DNA from: Henricia sp. BOLD:AAB3569 | Lineage: Eukaryota > Echinodermata > Asteroidea > Spinulosida > Echinasteridae | Direction of reading: 5' to 3' | NCBI GenBank assembly: GCA_037783545.1 | Contig: JBBELK010000453.1 | Span: forward strand, 1,550,001-1,614,000 | Length of the DNA: 64,000 bases | Part shown: piece by piece, positions 1 through 64,000 of the stretch | Layout of the letters: every line of letters starts with the position of its first letter | Position numbering within the stretch: the first letter of the stretch is position 1 | Notes under the pieces: model-generated | Seen by the model: the letters and a program-made list of their open reading frames with translations, nothing else | Told to the model about the DNA's origin: nothing | Database searches by the model: none | Translations under genes and position numbers: made by a program

Positions 1-276
1 TTAGACAATTGATATTAGATTTTCAGTATGTTAATGAGTGATTTTTTTTTATACACCAGCCAGTGTTGGAATGCATTCTATTGCAATTACATGTAGTTCT
101 AGGTCAGGCACAATTAATTTTCCCGTAAATTGACCGGACTATATAGCCTTGGCAAGTTTCAGAGCAAATGAAACTGCACTGAAAAGAGCATCCTCAGAAC
201 AATTCTTGGGAATTTTGGCGAATGAAACATTAAAAAAAATATAAAGGAAAATTAGATGATTCATTCATGTACTCAC

Positions 277-340
277 TGACAGCTTTGACAACCTGAGAAA
301 GCTCCCATGCGTTGAACCCCAAACATATGACAGTATAGAT
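277..340 (-). CDS. Gene A exon 2 (rest of helix 1)
   Basis: Sixty-four nt between acceptor CTTTCACAG and donor GTGAGTACA. Phase 0 in, phase 1 out, exactly as in D. It encodes IYTVICLGFNAWELSQVVKAV plus one base. The IY start and aromatic hydrophobic core match exon 2 of B ([15 protein letters not shown]) and D ([13 protein letters not shown]). Confidence 0.8.
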
Positions 341-2772
341 CTGTGAAAGAATGGAAACAATTGATTCAATCTAAAACTGTCAATATAATACAAGAAATTA
401 TATTATGATTATTAGTTCAGGCTTTGTTAGTGGGTAAAAAATAAAATCATAGTCCACATTTTAAACATAAAATTTGCAATGCACAACACAAAATGGCAAT
501 GCAAAAGATTTTCCTTTATAGACCTCTTCCCTATGTATTATAAGTGACTGGAAATGAAAGTGATGAAAATGTGTGTGAAGCTAAATGTAAAGTGTATGAA
601 TTCCAGTCAATTCAGTTTATTCATAATAAAGTTCACCATCTTCCACGTTAAAAAAATACATAAAAACTTCATCATGACAGGTTTTAGTATGTTAAAAATG
701 GAAATGTGGGGTCTATAAAGCACATTGAAAGTACAAAATAATACTGTATAAATACACATCCGGTAAAAAACAAATTTAAAACTAGAGCTTGGCGTTTGTT
801 TTTAAACAAACGCTAGGTGATCGGGTGACATGAACATTAATCTTATGATGACGTCACACTTTTAACATTGGTTGAAAACTTGAGTTGGTCGATATTAATT
901 GCAAAAGAAACATTCACATATCGATTGCCAGTATTGGAATTCTTAAGACATATGACTCTTTGATTATTCAACGCTAAAATTTTAGTGTGTGTCTGATGAC
1001 GTCATTATTGGCAGTCAATCTCACCATGACGTCACTATTGTGTGCACAAATTGTTCAAGGATCTACTGAAGAACAAGTTCTTACATGTGGTGAAATAATC
1101 TTTCGAATATATATTACAGTTCTCAAGATTTTGTCATTTTAGATCATATTACGTAACCACCGTGCACGTGATGACGTCATCATTGGTATAGTCATAAAGT
1201 CCACATGTGTGGGAACAATTCGTTTCGTAGAACTATGGTCAAATTCCCTACCACTTTGGCTCTATTTGCATTCAAAATGCTAAAAAATGGCACATTCTCG
1301 ATTAACTTCCGGTTTAGACCGGAAGTAGGGGTCACACAGGGATCATGTCAGTGTATGATTTGTTTAGTTCATTTAGACCTATAATGCTGTGAAAGAATTG
1401 TTCAAGTATCTATTACGGTTCTTGAGATATGAATTTTTGAAATAATAACCTTTGGATGTTGGTAATTTAACACCTGTGACGACATCATGACGTCACAATT
1501 TTGTGCACAAATTGTTCAACAATTTGATTAACATCAAGTTCTTAAATGTGGCGAAGGAATCATACCAATATATGTTGTAGTTCTCAAGATACAGCATTTT
1601 AAAACAATTCAGCTCCAAATTTGCGTAATTTGACACCACATTACGTAACCACCGTCCATTTGATGACGTCACCAATGGTATAGTCGTCCACATGTGTGGA
1701 AACATTTCGTTCCGTAGAAATATGGTCAAATTCACTACCACTTTGAATCTATTTGCATTCAAAATGCTAAAAAATTGCACATTTTCGAACAACTTCCGGT
1801 TTGGACCGGAAGTAGGCGTCACACAGGGGTCATGACATCGTATGATTTGTTCAGTTCATTTAGACTTATCATGTTGTGAAAGAATTGTTCAAGTATCTAT
1901 TACGGTTCTTGAGATATAAATTTTGAAAATAAAAACCTTTTAATTTTTGTAATTTGACACCTGATGACGTCATGATTACGTCACACTTGATGCCATCATG
2001 ATACTATACATGCTGGTGAAAGTCTGTCATAGGGCATATGTCTGTATCTAATTTACTAACAATTCAGCTTGGTTTGATGGGCATTGTTACTGGCAAGTGT
2101 AAAAACTGAGATTTTCGTTTTCGTTGAACTTTGACCTCCAATTGACCCCAGAAGGAAGGGTCAGATGAAAATGCCCACACAAAGAAAATTGTAGAACAGA
2201 AAGTCATCTATAAACCTGCCAAATACGAAGATCCTGGGTCACGTGGTTTTCAAGACGGAAGCATTTTAAAATATGCATATTTTGGTTTTTTGGGAGGTGT
2301 AATTTGATACTTGATGACGTCACGATGACGTCACGCTTGATGCCATCATAATATATACACGCTGGTGAAAGTCTGCCATAGGACCTATGCCTGTACTTAG
2401 TTTCTTAAAGATTCAGCTTGGTTTGATGGGCCTAGTGTTGCTCAATAAGTGCAAAAATTGAGATTTTCGTTTTCGTTGAACTTTGACCTCAAATTTACCC
2501 CAGAAGAAATGCCCACACGAAGAAAATTGTTGGCCATGATCTGATCTATAAGCCTACCAATTACGAAGATCATGGGTCACATGGTTTTCTAGACGGAAGC
2601 ATTTTAAAACATGCATATTTTGGTCATTTTTGGTTTGTAATTTGATACCTGATGACGTCACAATGACGTCACACTTGTATGCACATCTTCACATTGGGGT
2701 TGATGTTCCTACCAAGTTTTAAGTTGATAGCTTGAACCGTTTTGAAGAAAAGCTCTGGAAACGTTTGAGTGG

Positions 2773-2803
<31 letters not shown>

Positions 2804-5800
2804 AAATCGTACGAGAGTAATATAGCCCGATCACCTAAATAGGCATACACACATATTGCACGTACATGTTAACACCATTGATGGTTACATGTACATCAAC
2901 TTTGGTTCAAACAAAGGGTCTACTTTAATTACTTTTATGAATTTGGATACTAGTTATATAGGCACAAATGAATATCTAAACCTTTTTGTTTTACTTTTTG
3001 GGACAGTGACTGAATAGAATCCAGATTGGCTCATACTAAACGTCTCGTTAAGTGCAGGGACCAATTTCATAAAGCTGTTTTTAGCGGAAAAAATTCCTTA
3101 TTTTTTTAATCAATAATTTGTTTGCTCTATAATAATGGGTTAATTAATAGCCAAAATTGTATGTCAACTTCTTAGCAAGAATAGCAGACATTCTTGTGAA
3201 AAACGAAAGTTGACATGCAATTTCGACCATTAACCCATTTTTATAAAGCAAACAAATTTTTGATTAAGAAAATTTTCCCGCTAAACAGCTTTATGAAATT
3301 CGCCCCAGGTAACCTGAGTCGATTTACCAGCAGGTCTCAAAACGTTTTTTTTCCCACAGGAATTTAAGATGAGAAATTATAATGTCAAGATCGATAATCT
3401 TCTATATAATCTTAGCTCTGCTTGAAATTTGATTTAACTGACATGTACATGTATGTTGATCTTTTTTGATCAAATTTCCAAACTAGCAAATTATACAATA
3501 AGTGAAAACACTACGGGCCGAATCATTTTTAGCCGTTTGTGATAGTTCATACAACATTTTCGTCATTTTATTAATTGAATCAGTAGAACTTAAAGGGCCT
3601 GTGACATGCTAAGCAACTTTGTGCCTAAGCTTTGCTTCATAATGACGGATTACTTGTTCAGCAAGACATATACTATTGTTCGTTTGGATGTAAAAATCAA
3701 TAAAAGGTGGCCTTTTTCAACTTTGAAGATTTCATTGCAATAAATCAGACAGAGGGCGCTGTTTTGAGTGCATCACATAAGGAAGACAAAAGGGAAAAGT
3801 TAAGAAAAAACATTAAACTTCAAGTTGGACTTGTGGCAAATTGCTGCAGTTTCTACCCCCAGTTTTGTCATGGCTTACAGCAGGCAACATGTAAAACAAA
3901 CTCAAACAGCCATGGATTACAAAAGTTTCAGGAAAATTGAGAAAAAAGTGGAATCTTTTGTGCACAGTTGAATGTGATTTTCCTGTGTTTGCCTCTTGTG
4001 ACATCGTGACCTTGGTCATGAATATGCATATTTTCATTAGCATAAAAACTAAAAACCTTTGTTTTAACCCCCAAAGCAAGCTCCAAATAGGATTTTTATG
4101 ACTTTAACTGAGTAGAGTTGTTTTAAAGCACATATTTCATTGATAAAAATCCTAAATAAGGGGCCCTTTAAGGTGTTCTTTCAATTGGCATTTGGGGGAT
4201 TACAAAACCGCGAAAAACAGTGACAAATCAAAGAATAATCCCCGTAGCCGGTCCCTGAGTGGTGACACGCATTCACGCTTCCAAGTCTAATTCACCACGT
4301 TAGATTTACACTATTCCCAGGGAAACGTCAACCCACAAACACTAAGAGCAACTAACAATGGGAATTGGGCACACACCATTGTTAATAACAATGGTTTGTG
4401 CCCAATTTCCATTGTAAGTTGCTCATAGTGAAACTTGTGAGCTCAATCATAACCGAAACGGATTTAACCGTATATACAGTATGTATAATCGCAACTCAAC
4501 CATTCTTGGGAATCATAGTGCATTGCCATTATGCATTGTCTCGGTAAAACCATGGTAAAACTAGGCCAATGCATACCCGCCCCGTCAATGCAATTGAGTC
4601 ACGTACTCACTCTTGTATACATTGTAGATACATGGTTCTACAATGTACATGTAGGAGGAGAGGAGTGGTCTCCTATTTTCCATGCAAAAAGGTGCATTAA
4701 TTAGCATTTTTTAGTGCATTGTGCATTTTATTGTTACGCATTAAAGGCACAGGCTCGTCAGCAATGCGCGCCCGCCAAATGTGTGCCACGCAATACGCAG
4801 CTCCATAGCAAAGGCATGGAGCTGCGTGTTTCGAGCACGAATTTGGCGGGCGCGCATTGCTGACGAGCCTGTGCCTTTAAGGCTACAGTGCATTTACTGC
4901 ACGTTTTTAGCAATACATGTAGTTTTAGCAAATTGGTGTTTTACATGCATGCCTGCCAGTTCTACATAATGGTAGTATCAATGCATTACCAGTACCAGCA
5001 CCTAACTGACAGTAATAATTTTAACATTTAATTAAAAATTTTAAAACCAGTTTGGGAATGCATAGTTCCGAGTTTGCCTAGTTAGCCCCGCCCCTGTGGA
5101 TATTGTTGCTATGGCTCACACGCTATCGTAAAAAATGGCGACACACTACGCACAAAGCAATGGGACTTTCAACGGAAAGCACAGATTCATTGGAGAAAAC
5201 TCAAAGGTATTCATGTTTCAGGGTCGACAGTTATCTTAGAACACACTGAGTAAAGGGCCAGTAATACAGGGATGTCATATCATGATATGCGTGCTTTCGT
5301 ACCTTTGAACAACGAAACGACCGGGCTTGAAACAAAAAATTCACTCGGATCATCGCATACAACACTGTACAAATTGTATGGGGCCGGCAGAACCTATCGC
5401 GCGATCCTGCGTGATCATGTTGTTGTGAGACAGTGCACTTTGACCTATGTCAGTGATATCTGCTAGCTCTGTTGTGATTGGTCGGCGGGTTCGATTGATT
5501 GACAGGTCGGAACTATGCATTGTAATTTTACGTTTTAATACAATATATTCGTTACAATACAAAAAAGGACACAGAAAAATGATATATATAACACGCTTTT
5601 GCACAAACCGTTCTCGTTTTTACCTCTTTAACCGCCACATGACACCTATAATAACTGTTTTCATCAGTTTCAAGCAAAATTGGAAAATCATGGTTGATAT
5701 ATAGTTTTGTTACTTTTTATGCCAATAAAATGTATGTAATTCGGAACATTTTCCACACAACACAAGTCAATTTGTAGCTCCACCTATGGGGTTTAGTTGA

Positions 5801-8800
5801 AACATGATGTGGCTGAATTGAAACATGGGATGTGGTTCTGTATATAGGCTGTATTCACCCCATTTGGTGCCCCAGCTTTTTGCAGCTGAAAACGCTTAAA
5901 ATGTACTTGCCGAGGACTCTCAATTTGCATGGATTTTATTTCAAAGTAGGAAAATAAGAAAAGGTTCCTCACTTTTATTCAATTTAAATGTTTGTTTGTT
6001 TGAAGGTTTCTGAAAAGGTGGCAGTATTGTATAAAAATTACATATAGCTATGAAAGAAAATATTAATGTTTGAAAATGTATACCCATGTTCCAATTAACC
6101 CAACGCTCCCAAAATTAGTCGCAACAGGGATTTAGAAGTACAATTATTCAATATCTTCGAACTCTGTTTCAGAGAACTTTTTCGAATGGCCCTCTCAAAT
6201 ATGATTTATTTTCTATCACGGACGGATGGGGGCACCGTGGCCGAGTGGTCACTGACTGTACTCGCAACACTCGGGTGAAAACTTGGGGTTGCGGGTTCGA
6301 TACCCGGCCGTGCACGTGCCCTTGAGCAATTAGGCACTTAAAAACGGTTGCTCCATCCTTCGGAAGGGATGTAAATTAAGCCGTTGGTCCAGTTTGTTTA
6401 GCTAATACACTTTAAAGATCCCAAAGCATTCTTTCGCGTTGTGAAGAGCAAGGGGATTCTCCGTCGTCTCTGGCCGTTTCTACATTAATTCGTCTTCTCC
6501 TCATGGGTTTCCTCGTGCTTGCGAGTGACAGTGCAATGGGCACTTTTGAGAAATCCTTGGTTTCAGTACCAGAAAGAAGTAATAATAACAATATAATTGA
6601 TTTTTATGGAGGTATATATACATACAATATCCCACACACCCATTTTCTAAATTAAAGTTTCTGCAATATACAAATTATCATGAAAAGTTATATGACCTTC
6701 CGAAAGCTGTAATCCGGGAAAACAGGATGTGGCACAACAAATATTGTGTTGCACACACAAACATGACAAAGTGAAAGAAAATTATCCAGCAAGGTCATAT
6801 GACTTACCCCGTAATGTACTATTTTAGAAAAAAAGAAGAAGTTTATTCAACCAATTGATGAAAACGGTGAGGAAATGAGTCAACAAATCTGTTTATTATG
6901 TAGCCAAATCAAATTGTTTTGTTCAAATTGTGTTTTTTGGGTTGTTGGGGTTGTTTTTTTTTTGTACCGATGTGTTAGTGCTACCTTGAAGGCCAATATC
7001 AGGTCTTCGGTCTGCTAACCAAAGTCTTCTGGCTGTACCGAGATCGTGTAGGTCCTGGGGAGACAGATCTTTCCGTATAGCTGCCCCACGTCTGTGAAAC
7101 AGTCTCCCTGTAGATATCCGGTCTAGTACATCACTCACTTCATTCAAAACTGCACTCAAATCATACTTTTATAATCTTGCATACGACACCACACTCTAAT
7201 TTTCTTTTCTTTCTCCAGCGCCATGAGCGCCTACTTTTTTGGTTGATGTGGCGCTATATAAAAAACTATGAATTGTAGGTTAGGGCGACAAATCGTGTGT
7301 AAAAAAGGTATATTAGGGCGACCTGCTCAATAGGGCGACATTTTGGTGTCGCCCTAATATTTTTGAGTTTAAAATTAATTTTTTTAGGTCAAAAACCATT
7401 TTTTTTAAATCGAGAACCATTTTTATTAGGTCTAGAACCGATTCTCTTAGGTCTGGAACCATCTCCGGAAGCTTCGGGTAAAAAAATAAGGTGTCATTTT
7501 GAGTGATTCTTGCCGAAATTTCGGTGGTCTCCGGCGAGAGTCTTCCCGAAATGTCGCCCTATTGCGGCATTCAGCGTTCTTTAAATATCCACTATTATTA
7601 TTATTATTATATCCATGCACAGTTTTTGTCTTTTAAGTAATTTTTTTTAAAAACCACATTCAGTTAATTTCTTACAAAAAAAGTACCATCTTGGAAAGAA
7701 ACTTGTGTCGTGCTTGTGTAACGTACACTGCTACCAAGTTAGACTTGTGGCAAATTGCTGCGGTTTTCTCCCCCAGTTTCGTCATGGCTTACAACAGGAA
7801 ACATGTCAAACAAACTCAAACAGTCGTGGATTACAAAAGTTGCAGGACGTTTGAGAAAAAAGTGGAATCTTTTGTGCACAGTTGAATGTGATTTTCCTGT
7901 GTTTGCCTCTTGTGACATCATGACCTTGGTCATGAATATGCATATTTTCATTAGCATAAAAACTAAAAACATTTGTTTTAACCCCCAAAACAAGCTCCAA
8001 ATAGGATTTTTATGAATGTAACCGAGTATATTGGTTTTATAGCATAGATTTCATTGATAAAAAAGCATTATGAACCCGTGTGTTCAGATGATCGTTGTTA
8101 ACTTATTTATAAGTCGTTAGTAGTGGGCGCTCGTGAGTAAGCTCTTAAGTAGTGACCGTGTGGACGCACTTACTTATAAGTTACCAACGACGATTTACTT
8201 ACGAGCGCGCACCGTGTGCATGCTCGCGCGTCGTTAAAGCACCGTGTGGGCCTAGGGACACGTGTCATTGGCAGTGGGAATGTCGTTGTTAAATTTACCT
8301 TCGAAGGTAGTCCCCTCTGAACATGGCTAAATTCACACTGAGCCTCTTTGTCCGCGATTGCCATGCGCGTCGCTTTGAGAAAAAGCGGTGTGGAAGGAAT
8401 TTTAAGTGAAACGATGCACTGAAAATCACTGAATTATGAAAATACTTTCCGTCCAAGCTAATTCTGAGGAAGGAATTTGGGGTAAAACAACACACCGAAA
8501 ACCACATAATTATTAGCTTGTACATGTTAAACGGAAAGTCTTTTCATAAAACAGTGATTTTCAGTGCATTATTTCACTCAAAATTCCCTCCACATTTTTC
8601 TCAAAAGGCTCAGTGTGAATTCACCATTACAACAAACGCGCAAATTGTTCGAAGTGACGACACAATGAGCATCATCACATAACGCATGTAGCTGTTCATG
8701 CACTGACCCCATCCTTGATATGGCAGACATACAGGAAAGGTTTCCATGGTTATGGGGATGGTCTTGTGATGTCATGCAACGTCACGATGCAGTGGTTTCC

Positions 8801-11800
8801 ACCATGTTTTGTGGCAGTAACGTGTGCCATGTACGTTCAGCTTGTTTTGTTCTCACGCGTGCAGGACGCGCGCCGCGACATGTGGAATTCAATGGCCATG
8901 TTAAGTTGTGTTTGAACGGTCTACGTAGACCGCTTTTAGTATCAAAAACAGTCTAACTCCGGTCTATGTAGACTGCCGAGGGAAGGCGGTCTACATGTAC
9001 GTAGACCGTTTTCGGTTTAACTCTAGTACCGTGTTTGGACAGTTGAACATCCGGTCTAAGTCGACGCCGTGACCCACATCATTCAAGCGTGCGAACGCAC
9101 AAAGCGTGCGGCATGTATTCTTGGCGTTCATAGCGGAAGTCAGGATGCAGCTGCGTGACCTCGGATAGACTGTTTTTGGTCTAACTCGGTCATGTCTGAA
9201 CGCTCAGTTTTTAGGCCAGGAAAAATCCCCCGCAGTGAACATAGCCAATGACTAGGTCGTTGTTTGCGTGATATGGAATCGCGCGGGCGCCGCACGCGTA
9301 TCAAAACTTGACGATGCTGCACGCCAGTTCGCATAGCAACCACTCACTACCTTGAAGTATGGCGGCCGAGAATGACATCAATAATGGCGTCGTGACGTCG
9401 ATTCCCGAGCCCTATTGAAATAAACGTAACCAAAGCAAGGCTTGCAGAAAAAAATAGTTTGGTCCCGTTTTGAAATTGTTCATTGTGTGCATCACAATGG
9501 CACAGGTGTTGCGCGATCAAGTGAGCGCGCTGCTTGGACAGCGATTCCTAATAGGAGATACACGCGGGGCCGGGGGCGCGCTGACGCGCAGACCGTACCC
9601 AACACAAACGACAAAACGAACGACACAGGGTCGCTCCATTAACAATTCCTGCCTATGGGCATGAACTAGCAAATTTCCATTCTTTGCTTTGTGTGTTTGT
9701 AGACTGCAGGTTTCCAGTTTTTGACCAGTGCACAGTGTGCAGACTGCGTGAAACCAACTGCCTTTCAATGTGTCACGAACCATAAATTCTCACATATAGT
9801 CAAACAAAAGCACTGGTACCGGTACATGCATGTACCGGTACTGTACCATTGTTATTTTACCCTAGCTGGCCGACAATTGGCATTACAAAATGTTAATTCC
9901 ACCCTCACCCACGACAAACAAGCAATTGATCGTGCCAGTTTTATCTTCATTTCCATAATTTCCATTAATTTTGTAGTTTTGCATTTCTATAGGGGTACAT
10001 GTACATGTACACATGTAGCTACATACCTTGCGCAACTGTTGAAAATGGCATAAGCCCCATAGGCTTGTGTGTAATTATCACAGGAATGTTGCACAGCTTA
10101 CACAATAAAAAGGTTGCGCAAACGGGCTTACGCAGTGCGTAAAGGATTCGTGAAATCGGCTGCCGGACTGTACTAAATAATGTAGGCCTACATTTGTAAT
10201 TAGCCAACACTTTGATACACATAGGACATGTATACCAATTATATTTTACAAATTTTAAAATCAACTCACAGGTAAATTCTGAAAGCAAATTTTACATAAT
10301 TTTCTAAAACGTAAGAACTGATAAGTTAAAGGAGCTTGTCTGGAATTATTTCTCTCCAGAAAATGGATTTAGTTCTAACCTAACATGGCCGAGTGGTGTA
10401 GCGTGCTGAATCCATGAGGACTATGGTAAATCTACAGGTCGTGGGTTTGAATCCCATCCCGGCTTGTTCATGGTGCATAAAATGTGCTTGCAGTGATCTC
10501 CACTACCGGTTTTGTCCGGGCGCGCCGCCCGGACAAAATCATCAGAGGTAGCGTTAGCGCCCGGACAAAAATTTGCCACCCGGACAAAAAAAAAAATAAT
10601 TTCTCCTCCTAAACACTATGAAAGTACAGCAAAGTCATTCCAAAATAAGGTGTACCTAACGTAATTCGGTAGCCACTGGTGTCATTATCGGTTATTTACT
10701 ACGCATGTATACATCGGATCGGTGACCCAAATCTGCATCGATAAACGGCCAAGACAGTATGCATTTGTTGAACAGCGCCCTCAATAGGCGAATTTGGTGA
10801 CCTCTTGAGGGCGCTGCATGCAAGCACTGCCGCGACGTACGTGTACGGCCGGGTGCGTTCGTGGTTGTGTGTTTTGGTTGGTGCGTGCGTGCGTACGTGT
10901 GCGTGAACTACTTTTTGGGCTGTGGATATTTTTCATCATGCTCCACCGATACATGGTATCCAAAACGCTGAAATGCAAAAAAAGTTGTTTGTGACGTCAT
11001 CGCTTTAGTAGTCTATTGTCACGTCGCTTTGCAGAGTGGAAATTCCCTGATATCTTCCCGGATGGGGTACATCAGACCACCTCCGAATACTTCCTGTACC
11101 ATGTGTACGTACGTGCAGGGAATTTCACGCGCAGGGAATTTCCCTTTCAGAGTAAGAGGCCAACTCGTGTTGTGAAACTCATGCTGATTAGCTGATTGGG
11201 CCCAATTTCATAGAGCTGTTTAACAGCTGTTCATCATGCTCCACCGATACATGGTATCCAAAACGCTGAAATGCAAAAAAAGTTGTTTGTGACGTCATCG
11301 CTTTAGTAGTCTATTGTCACGTCGCTTTGCAGAGTGGAAATTCCCTGATATCTTCCCGGATGGGGTACATCAGACCACCTCCGAATACTTCCTGTACCAT
11401 GTGTACGTACGTGCAGGGAATTTCACGTGCAGGGAATTTCCCTTTCAGAGTAAGAGGCCAACTCGTGTTGTGAAACTCATGCTGATTAGCTGATTGGGCC
11501 CAATTTCATAGAGCTGTTTAACAGCTGTTCATCATGCTCCACCGATACATGGTATCCAAAACGCTGAAATGCAAAAAAAGTTGTTTGTGACGTCATCGCT
11601 TTAGTAGTCTATTGTCACGTCGCTTTGCAGAGTGGAAATTCCCTGATATCTTCCCGGATGGGGTACATCAGACCACCTCCGAATACTTCCTGTACCATGT
11701 GTACGTACGTGCAGGGAATTTCACGTGCAGGGAATTTCCCTTTCAGAGTAAGAGGCCAACTCGTGTTGTGAAACTCATGCTGATTAGCTGATTGGGCCCA

Positions 11801-13053
11801 ATTTCATAGAGCTGTTTAACAGCCCATTTTCCGTTAACCGAGCGTCAGGCTATTTTATAGACCGTTAAAGGTAAGCAACTGAAAACCTGCTGGAAAGCCA
11901 AATTTGCCAAATTTTGCAACAATGGCGGTTTCCAAGCGAGCGCATGCCTGCTCAAGCACGCCGCGGCAGTAAAATAGCCTTAACGTTAGCGCAACATTTC
12001 TGCTACAGTAAGCTCACTGTAAATTTCACTAGCACTTTTTGTCCCAAAATCATGAACACATGAGGCAGGTAACTGCTTATGGATGAGGTACCTGATGTGT
12101 TTGTGATTAATTTGTTAACTCGCGTCTCATGCACATGTGGGGCCAGATGAAGCTATTCCAGATGAAGCTTCCAAACGGTAGAATAAACCAGTTGAAATTG
12201 CAATTGTGAATACATATCCTGTCTTGCCCCTTTTTGAAGTGATCATGACTTTTGGTCACCACCAATTAATTATGCAAATGACTCAATGGGCCCTGCAATA
12301 AAAGCTTTATTTTTTTATTTAAAAATTTTTAAAAAAAGTCAAAATGTGTAGAGGTATTTAATTTTTTTGTAAAATTAATAATTATTAATAAAAGTAGCAT
12401 TACATTGTGTAATTTCGAATTGAAAAGCTATAAGACGCATGTCTTTCCTTAAGCCCCATACCCTTCAAAGCGCCCTCTTTTAGAAAGTGAAACCTAATCA
12501 ATATTGTTTTTTAGTGCCTGGAGACTGTGTAGACGATCGGTGGTGAAAGTTATCGTGACTTCTCGGAACCATTTTGATTGTAGTATTTTGTACCTTGTCT
12601 AAGTAATAAGGTAGAATTTTGTACCCTAAATTAAGAGTTATTCAATTAGGTACATAGGACTAGCCTCTAGTCTAGGCCTACTGAGAAAGCCTTAATTTTT
12701 CACATTTGCAGGCAAATTTAAAGATGATGTGACCATGGAGCTCCATGATGTGACAAACAACTTTCAAGAAATATTTGACATCGGTGCGTGATTTTGTTGA
12801 GAAGATACGCCGAGGAAAGCGTCAGCCCGCGAAATTACGTGAGGGCGAATTTAGGTGCCTGCAGGACTGACATCCATCCAGCTCTAGCGCCGTTTGCGCC
12901 CCAATTTGACCAAAATGAAAGTGGCTTAAATATTTCCAATTTTATCACCACTATAGACATAGTGATAGTAATTCTTACCAGGGTATATATTCCTGCAGCG
13001 ATGGATCCAGATCTCACATTGTCAAAACAAAGGCATCTTCGCATAATCGCCAT
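277..13053 (-). CDS. Gene A: LAPTM-like tetraspan membrane protein, partial (exons 1-2 only)
   Basis: Two exons of a minus-strand gene: exon 1 at 12979-13053 and exon 2 at 277-340, separated by a 12.6 kb intron packed with repeats. The joined reading frame starts MAIMRRCLCFDNVRSG and runs into helix 1 (IYTVICLGFNAWEL, then a short polar stretch). Exon 1 shares 20 of 25 residues with gene B. Exon 2 is 64 nt, the same size and phase as in gene D. Later exons (helices 2-4, tail) must lie left of position 1. By family (LAPTM4/5-like) the product would be a four-pass endosomal or lysosomal membrane protein with a cytosolic N-terminus carrying a Cys pair. Linking the two exons is inference from matching phase (0, then 1) and order. 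The alternative is that exon 2 belongs to a further paralogue whose exon 1 I have not seen. Confidence 0.72.
783..2841. repeat. CRE-rich composite repeat with terminal hairpin and poly(A) tract
   Basis: Bounded on the left by a hairpin (GGCGTTTG...CAAACGC, 791-815) and by inverted words TAGGTGATCGGG (814) and CCCGATCACCTA (2827), with an A-run at about 2769-2802. Inside are direct repeats. The word CTTCCGGTTT..ACCGGAAGTAGG occurs near 1306 and 1793. A block with GATTTTCGTTTTCGTTGAAC occurs near 2110 and 2460, period about 339. Eleven perfect TGACGTCA palindromes lie at 849, 997, 1027, 1172, 1488, 1664, 1965, 2315, 2326, 2653 and 2664. The 2.1-2.7 kb part is the reverse complement of 25.7-26.7 kb. 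It is probably a non-autonomous mobile element; class not determined. Confidence 0.65.
3056..3307. repeat. Foldback MITE ('caatttcataaagctg' family)
   Basis: The ends are inverted copies: CCAATTTCATAAAGCTGTTT on the left and AAACAGCTTTATGAAATT on the right. The interior (ATTTGTTTGCT..GGGTTAAT / ATTAACCCA..AGCAAACAAAT) also pairs, so the whole 250 bp can fold. The same terminal words recur near 11205, 21038, 35470 and 48650. Confidence 0.7.
3590..4171. mobile_element. TTAA-bounded MITE, family T1 (copy 1)
   Basis: Starts TTAAAGGGCCTGTGACATGC and ends GGGGCCCTTTAA, so the inverted ends include a TTAA as in piggyBac- or Kolobok-type transposition. The interior is shared with 7740-8066 and 14221-14775. 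There is no transposase frame; short frames here are conserved between copies only because the repeat is. Confidence 0.7.
4325..4442. repeat. Foldback, about 115 bp
   Basis: Left arm CACTAAGAGCAACTAACAATGG pairs with the right arm CCATTGTAAGTTGCTCATAGTG, around GGGCACACACCATTGTT / AACAATGGTTTGTGCCC. An isolated hairpin element; no second copy noticed. Confidence 0.6.
4741..4880. mobile_element. 140-bp TTAA foldback, family T2 (copy 1)
   Basis: Near-perfect palindrome from TTAAAGGCACAGGCTCGTCA to its inverse ending GTGCCTTTAA, with the centre at the AGCTCCAT..ATGGAGCT stem. Other copies are at 42226-42365, 50359-50497 and 55157-55299. Confidence 0.85.
6231..6600 (+). mobile_element. tRNA-derived SINE, family S1
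   Basis: The head reads like a tRNA with Pol III box A (GGCCGAGTGGTC, 6239) and box B (GGGTTCGATACCC, 6293). The tail (GTTGGTCCAG..AAAGATCCCAAAGCATTC..) recurs in minus-strand copies at 29270-29612 and 33528-33790. Confidence 0.75.
7268..7572. repeat. Foldback with TAGGGCGACA words
   Basis: TAGGGCGAC occurs at least three times on the left (7272, 7314, 7332), with the inverse TGTCGCCCTA inside at about 7351 and again near 7552. The interior has a stuttered TTAGGTC(A/T)(A/G)(A/G)AACC motif (7385-7460). A foldback-like element of unknown class. Confidence 0.5.
7740..8066. mobile_element. TTAA MITE family T1 (copy 2, truncated)
   Basis: Matches the right half of the 3590-4171 element closely (from AGACTTGTGGCAAATTGCTG through TTTCATTGATAAAAA) but lacks both terminal TTAA ends. 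Confidence 0.75.
8331..8622. repeat. Foldback family F3 (copy 1)
   Basis: Outer arms CTGAGCCT..GAGAAAAA and TTTTTCTC..AGGCTCAG pair, as do GATGCACTGAAAATCACTG and CAGTGATTTTCAGTGCAT. A related copy lies at 19530-19800. Confidence 0.6.
8909..9075. repeat. GGTCTACGTAGACC palindrome cluster
   Basis: The self-complementary word GGTCTACGTAGACC (8919) recurs in variant form (GGTCTATGTAGACTG, 8961; GGTCTACATGTACGTAGACC, 8988). A weaker AGACTG / GGTCTAACTC continues to 9190. Probably part of a foldback element. Confidence 0.5.
10385..10464 (+). mobile_element. tRNA-like SINE head
   Basis: Box A (GGCCGAGTGGTGTAGC) and box B (GTGGGTTTGAATCCCAT) at normal Leu/Ser-tRNA spacing with a long variable region. 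The acceptor stem does not close and no CCA context supports a functional tRNA, so a SINE head is the better reading. Confidence 0.55.
10509..10592. repeat. CCCGGACAAAA repeats
   Basis: Four copies of (G)CCCGGACAAAA or its inverse TTTTGTCCGGGC within 85 bp; the first two form a hairpin around GGGCGCGCCGCCC. Confidence 0.6.
10933..11823. repeat. 298-bp direct tandem repeat, three near-identical copies
   Basis: Units begin TCATCATGCTCCACCGATAC at 10933, 11231 and 11529. By eye they differ at one base (CACGCGCAGG in the first, CACGTGCAGG in the others). Each holds one TGACGTCA and ends with CCCAATTTCATAGAGCTGTT, the terminal word of the foldback MITE family. The near-identity implies very recent amplification. 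Confidence 0.92.
12979..13053 (-). CDS. Gene A exon 1 (start codon, Cys cluster)
   Basis: Seventy-five nt, 25 codons, beginning at ATG 13053-13051 and followed directly by donor GTAAGAATT. It encodes MAIMRRCLCFDNVRSG and the first residues of helix 1 (SIAAGIYTL). The ATG aligns exactly with those of genes B and D, which fixes the start. Confidence 0.85.
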
Positions 13054-13691
13054 GATGTCAACTGATGATTTACTGTTTTGCTGGGTGAATTAGGTTTCCT
13101 CTTGATCCTCTGCTCTTCCTATCCTACAGTATATTCTTTGCGCGCTGCTTGCACGCACTATATATGATCACGAAGAGCTTTCTGCGCACGCCCAGAAAAG
13201 TATATTAGGGGCGTTCGAGATGCTTACACCGGGTAACACGGGGTTTACACCGGGCGGGGGAAGCCTCCAGAAGATGCAAAACGAACGACACGGGGTTTCT
13301 GGGAACACATGTCATGTCAAAGGTTGTTGCCGGGTGGAGCTTTATAAACGGTGTTATCGTTTGACTCACGATGAAAAATGAAGCCGGCGCTATGCAAAAA
13401 CTGTTGCCCTAAAGTACCGCAATAAACTTTGTCAATGCCCACAGACATCTACTGATTAAGCAAAACGTATTTACAGCCCTATTCCCTTTTATTTTGTGTC
13501 ATAATTAAATCTGTGTTTTTCCTCGTACTCACGTCGCGATTTTAAACTGTCCGCCATGTTTTACTACTCGCGGTTACTAGATGACGTCATTACACCAGAG
13601 ACCCAGCCGCGAGCTCAGGCAGTGATGGCTGGCACCGGGGCAGACTCGTGTATCACGTGATGGCTAAAAGAACGCTCCGGTGTAAGCATTA

Positions 13692-13811
13692 GGGCGTGTT
13701 TGTTTCGGACGAATCTGCCGATCCCGATCTGCGCAGATGGTTCATAGTTGGATCTAGTGCTGAACCTTCTGCGCATCGGCATCGGCAGATTCGTCCGAAA
13801 CAAACACGCCC
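13692..13811. repeat. 120-bp foldback
   Basis: Left arm GGGCGTGTTTGTTTCGGACG and right arm CGTCCGAAACAAACACGCCC are exact inverses. GAATCTGCCGAT / ATCGGCAGATTC continues the stem. Related AACAAACACGCCC words occur near 55970. Confidence 0.8.
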
Positions 13812-14220
13812 AAAGGAATTGTTCAGTTCCCCACCCTCCCGGCCCCCAGAAAATGGATTTTGTTTTAACCTAACATTGACAATCATATAATCCTCTTCTC
13901 GTTATTCGTTAATGACATATTACAGTGTATTAGCAACAAGTGTAACTTACTCTTTGCCGATGACATGTATACTGTAAAGTTGGTTTCTTCTGTTGATGCT
14001 AAGTTTTTCATTGCAGAACGACTTAGAAAAAACTGGAAATTGCCTCTTAAAAAACCTGTAAGTTTTGCGTATAGACTAATCCGACGAAGGAAAACTGCGG
14101 CGTATCTTCAAGGTATTTACATGACGTCACAATATAAATACACCGCAGTAACAATGGAATAATCACAAGAGGGCGGGCTCACTAAATGTTGCTCGGATTA
14201 TACTCTTGGAGATAATGAGC

Positions 14221-14775
14221 TTAAAGGGCCTGAAATGCTCAATAACTTTATGCACAGTTTTTGCTAAATATGAAGGATTACTTGTGTAGAACGACAATAC
14301 TACTGTTCATTTTGATGCCCCATGAATAAAAAGTGGCATTTTTCAACTTTGAAAATTTCTTCACATAAACTCACAGACATACTGGGCGCTGTTTGGGGCA
14401 TGTCACTTTAGGAACACACAGCAGAAAATTAAAAGCAAAGAAAAAACATACGACTTCAAACTGGAATTGTGGAAAAATGCTGCAGTATCCAGCCTTAGTT
14501 TGTTTTCATGGTTTGCAACGGGCAACATGTAAAACAAACCTAAACCATCATGTAGAAACTTTTGTACACAGTTGAATGAGATTTTTCTGTGTTTTCCTAA
14601 AGTGACATCACCACTTTGCTCATGCATATGTAAATTTTCATTAGCATACAAATCCAAAACCTTGATTTTAACCCCCCAAACAACTTTCAGGTAGGGCTTT
14701 TTATGATTGTAAATTAATGGACTAGTTCCATAGCACAGATTTCATTGATAAAACACCATTTCAGGGGCCCTTTAA
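14221..14775. mobile_element. TTAA MITE family T1 (copy 3)
   Basis: Begins TTAAAGGGCCTGAAATGC and ends GGGGCCCTTTAA. Full length and diverged in the middle from the 3590 copy, with the same order of blocks (CAACTTTGAA, GGGCGCTGTTT, TTTTAACCCCC). Confidence 0.75.
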
Positions 14776-15670
14776 TGGGCTGGCTCGTCAGCACCGTGGG
14801 GTGCCGGGGATCTCTAGCTCTGATCGCGGCCAGTGCCTCACGCTCCGCCACGTTTGGAAGCCCGGCACCCCACGGTCTGCCAGGGCCCGTCACGGTAGTG
14901 GCCACAGCATGGTGTGAATGCGGCCCGGTGAGCTGCGGTGCATGCGCCAACGATGATGTTGCTGCGGCAGCCCTCCAGGACGAAGTGAACATGAAGGTGT
15001 GGAGCGCACTATTTATACCCACCGGGAGACCTCCGGGTGACCGGGGCGTGAAACGTGACAGCGGCCGCTTTCAGTCGCACACCGCCGGGAACGTATTGGG
15101 CCGGGACAACAAACGTGACACGAACTGGACGGACGTGAGGCACCGCATCAGAACTTAGCAGGCCGGCCTGGGACGTGGACCCATCCGTACCGGAACGGCG
15201 CTTGAAACGTAGCGCGCCGTCCGGAACCGGCACGCCACGCTCTCCGTACCGGGACGTAAAGCTTCAGTCACATCGAAGCCGGCGTGTTCCCGGTGACCCA
15301 CGGAGAGCCACGGTGCTGAAAATACGTCAATACGGCGCCGAGACGGTGTCGTCCCGGAGCATCACGGCGCTTCACGGCGAGTCACGGTAGTTTAAAGCAT
15401 GTTTAAAAATTATGTTTTGGCCCACGGCGCGCCACGTTTCATCACGGCTTATCACGGAGTGCCAAGGTGTCAAGACGGCGTCAAGACGGCGTGGCCCCGA
15501 TCGACCACGGTTCGTCACGGTTCTCACGCCGTGGCTCGCCGTGAGCCCTATGTGACTGTAGCTTTACGCACCGTGGTAGAACGCAACACACCAGCCAAAC
15601 TAGGGCCGAGTCGAGCCAAAGTAATAAAGAGACAATAAAAGTTCCTGCACGGCACGCCGTTTTGGCCAAA
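14776..15670. repeat. GC-rich block dense in CACGG/CCGTG
   Basis: Strikingly GC-rich against its surroundings, with TCACGG or CCACGG recurring every few tens of bases. It has an internal hairpin, CCGTGGGGTGCCGGG (14796) against CCCGGCACCCCACGG (14861). Open frames here (up to 137 codons) come from the lack of AT-rich stop codons and show no domain. It resembles the motif-stuttered interior of the Harbinger-like element at 39319 but with a different word. Confidence 0.6.
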
Positions 15671-17287
15671 CCGGGGCGCCGGGGACATGGTGTAAACGTA
15701 GCATTACATTATAACACGCGTAACACAGATAATTGCGACCTCACTCACTGCAGTTTGCGGTTCTGCACGAACTTTCCACATTAAAACAGGGAGTTGTGGT
15801 CCGTGGTCAGAAAATTTGTCTCCGTTGTGGGTAGAATCCATTTAAAAAAAATGTGATGCCATGCAGATTTGCTGTATACGCTATCATGATCTGTAACGGC
15901 AACGATTGAACTAACATAATACACACGTTCTGTTAATACGGTGTTTGTTCTGAGGTCACAATTCCACTTCACTTAACAGATCTGTTAACACTAACACAAA
16001 GCATTGTGACACATGCACCCAATGCAACACTCCGACGCTAATATTAGCGAATTATCGAATGTATAATATACAAGCGCGCATTTGGTCCAACCAAAATGGC
16101 AGCGGTGGAATTTTTCCCCTACTCCCATACCTTCTACCATTATATTTCTGTAACAAATAACGCACAATTACATGACTTGGAAATTTTAATGCACAGTAAG
16201 TACAAACAGGATCACACTTTAAAAAAATGAATATAGGCCTATCTCTTGGTTAAAATAAGTTCCGTCGTTAGCTATGTACAAAAGTCAGAAGTCAATATTT
16301 TAAATGTTTAGAAACGAACAGACGAAGATAACTAAAATAAAACTCAAGTTACATTTGTTCAACTGCGTACGTGTAGATCTCAGAAATAAAAAAATTTGAA
16401 AGTTATCAGCAGAAAATAGAAAAGTTAGGAAACCGATTTAGAGAATACATGTAGTTAAGGCCAAATGTTCATATCCCAATATATTTTGACACTCCGATTA
16501 TAAAACTTGCAATCTCTCCCACATACATCATTGGTGTTGATATTTTATACCGTATCATACACTGTACATGTGTGATATATTTTTATCATAAGCATTCTGA
16601 AATGTTATGGTATTTTCTAGGCTATTGTAAAAATAAAAGTGGACACTTGTCCACATTTGTATCGCGATAATTCATCCTGGCAGTCCCTGTGTCATTATCC
16701 CTAAAAATAAAATCACCTATCAAGGCGCTCTACAAAAAATTATATCAATGTTTGGCATGAGCCAATATGTCCAGAGAATAAAGCTGGACTACCTGCTCCT
16801 TCCACATCCAATATGAGGATTGAATTGAATATTTTTATCTGCAAGGTTCCACGACGCACCATTTTAACTTTAGGATAATTCACATTGAAACCTTCAAGCA
16901 AATATCCCCGTGCATGATTAAATACCTTTTATCGAGCTTCGGTTTGACAAAAATTCCTTTAAAAAAACAATTTCATGTAGAGTGCGGTACTCGGGTTCAT
17001 TGCGCATGCCCTGTTAATGTTATTCGTTACTTTGGACGCTAGTTATACGCCCAGCATTCGTTCCTCATTCGTTGGGCATTCATTTTATACGTCAAGAGTT
17101 TGATAGAAAAATATTTAAGATGACAATTTGAGCGTATCTGGACTTTGCCAAATTTCGAGGGGAAAAAATCAGTACGCTATAGGCATAAGTTAGCTCTATT
17201 CGCTGCTATGCGACAGGCGCTTTAAGCAAGTAAACTGAACACAAACGCAGACAAGAGTCATAAAAACCGAGCCTAAAGCCGAATCCT

Positions 17288-17997
17288 GGGCTGCGTTCCA
17301 AACATTTTCCCAATGTGGAATGGATTGTCTGCCGAAATACATTGTCAAGATGGCGGCCTCCACGGTCACATCAGTCGTACCGACGTTGTAATGTGGCTCT
17401 CTGCTGCTTACCAAAATTGAGGAAATGTGACACGTTGCTATTGATTGCGTATCGCCAGCGATAAGGGAGATAACCACGAAAGGTGCAATTTATTTGGCAG
17501 TTCGTAAAAGCCGGATCCTCCAGATCTTCCGGATCTTTGTCAAAAATGGCTATTTAACGAACAGAAAGTACCTAATTTGACTTCTAAATACGCTTACATA
17601 CCTTTTACCACCATGTATTGCACAAATTTGTAATCATACACAACATCGATTATCCACAAAGTGAAATTTTCGAAGAAATAGGCGTAGGAAGTGCAGGACA
17701 CAAAGAAAAATGAAATTGGTTTTTTTCCACGCCGGATCTTTAAAAATAAGGCCTGTACATGGTGGTAAAAGGTATGGAAGCGTATTAAGAAGTCAAACTA
17801 GGCACTTTCTGTTCATTAAATAGCCATTTTTGAAAAAGATCCGGAAGATCTGGAAGGATCCGGAGGGTCCGTTTTTCACCCACACCCAATTTATTTGTTA
17901 TTTTCCAAACTGCAAACCATCGTCTGTCATCTTTTATGTCGCCGACGTTGTTGGCCAACAATTGTTGGCCAACGTTTGCGTGTTTGAAACGCAGCCC
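17288..17997. mobile_element. hAT-like foldback MITE with nested inverted repeat
   Basis: Ends GGGCTGCGTTCCAAACA and TGTTTGAAACGCAGCCC are inverted. An inner inverted pair (about 17510-17650 against 17750-17870; GATCCTCCAGATCTTCCGGA / TCCGGAAGATCTGGAAGGATC) makes a second hairpin. No transposase. The hAT label rests only on the GGGCTGCGTTC-type end; no 8-bp duplication was confirmed. Confidence 0.55.
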
Positions 17998-18580
17998 AGC
18001 ATATTGAAAACGGCCTACATACATTATGCGCATGTGTCAGTTAGCACAAACCAGTATCTCGAGTAAGCACAATATAACGTACCCGGGGTATACCCCACTC
18101 TCCCAGGCATATTTCCAAACACCCCAGATTCTGGTCACAGTCGACATTGAAAGATGTCTTGTTATTAGAGAAATATTGGTAATACATCCATGCATATACA
18201 GTTGAAGTCTAAGAAGTTAGAAGTATAAATACATGTATACACCACTACCATCATCACCCAAAATGGTAAACAGGACTATCCGTCCGAACCATTGCAAGGT
18301 GTACAAGTACTGCATGCACGTGAGGAATTCCACAAAATCAAGACTTATAGTAAAGACGGTTACAAAAATGGTGAACTTCACACTATCGCGAAAAAATCAC
18401 CCTGCAGCGCTGCGCTCACCGCATTGCATAAGGTCCCAATCACCGATTTTTCCAAAATAACAAAGTCAACCCCGGTCACTTGGGGCTTCTTTGATACCTC
18501 ATTGGCTGCGCGTTTGAAAGGTCAGCGCACCGCGGTTAAAGTTCAACAAATTTGAACTTTGACCCAGCTCAAAACATCTT

Positions 18581-19050
18581 GGCTGCGTTCGGGCGTGCAG
18601 TTCTCGTTACTCGGGAGTAATGCGTGCGCATTGTACTCGGGTCACATCACGCGAACGGCAAGTCGGCATTCCGCATGCGCGAATGGCAATCGGTGAAGAT
18701 GGCCGTCTCTTGCCATCACTGCACAAAAAAACGCCGTTTTACTGCTCAAAAGAAACTGAGGAAATACAGGCCGTAAGTCGTGAGAACCTTTGATGCCGTC
18801 CAAAACAAACCTTAGTGAGTTATTGTTTCAGTTATCCAGTTGACACGTTTAGCAAATTCACCAAAAATCCAACCTATATCCCGCCATCTTCGTACTAATC
18901 ACATGGCATTCGTCGGGAGTAAGAGCACACTCCCCATTTGTTGGGGAGTACCGAGAGCATACTCTCACTGACCCGAGTGTCGTTATTCTTGCCGTTCGCG
19001 CGCGCAGGAGTATACTCGTGTTAACACGAGTACACGCCCGAACGCAGCCC
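18581..19050. mobile_element. GGCTGCGTTCGGGC foldback MITE
   Basis: Ends GGCTGCGTTCGGGCGTG and ACGCCCGAACGCAGCC are inverted, and ACTCGGGAGTA / TACTCCC and CGCGAACGGCAAG / CTTGCCGTTCGCG pair within. It shares its end motif with 17288-17997 and 35448-35768. Confidence 0.65.
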
Positions 19051-19104
19051 TTGCGCGTCGCGACAGGCCGTGCACAAGCAGCAAACCAGCTCCTGTACAA
19101 ACCA

Positions 19105-19499
19105 ATAGACCTATGACATAATGACGTCACGCACTGTTTAACGCGTTGCATTATGGGTGAAAAGTAGGGACGAAATCTCTCCATCGCTAGTTTGCACAAG
19201 AATTACAGGGCCATTTTCGCCGCCTTTTGAGGCCTTGAAAGTTAAAACAATAGTTCGGGCATCCGTCGTGCGCTTAAAACTCACGCAGGCACAACTAAGT
19301 TGACACGAACCATTTTAGAATTTCACGATCTTTGTTTTTTACATTTTTTTTGCCAGCGAAGCGGTTAGTAAAGTTCACAAAGTTACGTGCATGATACGCT
19401 AGGCACGCAAAGTTCCCAAACTAGCGATTTCGTCCCCACTTTTCACCCATAATGCACCGCGGTAAACATCGCGTGACGTCATTACGTTTCAGGTCTATC
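19105..19499. repeat. Foldback with CRE-containing ends
   Basis: ATAGACCTATGACATAATGACGTCACGC on the left pairs with GCGTGACGTCATTACG..AGGTCTAT on the right, and GGGTGAAAAGTAGGGACGAA pairs with TTCGTCCCCACTTTTCACCC. A small relative with the same ends is at 48388-48528. Confidence 0.7.
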
Positions 19500-19529
19500 C
19501 TTCCTCTATTATTGTACACGGCGAGCAAA

Positions 19530-19800
19530 GCAATTTTCCGCGATAGCGCAACGATGCACTGAAATCGCTGAATTTTGAAAAACACTTTCCGTCAAAGCAA
19601 ATTATGTAAAAATAATTTGGCGTGAAACAACGCACCGGAAACCACAGAATTAGCTTGGACATATTGGATGTTAAGTGTTTTCAAAATGCTGTGATTTTCA
19701 GTGCATCTTTTCACTCAAAATTCCCTCCACATCGCTTTTTCTCGACGCGACGCGCGTCGCAGTTATGCGCGCGCGATAAAGCTCAATGTGAATTCACCAT
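19530..19800. repeat. Foldback family F3 (copy 2)
   Basis: Same blocks as 8331-8622: GATGCACTGAAATCGCTGAA, ACTTTCCGTC, AACCACAGAATTAGCTTG, TGATTTTCAGTGCATC and TCAAAATTCCCTCCACAT. Confidence 0.6.
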
Positions 19801-19820
19801 AATTAAAATTTACAACGTAG

Positions 19821-20187
19821 TTAAAGGAGTGTGACCAGATCACTTTTTTTTACCCATAACTCCCCGGGACTTACCTTATGGGTCATGAGATTTTTATATC
19901 ATAACATCCGTTATATTTTTCTGATTACGAAACTGAAACTCCCGCGCTTCTAGGCCGCATATTTCCGAAGATATCGTCGAAAATCCACCGATTATTTGTA
20001 AACTAATTTTCCAGTATCAACGTTTATCCGCTGAAAGCCGACTCGATAGTTTTGTTCATTTTTTTACTGGAAATTGCGAATGTTTTCGGGTTTTTGGGAC
20101 ATGGGAGGTGTGTATGGGAGTTACTTGATAATATTGGTAAGTTACATCGAAAACTATTTTCCAGAAACTCTGGTCACGCTCCTTTAA
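19821..20187. mobile_element. TTAA MITE family T3
   Basis: Ends TTAAAGGAGTGTGACCAGA and TCTGGTCACGCTCCTTTAA are inverted with TTAA at both ends. A right-end relative occurs at 44258-44281. Confidence 0.7.
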
Positions 20188-20290
20188 GCGGCTAAAACTG
20201 TCTTAATTAACAGATGCACTTTCTCTAAAATCTTCACCGAACTACAGATATTAGAAAAATGCTATATAAATGACTGAAATTAAGCACATA

Positions 20291-20841
20291 CAGTTCCGGC
20301 CAAAAGTTTGAGTACACTTGTTAAAAACTATGTGCAAATTTGTCTGTAAGATTGACCCTCATTTCGTAGAGTAATTACAGCTTGCCTTTTTCTTTACTCA
20401 ACTGGGGTCCTTTTGCCATTTTACAACAGTTGTGTACGCAGCATATCTATCTGATAGTGGTCAAGAACTGACTGATGCCAATACTGTGCATTCAGCTTGT
20501 ACAAAGTGATTTTGGACACGCTCCAGGGACCTCAGAAAATCAGAGAACAGTCAGAACACATGCAAAAGAACCTATTACACATAATCTGCTACATAATACA
20601 ACATTGTATACTTCTTAAAATATGTGTCACCTTCAGAGGCTACGTTTTTTTTATGAAGCCAGAGGTGGCTATTTTGAGGAATGAAAGATAAAGAGACATC
20701 TCTAAAGTTTCAAGGACATTTCTATGACATGCATTGAATATATTGGTTGCATAATGTGTTTTTTGTACTGGGCATAAAATGCTGTAAAATGTTACTAAAC
20801 ATAGTTTTCAACAGGTGTACTCAAACTTTTGGCCGGTACTG
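20291..20841. mobile_element. Mariner/Tc1-type MITE (551 bp)
   Basis: About 42-bp terminal inverted repeats beginning CAGT(T/A)CCGGCCAAAAGTTTGAG, flanked by the TA dinucleotide at 20289 and 20842, as expected for Tc1/mariner insertion. The interior lacks any DDE transposase frame, so it is non-autonomous. Confidence 0.85.
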
Positions 20842-21037
20842 TATATATTTACGTTAAAGACAATCTTACAGTACCTTTAGCAATAATGATGGATAGAACA
20901 CGAAAACTGCTGCATTATAATAAATGCAATTGACTCGTGTATCACTGAATTATGAAGCCGACTTTTGCAGTTGTTGAAGGTACCTGAGAATGACAGTCTA
21001 TAGACACTCACGGGTAATCTCAGGAGATCATACCTGG

Positions 21038-21311
21038 GGCCAATTTCATGGAGCTGTTTAGCAGCCGATTTTGTGCTAACGGAGGCTCTGGCTATTTCAT
21101 GGAGACCGTAACCTTAAGCACTGGCAAACGTTTGCTAGCTTCAAAGGCAAATTTGCTAAACACTCGTGACGCAACAATGCCCGTTTCCAAGCACGCGCAT
21201 GCTTAAGCACGCCGCGGCCGTGAAATAGCCTTAAAGTTAGCACACCTTTTATGCTACAGTAAGCACACGTTTTCAGCTAGCGCTTAAGCAGCGCCATGAA
21301 ATTAGCCCCTG
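21038..21311. repeat. Foldback MITE with 'caatttcatggagctg' ends
   Basis: TGGGGCCAATTTCATGGAGC on the left against GCGCCATGAAATTAGCCCC on the right, with an inverted interior (GCTAACGG..TTTCATGG). It is about 50 bp downstream of the gene B stop codon, so it may lie in the 3' UTR. Confidence 0.6.
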
Positions 21312-21357
21312 GTCGTGGGAGATTAATTGGCAGGCTTAACAACTTGAAACCACAAGT

Positions 21358-21723
21358 TTAAACCTTTTCAGGGTAGGGTTCTGGCTGGGGAGGGTAGCCC
21401 TGCTGGGGAGAGTAGCCCTGCTGGGGAGGGTAGCCCTGCTGGGGAGAGTAGCCCTGCTGGGGAGGGTAGCCCTGCTGGGGAGGGTAGCCCTGCTGGGGAG
21501 GGTAGCCCTGCTGGGGAGGGTAGCCTTGCTGGGGAGGGTAATCCCCCTGTTGGGGGTAGCCAGTTGGAGGGGGGTTGGGATAACCATGTTGAGGGGGGTT
21601 GGGATAACCATGTTGAGGGGGATATCCCTGCATTGCATAGCCCTGTGCTGGGGCGCCACCTTGCTGAGCCACAATGACAGCTCCCCCAATGGGAGCGCTA
21701 GAGGTGATCACAGTGGTGCGAGT
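21358..21723 (-). CDS. Gene B exon 7 (proline-rich tail and stop)
   Basis: 366 nt from acceptor TTGCCTGTGCAG to TAA at 21358-21360. It opens [20 protein letters not shown], matching [16 protein letters not shown] of gene D, then shifts to Gly/Tyr/Pro/Gln repeats and ends PYPEKV. Confidence 0.88.
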
Positions 21724-24700
21724 CTGCACAGGCAAAAGGTAAAAACAAATTTTAAAAATGAACAGTCATAAGGGAAAAGACGTACAGTTGAATAACACAA
21801 CAGGTCATTAGGGCTTACCTTATTGTGCCTCTCTGTAACATGAACACTATTATTTTAGAGCTCCATTATATTATTATGAATGCAAACAAAGAACAAGGAA
21901 CTGGGACACCAAAATAATTGTCCTTGTTATTATAGGCCTGGGCCTGGCCATTAACTTGATTAATCGCGAGTAATAAATAGCACTTGGACTCAGCGATTAT
22001 TTTAAAACTGTTTAATTAATCACAACACAACGAGAACCATTACCTACTCTCTATTACTTGCTATTTATTGGTGAGGGGAGAGGGGGGATTTGACTTGTTT
22101 ATAACGATAAAACAAGGATTTGTTGTTCTTCCCGTTGAGCCATTTATCGTATATGGTGCAGCATTTGTCAAATTTTCTCAAGGGTCAATGTTTCCACTTC
22201 AAAACATGGTAAAAATAAAGCACCATTTTTGTTTGAAATTTTGGTAACTAATTCACTAATTGGGCACCACTACTTATATTATCGATATCTCACTGCATTT
22301 GTATTCGCTTATTTAAAATGTTTATGGCGGGAGAGGTGGTCAAATTAAATTCGTACATGCATGCATGAGTTGCAAATGCGTTCCGAGAATGTGTGAAAGG
22401 TGAGTTCCGTGGTGGACCAAAATTCATGGCTAATGCCCCATCAGAAGTTATTACGACATTTGATACAAAACTCTGCTTAAAACTTAAAAGAAAGTTAAAG
22501 GCAGTATACATGATTGGTATCTCGAAAATCAGAAATGTTCACAGATTTACGCCTAATTTACACAATATAAACATGATGACCGTAGAAAACTTCCCCTGAA
22601 ATGGTTTTGTCTGAAGTGCTATAGTCTTTGAGAAATGAGCAAAAGAAATAGTTTTCGTCTCATGAGACGAAAATTCAATTCGCCCCAAAACCATTTTGCC
22701 CAAGTGCCATTTCGCCCCCAAAGCACTTCGTCCAAACACTACATCGCCCAAATGCTACTTCGCCTTAAAACCACTTCATGCACAGGCCATGGTTCAGGGC
22801 GAAAAGGTTCGGGCAAACCCTTTTTTGACTTTTTTTTTCTTCAAAAGTTAGACAAAGTACGGAGCTGGTTTTTGCTCAGGTTGGTTTTACTCATGCATAT
22901 CTTCAATCACACAGGGGGATAACACTATTTGTAACAGTTTACCAATCATGTATACTATCTTTAATACAGAACTTTGCTTAAAACTTAAAACAAAGTTAAG
23001 ATATAATTATTTCAAGAAATTCGGTGAATCCTTTTTTTAAAACAATGGTACAACGGCATTGCCGCTGTTGTCTCCTGAAGTCCCCAACATTAATAAAATG
23101 GTTAACGTCCAAACATTTCAAGCTTACCCTAGCAGCGATTATGTCTTGCAGGCGGCCGCGGCCATCACGCAACTCCTGGTACTGAGACACCACACACAGA
23201 AAGCAAAAAACCTGCATGTTGAAACAAAAATACCACAAGTGGTCTCGTGTTTATCCCAAGATAAACACATGGCTTTCCTGGATTATTAAAAAAGAAATAT
23301 AATTTAGGATCAATGGTCATTATCCCTTTTTTGTAAATCATATAAGATAAATAACATTAGCCCCATCATCATCTCACTCTCAAACTAGATGCCAAGATCT
23401 GTTTGACTAATAAGTAATAAGGTCAAAGGGTATGTTAACTTTTGTACTGCTTGACCATACCCAACAATATTATACAAATATTGGGCAAGGTGATCTCAAA
23501 GCCATGACTATGCCCTGAGGCGGAAGCCGAGGGGCATAGTCATGGCTTCGAGATCACCGAGGGCCTATTATCTTAACCATGACCCGAATAAACAGCAGTC
23601 AATATTTGTTTTATATACCGAATGTGTAGATTTGTGTCATCTGGTTGGTTAAAAGTAACGATACACAGTCACAGTCATGACAGTGGTCCTTCGAGTTTCG
23701 ATTTTGGAAGTTGGTCTATGGCGGACAAGTTGTATATTTACAGCCAAAAATTGTAGCATAGGCCTAATCACCTGGGGTTGGTTTCACAAACGTCCTAATA
23801 AGATCAATCTTAGGGGTTTTTAAGTCCTATTGTAGGACTTAAGCACAGTCAACTCCTATCGCTAAGACCTTTTTCACTAAGTCCTATTTTTGTGAAATGA
23901 ACCTCTGGCACTTAAGTAGCACATTTCACCTGACACAGTTCTCACTGTAGGCCACTTCTCTTATTTTCCTAAGGACTTCATCATCTACGACAGACGACAA
24001 AACCACTTCGTCGAGATTCCGCCATTACCGTCCTGCTGAATGTTTACGTGAAACGTGCAGCTGCATAGTTGGTGCACAGCTATGCTACACACGTTATGCG
24101 CGTGTCTGGAACCCGCTAAATGACTATGCCCACTGGCATAGTCTTTATTATAACACCTCACCCACAGATTCTGTATCGTGGTTGGTCGAGAGCGTGTCAC
24201 ATGACGCTGGCTTATTTGGCTTTTTTTGTACAAGTGCTCCAAAAAAAAGTACTTTATGGCGTTTAATACGCAGTAGCATTTTTTCCTACGAAGATGGTGT
24301 CTCAGATCAATTCGTCCAAACACTACATGTTTCCCATAATTGTTCCCTTAGGTGTTTTATTATTGATTTTTTTTAAAGCTTAATTTAAGAACTGTACAAT
24401 ATTGGCTTATGCATGCACATGCCTTAAATACATTGCTGTTCCATTGGAATTTCTGAATTAAATTTGATGAAACTGATTTCCACTCAAGGTGTTTTATTAT
24501 TGATTTTTGTTTAAGCTTAAATTAAGCAGAATCTGTGGGAGAGGTGTTATAAAACAAATATTGACTGCTTTAACAGTCAATATTTGTATACATATGCCCG
24601 TGGGCATAGTCCGAATTCTACACGCGCCGGGTCTAGCTGATTCAATGCCCCCACTTTTAACCAATCAGATGACAGAAATCTACACATGAGGTATATAATA

Positions 24701-27700
24701 CCATTTATCCCACTCTATCATCTCTATCCCATCTCTTTTAAATTATAGGCCAACATCTATTTGACCAATAGGAAATGAGTTCAAAGGTCATCTTCCTAAT
24801 TTGTGTACAGCTTGACCATACCAACAATAAGGCCATCGACCCCAACCTGGTATCTCTTAAAGACGATTCCCAACTTTAAATAGATTTTAATCGACTCGAG
24901 GATTCGCCCAACCACAGTTACCAGTTTTGTCATTATACTCACATCAAGGACCGTCAGTAGAGCCAGGATAATAAGCGAGATGACCAAAGACACAGTCCCG
25001 TTTGAATTATAGGAGTTGTAGTAACTCCCTCGGGAAACCTGGAGGTTCCAAAAGGAATTATACAAACAAATAAATTGATTTTTAGCCCCAATTCCTGGGA
25101 CTGCATTAGGGCCAAATCCAACTAGAACGGTAATGCCGCCATGGCTCACTGCCACATGACAAACTTTCCTGCTCTGGCGTCCCGGGTTCGAATCCGGGGC
25201 GTGTATGTGGATTGGGTTTGCAGTCCCTACTTGACCGCGTGGGTTTTCCCCTGGGTATTTCTCTGGGGGTTTTCCTCCCACTTCTAAAACTGCAACTCCT
25301 TCTTCGTCATCTCAGGTTGATAATATAGTATAGTTAAAGCTAAAACCGTATAGTTGATGGCATAAAGGGCCTTAGTTGCCGAAGATGCCATAAAATAAAC
25401 AACAACACAAAACTAACTTTCCTGTAAATACAACTCATGGTATTATTATTGGCTTTTTCGTTTAGGACGAAAAAGCCTTTGTTTTCGTTTTGATTTTTTT
25501 TTTTTTTCCGTTTATTTCTTCTTCTTCTGATTTTTTTCCCATAGACAAAGCGCATGGGCGTTGTCGGCGCTTTTTCAGGTTGTTCCCAAACATTGATCTT
25601 AACCAAACTTGGTGACATCAAAGACATAGTATAAGAGGTGTGCACCCAAGAATGGCTTCATTGTGACGTCATCCGTTACGTCATTATAACACTTTAAAAA
25701 TGCCTAAAAACCGGAAAATTGCCGAAATATGTACTTTTTAAAATGGTTCCCTTGCCCAAACCACATGACCCAGGGTTTTCATATTTGGCAAACATTTAGA
25801 TCAGATCATGAGCTTCAATGTTCTTAGTGTAGGCATTTTCATCTGACCCTTCCTTCCTGGGTCAATCGAAGGTCAAAGTTCAGCAAATTCAAAAATCACA
25901 TTTTTTGTATTTGTTTGTACTTATGAAGCAATATTAGCTATTCAACCATGCTTGATTTTCATAAAACTAGGTACAGGCATGGGCCCCATCACAAACGTCC
26001 ACCACCATGTAGAACGTCACCATGACGTCAAGGATTACGTAATTATAATAATTTTAAAATGGCACAAAAGTGGATTTTTATCATGAAAATTACCAAAATA
26101 TGCATTTCGTAAAACGCTTCCCTGTATGAACCCACATGACCCAGGGTCTTCATATTTTGCATACATATATATCAGATCATGGGCTACAATGTTCTTTGTG
26201 TGGGCATTTTCATCTGACCCTTCCTTCCTGGGTCAATCGAAGGTCAAAGTTCAGCCATTTCAAAATTCACATTTGTTGTGTTTTTGTGTACTTATGAAGC
26301 AATTTTAGCTATTAAAGTACGCTTGATTTTCATAAAACTAGGTACAGGCATGGGCCCCATCACAAACTTCCACCAACATGTTGAACATCACCATGACGTC
26401 AATGATTACGTAATTATAATTATTTAAAAATGGCAAAAATGGATTTTCGTCATAAAAATTAGCTAAAAATGCATTTAGTAAAATGTTTCCCTCTATGAAA
26501 CCACATGACCCAGGGTCTTCATAAATAGCAGACATTATAGATCAGATCCTGCGCTACAATTTGCTTTGTGTACTCATTTTCATCTGACCCTTCCTTCCTG
26601 GGTCAATTGAAGGCCAAAGTTGAGCCAAGTCAACATTTCCGTATTTACAGGGTGGATTTAAAAAAACGAAACCGAGATATTATTGCTAATTGTAATTAAA
26701 GTAGGGCGCGTATGAATGAACGGGAGATATCATCTGTTAGGGTCGAATCTCCTCTTCAAAATGACACCATGATCATGTCATTATGTTTTTGGTTGACTGA
26801 GCAGTGACCAGTGTTATGCAAGGGGCCTAGTTTTAGATTTGACCGTTCTCAATGCGAGCAAACGTCGTACAAATAAATCTTTACCGTAGCTGTCTATTCC
26901 GTGTGCCCTGTGTGACACGGCGTCGACCGAGACGGTGACACGGTAACTTTTAACTGTGTCTACCACGGACGTGTAATTCTACAGAAGATGGTTTAACAAA
27001 AGGACATGTGAGTAGGATACAATCTTTTATGTTATTTCAGTCTTATTTAAGAGAGTCCACTCTCTACAAGAAAGTAATTGTATGTTATTGAGGGAATGTC
27101 GTAGTTTTGCCGTGAAGCATTCATTCCAATGTTTGTTTTCTTCCTTTTAGGTTTAGTAAGGTGCAAAGCTTAATATAGGCCTGATATCATTAAGTCGTTG
27201 TCTGGATTTTATTGAACCATCTTCAACAAATATAATTAAGAAAATGTTCCTTCTTGGCCAAATTCTTTTCAATCTTAACAAATTATGTGCTCTGATTTCT
27301 GCCTTTGATGACTAATATATGTAGGCCTATATCAGTTTTTCGAGTAAACATCGGATTTCCATCCCAAATGTGAAGAAAACAAACTAAAATTTAACAATAT
27401 TTTTTCGCTGACTACATCGTGAGACAGCAGATGAAAATTACCAAAATATGCACTTTTAAAATGTTTCCCTCTATAAAACCACATAATCCAAGGTCTTCAT
27501 ATTTAGCAGACATTATATATCAGATCATGGGCTACAATTTGCTTGGTGGAGTCATTTTCATATGATTCCTCCGTCCTGGGTCAATTAAAGGCCAAAGTTC
27601 AGCCAAGTCAAAATTTGCGTAAAACAATGCATAAGCCACCAAATGTCGACTTCTGTACGTGACCGGCAGAGGGCGTCATTCATAAATTACGGTGATGCAC

Positions 27701-30700
27701 AGACCTATAAACCTATAGACCAACCAAATGTCGACTTCTGTACGTGACCGGCAGAGGGCGTCATTCATAAATTACGGTGATGCACAGACCTATAAACCTA
27801 TAGACCAACGATCGTGCATTGAAAATCGTGACTTGGAAAAGTATGGGCAAATGACGACACAATGGGCTGCATGAGCTAACAGCGCGGGTTTAAAGCGCTT
27901 ACGGCTATTCCAAAACGCGCGTACGCCGTGTGTATTGTACGCGTTCCTATGAAGTAAGGGCGATGGACGCACGACGCTCGCAAAGCGGACTGACAGCGCG
28001 CACGAGGATTAATTGTCATGCTTCCAAACTACTTCTAAAAATAATAATAAAAATTCATAAACAATTAATATATTACACATGCCATTTTAATATACATGTA
28101 GGCCTAGCATCTAAAAGCAAATTCAAACCTTGTCTGCATCACCAAGCTGAGCTCCATATTGTACTTTTAATCTGCTGTTGTAATCCCGTAACTATATAGC
28201 CATTCATTATCGCTTTACGGTTACCGTAACTATAGCCACTGCGTAGTAGTTCTGAATCCGTTGCATCACCAAATACACACGCAGCGGCACGCATAGTGCA
28301 CGCGACGTCAACTCAAATTCTCGAAACAATGACGAATCATACCCGACGATTAACGATAACGTCCGGACGTGCATTCAGGTAACTTCGGGAACCTTTGCAA
28401 AAAGGAGCAATTCCTCCTGTTTCAATGTGGCGGGCAAACGTGTACATCTTACGCGTGTGGTCTAGTGGATATGAGGCGGGACTCCCAATCAGAGGTTGGA
28501 GGTTCGAACCCCACTTCGACCAACGTGTCTGTGTCCCTGGGCAAGGCACTTAATCTCAGTTGCCTCGTAAACCCAAGCGATATTTGGGAAGCTGTTAAGG
28601 GGAATGCCACAATCTAACTGCTGATAGTGTTGTGCGCCTGACCAGCAGCCACCTAGTTGAAGCGAAATGGTTCTGGTGATTCCCTGATGGCAGCGGTAAT
28701 AATGGTAACAGCGCCTTGAGCACCCTGCTGGGTGGATATGTGCGCTATATAAATCTCATCACTATTATTCAGATGCCCACATGCTTTGACCTTTGACTGT
28801 TTGACCTATTGGTCAAACAGACTCTGCTTGTAGTTTGAACGTGTTCAGAGCTAGTCTACTGTGTTATGGTTCAACTAGGGTAGGGTATTCAAAACTATGG
28901 TGTTGACCTTTGACCTTGCTCTACCGGAAGTGCATTTAAATAAACCTATTTTGTAAAAGTGGTCAACGATGCCGAGATCGGGTTGGCAGTGTTGGTGTCT
29001 AAGGTAAATGCTTTCCAAAAAATGCGCCCTCTAGCGGCGAAATTAACAAATCTTAAAATTACCCTTTCATAGCAATGTTTGCGAAAATTAGCCCATAGTG
29101 GTGCTTATAGAGTACGTCGACCACCAAACATGTCTGTAGTTAAAACATTGATTACGTCATCAGTCCTTTAAAGGTAACGCATTAAAGGTTAATATTTTAG
29201 GTTAAATAGTTGATATGTTAACAACATCTAATTTTACAAGGTAAGCATGCTCATTTTTCAAGTAAAAAAATGTGAAAAAGCCCTACGCCCTGTTCATAGA
29301 ACAGACGTAGCTCTAGTTTCTTTCTGGTATTCATACCAAGGATTTCTCAATAGTGCCCATTGCACTGTCACTCGCAAGTGTGAGAAAACCCATGAAGAAA
29401 TTCAATTAGAAATTCGAAATGGCCAGAGACACCAGGGAATCCCCTTGCTCTTAACGAAAGGATACTCTGGGATCTTTAAAATGCATTACCGTTACCTAAC
29501 ACACTGGACCAACGGCTTTACATCCCTTCCAAAGGATGTAGCAAGTGTGGTTGAGTGCCTTGCTCAAGGGCACAGGTACCACAGCTGGGGGCATGGGGGA
29601 GGTTCGAACCGGCAACCCCAATTATTCTGTATGAGTGAGTATTTTGAACGGAGTGGGGCGGAAATGACAATGATTATTGCACATGATCGATTGCACAATG
29701 ATCGATTGCACAATGAAGCTTAAACCTTTTACTACTTCCTCTCTCATCATCGATCCGCCCCCGCCCCTTCGACACTCCCCATGCAGCTTTTAAATGCAGT
29801 GCCCATGTGACTAATTATTGCGAGTCAGCTCTCTGATATGACGGATTGGGGTGGGGGGAGGGGGAGGCGGTAAACGAATTTGTTTTGTGTTTAAGCCAAG
29901 CGCAGTCAACAAGTCCTTTTGTGCATAAATCCCCGAGTCCCGCCTTCACACTATGGCGGTCACGTATGAGAGGATTTATGGAAATGTAACACGCAAATAA
30001 GCTTATTTCTAATACATTGCTCATCTAAACTGAACACTCACTTGGGCAATACCAACGATGTACAGAATGCAGTTAACCCCATGCAACAAAATGAGCAGTG
30101 GCATCACAATCATGTACGGGAACAGCAAGCCACGCTGGTCCTGCAAAAAAAAAAACATCAAAAACATTAGGCAACATTCACAGATTTTAGGCAAAACACC
30201 ACTAGCCGACAATTCCAAGTAAATTACTGCTATGGGTCTTTTCGACAAAATGAGAGCCATTGTGACATTTTAATACATTTTGTCAAACAAAATGGCCTTT
30301 TTAAGTTACCAAAATGTTTCTAAAAATTATCGTGAAGTTTCTAAACAGTCAAAGAAATTGTGACTCAAATCTGGTCCATTCTGAACCACCGTGGTCCAGT
30401 CTAAGCCACTTCGGTCCAGTCTAAGCCACTTCGGTCCAGTGTAAATAAGCCACCACAGCTCAATCAGAGTCACCTCGATCGATTCAAGTCCGAGTCATTT
30501 GTCAATGTGCATGACTGAAGTTGGGTCAGAGTTTTAGAAATTGTGATGGACTCAAATCCAGACGATATGGTCCTGGAAATACCACCTACATGTACCTTTG
30601 ACACTCCCACCAGGAGCAGAATGGAAGAGATGAGCACGAGGCATATCAAAGCCACGCTGAAGCAGTATACAATGAAGAGTGGCGGGGGATCAATATAATG

Positions 30701-33700
30701 AAGCAGCCCTGAATCTGGGAATAATAAGAGATGTAGTGATTGCAAATAATATTATACAAATAATGAATGTTTATGAGTGCAATGGGAGGAATATTTTCAT
30801 GAGGTGAAAGATGGAATGTTCCATTCAATGAATGAAAATATTCCTTCTATTGCACGAATTAAAACATTCATTATTTGTTTTATATGACGGCCAAGTAGAT
30901 CCTTGTCATCCTACTTTTTAAAACAAATTATTCAGGCTTAAATATCCTTCAAGTATATTTCATCGTCCATCATAAGTACAAAACCCGCCATGTTGTAAAA
31001 CGTTTGTGTCAGGGCCGGGGTCGCGCTCACGTCATACATTCGACACGCACATACGTTTGCGCTGAAATCATCCAGTGGGCGTGGGCGCACCGTGCAATGG
31101 AAAAAAACGTATAACAAAATTGCACGGCAAACAAATTGCACAGTTACTGAGGTAGCATTAAATGGATTAAATATTGAATGACACATGACCTGCTATCGTC
31201 CAATCAGATCACAAGGATCTACTTGGGCGTTATATAAAATAAAATGATTACTGTTTAAGAGACCCCATAAGTGCACTGACAGTGGTTGCAAATACCGAAA
31301 TCAATTTGTTTCCTTCTAATTTGTGAGAAAAGAAGAAATGCTACTCCTATATTTTTCTTAGGGAAACTATATATAGTCCACTGTTTCCCCCACTCCCCCT
31401 CACGGCAATACCTCTCCGGGGCAATGCCAAATCACCATGGTTAATAGAACTTACCATAAATATAACATTTCAACAGAGGCCACAACCAATCTATCAGGCT
31501 CCTGTGAGAAATCAGCTTTTTTTTTCAAAAATCCCGCCCTATTAGAGCGAGAATTTACATTAAGCGCACATGCCCAGAAGGTATTTCGTTAATAACTTTA
31601 TAAAATAACAACTAATTTATTCATACACATACATTTTATACACGCAATATAAGTTGTGCTATATACGAAAATTATGTTTACCCAGACATGTTTTTCTCAC
31701 AAGAAATGACATAACTTTTGAATATCACGCAAATGCTCACCTGTCAGAATGTCTTGAATTAAAACTTATCTGAATGAAAACTATTTCTTTTCAAAATACA
31801 AAAAGAACTTTTAACATTCCTGGAATATTTACCCATACAAAAGTTTACCAGTCCACAGTATACAATTCAGTCTGACTAAGGGCAAAAGTACAATAAAAGG
31901 GACAAATACCAGTGTACATTTAATTCCCAGGTGACTTCAAAGGAATTTCTTTCAGTTTTTAGGGGGAGGAGTTGGTGCGTTAACAAAAGAAAAGAGTGTA
32001 TGTTCATGTGTAACTGGCTGTGAGTTATTAAAAAAAGTAAAGAAATGAAAATAAAGAAATTTGAACCGGGCCACTTGAAATGCCGACGGGCCAGTAAAGA
32101 CTGACGCCAACTGGCCCTGTTGGCCAATTGGGAAAAACATTAAAGGCACACACTGCCTCTCATCCCAGACATGCCAAAATGTTAGGCCTAGTACAAGTAC
32201 AATCTTGTTTCTTGAAAAATGTTGATACTGTACATAATGTGGATACATGTATTTGCATGAAAGTTCAATGCGAGCAATTGTGCTACTGTTGAAATGGCGC
32301 GATGTAGAATTTTGCCGTCACGGAAGCAAAAATACGATCATACAAACTAACATATATATCCAATTTTGGTGTGCAATCTTAACAGCCTGGTGTTGTTCCC
32401 CGGCTCTACGATGTTATTCACTGACCTACATGTATTTACTCTTAATTTTTCACTTTAATACTTTCTAATTTCCAGTTTTCTTGTCATGTATAGTATTTTG
32501 AAGAGGTATTTTATATGATTATAGGTTAGATCGAAATCCATTTCCGGAAAAATCTAAGCATGCTTTTTTAAGTCACTATATGCGTTAATCACATTGTGAA
32601 CACGTACACAATAGCACGCGTTCTTTCTGCCCCCTGAGCAAGATGGCGTCGATTACCTTGAAAGTGTTTGACAAAATAATGAACGACAGAAGATTAATAA
32701 ATTTTAAAATGAGATTAACAAATAATCGCGTCATACTCACCGACAACTGTCCAGATTTCATATGCGGAGTATGCCAAACATATGGCGGAATAAATCTGCA
32801 TGAAAATTGAAGAAATATTTTAAAGCAAAATGCAATACGAGGAATTATCATGAAATTCTATATTTTACAAAATGTAATGTGAAAACTTTGGGGTTGGTTG
32901 AAATAGGTTCATGAATGTTGCAATTGCGGGACCTTTTTATGATATGGAGTAGAATAATCATGGATGACGTCAACAACTATCATATCCGCCATTACTGTGT
33001 CCATACTATTGCACGCCACGCCAAAGCGGAAATAATTCAACACTGATAATCCTGCCACCAACCCTGAAAAACAAGTCTCAACATTTTAAAAAACTTGCCA
33101 ACAAAAGCACGGTATGCCAGTTTCAAACAGTCTATCAACATTTAAAAGTCATGCCAATTTAACTTTCCTGCGCAACCTTTGCAAAAATATGCCTAAACAT
33201 TCAATTATCAGTGTTGAATTATTTTCGCTTTGGCGTGCCATAGTAATATGGACACAGTAATGGCGGATAGCAACCAGTTGTCAAGAAAGTGAAACTCAAG
33301 AATATATCAGTCCACATCGGTCCAATAAACCTTATAATAATAATAATGAAAATTTATAATGCGCCGGTATCCATAAAAAAAGATGCTCATGACATTATGG
33401 GAGAACCCTGCATACTTTATTTATTTATTTATTTATTTATTCACCACATCCAACAGCGGAAGAACCGCCAATTACAGGAATGGGATCAATCAACATAGAT
33501 ATTCGAATAACTATCAACTTCTAAGTTGAATTAGAAACGGCCAGAGACACCGGGGAATCCCTCCCCTTGCTCTTCACGAAAGAATGCTCTGGGATCTTTA
33601 AAGTGCGTTACATGTAACACACTGGACCAACTGCTTTACATCCCTTCCGAAGGACGAAACAAGTGTGATTAAGTGCCTTGCTCAAGAGCACAAGTGTCAC

Positions 33701-35105
33701 GGCCCGGAATCGAACCCACATTCTAGTACTGGCACAGGAACTTGAGTTCGACGCGCTAGACCGCTCGGCCATAACACCCCACGGAAGATCCATTAAAATG
33801 CATCGCGTTGGAACACGCACACGCAGTACACAGCGCCCATGCATTTTAGACCCCGTAGATGCAAACCAAAAATAAGTAAATCGTTTGCAAACGATCTAAA
33901 TAATTTCATCTTTACGGATTATTTTCTGGTAAAATTATATCATTTTGAGCGGAAACCTTTTATTGGGTAGTTGCTATTAATTCAATTTTTACTTTCAGAA
34001 TTTTTCCCCTATAAACTCGTCGATTACTTTTTGGGGTCATTGCAAATGATACACTAAGCTCATTTTTTTAGAAAAGCTTTTATTGCAAGAAATTACCAAA
34101 AATCTTGGCAAACTGCAGTGAAAGACTGATAAACAGTTGTTGGATGTTGTGTCTAATTACTATTCTGGGGGATATTATGCCCCCATTATTGAACCATCTT
34201 ACTTTTTATTCAGGGGTGCCGAAATTAGGAGCATGCCGAAATTAGGGACGTTTACCCTAGGTAGGGACTTGGAAAAAAAGTTTGATTTTGATTGAAAATA
34301 CCATCCCACATTACAGATTATTTTCTGTAAATTCCAAAACAACTTCATCGCATAAATTGAGCAAGCGCCCCCACAGTGACATTGCCTAAATGCAGCAGGA
34401 GTACATATACTATAGCACACGTTGGGGCGCGCAACGTCATTGTCAATGTGTAATAGCACACATTTTCGCCTGGAATGTCATGAAAACCACGCACTCGACG
34501 ACGCTCACAAAGAGGAACTGAATCATTTTTGTGTGCTAAAACAAATAAACAAAGTGCATGTTTTTTACACTGAAATTTTGCACAAACAGTGACAATTCTC
34601 CCCAAACTGTCGCTGGTTTCACAATCACAAGTCTGTTTCGCAACACAAACTACCCTTTTTGGACCAGAAATCTCAGTCAAACAAACATCTTGCTGTGTTC
34701 GAATTTAAATATTAAAAAAAAATCGTTTTAAAAATAAAATATCGTCAGAAAGTATTCTTAATTTCAGTATCTATTAAAAAAGTTGGAATTGAACAATGCT
34801 GTTACTGTTAGTGTTTAATGTTTTACAGCGCATTTCTCACGATGCGCCACTAGCACTTCGCATACGGCAGAAACCCACTGTGAAACTGTACCTGCGCGAT
34901 GACGTCACAGATTTCCAAGTCCCTACCGTACCCGTACCGTACCCTAGGCCTTCATCATTTTGTCATGCCCTATAATATCAGTTATAAACAGGTTTTCCTG
35001 TCTCTATCATGGACATGGTTATATTCTTACCAGGGTATATATTCCCGAAGCAATGGACCCAGATCTCACGTTGTCAATACAACAGCATCTTTGCATAATC
35101 GCCAT
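21358..35105 (-). CDS. Gene B: LAPTM-like tetraspan protein with QGYPPQ-repeat tail (7 exons)
   Basis: Complete minus-strand gene. Exons: 35031-35105, 32741-32795, 30596-30714, 30042-30140, 24943-25038, 23128-23211 and 21358-21723. Together they are 894 nt, 297 codons plus TAA, with intron phases 0,1,0,0,0,0. The Cys triplet is at residues 7-9 and RSG at 14-16. Helices are about 16-37, 56-80, 88-113 and 132-156, with Asp148 inside helix 4. The loop before helix 4 has an N-G-T sequon at Asn129, on the luminal side in the LAPTM topology. The SQYQELR motif (157-163) ends helix 4. Residues 177-297 are a cytosolic Pro/Gln/Gly/Tyr tail with about eight YxPQQG units. The family acts in endosomal/lysosomal membranes and binds WW domains through PPxY, but I see no exact PPxY here. 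Other four-helix families of this shape (for example the insect DUF4728 type) cannot be excluded. No canonical AATAAA was found downstream. Confidence 0.85.
21392..21545. repeat. Coding minisatellite, 18-bp unit
   Basis: About eight tandem copies on the plus strand of CTGGGGAGGGTAGCCCTG, with a G/A variant that turns Pro into Ser in two units (YSPQQG). It lies in frame inside gene B exon 7, so slippage changes repeat number without breaking the frame. Confidence 0.9.
22495..22965. mobile_element. TTAA-type MITE with GTATACATGATTGG ends
   Basis: TTAAAGGCAGTATACATGATTGG at the left is inverted at the right as CCAATCATGTATACTATCTTTAA. The flanks carry a longer direct duplication (CTGCTTAAAACTTAAAAGAA at 22474 and TTGCTTAAAACTTAAAACAA at 22976). 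A right-end relative is near 61250-61332. In intron 6 of gene B. Confidence 0.6.
22674..22790. repeat. Degenerate TTCGCCC-(A)AA-ACA/CAT stutter repeat
   Basis: Units such as TTCGCCCCAAAACCATTTTG, CCCAAGTGCCATTTCGCCCC and CTACATCGCCCAAATGCTAC recur about every 15-16 bases. Such stutter blocks are often parts of MITE interiors. No coding interpretation. Confidence 0.55.
23128..23211 (-). CDS. Gene B exon 6 (end of helix 4, YQELR motif)
   Basis: Eighty-four nt, 28 codons, between acceptor AACATGCAG and donor GTAAGCTTG. It encodes [20 protein letters not shown] and then LQDIIAAR. It is the most conserved exon across B, C and D. Confidence 0.9.
23383..24826. repeat. Direct repeats flanking TATGCC-rich foldbacks
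   Basis: The block at 23383-23462 (..CAAAGGGTATGTTAACTTTT..GCTTGACCATACC) is repeated at 24745-24825. Between them are hairpins around GGCATAGTC (23513-23545, 24125-24145, 24595-24610), a TTTCACAAA..TTTGTGAAA foldback (23780-23905) and TATTGACTG/CAGTCAATA pairs. It looks like several nested MITEs in intron 5 of gene B. Confidence 0.45.
24943..25038 (-). CDS. Gene B exon 5 (luminal loop, start of helix 4)
   Basis: Ninety-six nt between acceptor ACCTCCAG and donor GTGAGTATAA. It encodes a polar loop with the N-G-T sequon, then [17 protein letters not shown]. The pyrimidine tract is weak. A family S3 SINE sits about 100 bp upstream in the intron, on the opposite strand. Confidence 0.8.
25136..25385 (+). 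mobile_element. tRNA-derived SINE, family S3
   Basis: Box B CGGGTTCGAATCCGGGG at 25180, then the tail GTGTATGTGGATTGGGTTTG .. GGTTTTCCTCCCACTTCT .. GGCATAAAGGGCCTTAGTTG. Minus-strand copies are at 52908-53168 and 61895-62090. Antisense in intron 4 of gene B, next to the exon 5 acceptor. Confidence 0.7.
25451..26655. repeat. CRE-rich composite repeat, second copy in opposite orientation
   Basis: Starts with hairpin GGCTTTTTCGTTTAGGACG../AAAAAGCC (25451-25477) and a T-run, then about 370-bp direct repeats keyed by CCACATGACCCAGGG at 25761, 26132 and 26501. TGACGTCA occurs at 25664, 26023 and 26394. The unit is the reverse complement of 2.1-2.7 kb, so the T-run here corresponds to the A-run there. 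A detached fourth unit lies at 27430-27625. In intron 4 of gene B. Confidence 0.7.
27430..27625. repeat. Detached unit of the CRE-rich repeat
   Basis: TACCAAAATATGCACTTTTA .. CCAAGGTCTTCATATTTAGC .. TCCTGGGTCAATTAAAGGCC matches the 26.1 and 26.5 kb units. It is separated from them by about 775 bp of unrelated sequence (26655-27430) that may be an insertion. Confidence 0.6.
27637..27808. repeat. 85-bp tandem duplication
   Basis: AAATGTCGACTTCTGTACGT starts at 27641 and again at 27726, and both units run through GACCTATAAACCTATAGACC with no difference seen. Confidence 0.88.
28453..28770 (+). mobile_element. tRNA-derived SINE, family S2 (full length)
   Basis: Box A TGTGGTCTAGTGGATA and box B GAGGTTCGAACCCCAC, then a tail with GTGTCTGTGTCCCTGGGCAA .. 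GCTGGGTGGATATGTGCGCT and an ATT-rich end. A truncated copy is in the 3' UTR of gene D at 58521-58712. Confidence 0.8.
29270..29612 (-). mobile_element. SINE family S1 (minus strand, 5'-truncated head)
   Basis: Read on the minus strand: box B GCCGGTTCGAACCTCCC, then CCCTTGAGCAAGGCACTCAA, CATCCTTTGGAAGGGATG, GTTGGTCCAGTGTGTTAGGT and GATCCCAGAGTATCC, the order of the 6231 copy. The 158-codon frame over it is a by-product. Confidence 0.7.
30042..30140 (-). CDS. Gene B exon 4 (helix 3)
   Basis: Ninety-nine nt, 33 codons, between acceptor TTTTTTTGCAG and donor GTGAGTGTTC. It starts [10 protein letters not shown], the counterpart of the LIPFF stretch opening helix 3 in LAPTM4, and has the same size as exon 4 of C. 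Confidence 0.88.
30371..30450. repeat. 20-bp tandem repeat
   Basis: GGTCCAGTCTAAGCCACTTC repeated about four times with decay at both ends, in intron 3 of gene B. Confidence 0.75.
30596..30714 (-). CDS. Gene B exon 3 (helix 2)
   Basis: 119 nt between acceptor TATTATTCCCAG and donor GTACATGTAG. It encodes the split Asp44, [11 protein letters not shown], then the hydrophobic helix 2 ending LLLVGVSK. A second AG six bases in (ATTCAG) would drop two residues without changing frame; I chose the outer site for its pyrimidine tract. Confidence 0.82.
32741..32795 (-). CDS. Gene B exon 2
   Basis: Fifty-five nt between acceptor TTTTCATGCAG and donor GTGAGTATG. It encodes [18 protein letters not shown] plus one base, nine nt shorter than in A and D. 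Ends in phase 1. Confidence 0.85.
32970..33280. repeat. Foldback with long arms
   Basis: Left arm TATCCGCCATTACTGTGTCC .. CGCCAAAGCGGAAATAATTC and the inverse right arm GAATTATTTTCGCTTTGGCG .. GGACACAGTAATGGCGGATA. A single arm with its flank recurs at 61800-61885. In intron 1 of gene B. Confidence 0.75.
33416..33440. repeat. (TTTA)n microsatellite
   Basis: About six uninterrupted TTTA units, in intron 1 of gene B. Confidence 0.9.
33528..33790 (-). mobile_element. SINE family S1 (minus strand)
   Basis: On the minus strand the head carries box A ATGGCCGAGCGGTCTAGC and box B GTGGGTTCGATTCCGGG. The tail CCTTCGGAAGGGATGTAAAG, GTTGGTCCAGTGTGTTACAT and GATCCCAGAGCATTC matches the 6231 copy. Confidence 0.78.
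35031..35105 (-). CDS. Gene B exon 1
   Basis: ATG at 35105, then [20 protein letters not shown] and GIYTL; donor GTAAGAATA. Phase 0. It aligns codon for codon with exon 1 of A and D. Confidence 0.88.
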
Positions 35106-35447
35106 GATAACGGACTCCTATTGCTAAATAAAAATGTAAACGAAGGAAAATGTCCCTCCGATCTTTCCTTCGGTTTGTACAGCTACCGGTATCTCTCCCT
35201 AGCTAGCTCTCCAGCCTAGCAGCGCAGCCGGCCAATACAAGGCCAAAAGGGCACGGCGGCGATATTATGGTGCTCTATACCTGCCACCGAGACATGCCCA
35301 GACATTTACAGGACCCCCATAGTTCGACGACAAAGTATGTGGCAGTTAAAAGCTACCGTAACCATCAGTTGCGGAATGTGCCGACAACATGAACAGGGTT
35401 TGGTTACTGCGTTCTCATTGGTTGGTTATATAAATAGCGATGACCTG

Positions 35448-35768
35448 GGCTGCTTTCGAGCGCTCGTCCCTGGGCCCAATTTCATAGAGCTGCTTAAGCA
35501 TGAACAATTGCTTAAGCATGAAAAATGTTGCTTGATAAAGTGAGGTTACCAGCAAAATATTCATGTGATAGCAATCGTGGTATGACCAGTGTTACAGGCT
35601 GTTTCATTACCATGACAATCACATGAAAATTTTGCTGGTAACCTCATTTTATCAAGCAACATTTTTCATGCTTAAGCAGCTCTATGAAATTGGCCCCAGG
35701 TGCTCCTAGGTGGTGGAAACGTTACGTCACACACATGGAGCACCTGGTGCCGCGCTCGAAAGCAGCCC
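35448..35768. mobile_element. Foldback MITE carrying a nested foldback
   Basis: Outer ends GGGCTGCTTTCGAGCGC and GCGCTCGAAAGCAGCCC are inverted. Inside, 35470-35700 is a second inverted element, TGGGCCCAATTTCATAGAGC .. GCTCTATGAAATTGGCCCCA, with arms of about 90 bp. Confidence 0.8.
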
Positions 35769-36399
35769 TTGTGGTTTGGTTATAGATTGGTTCCCGATCC
35801 CTATAGATTGGTTCGCTTATTGCGAAAATATAGGGATCGGTAAAGGGCAGCCATGACGGGCAGAATTCTGCCCGTCACGTGGTTATTATTATTTTTATAT
35901 TTTTAGTAAGTGCGCAGATTTTGAATTGACATTTGTAACTTGGCCGTGCGTGTCGAACATATCCAATTATGTAAATAAAGTACATTGCCTAAAGCAAAGG
36001 ACTTGGCCAATTTTTAAATATAAAAAACACAATGCGCACGCGCAAAGACGACCAATTACAGATCAATATGAAGCGCCTTTACCTGTCCTTATATTCTCCT
36101 GTGTGGAATATGTGGACGGGAACCAGTCTAGTTTGGTTACTGCGTTCGCATTGGTCGGTTATATATAGCGATGACCACATTAAAGGGATGCCCTCACAAT
36201 GTGCGAAAACAAGGTTGTAAAGCTTCAAAGGAAAATGAACGGTCACGCTCAACTAGACATGTCCGGTCACGTATTCTTCATACGCACACAAGTTTCTGTA
36301 CATGAGTACATGATTGAGAAACTATAATAGTTTCCACTCGTAATTAAAAGCCTATGTCGGAAAAAACCTGCTCTGAAACGGCATAGCATAAATCGCGCA

Positions 36400-36605
36400 G
36401 GTTAGGTGAGTTTTTGCGACCATAAGAAGAAATTTGCGGCAAATCCACGCTCATTAAAATACAAAAACACAATGGAAATTCCTGGCAGTGCCCAGATACC
36501 GCCTGGAATGTCCGTGTTTCGCCTGGACTTTCCTTTGTGTTTTTGTATTTTAATGAGCGTAGATCTGCCCGCAGATTATGGTCGCAAAAACTCGACCTAG
36601 CCTGC
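36400..36605. repeat. Foldback with TTTTTGCGACCATAA ends
   Basis: GAGTTTTTGCGACCATAAG .. GCTCATTAAAATACAAAAAC on the left pairs with GTTTTTGTATTTTAATGAGC .. TTATGGTCGCAAAAACTC on the right. A shorter related stem (CTCATTAAAATACAGGAATA) is at 50018-50075. Confidence 0.7.
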
Positions 36606-36746
36606 ATGCAGGACTTACGCTACCGTTTTCCATCACATATAGCTAGAGAGATTGGTCTGGTCGATCCGTGACGGATGTGCTGATAGTGTTTCGATTTTAA
36701 TGAATAAATTTACACTTAGAAAGAACTCTGTATTGTACCATGACCA

Positions 36747-36950
36747 CCTGGTTTAAGACCGCCTGGTGACCTGAACGCTGATAATGACCCTCACCTTGCG
36801 GCTCGGGCCATTATCACGTACAGTTAATATACCCAGCACGATATGGGGCCTGGTTTAAGACCGCCTGGTGACCTGAACGCTGATAATGACCCTCACCTTG
36901 CGGCTCGGGCCATTATCACGTACAGTTCATATACCCAGCACGATATGGGG
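36747..36950. repeat. 102-bp tandem duplication
   Basis: CCTGGTTTAAGACCGCCTGG starts at 36747 and 36849. One base differs by eye (ACAGTTAATATA against ACAGTTCATATA). Confidence 0.88.
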
Positions 36951-37700
36951 CCTAGGATCCCCCCCCCCCCCCCCCCCCAACGCCCCTATATATGACTCAA
37001 CACACTTTTCCATTTTGTTAACGCACCAACCCCCCCCCCCCCCCCTCACCCCTCCCCTAAAAACTGAAAGGAATTCGTTTGGAATTCCTTGGATGTTTGA
37101 GACACAATGGGGGAACAATGGTAGGGGGTTGTACCCTCGGCCCCATATTGTGCTGCATATGACAGTTCAAGACCGGCAAAACAAACTGTTATCCCAAAAT
37201 GATATGACAACGTAAATGTTTAAAAATGAACAAGAAATTAAAATTTTACAAATTACTATCTCTAAAATATAGCGAACGCAATATAGGTGGAAGCAAAGCA
37301 AAATACCCATTACATTATATTAACCTCTGAAAGTACTAAGTCAGTCCTGAGTCCTGACATAGGTTTTATGCCTTTTGGGTTTATAAAGCGAGAGATATAC
37401 AAATACATGTAGGCCTATTACAGTATAGGCCTATGGCTCTAATACTGCAATAGGATCATTGGTGAACTGACAACAGTATACACAAGCATAAAAACATAAC
37501 ATAATGTCAGTATCTCATTTCACCTGCATGTGTCAAGTTTGCTTTTTGGAAGGATAGACACTTATTAAATACTCATTTGATCAAGTCAAAACTGAAACCT
37601 TTCATAATTCAACGCGGCAGTTAAATATTTCGCGTATCAGACTGTTCTGGAAAACGTGATACAGTCATACATGTACAATGTACTTGATAAATGTAGTCTG

Positions 37701-37932
37701 TTAAGCCGGCCGTACACCTTAAGAGTTTCGTCCGCGATCCGATCATGTTGCGCAAGTTGAGCAGTCGCATCACAGGGTGTACTGGTTTTGCGATGCGTTC
37801 CGATGGCGATGTGGTCACGATTTTGTGTACGTTTCCGTCGCAACGAAATCGCAGAATTTCGAGCATGCTCGAAATTTGGCGTGTCTGTGCAATCGCAACG
37901 GAGTCGGAACGCAAGGTGTATGGCCGGCTTTA
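37701..37932. mobile_element. Foldback MITE (232 bp)
   Basis: TTAAGCCGGCCGTACACCTT at the left is inverted at the right (AAGGTGTATGGCCGGCTTTA). The interior (GATGCGTTCCGATGGCGA, CGCAACGGAGTCGG) also pairs partly. Confidence 0.7.
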
Positions 37933-38524
37933 GTAACGCCTTGGTTCCGGAATCGCAATCCTCATGCCCTTTGTTGGAGACTGAACGGGGAAAATGCTTT
38001 CCTGTGAAGATACAAACACACACAAAGCGAGACGCATAATAAAAACCTTCGCCAAAGGTCATTGACGCACACATCACAAAAGTCAGGTGGTTACGGGGAT
38101 ACGAAGGGTAAAATACAGGCGGCAAAGTTCCTGTTTCTATAAAAAAAAAATTAAAAAATGCTTTTCGTGTTTGGTCTGTGGTGCGCATATACTAATTCGA
38201 AATACATGTATTGACAGTAATTCGATAACTAAACGTTGGTCGATTTTTTCGTTGATGTCTCATTTGAAAGCGAATAACTTTTATGTTTCTAGAAAAATAT
38301 CAATTCAAAAAAACTTTTATTTTTCGACTGTATATCTTTAGCGAAAAAAACACCAACTTTGTATTTCAGACATCGGCAACCCTGTGAAAAACGCCGTTTT
38401 TATACGGCCGTGTTTGAGCAGTGAGTTGAGTTTATTGGCGGACCGCCAATAATTCGAAATATTGACAGTAATTGTTCAATAACTAAACCTTGGTCGATTT
38501 TTGTTATAGACGATGTGCTCTTTG

Positions 38525-38735
38525 TTTATATCTAACGCGCCCTCTGTTGAAAATTGGTCGTCGTTATGCGCGCGCATCCTGTTTTGCATTCATTTGGTTT
38601 GGTAATGATGCCAAAGGTCACAAAATTCAAAGACGATTTGGCATGCGACCTCATTGCTGAACCAAATTGATGTAAAACATGATGCGTGCGCATAACGCCG
38701 GGCATGTTTTGGTTTGTTGTGACGTCAGAGGGCAC
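38525..38735. repeat. Repeat shared in inverse orientation with 50098-50282
   Basis: CCTCTGTTGAAAATTGGTCG .. TGCGCGCGCATCCTGTTTTG .. GTCACAAAATTCAAAGACGA .. CGGGCATGTTTTGGTTTGTT is the reverse complement of the block at 50098-50282. It has weak internal inverted symmetry (TTATGCGCGCGCATC / GATGCGTGCGCATAA). Confidence 0.7.
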
Positions 38736-39005
38736 ATTGTCTATATATGTGATTTAACGGAGCCCTATGATCAGGGGTAATAATAATATAGGCGCTTTGA
38801 TAAGGGTTTCTCTGGATAAGTGAACGGTATAAGTACATAACAGATTATGATTATTGCTAAAATGGTATAACCAGCATAGCCAAGGCATTGCTGTGCTGTA
38901 GCAAGATGGCGAAAAAGTTGCTTCACTGGCTGGGGGTGCCACACAGCAATCCATAATTGTACACATATCAGGAGGGAATGGACTGATACAAAATAGACTG
39001 ATCAC

Positions 39006-39080
39006 CTGTCGAACAAGTCTTGTATCCTCACCGTACCTTAGTTCTTGATACCGAGAGATCACACACAGCAGACCCAGCAC
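39006..39080 (-). CDS. Gene C exon 6 (YQELR motif)
   Basis: Seventy-five nt between acceptor GTTATCAG and donor GTGATCAGTC. It encodes VLGLLCVISRYQELRYGEDT and RLVRQ. The donor is not consensus at +4 and +5. An upstream GTACGG or GTGAGG inside the exon are alternatives that would shorten it. Confidence 0.78.
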
Positions 39081-42000
39081 CTGATAACGAATTTAAAATA
39101 TATGCCAAGTTATTCCGTGTGAGGAATACACCCCGCCCCCAAACATGCCCCGCCCCAAACCCGCCACGCCTCCAGACACTGCAGCGAGTGCTGCAATTAA
39201 GGTTAAAGGTAGAGTACAATATTTGCAGTGACAAAAATTTCACAAGAAAAGCCTTACTATAAGAGTTAAACATAACACCACATGAATTTATTTCTGTCCA
39301 AAATGGTATTTTGTGTGAAGCCCCCGTCACACTTATTCGGAATTAGCAGGAATCAAGCAGAACCAGCCGGAATGACAAATTTTCAAAATTCGTGCCACGT
39401 TCGGGCGGGAATTTCAAACTGACCAACATTCTTACAGCTTTGTAAGAATGCCGTTCGAATACTTATAATGCGCTTCGAACCGTGCTGAGAAATGTGCTTA
39501 TAATGTAACACGAATGTCCCGAGTGTACCAAGAATCCCACCGGAATGGTCCCCGATAGGGTTTAAAACGCTGCCGAATCTAGCATTTTCATCAGTCTCAG
39601 CCCAGACCATGTTGCTTTGCGGCAGCTAGCTGCGTTTTCATGCGATTCGGTGGTGTTCTGAATTACGTCCGGACTCATTCAAGGGCCAATCGGGACGTTC
39701 CGACTGCATTCGAGATGTATTCGAGCGGCAATAGAAATATTCAGAAGGCATTCGAAGTGCATTCCAGCTGAACTATTTTAGTATCAAAATAGATTCCGGC
39801 AGCAATCGAGATACACTCGAGGTGCATTCCGGCTCATTTGAGGCACATTCGGGACATTCTGGCAGGATTGCCATGGCTTGCCATTTCGATTTTTCCCTCG
39901 AACGCGATCAGAATGTTTCGAATTATGTTGGAATGCCGTAAGAATAGTTAGAATGCAGTCAAAATACAGTTAGAATACACTTCGAATGCCGTTCGATATT
40001 TCTCCTCTTCGAATGCACCTCGAATGTTTTGAGCATGAGCAAAACATTCGGGCCGGCCACAAGAATGGGCCCAAATGTTTGGAATGCATTCGGAATGCAG
40101 TCAGAATTTTTAGAATGCACTTCGAATATCCCGGAATACACGAGGAAGTTTTATCCCGACGGCATTCCGGCTCAATCCGCCTCTAGTGTGACTGGGGTAT
40201 GAGAAATTAACAATTTAAAGGGAACACCGGCTTACTGTTTACATAATGTAGCGATCTAGCATCCTTGACAAACAATTTTCGATGGTCGTTGTGAAAAAAA
40301 ATTATCAAGATGTCACGTAATTTGCAGAAAGTTTATAACTAGTTTCAACTTTGCGTCAGATTTGCGTTCGCGTTCGCTTTTGCGTGATGTTTGAACCGGC
40401 CTTAATCAAGAGGCACCCCTTGGTGCCCTTTTTTGATGGGGAGGGAGGGGGAAAAAAGACAAAGACGTTTCAAACTTACATCAAGTACAATGAAAACTCC
40501 AGAGGCGGAAAGGGCGACGAGATTAAATACGTTATTCATGTAGCCATCCTCAAACGCCTGGGCAGGAAAAAAAGTGTGCTGTCATTTTCGAGACAAATGC
40601 CATGTGGAATTATTGTATAAAATAATTTTAGCAATTGTTGGCCGACGATCATTGGAAACAACAACAACGCTTTTTCCAAAATTGGTCTGTGACAAACAAG
40701 GTAATAGGTCCCAGTTCTCTGCAAACGTCTTTCAGTTATATCTCAAGAGGGCGTGCGGTGTATATCCTCCATTGGCGGCCAAAAGCAACCACTGATCCTT
40801 GTATTATAATCACTGCTTACAATACCAGATGGCGCTATGCGAGAAATGAAGCAACACGTCAGCCATCTTACTACAGGCAAGACACTGCTTTGCCTAGACT
40901 GCACCCCGGTCCACACGATCGCTTGCAATCCAATTATCACATAATTAGTGAAAATGGCATTACCATGAGTCTAGACAAGACATTGTATTTCCTGGAGTAA
41001 GATGGCGGACGGTTGCTTTATGCGCATCTTTTTATGACGTTACACCAGAGGGTATAAGGCTTTGTTTTTTAGGACATGCACTGATATTGATTTTGTGTTT
41101 ATGTTATTGACAAACGAAAAAACACGACCCTAGCTATAACATAGAGCTTTATTTTTTAATGCAATCGACAAGAGGCTCGGTTCGGCTCAGGTTCGGTTCT
41201 ACTCGGTGCGGTTCGATTGTACTTGTTTCGACACGGCATAGTTTAGTTCGGTTGGAACAATTCGGTTCGGGTTAGTTCGTATTAAAGTGCGAGGAGCCTT
41301 TACATGACAAGCTTTTGGTACTCACCGAGAGCATGATATATAAATACAGAGCGCAGAGAGCACAGTGAACCAGGCTAGTGAGCACACTGGCTACGATGTA
41401 CGGGATGAGAAGACCGCGACGATCCTGCAATATGATGAAAACAGTTTTAAAATGCTCAGCGCGTCCCTGAGACACTATGAGAAAACCTTCATAACGAGCT
41501 CGGGTAGGACTCGAACCCACAACCTTCTGCATACTAGGCAGATGGCTTAACCACTCGATCACCGAGTTTGCTGGTGCTGAATGGCCGGTTCGAATCCTAC
41601 AGCAGCGGGAACAGCAACTGATGAGGGAAGGTGCCTTTCTCAGGGATGTGATTGTTCCGGTTTTTCCCGGAACTTTCTTTTGTCTCATTGGTTTGTGACA
41701 ATGATTATTCCGGGAAAACCGGAACAAATCACATCCCTGCTTTCTGTTTGATCGGCTTATTTTATGTAACTATTACATCAATTAAAGGCCTATTATATCA
41801 TATAGATGAAAATGCTTTACGAATTCCAGAAACAACAGCATTACATAACTAAACAATAATGTTGATAAACTGCCTTGTATAGAAATTTCAGCCACAAAGA
41901 TATAATAATACTTGATAGAAAAATCCATGCATGGTTTTTGTGTTGAATAAAAAAAAATTAAAAAAAATAGTTGGCAATTTCTTCCACAAACTTGTAACAT

Positions 42001-44486
42001 TTTTTACGGGAAACATTATGTTGTGTTTTGTTTTACCTAATGAAGTAAAATTTCGGGTTACTGCAAATGATGTATTATGGCTTTAATTCTAAAGCCAATG
42101 CTCTCGTTTCGCGAAGTAGTATATAATTCGTGGCAACATCATTATCGATACAAGTGTTTATAAGTGTTTATAAATTATGTCAGAGAAGTACGCGCGTGAC
42201 TTGCCTTTATAGTTTCCTGTATATATTAAAGGCACAGGCTCGTCAGCAATGCGCGCCCGCCAAATGTGTGCCACGCAATACGCAGCTCCATAGCAAAGGC
42301 ATGGAGCTGCGTGTTTCGAGCACGAATTTGGCGGGCGCGCATTGCTGACGAGCCTGTGCCTTTAACCTTCACATTATAAATTTTGATAATTTGTTTTCTT
42401 ATCGCACTGAACACTTTCATCAAAGAGAATAATAGGCCTATAAGCATATACGTTTTCCTACTTACGCAACAGACTCCTGCCAAAAGGGGAAATGAAGCGA
42501 GGAACAGAAACACCCAGAGTCCAACGCCAAAGGCGTAGCCGTAGTAAAACGGTGCTACATCTGAAACTACAAACAACAAACCGGTCTTTTTTTGTCACAG
42601 TCACTCATTATAATAGACCTTTTGCATCGGCGGCCATGACAGGGGGCAGAATTTCATATTTGAATGCATGACGCACGGTGACAATGTGACTGCCTCCTGC
42701 TGCCGCCCGTGCGAAGGGACAGCACCATGAACTTCAACCAACATGTTTCCTCTGTCTGTCAATCCTCCTACATGCATCTTCGTCGCATTGCAGCGGTCAG
42801 GACGCTCATAACGTCGTCTGCTGCTGAACAGATCATATACATGCCTTCATTTCATCTAGGCTTGACTTCTGTAATGGTTTACTCATGGGTCTTCCACAAA
42901 GTACACTGAAATGTCTCCAATCTGTACAGAATTCTGCCGCTCGATTACTCACACGCTCAAGGATTTCAGATCACATAACTCCATTCTGCTCAAACTTCAT
43001 TGGCTACCCATTAGGTACAGGATTCAATTTAAAGTTGCATTGTTGACATTTTAAGCCCTTAATGGATATGCACCATCTTACATTCAAGACTTGCTACAAG
43101 TCCGCACAGTGAGACCGAGTCTCAGGTCAACAGGTAACACGCTCTATGTCCCCAGAACCTGTCTGGTAACCTATGGGGATAGGGCATTTATTATCAGGTT
43201 GGCGTAGTGTTGTTTTTTTTGTCCTCGCCTTCCACATCTGTGGCCGTGGTTCGAATCCCATATTTGGTTCAACTCGTGCAGTAAAATATTGGGTCATTGC
43301 AAATGATATAATAGGGCTAATAAGTGTACTTACATGATTCTGTTTGGAAAATCCCGGACTCGTACAGGTTGTACGCACCCCACGCAGCCCAAGCAAGTGA
43401 CGTCACCTGTAACAACAAACCCGCACGTACGTCACTTGGTTGTGGACGCGAATAGGCGATCGTACTATCCAGTCACACTATGCAGATTGTGATGTTATTT
43501 GACTTTGTCTGAAGGCTTCGTCCACACTATCAGACAAGTCTGATGATGTTTGATGATTTTGTTTAATCATGTGGCCACTTAAAGATCACATGTTATCAAA
43601 CTGTCCACTGATTGGCTGTTGTCTGTCCAGACTTTAGACTTTGTCTGGATTTAGCTGCATGTTCAATTTTTTGACAGACAAGTTTGATCGTGTCTGACAA
43701 TGTCTGATGGTGTTTGATGCGCGGCCCACACTGTCAGATTTTTGTCTGACAACCACGACAGACAGGCATTGTTTGTCACACGAAAAATCTGACAAATGTA
43801 GACAAGCCTTTAACTATAGCACAGAACACTGATCTCTATTACGGACTGGATAGAGTTCGCATATATATTATTCACGTGCACATGCGGGTGAAGTCATCTA
43901 GCGGCCATATTGGTGTATTATCTGTGGTCAGGGCCATAAATTAACTTGTTCGAACCTATATAACAATCATATCAAATATCTCCCCAAAATACTATCCATG
44001 GGAAGAAAGAAAAAAAGGAAATTTACAACCTCCAATTACGAGGTGGAAGCAAAAAGATTGGTGTAATCACTGCATTGCTTTATGGAACAGGATAAATTAG
44101 TTTACTATAAACATGTTTTTCAGAATGAAACCTCTACGGATTATATACGGGTTGAGAGCGCGAAATTTCAGAATGGTAATGAGACAAATATGACAAATGA
44201 TTATGGTATCAAAATCTTAAAACCCATGGGAAAAATGGGGGTGGGCGTTCAAAAATGTGATTTGGACACGCTCCTTTAATATTATCAAATAAAATTACAA
44301 GACGTAGGCTATATAGCCAGATAACGCAGACACAGTCTTAAACGGCGATAAACGGAAAACTATACGTCTGTGCTCTGCGCCCACCTGACTAACAACTTCA
44401 AAAGAGTGATTTACCATGGAGAAGACACCGGCTACTATGCAGCCACTTCGCAGCTCGCAACACAAGCAGCTCTTCATAACAGGCAT
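39006..44486 (-). CDS. Gene C: LAPTM-like tetraspan protein (6 exons found, last exon not identified)
   Basis: Minus strand. Exons: 44415-44486, 43334-43406, 42466-42560, 41326-41424, 40480-40557 and 39006-39080, 492 nt or 164 codons, phases 0,1,0,0,0. The N-terminus MPVMKSCLCCELRSG keeps the Cys cluster and RSG. Helix 1 lies in exons 1-2. Helix 2 is GLWVFLFLASFPLLAGV (exon 3), helix 3 opens LLIPYI (exon 4), and helix 4 spans exons 5-6 with Asp139 at the junction. CVISRYQELR follows. The family tail exon should lie between 35.1 and 39.0 kb, but no proline-rich acceptor-linked frame is evident on the minus strand. The tail may be short, diverged or lost, or the gene may be decaying. Otherwise no stop or frameshift interrupts the six exons, and all donors are GT and acceptors AG. 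It is head to head with gene D. Confidence 0.8.
39199..39318. mobile_element. TTAA MITE family T4, left part interrupted by a Harbinger-like insertion
   Basis: GGTTAAAGGTAGAGTACAAT .. ACATGAATTTATTTCTGTCC .. GGTATTTTGTGTGA matches the start of the 45461 copy. The match resumes after the insertion, at 40200, with TGAGAAATTAACAA. Confidence 0.7.
39319..40199. mobile_element. Harbinger-like MITE with ATTCGAA-stuttered interior (copy 1, 881 bp)
   Basis: Ends AGCCCCCGTCACAC and GTGTGACTGGGGTA are imperfect inverted repeats, flanked by TGA on both sides (39316-39318, 40200-40202). Inside, GAATGC, CATTC and TTCGAA words recur every 10-20 bp, giving dense imperfect self-complementarity. A second copy in the opposite orientation is at 59381-60644 with TTA duplication. 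A three-base duplication fits PIF/Harbinger. No transposase. Confidence 0.78.
40480..40557 (-). CDS. Gene C exon 5
   Basis: Seventy-eight nt between acceptor TCCTGCCCAG and donor GTAAGTTTG. It encodes AFEDGYMNNVFNLVALSASG and VFIVLD: a short loop plus the first half of helix 4. No N-glycosylation sequon. Confidence 0.8.
41326..41424 (-). CDS. Gene C exon 4 (helix 3)
   Basis: Ninety-nine nt between acceptor ATATTGCAG and donor GTGAGTACC. It encodes DRRGLLIPYIVASVLTSLVH and then CALCALYLYIMLS. Same size and opening residues as exon 4 of B. Confidence 0.88.
41497..41570 (-). mobile_element. tRNA-like sequence (SINE head)
   Basis: On the minus strand, a box A-like GATCGAGTGGTTAAGCC and box B GTGGGTTCGAGTCCTACCC at about 72-nt spacing. 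The acceptor arms ACTCGG / CCGAGC nearly close. It could be a tRNA relative with loop CTAGTAT, but a SINE head is as likely. In intron 3 of gene C. Confidence 0.5.
41641..41740. repeat. 100-bp foldback
   Basis: CAGGGATGTGATTGTTCCGG .. CCCGGAA on the left pairs with TTCCGGGAAAACCGGAACAA..CACATCCCTG on the right. Confidence 0.85.
42226..42365. mobile_element. 140-bp TTAA foldback, family T2 (copy 2)
   Basis: Practically identical to the 4741 copy across all 140 bp, TTAA at both ends; in intron 3 of gene C. Confidence 0.88.
42466..42560 (-). CDS. Gene C exon 3 (helix 2)
   Basis: Ninety-five nt between acceptor TGTAGTTTCAG and donor GTAAGTAGG. The split codon gives Tyr, then VAPFYYGYAFGVGLWVF and the rest of helix 2 to GVCC. 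The outer AG (TTTGTAG) would put TAG in frame, so the inner one is required. Confidence 0.85.
42706..43195 (+). mobile_element. LINE reverse-transcriptase 3' remnant (CR1/L2-like)
   Basis: Plus-strand reading, broken by frameshifts, shows the C-terminal stretch typical of CR1/L2-type non-LTR elements: HVSSVCQSSYMHLRRIAAVR, SRLDFCNGLLMGLPQSTLKC, LQSVQNSAARLLTRS, LLKLHWLPIRYRIQFKVAL, ALNGYAPSYIQDLL and YGDRAF. It is antisense in intron 2 of gene C and dead. A box B-like GTGGTTCGAATCCCA follows at 43244. Confidence 0.85.
43334..43406 (-). CDS. Gene C exon 2
   Basis: Seventy-three nt between acceptor TTGTTACAG and donor GTAAGTACAC. It encodes VTSLAWAAWGAYNLYESGIF and QTES plus one base, phase 1. 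The first bases GTGACGTCAC include a perfect CRE palindrome spanning the start of the exon. Confidence 0.8.
43507..43811. repeat. Foldback rich in GTCTGA/TCAGAC
   Basis: TCCACACTATCAGACAAGTC .. and GCCCACACTGTCAGATTTTT .. GACAAATGTAGACAAGCC. The words TGTCTGA and TCAGACA recur with inverted order, in intron 1 of gene C. Confidence 0.6.
44415..44486 (-). CDS. Gene C exon 1
   Basis: ATG at 44486; 24 codons ending VFSM; donor GTAAATCAC, weaker than the GTAAGx donors of A, B and D. One codon shorter than its paralogues. Confidence 0.82.
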
Positions 44487-47253
44487 CGTAGGGTCTCGTA
44501 ATCGCGAACTAGAAATGGAAATGGTGTCCTGCAGAGAAATATCAAAAACATATCACCAGCAGTTTTAAAACTACTATCTTCAGCCATGAATCATTTCAGT
44601 CTCCGTTTAGCGCAATAATATACTTGATAGTAATAGGGTACTAAAGTGAAAACGTCACCCCCTATATGTGCATTGCCAAACTACACTAAAACCAGTGAAC
44701 TGTTTCCCCGCGCTTTAGCAATGGATGTTTCAGATTACCAGCGAAACCCAGTTACCCTGGTAACTGACGCCAGACGTATATAGTCTATTAATTGTCCCCA
44801 CTTCATGTTGAATCACGGTGGTTAGGTTCACACGGAGTGATTTTATATCAAGGATCAAGTCGGATCAAGACCGAGCCGAAACGGGAGTCATTCGTTTGAA
44901 TGACAGGCTCACCGCGTATAACTATGCATGTACCACGACCACAATAAATGAGGGGAATGAGGTTGCCTTCAACCTTTGTGCCCCGGTTCAAATCCTGTCC
45001 GAGTTCCTAATCCGTGCGTGACGGTTTTCCATCTGTCTCAAAATAATAGAGTGCTAAAGTGTGACGTCAGTAACCATGGTCCTGAGTCTAAACATTCGCT
45101 GGTATTCTGAAGTATCCATTGCTAAAGCGCTGGGAAACATTTACTGGTTTTAGTATACACACAAAGGTACTATTAACACTGATATAATTTGAAGTAGAAC
45201 GCGACGACGCACTGACGCCACAGAATGAACTTGGATGGAAAGTGGGTTTTTTTTGCGTTATTTCACTACGAATTACATGCACTAGTTTATACATAAACTC
45301 TTAAATTACAGTTCACACAGCCATGCTAAAGAATAAATAAACTCGTAGAGTTGTTGAGTTGACCAAAATAAAACACAGTCCGCCCATTAAATTGCCTGAA
45401 AGTATACGTGTAAAAAGCCTGCTAACTAAAAAAAAAACATGAAGCATGCTTCTAAATAACTTAAAGGTAGAGTACATCATTTGCAGTGACTGACCCTATT
45501 TTTTTCATGAGTTGACAAGAAAAACCTTACTAAAAGAGTTAATAACAATCATGGTACCAAACACCACATGAATTTATATCTGTCAAAAATGGTATTTTGT
45601 GTGAGAAATTTACAACTGAAGGTGGTTTTCTTAAAAAATTATTTGCAAAAGACTTTTACTATATTCAACTCAACACAAAAGCCATGCATGGATTATTTAG
45701 GTTTTCTGAAGTATTACTGCTTTTATGTATAGCTGACATTTCTACACGGCAGTTTTATCAACATGGGCTTCTAATAACGAGTGGAAATATTAAACGTCTT
45801 TGTATACAGTTTACCAATCATGTACTCTACCATTAAAAGCCCGGCCTAAGCCAAAATCTTGAATCTTTTCTATAAGCGAGATCAAACGCATGCATGCAGT
45901 AAAATCGTAATACTTACAGGTTGGCCTTTTGTTTCAAAGTACGACGCGTTCCAAATATGGCTCATCAAGTTCTGGTGCATAGTGTTGGTATAAAACGTAC
46001 CATGATTACGCATTATTTTGTGTGTTTGCACCAATCCGGAAATTCGCGCTTGTGTATTCTTCCACGGTGCCACATTCCGGTGGCTTTAACTTCCTTTTCC
46101 TGCAACGCAAAACACCGCTATTAAAATAAACATAATACCAAGCAACAAAAGAAATGCAAATTTTCCTCAGAAACTAGTTTAATCAAAATTTGTTAAAAAT
46201 ATTTTTAATTAAGTTGACATAAAAATTTATTGAATTAAGGGTGAACTATTAATCGATATGTACTAAACATCAAAATAAACTTATCAAGGTTTTCTTCTTT
46301 TAAGAGGTGGGGATTGTCACTTTTCGCGTGACAAAATCCCTGGGGCATAATTTAGGTGACAAAAATCCTCACCCTGCTATTTATGCACAACAATTTGTAT
46401 TTCAATGGGTCAAAACCCCCACCTGAGGGGCGGGGCAGCGAGGGTTGGGGTAAGGGGGAGGGAACAATTGATAGGTGCATTAGTATATCCATATGACCAA
46501 TATTGCTGTTGCTATGTAATGTGACCGGCTGCACGCGGCACGGTGTGAAGTACAGAATCAATACCGTGTTCATGGCAGGAGATATTGTAATAAAGCAACC
46601 AGACTGTTGGTTGCTAGGCAACAGCGTGCACCACGTAGCAACAACAGCATAGTATGTGACTTTCTAAACTGCACCTCCATTTTAAAGTGAAGAATTCAGG
46701 GCGCCGCAGCTGTGTGTAAAGGTAGCACGCAAAATGATAATTAATATACATGTAGGCCTATATGTATAGTTGATCTTTGAGTACACCACCTGTGGTCTGT
46801 ACATAAAGACCATTCAATGTACCCCATGAAAATCATATGTAGGCCTACGACAACCACTCATGAAGCATGCACAGGCCACAGGTTTAAAAAATTAAAATGG
46901 CCGCCATTAAACCTGTCTAGAAAGACCTTGTCTACGCAGACTACTTTCCCCGTCGCTCTTGAGTGATCTTTTCATTCCCATATTTGACAGCAAATATGAT
47001 TTTGAAAGTCCTCTTTCAAAATAAAGGTCAAGCATTTAATCTATTATTCACGAGGCTTGCTCTTGTGAGCATGCGCGAATCCTTAGCGACCGCTGCGGTC
47101 TCGCGTAAACACACATTAGGCTTGTGAAAACTTCAAACATCATTCCATGCCACAGTATTAAACGGTGATCTATAATAGATTTTGTTTCAGTCATTGATTT
47201 CATGTTGTGGTTTTCCGTTTTGGACTCAAGAAAAGGATTAATTTGGCCCCAAT
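44487..47253. promoter_or_regulatory. Divergent intergenic region between genes C and D
   Basis: The start codons of C (44486, minus) and D (47254, plus) face away from each other across 2.77 kb, so both promoters should lie here. No TATA box at a defined distance or CpG-rich core was recognised. Known contents are a repeat of the 'aaagtg..gtttcag' family at 44640-44745 and again at 45045-45165, the T4 MITE at 45461-45836, and a block at 46481-46680 shared in inverse with 50505-50612. The last 400 bp before D is repeat-free by eye and is the best promoter candidate. Confidence 0.4.
45461..45836. mobile_element. TTAA MITE family T4 (full copy)
   Basis: Starts TTAAAGGTAGAGTACATCAT and ends ATGTACTCTACCATTAA, inverted ends with TTAA. 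Partial copies are at 39199 (interrupted), 56236-56480 and 63300-63730. Confidence 0.78.
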
Positions 47254-47328
47254 ATGGCGATTATGAGAAGATGTTGTTGTTTTAATGACACCCGAAGCGG
47301 GACTTTAGCGTGTACCATCTATTCGTTG
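47254..47328 (+). CDS. Gene D exon 1
   Basis: ATG 47254, 25 codons ending TLACTIYSL; consensus donor GTAAGTAGA. Upstream context CCAAT before ATG; an earlier in-frame start is not conserved in the paralogues. Confidence 0.88.
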
Positions 47329-50300
47329 GTAAGTAGACACGCTTTTGGCATGCATGCATGGTCCGGTTAAAGCCGATTTATAATCGTTTGCAGGTGAAAT
47401 CCCTGCTTTTCATCTGTTGAATCAGAATAATAGCGTTGCCTGGTGCAAGGATACAACCTTTTCAATTTTGGTTTCGTGTCCGTTTAAGCAGCATGATTTT
47501 CCCGTGTTAAATCGTGATTTAGGCTCCGTAAGCAAAATGTCCGCAAGTTTATCATATGACTGATATTTTGGTACACGTGTACTACTACAGAACTATTAGT
47601 ACATATGCATTTCATTGTGTTTTGTACGATGTGTAGTCATTCCGATTTACTTAATACATGTATTTTTGGTGTTTATTCAACATTTTTAAGTGGTGGTTTT
47701 ATAATTATTGCTGGAATTTTCCACTCCTGTATAGTTGTATTTAAATTTAAACTAATTTATATTATTTAAAACTGTTTCTTTCGCGCCGAATACACAAGTC
47801 ACAACATCCCGACTTGTAGCATATGACGTAACAATTTATATCACACACCCAGCGGGGTCTCCCTTCAAATCAAATTATAATTATTGGATATAATAAATGT
47901 AAATTCCTAAAAATCTAGATCTCAAAGGTTTACGAGATATGCAGTGTTTTAAAAAAAGCTACACTGGTCGTCAGCTTTCCGGCTCAATAAAAGCAGAACA
48001 ATGCACTGGATAAATAAGGCGTAGTATTAATTAGTGACCTTGACCGAAATAATTATTACATTATTAAAAAACACGCACGCAAAGTAGCAGCGCGCGAAAG
48101 GCCTTTTAAAGGTGGACATTACAAAAATACTCAATAAAGTGACGAAGTTATTCTGCAGTACTTTGTGCCGTTGCAGAGCTAGATATCATATAATATTTTG
48201 GCACAAAGTACGCTGTCGTGTTAAAAAAGCGAAGATTGGGTGGAAATTTCATTTGAAATAAAAGACAAATAATTAATAAATGAAAAATAATAAAGCAAAG
48301 CTGTTTAGCAGAAATATTTGCTTAATGGACAATTTATTTCCTTTTAAAAAATGGGATAGCAGTCAAAATTGTACGTGTTGTGTATTACAATGGACCTGAA
48401 ACATAATGACGTCACGGTTTGTTTACATGCGTGTTTTCCTATGGCCCCATGTCGTCTGGTACCCTGAGTCTCCCCTATATATTTACGCGCATGCAAACAA
48501 ACCGTGACGTTATTATGTTTTAGGTCCATAATTGACTATATATGTTTATCTGCTACTCTGCCTATTATTGACAAACGATTTTGACTCGGCTAAAAAAAAA
48601 TTTTTCAAAGCAAATAAATTTTGCATTAAGCCGGTTTTTCTGCTAAACAGCTTTATGAAATTGGCCATGAGCGACCACTAATACAAAAGTCGCACGTAAG
48701 CTATAGGCCTAGATCATTTGCACGGCTAAACAATTTTTTTCAAAGCAAATAAATTTTGCATTAAGCCGGTTTTTCTGCTAAACAGCTTTATGAAATTGGC
48801 CATGAGCGACCACTAATACAAAAGTCGCACGTAAGCTATAGGCCTAGATCATTTGCACAGCGACCATATTAGGGGACATTGTCTCAAAATAAAAGAAATA
48901 AGTTTCTGTTGTTCTGATGAGATAACTTAGGCATGCCCAAAAAGGGTTACAAATAGTGTGACAACCTTTCTAAAAACCCTGTGTACAAATTTCCAATATA
49001 CGCTCGTAACCGGGACGGACACTTGTATTACATTTTAGGCCGTCCCGGTTACTAGCGTATATTGGAAATTTGTACACAGGGTTTTTAGAAAGGCATATTA
49101 ACCCTTTTTGGGCCTAAGTTATCTCTTCAGAACAACTGAAACTTATTTCTTTTATTTTGAGATCAGGCAAAGGTATTTCCTCGAAAATATGGTCTGTGTT
49201 GCCAAAATCCCCCTTTACGGTGGAAAGACTCAATTACCGTCTTTGTTGCCTTTATTTTCCCTTCAACCTGCCGCGTGGTTATAACCCTAGCAACGCCAAG
49301 GTAAACATAAACAGTGATCATAGAAACGGCCACCGCGTATCCGTTGTTCAGAAAGGCGGACTAAACTATGGCAGTGGTCCGCCTGAGTATTTTTTCTCGT
49401 AAACGATCCATAGCCACGTAAATCAATATTGAAGTGGGGTGTTGAAAAATACATGTAACATTAAAACGCATGCCATGTAACAGGCTGGTTATCAATAACT
49501 ATCAGTTATTTCACATGTTTCATGAAATATCATTCTAGAATGGTTGTTTTTGTGTGTCCCACGCGTAATGATTTGTACGTGAACTGAAGAGTGTCCCATG
49601 CGCAACACCAATCTTGCTGATTTGTCACTTCGATATTTATTAACTGAAACATTAATGACCCTACTGAAAAGTACTTTATAACATTGCCACTTTTCAAAAT
49701 GTACAGTATACACTGGTTCAAAATATGTAGAGATATGGTTATCTCAGGTCACTTGAAATGTTGAAATGGTCGACAGATATTTCACCTTACGTGTATTTTT
49801 AAACACCCATGCAGAGTACCTTTGTGGGCTCCTTATTATAGACTGCCGAAGTGAATACGTCATTGCCTATAGGCAATGGCTTTACATAGAACTCACTGAA
49901 CTGTGTCCCTTGTGCTTTTGCAATGGTACTTTTTCCGACGGCCATGATGTTTAGAGCCAATTACCATGGCAACACGTCATACTTCGGCTGTCTATAGACT
50001 CAGTGGCGGATCCAGCCTCATTAAAATACAGGAATACCCCCTGAAATCCATTGTATTCCTGTATTTTAATGAGGCTGGGTCCGCCTCTGCTCTGACGTTG
50101 CAACAAACCAAAAACGTGCCCGGCGTAATGCGCACGCAACTTGTTTTACATAAATTTGGTTTAGGGTGAGGTCGCATGCCCAATCGTCTTTGAATTTTGT
50201 GACCTTTGGATCATTACCAAATCAAATATATGCAAAACGGGATGCGTGCGCATAACCACGACCGATTTTCAACAGCCGGATCCTATGCCGGTCTTCATAT

Positions 50301-53300
50301 TCGTGTTTGTGTATGGAATATGAGATCTAATTGGCATTTTGCGTGTGACATTTGTATATTAAAGGCACAGGCTCGTTAACAATGCGCGCTCCAAATTCGT
50401 GCCGAGAAATACGCAGCTCCATAGCAAAGGCATGGAGCTGCGTATTTCTTGGCACAAATTTGGCGCGCGCGCATTGCTGACGAGCCTGTGCCTTTAAGTG
50501 GAGTCACGTATAAATGGAGGTGCAGTTCAGAAAGTCACATATACTATATATACGCCATTGCCTAGCAACCAACACGGTATTGATTCTGTACTTTACCACA
50601 TAGCAACAACAATTTAGCCTGGTCAAGAGGATACTAAGTTTGCATGTGAAGTACGTCAGTACACCAGACGCTATTTGTGCGAAACACGCAAATAGCTAAT
50701 TCACAAATGCCTAGAATTTATGAGACAATTATTTAAACGGACTCCTAGATCTCAGAACAAAATTTGAACAGTAAGACAAAGAACAGTAAGACAAAGACAA
50801 TGACATCGTAATAAAGACGTGCAACTTATACATTGTTGTTATACAAAGAACAAGAAATATGACCCACTGAGAAGCAGATACAAACGGGTGGGACTGGGTG
50901 ACTTGCTGCGTCCAGGTGAGTCGAGAGCGCGGCTTCGGGGGCGACGCCGGCCGTGAGGTGGAGGCTTGCTGGCAGCCAGTAGGATATGCCGTGCTGGGAT
51001 CTCCTCAGGAGGCCTGGCGACGTGGCCAAGTAGTTGGAGCCTCCGCTTCCTTATGATAGTTCTAAGCGGAGCAGGGTTGCTCATTGGAGATGCAAGTCCT
51101 GCAAGTGAATCCCGAGGATGGTGCGAAGACAAGTCCGGTGGTAGGCATCAATCTGCCTGGCCAGGTTGACAGGTAACGACCAGGTTTCGCTACCGTATAT
51201 AACTGGCAGCACGGTGGCGTTCAGGCAGCGCCCATAGGCCATACGCATTAGCCAGTCTGTTTAAAGTTGTTGGATGGGTCATATTTCTTTTTCGTTGTAT
51301 ACTGTGCGTGTTCAGCACACATGTCTTTTGTTTCTTGAAACCTGAGCTTCTTTTTTTGTGAGAGTAGGGCCTACAAGGCGTACTTTATGTACTTTATGTG
51401 CCAAACATCCATTGTTATTTCTACAGATTTATGCATCAATATTCTGCGGCTTGGCTGGATGGGGCTTAATAAGCATTTCGGTGTGGGTTGGTAAGTTCAT
51501 AGCAAAGATAATATAGCGCTAGACCACTTTGCCCTGAATTCCGTAATACGTCATGGCGCCATTTTAGTAAGCAAACTATAGACGCGCCTCGTTTCTGTTT
51601 GACATGCTTCTCGTGGCGCGGCGCGGATGCTGCTGTAACCATTCGCCACAACACAGATTACACCATGAAAGACATATGCACAAAGACACGATGCGCATTT
51701 AATTTGCTTACTAAAATGGCGCCTTGACATCTACGTTTTATTGAATTGATTTCGCAAGAGTGTTTCATCTTGCGCCTACAGCGCTTTATTTCATGTGGCT
51801 CATAAGGCTTTCAATGGACCACTAATTTAAAGTGAAAACGTCACAATCTGTGTATTTTCGAGGTTCCTGAGTCTACACTAAAACCAATGAACTGTTTCCA
51901 TAACAGTGCATGTTGCAGCAATGAACGTTTCAGAGAATACTATACATTTTTAGACCCAATTAATACCACGCTGTAAACAATATTGCCCGTAAATTTTACG
52001 TTCGAAAGGTAGGAAGCGAGTTGCCCCCTTTCTACCGCAATTTTAACGGTTATCCCGTAATTTGTTTTAACGGTTGTCCCGTACAATTCTACGCTATTCC
52101 CGTATATATACGGTGGTTTCCCGGTACTAGGGAGGTTTCGCAAGCGCACTGATACGGATAGCGCGACGGATAGCGCGGTTTTGTGACGTCATATGCGTCT
52201 TGCTATCCGCTACGCGTTTGCACGGCACGGATATCGAGCTCGCTATGCGTAAGCACAAAACGCGTAGCGAAATCTCGAATTTCTAGTGTTTTTCCTCATC
52301 TTTCGTTCCGTTTACGCATACAGCTTGAAAAAAGTATGAATTATGAATGTCCAGGAACTTTTTGTACGCTTCAAAGCTTTGAAACGAAAGTAAAATTTGT
52401 ATCAATAGGGAGGTTTCGGTCGCATACGGTTAGGCAAAACGACGACTATTAGTGAATTTTACGTCATCGATTTGTGCGTTTACACAAATATCCCAAGTGT
52501 TGTTTTGTTGTTTACACTGATAGCAACGCCTCTACACCTTAGTGAAAAACGGACAGCGAAAGGTAACGATTTTGAGGTTTGGCTAATCGTAGTCGTAAAT
52601 CACTAACCGTGCACACCGAAACCTCACTATTGCCGTGTTATGCCGGGTAGTTTTCCTGCTGTCGGAAATAGACTACTTTTAGCTAACATGCTGTAGTTTG
52701 GGAGTTGCGAAACCACATAAATGCCACTAACGGTTACGGGTAGCTAAACGTATGCGTACGCGTATCCGTCGGCTTGCGAAACCTCCCTACTTTCCCTGGT
52801 GCTCTAACTAATCACTCCTTCCAGTACTTTTAACTTCTGCTGATACATGTAAGGTCTGTGTCTTGACACTAAATCAACTACAATACATGTTGTTATTGTT
52901 AATTTATGGCATCTTCGGCAACTATGCCCTTTAAGCCATCAACTATACGGTTTAAGCTTTCACTATATTTTCAAGATGACGACGAAGGAGTTGCAGTATT
53001 AGAAGTGGGAGGAAAACCCCCAGAGAAATCCCGGGGGGGGGGGGGGGGAACCCACGTGGTCAAGTTTAGGGACTGAAATCCTAATCCACATACACGCCCC
53101 GGATTCGAACCCGGTACGCCAGATGAAAGGCGAGGAAAGAACCAATGCGCCAACCTGACCGCCCTAGCACACGGTTGCACACATCTACTGGAATTAAATT
53201 TACTATTAATCGCTCATTTGTCGCCAGCTTAAGTTAACTTGTACCCAACAACTGTCAATTTTGCATCTTCCCCAAGCAAAAAACTTCTTTACAACATCTT

Positions 53301-56300
53301 TACAAGGGAAATATTTTAAAGGTATACGCGCAATCACACAATGTATTGCGAAATGATTTTGACGGTTTCGGCAGTAAAATATTCATTTACGGGCACTTCT
53401 CGTAAAAAGTTACGTACTTTCCAGCGGTTTTATTTTTTTTACAGTGCATGTCAACTTACGTCACACTTTGGTACTCTATATTGCTGATGCTGGTTGTAGC
53501 TTAGTCTTGGCCCAAGACTACTCTAGTCGATATTGGTTTGTGTACGCGTTGGCCATATAGTGCGCCCTCTTGCAGCACTAACGGACCAGTCTTTGCTCAC
53601 TAGAGTAGTCTTGGGAATTTCTCCCGGAAGTTTTAACTTTTTCTTTGTTTTTGCCTAGGCTTTCCTAGGGAACCAATCAGCGAGTGACCCAAATACAGTA
53701 GAGCGTGGGAATGCAGCGAGCAACCCAAATACAGCGCGTCGACCGCAGATCTGCGTGACCCAAATACACCGCGTGCACGCGCTTCGAATGGTTTGAAAAA
53801 TATAAGGCGGCTTACAAGAATCATCGAACATGATCGTTTTATCGTTGCTAATATTTTCGGTGGCATAAGTTTCTTGGCAAATGTTTGCGAATATATTGAC
53901 AAACATGTTTGCAAAGGCGTATGACATCGCAAAATACAATTGTTTATGAAGATAATTGCGACATTGCAAATATTTGCAAAGATATCTGTGGTATGCCATG
54001 TCCCTTGTGTGCCATCATAAAACCCTCTGCAGTTATTTACATAAAACGGTACCGCCCCCAATGCTGAACTTCCGGGAGAAATTCCCAAGACTACTCTAGT
54101 GAGCAAAGGGCTGGTCAGTTAGTGCTGCAAGAGGGCCCACTACTGGAAATGGCCAACGCGTACACAAATCAATATCGACTAGAGTAGTCTTGGGCCAAGA
54201 CTAGTTGTAGCTTTGCTCTATAGCTTTGGCTGTGTGCATGTCAGTGAGTTTAGACCAATATATCTAACAAATAAAATTCATTATATACAGGCGGCATCGT
54301 GGTGGTGATGTACTACATCGAATTCATCGCTTTCGCTTCGGTTGTAATCAGTTCTGTCATTGCTATCGTCGGCGTTTCTAAGGTAACTGAAGAGTGCTTC
54401 ATTTTTGCTGATTTGTCACTTTGATACCTATTAACCGAAACAATTAATGACGCTGCTGAAAAAAGGTACTTTATGACACTGCCACTTCTCAAAAGTTGTG
54501 GTGTTCAAGCACTGGTCCAAATTCTGTACAGATATAGGTCACTTGGAATTTCGAGTTATTTTGAGACACCCATGACCCTTCTATCAGATGCGGGCAGCCT
54601 ATATAGTACTGCTCTATAGGCGATTCCTCTCTACAGCCAATTAAAATCGATTCCAAGTTGAAAAATAAGAATCGATTTCGTCATTTATCGATTCATATAC
54701 TACATGTATCGTGGAGATTTTAGAAGTACCCATCGATTCTGAATTTTTATTGAGGAGGGTTTTTCTTTTGTGATAGATTTGGCAAGTGAAAAAAATGCGT
54801 GGATTAATACAGCTAGAATTAGGGTTAAGGTTAGGGTTAGGGGTTGGGGTTGGGGCTGGGGTTGGGGGGTTTGAATTAGGGTTAATTTATTAGGGTTGGT
54901 TCAACATCCAAGACGAGGCTGTCCGTCATTGCTAATTTGAAATGTTGTCAATACATTGGCAAAAGATGAATATTCACCTTTTTTTCTGGCTGTTCTTCGT
55001 ACCCATCAGGACATAGCCCCAATGCTGTTGCCCTACATCATCTCCGTTATCTTTATGATGGTAGCCGAACTCACCTCGTACATCGTGTGGTTTTCAATAC
55101 TCGTAAGTGTTAAAAGTGGATTACACTGTTACAAACGGCGTTATTTCCATGTGTGGTTAAAGGCACAGGCTCGTCAGCAATGCGCGCCCGCCAAATTCGT
55201 GCCACGAATTACGCAGCTCCATGCATGCCTTTGCTATAAAGCTGCTTATTTCGTGGCACGAAATTGGCGCGCGCGCATTGCTGACGAGCCTGTGCCTTTG
55301 TGTATGATAAAAGCTGACCTGTGTATAAAGTCAGTTCAGTATTTATGTTTACGGAAAAGACAATTAAAAAATGTGTCAATGTTTTGAATAAATTGAGCGA
55401 AGCCGCCATTTTATTAGGCTGGTTCCCAGACTATAAACTGGCGGAAACGGAGCTATAATGCCGGCCTTGTTTTGTTCACATAAGGGCGCACTTGTACAAA
55501 AAAATGCGTGTTGCGCATGAGGAATGTCCCAAAAATATCGAAACCACGATATAGCCTAATCGGCGACTGAAGTGAAATACATGTAGGCCTTATACGTGAA
55601 AATGTGTCCATAATCGATTTTCTTCCTAGCGTGTCAAAATGTTCAATAAACCTGTGATGAACTCGTTCATTTCGCGCAGATCCTGATCGAGATCTGTGAT
55701 CTCTGTGATCTTTCTCGGACGGTGGTTCAGCGTGAGATCCAAAATGGCGACGATCACACGATATAGACACATTTAGGCTGCTTGCTTATTAAATTTACAA
55801 TGAATGTCATGGACGAAATTTCATATACAGACATTTGACAAATCTGGTTATTAAATTGCAATTCACGCGATTTGAGATCCTAGTTGAGAGCAGTTTCGTT
55901 TGTTTCTAATTCTGCGCGGTAAAACAACTCGGGATCTGGATTCAGATCTGTCACGAAAACAAACACGCCCATAGTTCGCTGGCAATGTTTGTCATCCAAT
56001 CTCATGAGCCTTTGCGAATGCGCGCAAGGCTTATTCATCTAAATGGCGTTTTAAGAAATTTTATGAACGAGGCATGCATCAGCTCAAAGTCCATTGTAAA
56101 CGATCTAAACAGCAAACTTAATTATTTTGTTCTTACTTTGATTTGTCTTCTTTGTGTCTCCAGGGCCTCGTATTCGGAGTAGTTCTGATCATACCGTTCG
56201 TCATCTTTGTGCTTTTTGTCGCGCTCAACGTAAGTCCACCACATTTCTTATGAGTTGACTAGAAAAAACAATACTCAATGGTTACACACCACATGAATCT

Positions 56301-58512
56301 ATTTCTGTCCACCAGGATGGTACGTGACTAATTGTTGTTAAAAAATAACAACTGAACGTGACACTTTAAAATACTGTTTTAAAAATGTGTATTCGCACAT
56401 ATTTGAAGTATATTGCTGCATTATGTAGCTGAAATTTCTGCAGGCTAATTTACGAACATTCGTCTTTATAGGTTATGCCTTTATTCCAGGGATCTGTAAA
56501 AGTTTCTTCCCGCACCAACATTGGTTAGAAATGACGTCATATAGAAAACGTCTTTATAACGACGCACGCACTCCAACAAGTGCGCCCGACACGTGTTCAA
56601 AGCATAGGCTCGTTTTCGTGACCATAAGCAGAAACATGTTCTGACGTAATTATTGATTCAACCAATGAACGGCTTCGGTTGCCGACGACCAACACTGATC
56701 ATTGGTTAGACTCTACAATTGCGTCAAAAACGTGGTTTTGATTGTGGTCGCGAAAACGTATAGGCTTGTTGCACAAGCGCGTTGTGCGTAGAGCACCTAA
56801 GCAAGAGTATATATTGGTTCCCGATCCCTATAGATTGGTTCGCTTATTGCGAAAATATTCTCCTGTGTGGAATATGTGGACGGGAACCAGTCTAAAGCAA
56901 GAGGTGTTTTTGACGCGCCGCTGTAAAAAATAGCACAGCGCGTCTGGACGCTTTCATTAACTAACGATGATTAACTAATCTTCGTTGATCGAAGTGATTT
57001 CTCTAGTGAGAACGGGGTCTAAGTTATTTAGGATCAAAAGTGGGATATTTGGCTATATCTCCACAGATCATCTGCGTACTGTGCGTTGTCTCCCAGTACC
57101 AGGAATTGAGGGCCGGTCGCGGTCGTCTGGAAGACGTTATTGCAGCCCGAACGGTGAGTAAATACAAACAAATTAAGTTGCGGCCATTTGGCATGTTTTT
57201 ATTGATGGGTGGTCATCTCATTGAAGGGTTTATCCCTCTGTAGGGCTTGTTAAGCTCTACGTGACAGCCAATCCAAATCAGCGAAGAACAACAGTACTGC
57301 AATACCGTGTTTCGAGAACACCAGTTGGCTTCGCTAGCCCAGTTGGCATGGCATATGCACGTTACGCAGAAGGTCCGCGGTTGGAAGCCCATCAGTGGAG
57401 CCAAGTTATTTTTCACTGCATCCACATTTCCCAAACTCATGGACATCTGTCCACATTTCTGTCGAATTAATTAACCCTGGCGGTCCCTGGGCATTATCCC
57501 TGAAATAAATCACCTATATATATTCATGTATTTCTTGAGAAGGAAACGTTTAACACTATAGACCGTATCGAATAGCCGCCATTTCGTGGGGCACCTTTTT
57601 GTTACTTAAACCGTTCAACAATGGAAGCACAATATGTGCAACCATGCATGTCCTCAGAGAACAATGAAACTTCCCCACGAAATGGCGGCTATTCGATACG
57701 GTCTATACTGTTCACCCGCCGTTGGCTTCCTTGCACATTGCGCGCACTATACCATGCACACAGAGTGAAATGCCTTAAACTTCAATTTTAAATATCCGCT
57801 GGTAATCTAAAACGTCCATTGTTAAAGCACTGAGAAAAACAGTTCGCTGCGTGGTTTTAGTGTAGACCTACTGAGCATTTTTTGAGTCAATGAAATACGT
57901 TATGACATTTCCTGATGGGAGAATCCAGTAGTTAAGGGATCCCTGAAAACCCATTTTGTTGGGTTTAAACCTGATTTAACCTGCGCGGGATGAGCTGACC
58001 TGAGCCGCGCGTTTCAAAAACAGCCCAGGAGCTCAGGGAGGCACTTCAGGCAGAGTGGCACACCCTGCCTCAGCAACCCTTACGAATACTGGTGCAGTCA
58101 GCCTTGCCACAAGAGGTATTATTACACATACTGACAGATCTCTTAGCCTCTTTGAACTTTTGGTCAGAGTATAATTCCTTTTTTGCACCGTATTATAAAG
58201 GTAAATTTCAATTTTTTTCTGTTTACACGTTGTCAGACCACCACTGTTATCATGGCAACCGGACCGATTGTGACCCAGTATCCCCCTCCAGGAACCTTTG
58301 TGGTGACCCAGCAACAACCCGGAGCACAAGGGGTGCAGCCCGGCTACGCCCACCCCGGCCAAGCCCAACCGGGCTACGCCCAACCCGGCTACACCCAGCC
58401 CGGCCAAGCCCAGCCCGGCTACGCCCAGCCCGGCCAACCCCAGCCGGGCTACGACCAAGCCACGAAGCCACCTCCCCCTCCCAATTACCCCGGTGAAGTT
58501 GTCGAAGCTTAG
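47254..58512 (+). CDS. Gene D: LAPTM-like tetraspan protein with PPNY tail (7 exons)
   Basis: Complete plus-strand gene. Exons: 47254-47328, 51427-51490, 54291-54382, 55010-55102, 56164-56229, 57067-57153 and 58237-58512, 753 nt, 250 codons plus TAG, phases 0,1,0,0,0,0. N-terminus [16 protein letters not shown]. Helices are roughly 16-38, 54-75, 80-106 and 110-137. The loop between helices 3 and 4 is almost absent and lacks the sequon of gene B. Asn130 replaces the Asp of B and C in helix 4. [15 protein letters not shown] follows. The tail (160-250) has PGY/PGQ repeats and ends with PPNY at 240-243, a WW-domain (Nedd4-class) ligand as in LAPTM4/5, then PGEVVEA. It is likely an endosomal/lysosomal adaptor. 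It is on the opposite strand to its three paralogues. Confidence 0.88.
48388..48528. repeat. Foldback with GGACCTGAAACATAATGACG ends
   Basis: ATGGACCTGAAACATAATGA..GGTTTGTTTACATGCG pairs with CGCATGCAAACAAACC..TTATGTTTTAGGTCCAT. Ends match the 19105 element. Confidence 0.75.
48583..48862. repeat. 135-bp tandem duplication
   Basis: CAAAGCAAATAAATTTTGCA begins at 48606 and 48741. The units agree to ATAGGCCTAGATCATTTGCAC and differ mainly in the A/T run at the junction. The unit contains AAACAGCTTTATGAAATTGG, half of a foldback MITE. Confidence 0.85.
48883..49162. mobile_element. Foldback MITE (280 bp)
   Basis: CTCAAAATAAAAGAAATAAG at the left, CTTATTTCTTTTATTTTGAG at the right. Almost the whole element pairs, including ACCCTGTGTACAAATTTCCA, around the AACCGGGACGG / CCGTCCCGGTT centre. 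Confidence 0.88.
50018..50282. repeat. Hairpin plus inverse copy of the 38525 repeat
   Basis: 50018-50075 is a perfect stem (CCTCATTAAAATACAGGAAT / ATTCCTGTATTTTAATGAGG). 50098-50282 is the reverse complement of 38525-38735. Confidence 0.7.
50359..50497. mobile_element. 140-bp TTAA foldback, family T2 (copy 3)
   Basis: Same ends TTAAAGGCACAGGCTCG / CGAGCCTGTGCCTTTAA; more diverged in the arms than the first two copies. In intron 1 of gene D. Confidence 0.82.
50839..51260 (-). mobile_element. LINE reverse-transcriptase C-terminal remnant
   Basis: Minus-strand reading, with a frameshift near 51100, gives [20 protein letters not shown] and W, then [15 protein letters not shown], then [20 protein letters not shown] and [11 protein letters not shown]. 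This LLYGSETW...LGHVxR order is typical of the end of non-LTR retrotransposon polymerases. It is a dead fragment, antisense in intron 1 of gene D. Confidence 0.85.
51427..51490 (+). CDS. Gene D exon 2
   Basis: Sixty-four nt between acceptor TTATTTCTACAG and donor GTAAGTTCA. It encodes [20 protein letters not shown] and V plus one base. Confidence 0.88.
52130..52787. mobile_element. TA-flanked MITE with GGGAGGTTTCGC ends (658 bp)
   Basis: Left end GGGAGGTTTCGCAAGCGC, right end GGCTTGCGAAACCTCCC, each next to TA (52128-52129, 52788-52789). The interior has the related words GGGAGGTTTCGGTCGCATAC (52409) and CACCGAAACCTCACTA (52615), so an older copy may be nested. No transposase. Confidence 0.8.
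52908..53168 (-). mobile_element. SINE family S3 (minus strand)
   Basis: Minus-strand box B CCGGGTTCGAATCCGGGG and the tail through GGTTTTCCTCCCACTTCTAA to GGCATAGTTGCCGAAGATGC, matching 25136-25385. Interrupted by a 15-base G-run near 53034-53048. Confidence 0.75.
53502..54203. mobile_element. Mutator-like MITE with 9-bp target duplication (702 bp)
   Basis: Ends TAGTCTTGGCCCAAGACTAC and its inverse, arms of about 135 bp (to GGGAATTTCTCCCGGAAG), flanked by exact GTTGTAGCT at 53493-53501 and 54204-54212. The unpaired centre (53640-54065) has no transposase; its open frames are not domains. In intron 2 of gene D, 78 bp before exon 3. Confidence 0.85.
54291..54382 (+). CDS. Gene D exon 3 (helix 2)
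   Basis: Ninety-two nt between acceptor TTATATACAG and donor GTAACTGAA. The split Gly47 is followed by [18 protein letters not shown] and the rest to AIVGVSK, the same VGVSK ending as gene B. Confidence 0.88.
54826..54905. repeat. Interstitial TTAGGG-like tract
   Basis: TTAGGGTTAAGGTTAGGGTT and GGGGTTGGGGTTGGGGCTGG units in a degenerate run, in intron 3 of gene D. Confidence 0.75.
55010..55102 (+). CDS. Gene D exon 4 (helix 3)
   Basis: Ninety-three nt between acceptor CGTACCCATCAG and donor GTAAGTGTT. It encodes [20 protein letters not shown] and [11 protein letters not shown]. Confidence 0.88.
55157..55299. mobile_element. 140-bp TTAA foldback, family T2 (copy 4)
   Basis: TTAAAGGCACAGGCTCGTCA .. 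GACGAGCCTGTGCCTTT. The right end has lost its TTAA and the centre carries a small change (CTTTGCTATAAAGCTGC). In intron 4 of gene D, 54 bp after exon 4. Confidence 0.82.
56164..56229 (+). CDS. Gene D exon 5
   Basis: Sixty-six nt between acceptor TTGTGTCTCCAG and donor GTAAGTCCA. It encodes [20 protein letters not shown] and LN: all helix 4, with no loop, the shortest exon 5 of the family. Confidence 0.87.
56236..56480. mobile_element. TTAA MITE family T4 (partial)
   Basis: ATGAGTTGACTAGAAAAAAC .. CACCACATGAATCTATTTCT .. GTAGCTGAAATTTCTGCAGG follows the 45461 and 63300 copies; ends missing. In intron 5 of gene D. Confidence 0.6.
56810..56897. repeat. Uninterrupted copy of the 35.8/36.1 kb repeat
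   Basis: TTGGTTCCCGATCCCTATAG .. TTGCGAAAATATTCTCCTGT .. GACGGGAACCAGTCTA is continuous here. At 35789-36131 the same sequence is split after GCGAAAATA by about 260 bp. In intron 5 of gene D. Confidence 0.75.
57067..57153 (+). CDS. Gene D exon 6 (YQELR motif)
   Basis: Eighty-seven nt between acceptor TATCTCCACAG and donor GTGAGTAAA. It encodes [20 protein letters not shown] and LEDVIAART. Confidence 0.9.
57558..57707. mobile_element. Foldback MITE (150 bp)
   Basis: TATAGACCGTATCGAATAGC CGCCATTTCGTGGGG on the left and its inverse on the right, near-perfect 35-bp arms, TA at both ends. In intron 6 of gene D. Confidence 0.85.
58237..58512 (+). CDS. Gene D exon 7 (tail and stop)
   Basis: 276 nt from acceptor ACACGTTGTCAG to TAG 58510-58512. 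It opens [19 protein letters not shown], then PGYAxPGQA repeats and [15 protein letters not shown]. Confidence 0.9.
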
Positions 58513-58520
58513 GCACAGTA

Positions 58521-58712
58521 GTGGGATTCCAAATTAGAGGTTGTGGTTTCAAGCCCCACTATGACCAACGTGTCTGTGTCCCTGGGTAGGGCACTTAATT
58601 CCAGTTGCCTCGTCTATACCCAAGCGACATTTGGGAAGCTGTTACGGGCAATGCCACAATCTAACCGGCTGATAGTGTTTAGCGCCTTGGCCAGGTATAG
58701 CCACCCATGCAG
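58521..58712 (+). mobile_element. SINE family S2, truncated, in the gene D 3' UTR
   Basis: Begins in the box B region (GAGGTTGTGGTTTCAAGCCC) nine bases after the stop codon and runs through CAACGTGTCTGTGTCCCTGG to GCCTTGGCCAGGTATAGCCA, parallel to 28487-28660. Sense to the gene. Confidence 0.8.
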
Positions 58713-59294
58713 TTGATTTAAAGTTTTAATTAATTAAATTAAATGAACTAAGTTACACTCACTTTTTTGTAGTTTTACAAAGAATTTTGTACAGTGTAAA
58801 TATTAACCCACGTGTTATTAGCTGTAACTATGAAAGCCTATATATGACAACTGAAATTCCAAAGGTATTCTGAAGTTCTCTTCTTCTTACATCAATTCTA
58901 TACAAAAGTTCACGCTTCTGTTGTGTGGATTTTAAAATGTAAATAGCTCAATTGCAGCTGGAAATAATACCTTAAAGAGAATGCAAAATATACCACTGCG
59001 GGATGTCATAGTATTCGCAGTTTGAGGGTCTTTGAAACTGTTTGTTTAAAAGTTTGAAAGCTATTATTTTGATAAGCTTGTGTTTTGATGAGATATATAG
59101 TTATAGGATAAATTGAATAGTTAAATTGAATAGAAAATTAAAATTGTAAAAATACAGCTTCGCTATTTTGACAGTGTCTTTTGTGTATAAGATTCTGAAG
59201 TTGCATTCGTTGATCTTAAAAAGCAGTATACATAAAAAGTGCCCATGAGACACATTGTGTACATTTTACGTTTTGCGAATTGTATAGAAGAGAC

Positions 59295-59300
59295 AATAAA
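59295..59300 (+). terminator. Poly(A) signal AATAAA of gene D
   Basis: Canonical AATAAA 783 bp after the stop codon, the first canonical signal I noticed on this strand after exon 7; downstream sequence turns TG/T-rich (GATGTGGGGTGAATTCTTTT). Confidence 0.65.
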
Positions 59301-59380
59301 GTTAAAGCATGACTTAATTGATGTGGGGTGAATTCTTTTCATTAAAATGCCGGTTCGTACTTAAACAAATGTCAGCTTTA

Positions 59381-60644
59381 TACCCTATAGTCACACTAGA
59401 GGCGGAATAAGCCGGAATGCCGTCGGAATGAAAAATCTTCGTATATTCCGGGATATTCGAAGTGCATTCTAAAAATTCTGACTACATTCTGAGTGCATTC
59501 CAAACATCTGGGCCCATTCTTGTGGCCGGCCCGAATGTTTTGCTCATGCTCAAAACATTCGAGGTGCATTCGAAGAGGAGAAATATCGAACGGCATTCGA
59601 AGTGTATTCTAACTGCATTCTGACTGCATTTTAAATATTCTTACGGCATTCCAACAGAATTCGAAACATTTTGATCGCGTTCGAGGGAAAAATCGAAATG
59701 GCAAGCCATGGCAATCCTGCCAGAATGTCCCGAATGTGCCTCGAATGAGCCGGAATGCACCTCGAGTGCATCTCGATTGCTGCCGGAATATATTTCGATA
59801 TTAAAATAGTTCAGCTGGAATGCACTTCGAATGCCTTCTGAATATTTCGATTGCCGCTCGAATACATCTCGAATGCAGTCGGAACGTCCCGATTGGCCCT
59901 TGAATGAGTCCGGACGTAATACCTTCTGGGTTTTCTCCTCCTAATGTTTCTTCTTCTATAGCCTCCTCCACATCTCTTTCAAGCAGGTCTTGCTAGAGGA
60001 CAGCAATCTAGAGCAAAGCAACATGGTCCAGGGGGTCCATACTCTATGGTGTCTGGGCTGAGACTGATGAAAAATGCTAGATTCAGCAGCGTTTGGTATA
60101 CCTATTGGGGACCATTCCGGTGGCATTATTGGTACCCTCGGGACATTCGTGTTACATTCTAAGCACATTCGCAGTACATTCTAAGTATTCGAGCTGCATT
60201 CTCTTTGAATTCTTAGACGTTCGAAACATATTCTGCGGCTATTCCGGGAGCGTTCTGACTGCATTTAAGGTGAACTCGTATAGCATTCGAGGCACCTTCC
60301 AACCAGACTTCGGGTGGTATTCGGGTGGTATTCGGGCAGCAATCGAACCGCACTCGAAGTGCATTCTTAATATTCTTACTGCATTCTAACAGCATTCTAG
60401 GTATTCCTACTGTGTTCCAACTACATTTGAACTGCATTCGATAGCTAATACACCCGGAATGTGCAAGAATCATTCGAGGCGGGTTCGAAGCGCATTCTAA
60501 GTATTCGAACGGCATTCTTACAAAGCTGTAAGAATGTTGGTCAGTTTAAAATTCCCGCCCGAATGTGGCACGAATTTTGAATATTTTTTATTCCGGCTGG
60601 TTCTGCTTGATTTCTGCTAATTCCAAATAAGTGTGACGGGGGCT
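59381..60644. mobile_element. Harbinger-like MITE with ATTCGAA-stuttered interior (copy 2, 1264 bp)
   Basis: Reverse-complement relative of 39319-40199. Ends TACCCTATAGTCACAC and GTGTGACGGGGGCT, flanked by TTA on both sides (59378-59380, 60645-60647), the classic TWA duplication of PIF/Harbinger. It is about 380 bp longer, partly an unrelated stretch near 59925-60060. Confidence 0.8.
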
Positions 60645-61894
60645 TTACATTATAGCATTATACTTCTCATTATTTTATGTCCGTTTCATGTTATACACTG
60701 AGCCGGCCCAGTCGAGTGCAAATCCATTTCGTTCTGTTTAAATATGGGGATCTGTTTTCCCTTTGATACGCAAGAGTGATTGTCGCCATCATGACGGTTA
60801 TATCAAACCTCGGCAATTTTTACCTTGGTGTAAGTTTGTGGACATTGGCTCTAAAATTAAAAGCTTTTAAACGCCGCCTTTTGGCGTTGACCATTCCTTT
60901 TTTTCTAAAAATGACTTCTCAAGGGTAAGAAATGAGGAGTTGATCATGAATATTGTTTTATAAAATAACTTATCAACCATCAGTAAGTGCAGATTTGATA
61001 GAAAAAAATAAAAATTTAGGAGTGAGGAAAATTAAATATTTTCTCCGAAAACACTTTCCCGGCACCCTCGTGTGAACAAAACTATAGGCCCCTTGGCTGC
61101 CGTAGTATTATGGCTCTGTTTTCCGCGCAAAATAGCAAGAAACCAGCCTAAACAGGACGGTAGATTTGCACAATTTCTTGAAGGCATGGTTACAGTTCAT
61201 CAGTTTCTTGGAACGTAAACGAGGATACTGAGCTGACCATTATACGAAGGTTGGTTTTTATCACATCCTCAATCATAAACAAGGGGATAACGCCGTTTGT
61301 AAACGTTTTGCAATCAGGTAATATATCTTTAAAATAACAAGCCTAAAGTGCCCTTTGATTTTCCCTCCATGCTGTCGCGTGGCCATATCCCTATAGCAAC
61401 GCCAGGGTCAACATAAACAGTAACCATAGAAGCGGCCACTGCGTATTGATCCAACTGATTTATGCATTTTATGACCAAAGCGAAATTAAAAACCAAACGA
61501 AAGCTTCTCTTACAAAAGACATGTGACATGTGACATATTTCAATCATGGTATAATTTACAGCAGTTCGCGTTTACCTGCTGGCGCTGCTGGGTCAGTTAA
61601 AGAGAGAGAAGACACTTGTTTGTAATTATCGTAAAAAATATTGCTCCCTATTCGTACTCATTGCCAAAATGTGTAAACCCTTAGGGGAATCAGGGGCACT
61701 TGGTAATCTTTGTGGCTATGTGTGCCGCCATATATGAAATTTTGAAATTTTGAAGGGAAAGACGACGTCAACAATGCAACAGCTGCTTGCGAAAATATGC
61801 GTCAACATTTTTTAAAATTATTATTTTCGATTTGGCGTGCCATAGTATGGACACAGTAATGACGGATAGCAACCGTTTGTCAAGCCAAGTGAAA

Positions 61895-62090
61895 CCCAAG
61901 AATACTTTACTATCAACTTGAGATGACGAAGAAGGAGATGTTTTTGAAGTGGGAGGAAAACCCCCAAGAGAAATTCCCGGGGGGAAACCCAATCCACACA
62001 CACGGCCTGGATTCTAACCCGGGACACCAGAGGTGAAAGGCGAGGAAGGCACCACAACGCCAACCCAACCGCCCTCAAGCAGTCCATACA
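61895..62090 (-). mobile_element. SINE family S3 (minus strand, 3'-truncated)
   Basis: Box B in decayed form (CCCGGGTTAGAATCCAGG), then GTGTGTGTGGATTGGGTTTC and GGGGGTTTTCCTCCCACTTC, collinear with the 25136 and 52908 copies. Confidence 0.72.
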
Positions 62091-63299
62091 GATCAGTTGT
62101 ATTTATCAGTCGTACTGGCGAGTGATGGCGCCCTCTATAGCTGGCTCGGCCACTGAGCTCAGGCTCGGGCACGCGTTTTCTTTTCCGTAGGTGAAACGCA
62201 TTGAGATGTTTCTCTGCTTATGATTGGTTGAAATGGACACAAATATTTATATTCTCTATATAGCGCCCTCAAGGAGTTGTTAAATTAAAAGATAAAAGTA
62301 AGAAAATTGAGGGGGTTAGCGAGTTGCTTGGTTCTTCCCGGACGCGTAATTTGTTTTACACCACTGCGAGGGGAAACTTAGGGGTTTTGTACCTTTTAGC
62401 GGAGACTATAATAGGTTAGGGTATAGGGTTGGTTATTTTAAAGGAATTTAGGGTTTTGAATGCGGTCGGTTTGCAACTATAGCTTCGTGGTCTGGTTAGA
62501 AGAGAGCTCGACTTGCAATCATAAGGTCCTTGGTTTGAATTTAAGTGTTTGCTATAGGATATTTCGAAATTTCTCGGTTTTTGTTCTTTTTCTCTAATAG
62601 TGAGAGTAAGAGTTCTGGCTATTTCCAAGATTTTCACTTGAGAAGTATCAGTCATTGGAAACTTAGTAGACTCTATTCGGTTTAAAAATTGCAATGGTAC
62701 TTTTTTCCCGACGGCCATGATGTTTAGAGCCAATTCACGACACACTCCGGCAAAAAGGCCGTAACTTGCTCTAAACATTCACTGGTAATCTGCAAAGATA
62801 ATTGCTGAAACGCAGTTTACTTGTTTTAGTGTAGACTCAGTAACATTGGCAACACATAAAGGATGACGTTTTTCCGTTAGTACTCTATATAACAGCGAAC
62901 TTGCACTGACTGCAAGCCACTTATTCATCGCGTGGTTGCAATACAACGGCCAAATATAATCAGTCTATTTGGAAGGGACAAAATGCATGTTGATGGCAAT
63001 GGATTGCGAACGCGCGCTCCGTTGGGAGTTCAGAAAATTACTATACGCGGGCTAAAAATGGACTTACACTGTACTACTTTAAAGGTATGATTTCGTGGCC
63101 CCGCAAGTCACCCACGCGTGATTACTAGCAAAGATCTTTGAAACCTACTTTGACTTTCATGCGATGGATGTTTTTCCATTCTTCAGCCAATGCGTTTTTA
63201 CAACCCACGGGCTGAAACTATTGGCCACAACCGCTGATTTTGTTGCTTGCGTATAATGTTGGTCGAGATTCGATTGCACAGATTGTCTGTTATATGGGG

Positions 63300-63730
63300 T
63301 TAAAGGTAGTATACATCATTTGCAGTGACCCCAGTTTTTTTCCACGAGTTGACAAAAAAAATTACTAAAAGTGTTAACAATGGTACCAAACACCACATTA
63401 TTTTATTTCAGTCCAAAATGGTATTTTGTGTCAGACATTAACAACTGAAGGTGGTTTCTATTAAAAAGACACACAAATGAGCTAATCAGACAAAACACCT
63501 TCGCTAGTGCTGATAACAATAGCAACAAAAAACACATTAATTTATTTCTGTTCAAGATGGTACTTTTTTGTAGGTGGTTTTTAAAATGTGTACTCATACA
63601 CACTTTTTACCATTTACTTAACACAAAAACCATGCATTAATCTTGAAGGTTTTCTGAAGCATTGATGCATCTATGTAGCTGATTTCTGCAGGCTATAGTT
63701 TAACGTTCTTCTTTAGGTGTTATGCCCTTC
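63300..63730. mobile_element. TTAA MITE family T4 (copy with a different right end)
   Basis: TTAAAGGTAGTATACATCAT .. GGTACCAAACACCACATTAT .. ACCATGCATTAATCTTGAAG follows the 45461 copy but ends in GTGTTATGCCCTTCCCGGGA instead of the inverted terminus. Confidence 0.65.
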
Positions 63731-64000
63731 CCGGGAATCTGACAGTAACAAGTTACATCTTACATATTAATACATTGGGCCTTTAAGCACTGCATTCAAC
63801 ATGTACAATACTAAAAATAATAATGAAAACTAATGCAAATTAGTCCTATTTTCATTAATGAAAATTAATATGACTTCATTAAAACAGCGCGCCAAAATAA
63901 ACTTGTTTTTGTTTTCCGGTATGCATGACAAATTCCCCGCATCCTAAGACATGAACAAGTAATTTATAAGCTAGCTAGTGCTGACGCACGAGCCACGATG

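Follow-up and report, generated by a model that had tools for sequence, protein, structure and literature searches.

A tandem cluster of at least six small tetraspan genes in the sea star Henricia sp., very probably belonging to the wider Pasiflora / Fire exit group

PPxY ligase-binding motifs in the tail typify the LAPTM proteins. The Pasiflora family was defined in Drosophila; two of its members are core parts of the septate junction, the others being little known (PMC4582180). Drosophila Pasiflora1 and 2 are 169 and 258 aa long; Pasiflora1 is described there as a tetraspan of the plasma membrane localised to septate junctions, with a VxSQYQ signature at the border of TM4 and the C-terminus, an absolutely conserved PW of TM3, and orthologues in molluscs, echinoderms and hemichordates (PMC4582180). 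Our literature search returned no paper joining Pasiflora and lysosomal and none on LAPTM tandem duplication, and the matches to LAPTM with echinoderm carried neither term in title or abstract. The DUF4728 literature match concerns tardigrades.

The 64,000-nt window analyzed here, whose positions serve as coordinates (negative values denote contig DNA to its left), very probably holds a section of a tandem array with six or more DUF4728-type small tetraspan genes of the wider Pasiflora / Fire exit kind. The original prediction had placed four genes sharing one exon plan, A to D, within 277-58512, and all four were found there, with its totals of 22 exons (here 2 in A, 7 in B, 6 in C and 7 in D) and of three minus-strand genes and one plus-strand gene (here A, B and C vs D) reproduced. 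The local cluster that it proposed is real, but the window shows only a portion of it: contig DNA beyond the left edge contains the missing exons of gene A, of which the window therefore holds two, and two further genes, E and F, so that the cluster comprises at least six genes, five on the minus strand and one on the plus strand. Gene F lacks intron 3, its exons 3 and 4 being fused, and ends right after exon 6. Two TM3-like places farther left were not counted as members, one at about -49939 (score 49 vs a null best of 46) and one at about -51606, which contains a stop. The window also carries one tRNA-Thr (Rfam at the gathering threshold and tRNA scans). The exons of genes A to D are as follows.

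12979..13053, minus: gene A exon 1; start Met and Cys cluster, 25 residues; donor gtaagaat, phase 0
277..340, minus: gene A exon 2; rest of TM1; phase 0 in, 1 out
-6162..-13680, minus: gene A exons 3-7; contig DNA left of the window
35031..35105, minus: gene B exon 1; 25 residues
32741..32795, minus: gene B exon 2
30596..30708, minus: gene B exon 3; TM2, VGVSK; alternative acceptor 6 bases upstream (30714)
30042..30140, minus: gene B exon 4; TM3, LLFPY
24922..25038, minus: gene B exon 5; loop 2 and start of TM4
23128..23211, minus: gene B exon 6; end of TM4, VVSQYQELR
21358..21723, minus: gene B exon 7; P/Q/G/Y-rich cytosolic tail, 18-bp tandem repeat
44415..44486, minus: gene C exon 1; MPVMKSCLCCELRSGCIVAGVFSM
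43334..43406, minus: gene C exon 2; phase 0 to 1, donor 8/9
42466..42560, minus: gene C exon 3
41326..41424, minus: gene C exon 4; LLIPY
40480..40557, minus: gene C exon 5
39006..39080, minus: gene C exon 6; VISRYQELR
47254..47328, plus: gene D exon 1; 25 residues
51427..51490, plus: gene D exon 2
54291..54382, plus: gene D exon 3; VGVSK
55010..55102, plus: gene D exon 4; MLLPY
56164..56229, plus: gene D exon 5
57067..57153, plus: gene D exon 6; VVSQYQELR
58237..58512, plus: gene D exon 7; tail with 15-bp repeats

For gene C, a scan of 39006-35200 gave no convincing tail as its last exon. In B and D the phases of introns 1-6 are 0,1,0,0,0,0, and the five introns found in C and introns 1-2 of A in the window agree, so that the predicted phase series was borne out at every readable junction. 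Most boundaries of B, C and D were taken from lists displaying every phase; for exon 2 in every gene, and for A, E, F and the dispersed genes throughout, the source was mostly scans that asked for these phases, so that phase is partly built in there. Donors matched at least 6 of 9 consensus bases in 19 of 20 cases (mean 6.55 vs 3.73 for all GT) and the pyrimidine share ahead of 18 acceptors was 0.70 vs 0.50 for all AG, with a minimum site quality already a search criterion in both statistics. Scored against a consensus, exon 1 reached 98-124 in five genes (A, B, D, E and F) and 54 in C; elsewhere in 187 kb the maximum was 40, or 42 when C was the query. The null for the other exons was the reversed 187-kb sequence. 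Exon 6 (58-119 vs a null best of 38 among 2,274 null exons) and exon 4 (49-111 vs 46 among 1,660) exceeded it in all six genes, exon 3 did so in A, B and E but not in C, D and F (38-50 vs 51), and exons 2 and 5 did so only in A and B; exons that do not beat the null are supported by their position, phase, splice sites and hydrophobicity. The models of A, B, D, E and F, whose exons were selected for openness, are open from Met to stop; lengths range from 153 aa (F) to 302 aa (B), with C incomplete.

A genome-wide search with exon 6 of gene B found nine places, five of them on the contig of the cluster. The family count of nine genes (A-F plus the dispersed H, J and K) is a lower bound, since it derives from this search, one gene-C search and scans of fetched DNA. 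The dispersed paralogues follow the exon plan of the cluster as far as they were read; the first four exons of H keep the frame and show the same phases (in a scan that asked for them), and the plan is therefore not a mark of the array. A candidate tenth gene, C922, was rejected: over 3,052 bases it shows 99.05% identity to the H locus, with 4 mismatches, and this near-identity makes it an allele or haplotig.

The layout predicted for each member is a short cytosolic N-terminus, a Cys cluster adjoining TM1, four helices and two short extracellular loops, and a P/Q/G/Y-rich tail follows in four of the six cluster genes (A, B, D and E). By hydropathy, A, C, E, F and H have four segments, B has five peaks and D has six; J and K are incomplete. 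Seventeen columns are invariant among the six members, including C7, C9, R14, G16, G78-V79, P89-Y90, V160, S162 and Q165-E166-L167. The YQELR motif of the original prediction includes the VxSQYQ signature described for Pasiflora1, which is exact in three of the nine genes (A, B and D) and occurs elsewhere as VVSQFQ (E and F), VISRYQ (C), VISFYQ (H), VLSYYQ (J) and VFSQFQ (K). TM3 begins with PY in eight of the nine (A-F, H and J) and with PF in K; PW was found in none, and for that reason we do not file the proteins as strict Pasiflora1. Solved structures, compared up to E = 1, gave a single weak match, to UPK1B (E = 0.015).

The suggested search with the DUF4728 profile, which we take to cover Pasiflora1, was positive in part. 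DUF4728 (PF15860) was the best or second-best Pfam match in all nine genes and exceeded its cut-off of 26.7 bits in four (D 29.5, E 34.9, J 31.6 and K 29.3), the remainder scoring below it (A 19.6, B 16.3, C 24.7, F 21.4 and H 25.0); the score depends on the input, joined anchor exons vs the full model giving 26.2 vs 16.3 for B and 19.0 vs 24.7 for C. Membership of A, B, C and F is assigned through paralogy. DUF7027 (PF22954), a family of unknown function, was listed for eight genes (not D), never above its cut-off of 27 bits, and had the lowest E-value in A, B and F. A tree of the nine genes with a hand-entered human LAPTM4A sequence supported 0 of 7 inner branches, and accordingly we claim no branching order.

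The earlier family name, LAPTM, does not survive these profiles. Proteins of that kind would be endosomal or lysosomal adaptors whose tail PPxY recruits a Nedd4-family ubiquitin ligase, a reading that we consider unlikely. It is favored by the common layout, in which an N-terminal Cys cluster and four predicted helices precede a tail rich in Pro and Tyr, by PPNY in D and PPAY in J, by the weak match of C to the LAPTM profile Mtp (17.9 bits), and by weak matches of DUF7027 and DUF4728 to the hand-entered LAPTM4A (18.9 and 16.5 bits). However, the Mtp profile (PF03821) gave 78 bits for that control and passed its cut-off of 25.2 bits in none of the nine genes, the best being C with 17.9 bits, and on these scores LAPTM was rejected as the family. 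PPxY is also absent from A, B and E and from the found parts of C (tail exon missing) and F (tail-less), no tail of H was found, and the hand-entered LAPTM4A lacks the VxSQYQ signature. DUF4728 together with this signature fits better. An exon-level genome search with Mtp found nothing, yet its controls were silent too.

The copies had been predicted to be old and selected. Old age holds for C, D and F, whose dS to every other gene is about 2.5 or beyond, but not for the younger trio A, B and E (dS 0.39-0.65), in which A and E can be aligned through introns and 3' flank (e.g., 82% over 899 bases) and are recent tandem duplicates. Selection is apparent at the cytosolic ends but not in the middle of the A/E proteins, where dN about equals dS. 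Amino-acid identity between A and E is 87% in cytosolic parts, 49% in TM and 26% in the nearly unalignable loops (pN 0.06, 0.29 and 0.53), and A/B (71, 62 and 28%) and B/E (67, 41 and 29%) rank the three regions likewise. We grade gene anatomy, paralogy, the family profile and the A/E duplication as observed. The cluster is a real and fairly ordinary gene-family expansion, in which the A/E loops have changed unusually fast.

The gradient in identity would be expected of a fast-evolving recognition family, with loops driven apart (e.g., by pathogens or self/non-self) and cytosolic ends kept. Exon 5 of A/E is consistent with such a history, with 46/81 identical positions vs 112/133 in the flanking introns (Fisher p = 1.8e-5 in another alignment, four exons tested), as are the intact frames, all three length differences in exons 2-5 being multiples of three. 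However, pooling exons 2-5 leaves no significant difference from the flanking sequence (p = 0.065), the alignment that gave 46/81 shows exons 3 and 4 better conserved than their introns, and only a single young pair bears on the question. Loop pS is as high as pN (0.61 vs 0.53), so that replacement or misalignment explains the loop divergence equally well. We therefore regard a recognition family as quite improbable, and its specific form, in which barrier-type tetraspans would have turned pathogen-facing with the cytosolic framework fixed and the two loops diversified faster than introns, as very doubtful. Partial decay of the array, with E, C or F as pseudogenes or under relaxed constraint, is likewise improbable: the unfound last exon of C, the stop of F right after exon 6, the placement of E exon 5 solely by position between aligned introns and the A/E core dN/dS point that way, but five models are open throughout (their exons chosen open), splice sites are intact, E has the best DUF4728 score of all, and simulated neutral drift leaves exons 2-5 free of stops with a probability of 4-15%, lowered further by the three in-frame indels.

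Taken as a whole, a Pasiflora-like tandem tetraspan cluster with a septate-junction role is an explanation to which we give about even weight; that the cluster proteins are themselves septate-junction components is suggested, tentatively, by analogy. An ancestral seven-exon gene very probably gave rise to the array through successive tandem duplication; D stands inverted, and intron 3 and the tail are lost from F. In epithelia or glia, the proteins would reside in the plasma membrane, packed against one another and against claudins as structural septate-junction parts, like Drosophila Pasiflora1/2. The conserved cytosolic ends may carry signals for assembly or sorting, with lipid probably attached at the Cys cluster, and partner choice may be tuned by the loops and helices that vary. 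The near equality of dN and dS in A/E sits uneasily with a structural part. A cluster of six genes of mixed age outside Drosophila, related to the family that seals insect epithelia, offers material on how such tetraspans divide labor, and the recent A/E pair offers material for asking whether loops undergo diversifying selection. The locus also illustrates how easily topology alone mistakes a Pasiflora-like family for LAPTM.

Among known systems, tetraspanins (PF00335) have the four helices predicted here too, whereas the cluster proteins lack the large second extracellular loop and match that profile weakly, at most 11.9 bits and below the cut-off of 32.1 wherever listed. LAPTM4/LAPTM5 share the topology, the N-terminal Cys cluster, the Pro-rich tail and, in D and J, PPxY; they are set apart by the Mtp profile, by VxSQYQ at the TM4 border here and by A, B and E without PPxY. 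The Pasiflora-Fire exit family (Drosophila CG7713, CG8121 and seven more; PMC4582180) is alike in its small proteins with four helices, as predicted here, VxSQYQ at the TM4 border, a Pro-aromatic pair opening TM3 and several diverged members per genome. The sea-star genes differ from it in having PY or PF rather than PW, a P/Q/G/Y-rich tail in A, B, D and E, and a six-gene tandem cluster.

Gene models were built from motif and hydropathy anchors followed by splice-bounded scans on contig JBBELK010000453.1, where the window occupies positions 1,550,001-1,614,000 and which belongs to a 740.7-Mb genome of 2,104 contigs, and 123,686 bases of flanking contig DNA were scanned as well. Four tetraspan genes (A-D) were met in the window and two more (E and F) to its left, where coordinates are negative:

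13053-12979 and 340-277, minus strand: gene A exons 1 and 2, the only part of A inside the window; the gene extends left to -13680
35105-21358, minus strand: gene B, complete, seven exons
44486-39006, minus strand: gene C, six exons
47254-58512, plus strand: gene D, complete, seven exons
-21028 to -28742, minus strand: gene E, seven exons, with exon 5 positioned by the aligned introns on either side
-34823 to -38310, minus strand: gene F, tailless, five exons, 3 and 4 being fused into one

The cluster covers about 97 kb and holds at least six genes, among which C and D are divergently oriented with their starts 2.77 kb apart. Splice-bounded scans found no tail exon for C. The original prediction had counted 22 exons in the window, as do the rebuilt models of A-D, and its claim of one shared exon plan is confirmed by intron phases 0,1,0,0,0,0 in B and D and by the five introns found in C, the boundaries of these three genes having mostly been read from lists covering all phases. 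The same phases occur in A and E, and 0,1,-,0,0 in F; the scans for A, E and F demanded these phases, which makes the match in these genes less telling than in B, C and D. Exons 3 and 4 of F form a single exon at -37245..-37438 (contig positions 1512562-1512755), flanked by a phase-1 acceptor and a donor that can be used, intron 3 having been lost in this one array member. Left of F, two minus-strand stretches resembling the third membrane helix (TM3), at -49939 and -51606, one with an in-frame stop, score near chance level; they could be what is left of a seventh gene. Among flanking open frames of at least 130 codons, a Rab-like frame at -78022 and a RING/NHL-type frame at 96664, named by eye, resemble other genes.

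Exons 2-6 were compared by leave-one-out scores with null exons drawn from reversed sequence. Exons 6 (58-119) and 4 (49-111) of the cluster genes exceeded all null exons (best 38, n=2,274, and best 46, n=1,660, respectively); exon 3 rose above the null in A, B and E; for exons 2 and 5 this held in A and B alone. For exon 1, five genes scored 98-124 and C scored 54, the best unrelated place reaching 40-42. Donor and acceptor quality exceeded 20,000 random draws each, minimum site quality being itself a search criterion.

A whole-genome query with B exon 6 returned nine places: B, D, A, E and F, paralogue J on contig C914, paralogues K and H on C428, and one on C922. This list is a lower bound, gene C having been missed. 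The C922 place (45666) is an allele of H (C428:1068157) and not a separate gene, the two differing by 4 mismatches and 25 gap positions (99.05% identity); some haplotype copies are therefore left in the assembly. The first four exons of H are in frame with phases 0,1,0,0, and exons 3-7, or parts thereof, were recovered for J and K, again from scans demanding the phases. Since same-phase exons occur in dispersed paralogues, the exon plan most likely predates the array.

The copies differ in age. At synonymous sites, C, D and F are saturated or nearly so against all other genes (dS about 2.5 or beyond), and A, B and E group as a younger trio (dS 0.39-0.65). Core identity between pairs is highest for A-B (58.5%) and lowest for C-D (24.3%). 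Introns and 3' flank of A and E align in long pieces at about 63-90% identity, indicating that the two are recent duplicates. The earlier description of old copies thus holds for C, D and F and fails for the trio. That of selected copies fits the A/E ends, where exons 1, 6 and 7 are less diverged than the flanks (33/393 versus 85/628 aligned sites, p = 0.012) and hence constrained. Exons 2-5 pooled show no significant difference (85/340 versus 141/711, p = 0.065). Among these four exons tested, exon 5 differed at 28/79 sites versus 19/168 in flanks (p = 1.8e-5). A second alignment showed more conservation in exons 3 and 4 than in their introns, and less in exon 5 (identity 46/81 versus 112/133) and exon 2 (38/58 versus 122/162). 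Reading frames are kept throughout exons 2-5, a stop-free outcome having a 4-15% chance under neutral drift, and all three length differences are multiples of three. With topology assigned by hand on gene A, A-E amino-acid identity was 87% in cytosolic segments, 49% in membrane helices and 26% in loops, and A-B and B-E gave the same order. In the loops, pS was as high as pN over just 38 aligned codons. We read these loops as free or pushed to change; positive selection is not proven.

A, B, D and E have P/Q/G/Y-rich tails, built from tandem repeats in B and D. These tail repeats are possibly variable in length among individuals, and further arrays lie in introns:

21384-21540: gene B tail exon, 18 bp x 8.7, 96% match, in-frame
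58336-58457: gene D tail exon, 15 bp x 8.1, 78% match, in-frame
10932-11823: A intron 1, 298 bp unit, 99% match
25758-26633: B intron 4, 371 bp unit, 88% match
48601-48858: D intron 1, 135 bp unit, 100% match

A tRNA-Thr (AGT), called by ARAGORN and also by Rfam (42.2 bits), sits in intron 3 of C at 41496-41568 on the minus strand, roughly 70 bases upstream of exon 4.

The four genes of the window had been expected to be LAPTM-like, with DUF4728 as a second profile to check; nine genes (A-F, H, J, K) were scored. The LAPTM profile Mtp (PF03821, cut-off 25.2 bits) was passed by none of the nine, and that label is not used; DUF4728 (PF15860, cut-off 26.7 bits) was passed by D, E, J and K, the other five scoring 16-25 bits. 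These scores vary with the stretch scored, joined anchor exons giving 26.2 for B, 19.0 for C and 30.7 for D. In A, B and F the top match by E-value was DUF7027 (PF22954, cut-off 27 bits), scoring below its cut-off. A control, human LAPTM4A, scored 78 bits with Mtp and 16.5 bits with DUF4728, and the families look related but distinct. On profile and motif matches we file the genes as DUF4728, Pasiflora-like.

Tentatively, and at somewhat less than an even chance, these tetraspans would lie in the plasma membrane and pack laterally with claudins and each other within septate junctions, by analogy with Pasiflora1/2. The cysteine cluster adjoining TM1 suggests S-acylation. An endosomal adaptor role of the LAPTM kind is less likely, no gene passing the Mtp cut-off. 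PPxY occurs among A-F only in D (C having no found tail exon and F no tail), and also in J. A recognition family with diversified loops, to which the low A-E loop identity could belong, is less probable still, pS there matching pN. The closest comparison is Pasiflora1, for which Deligiannaki et al. 2015 (PMC4582180) report two motifs, PW in TM3 and VxSQYQ at the border of TM4, as well as orthologues from molluscs, echinoderms and hemichordates. Where Pasiflora1 has PW, the genes here read PY (PF in K), and its name is not used as a label for them; A, B and D carry VxSQYQ unchanged, and the remaining genes have a near-match.
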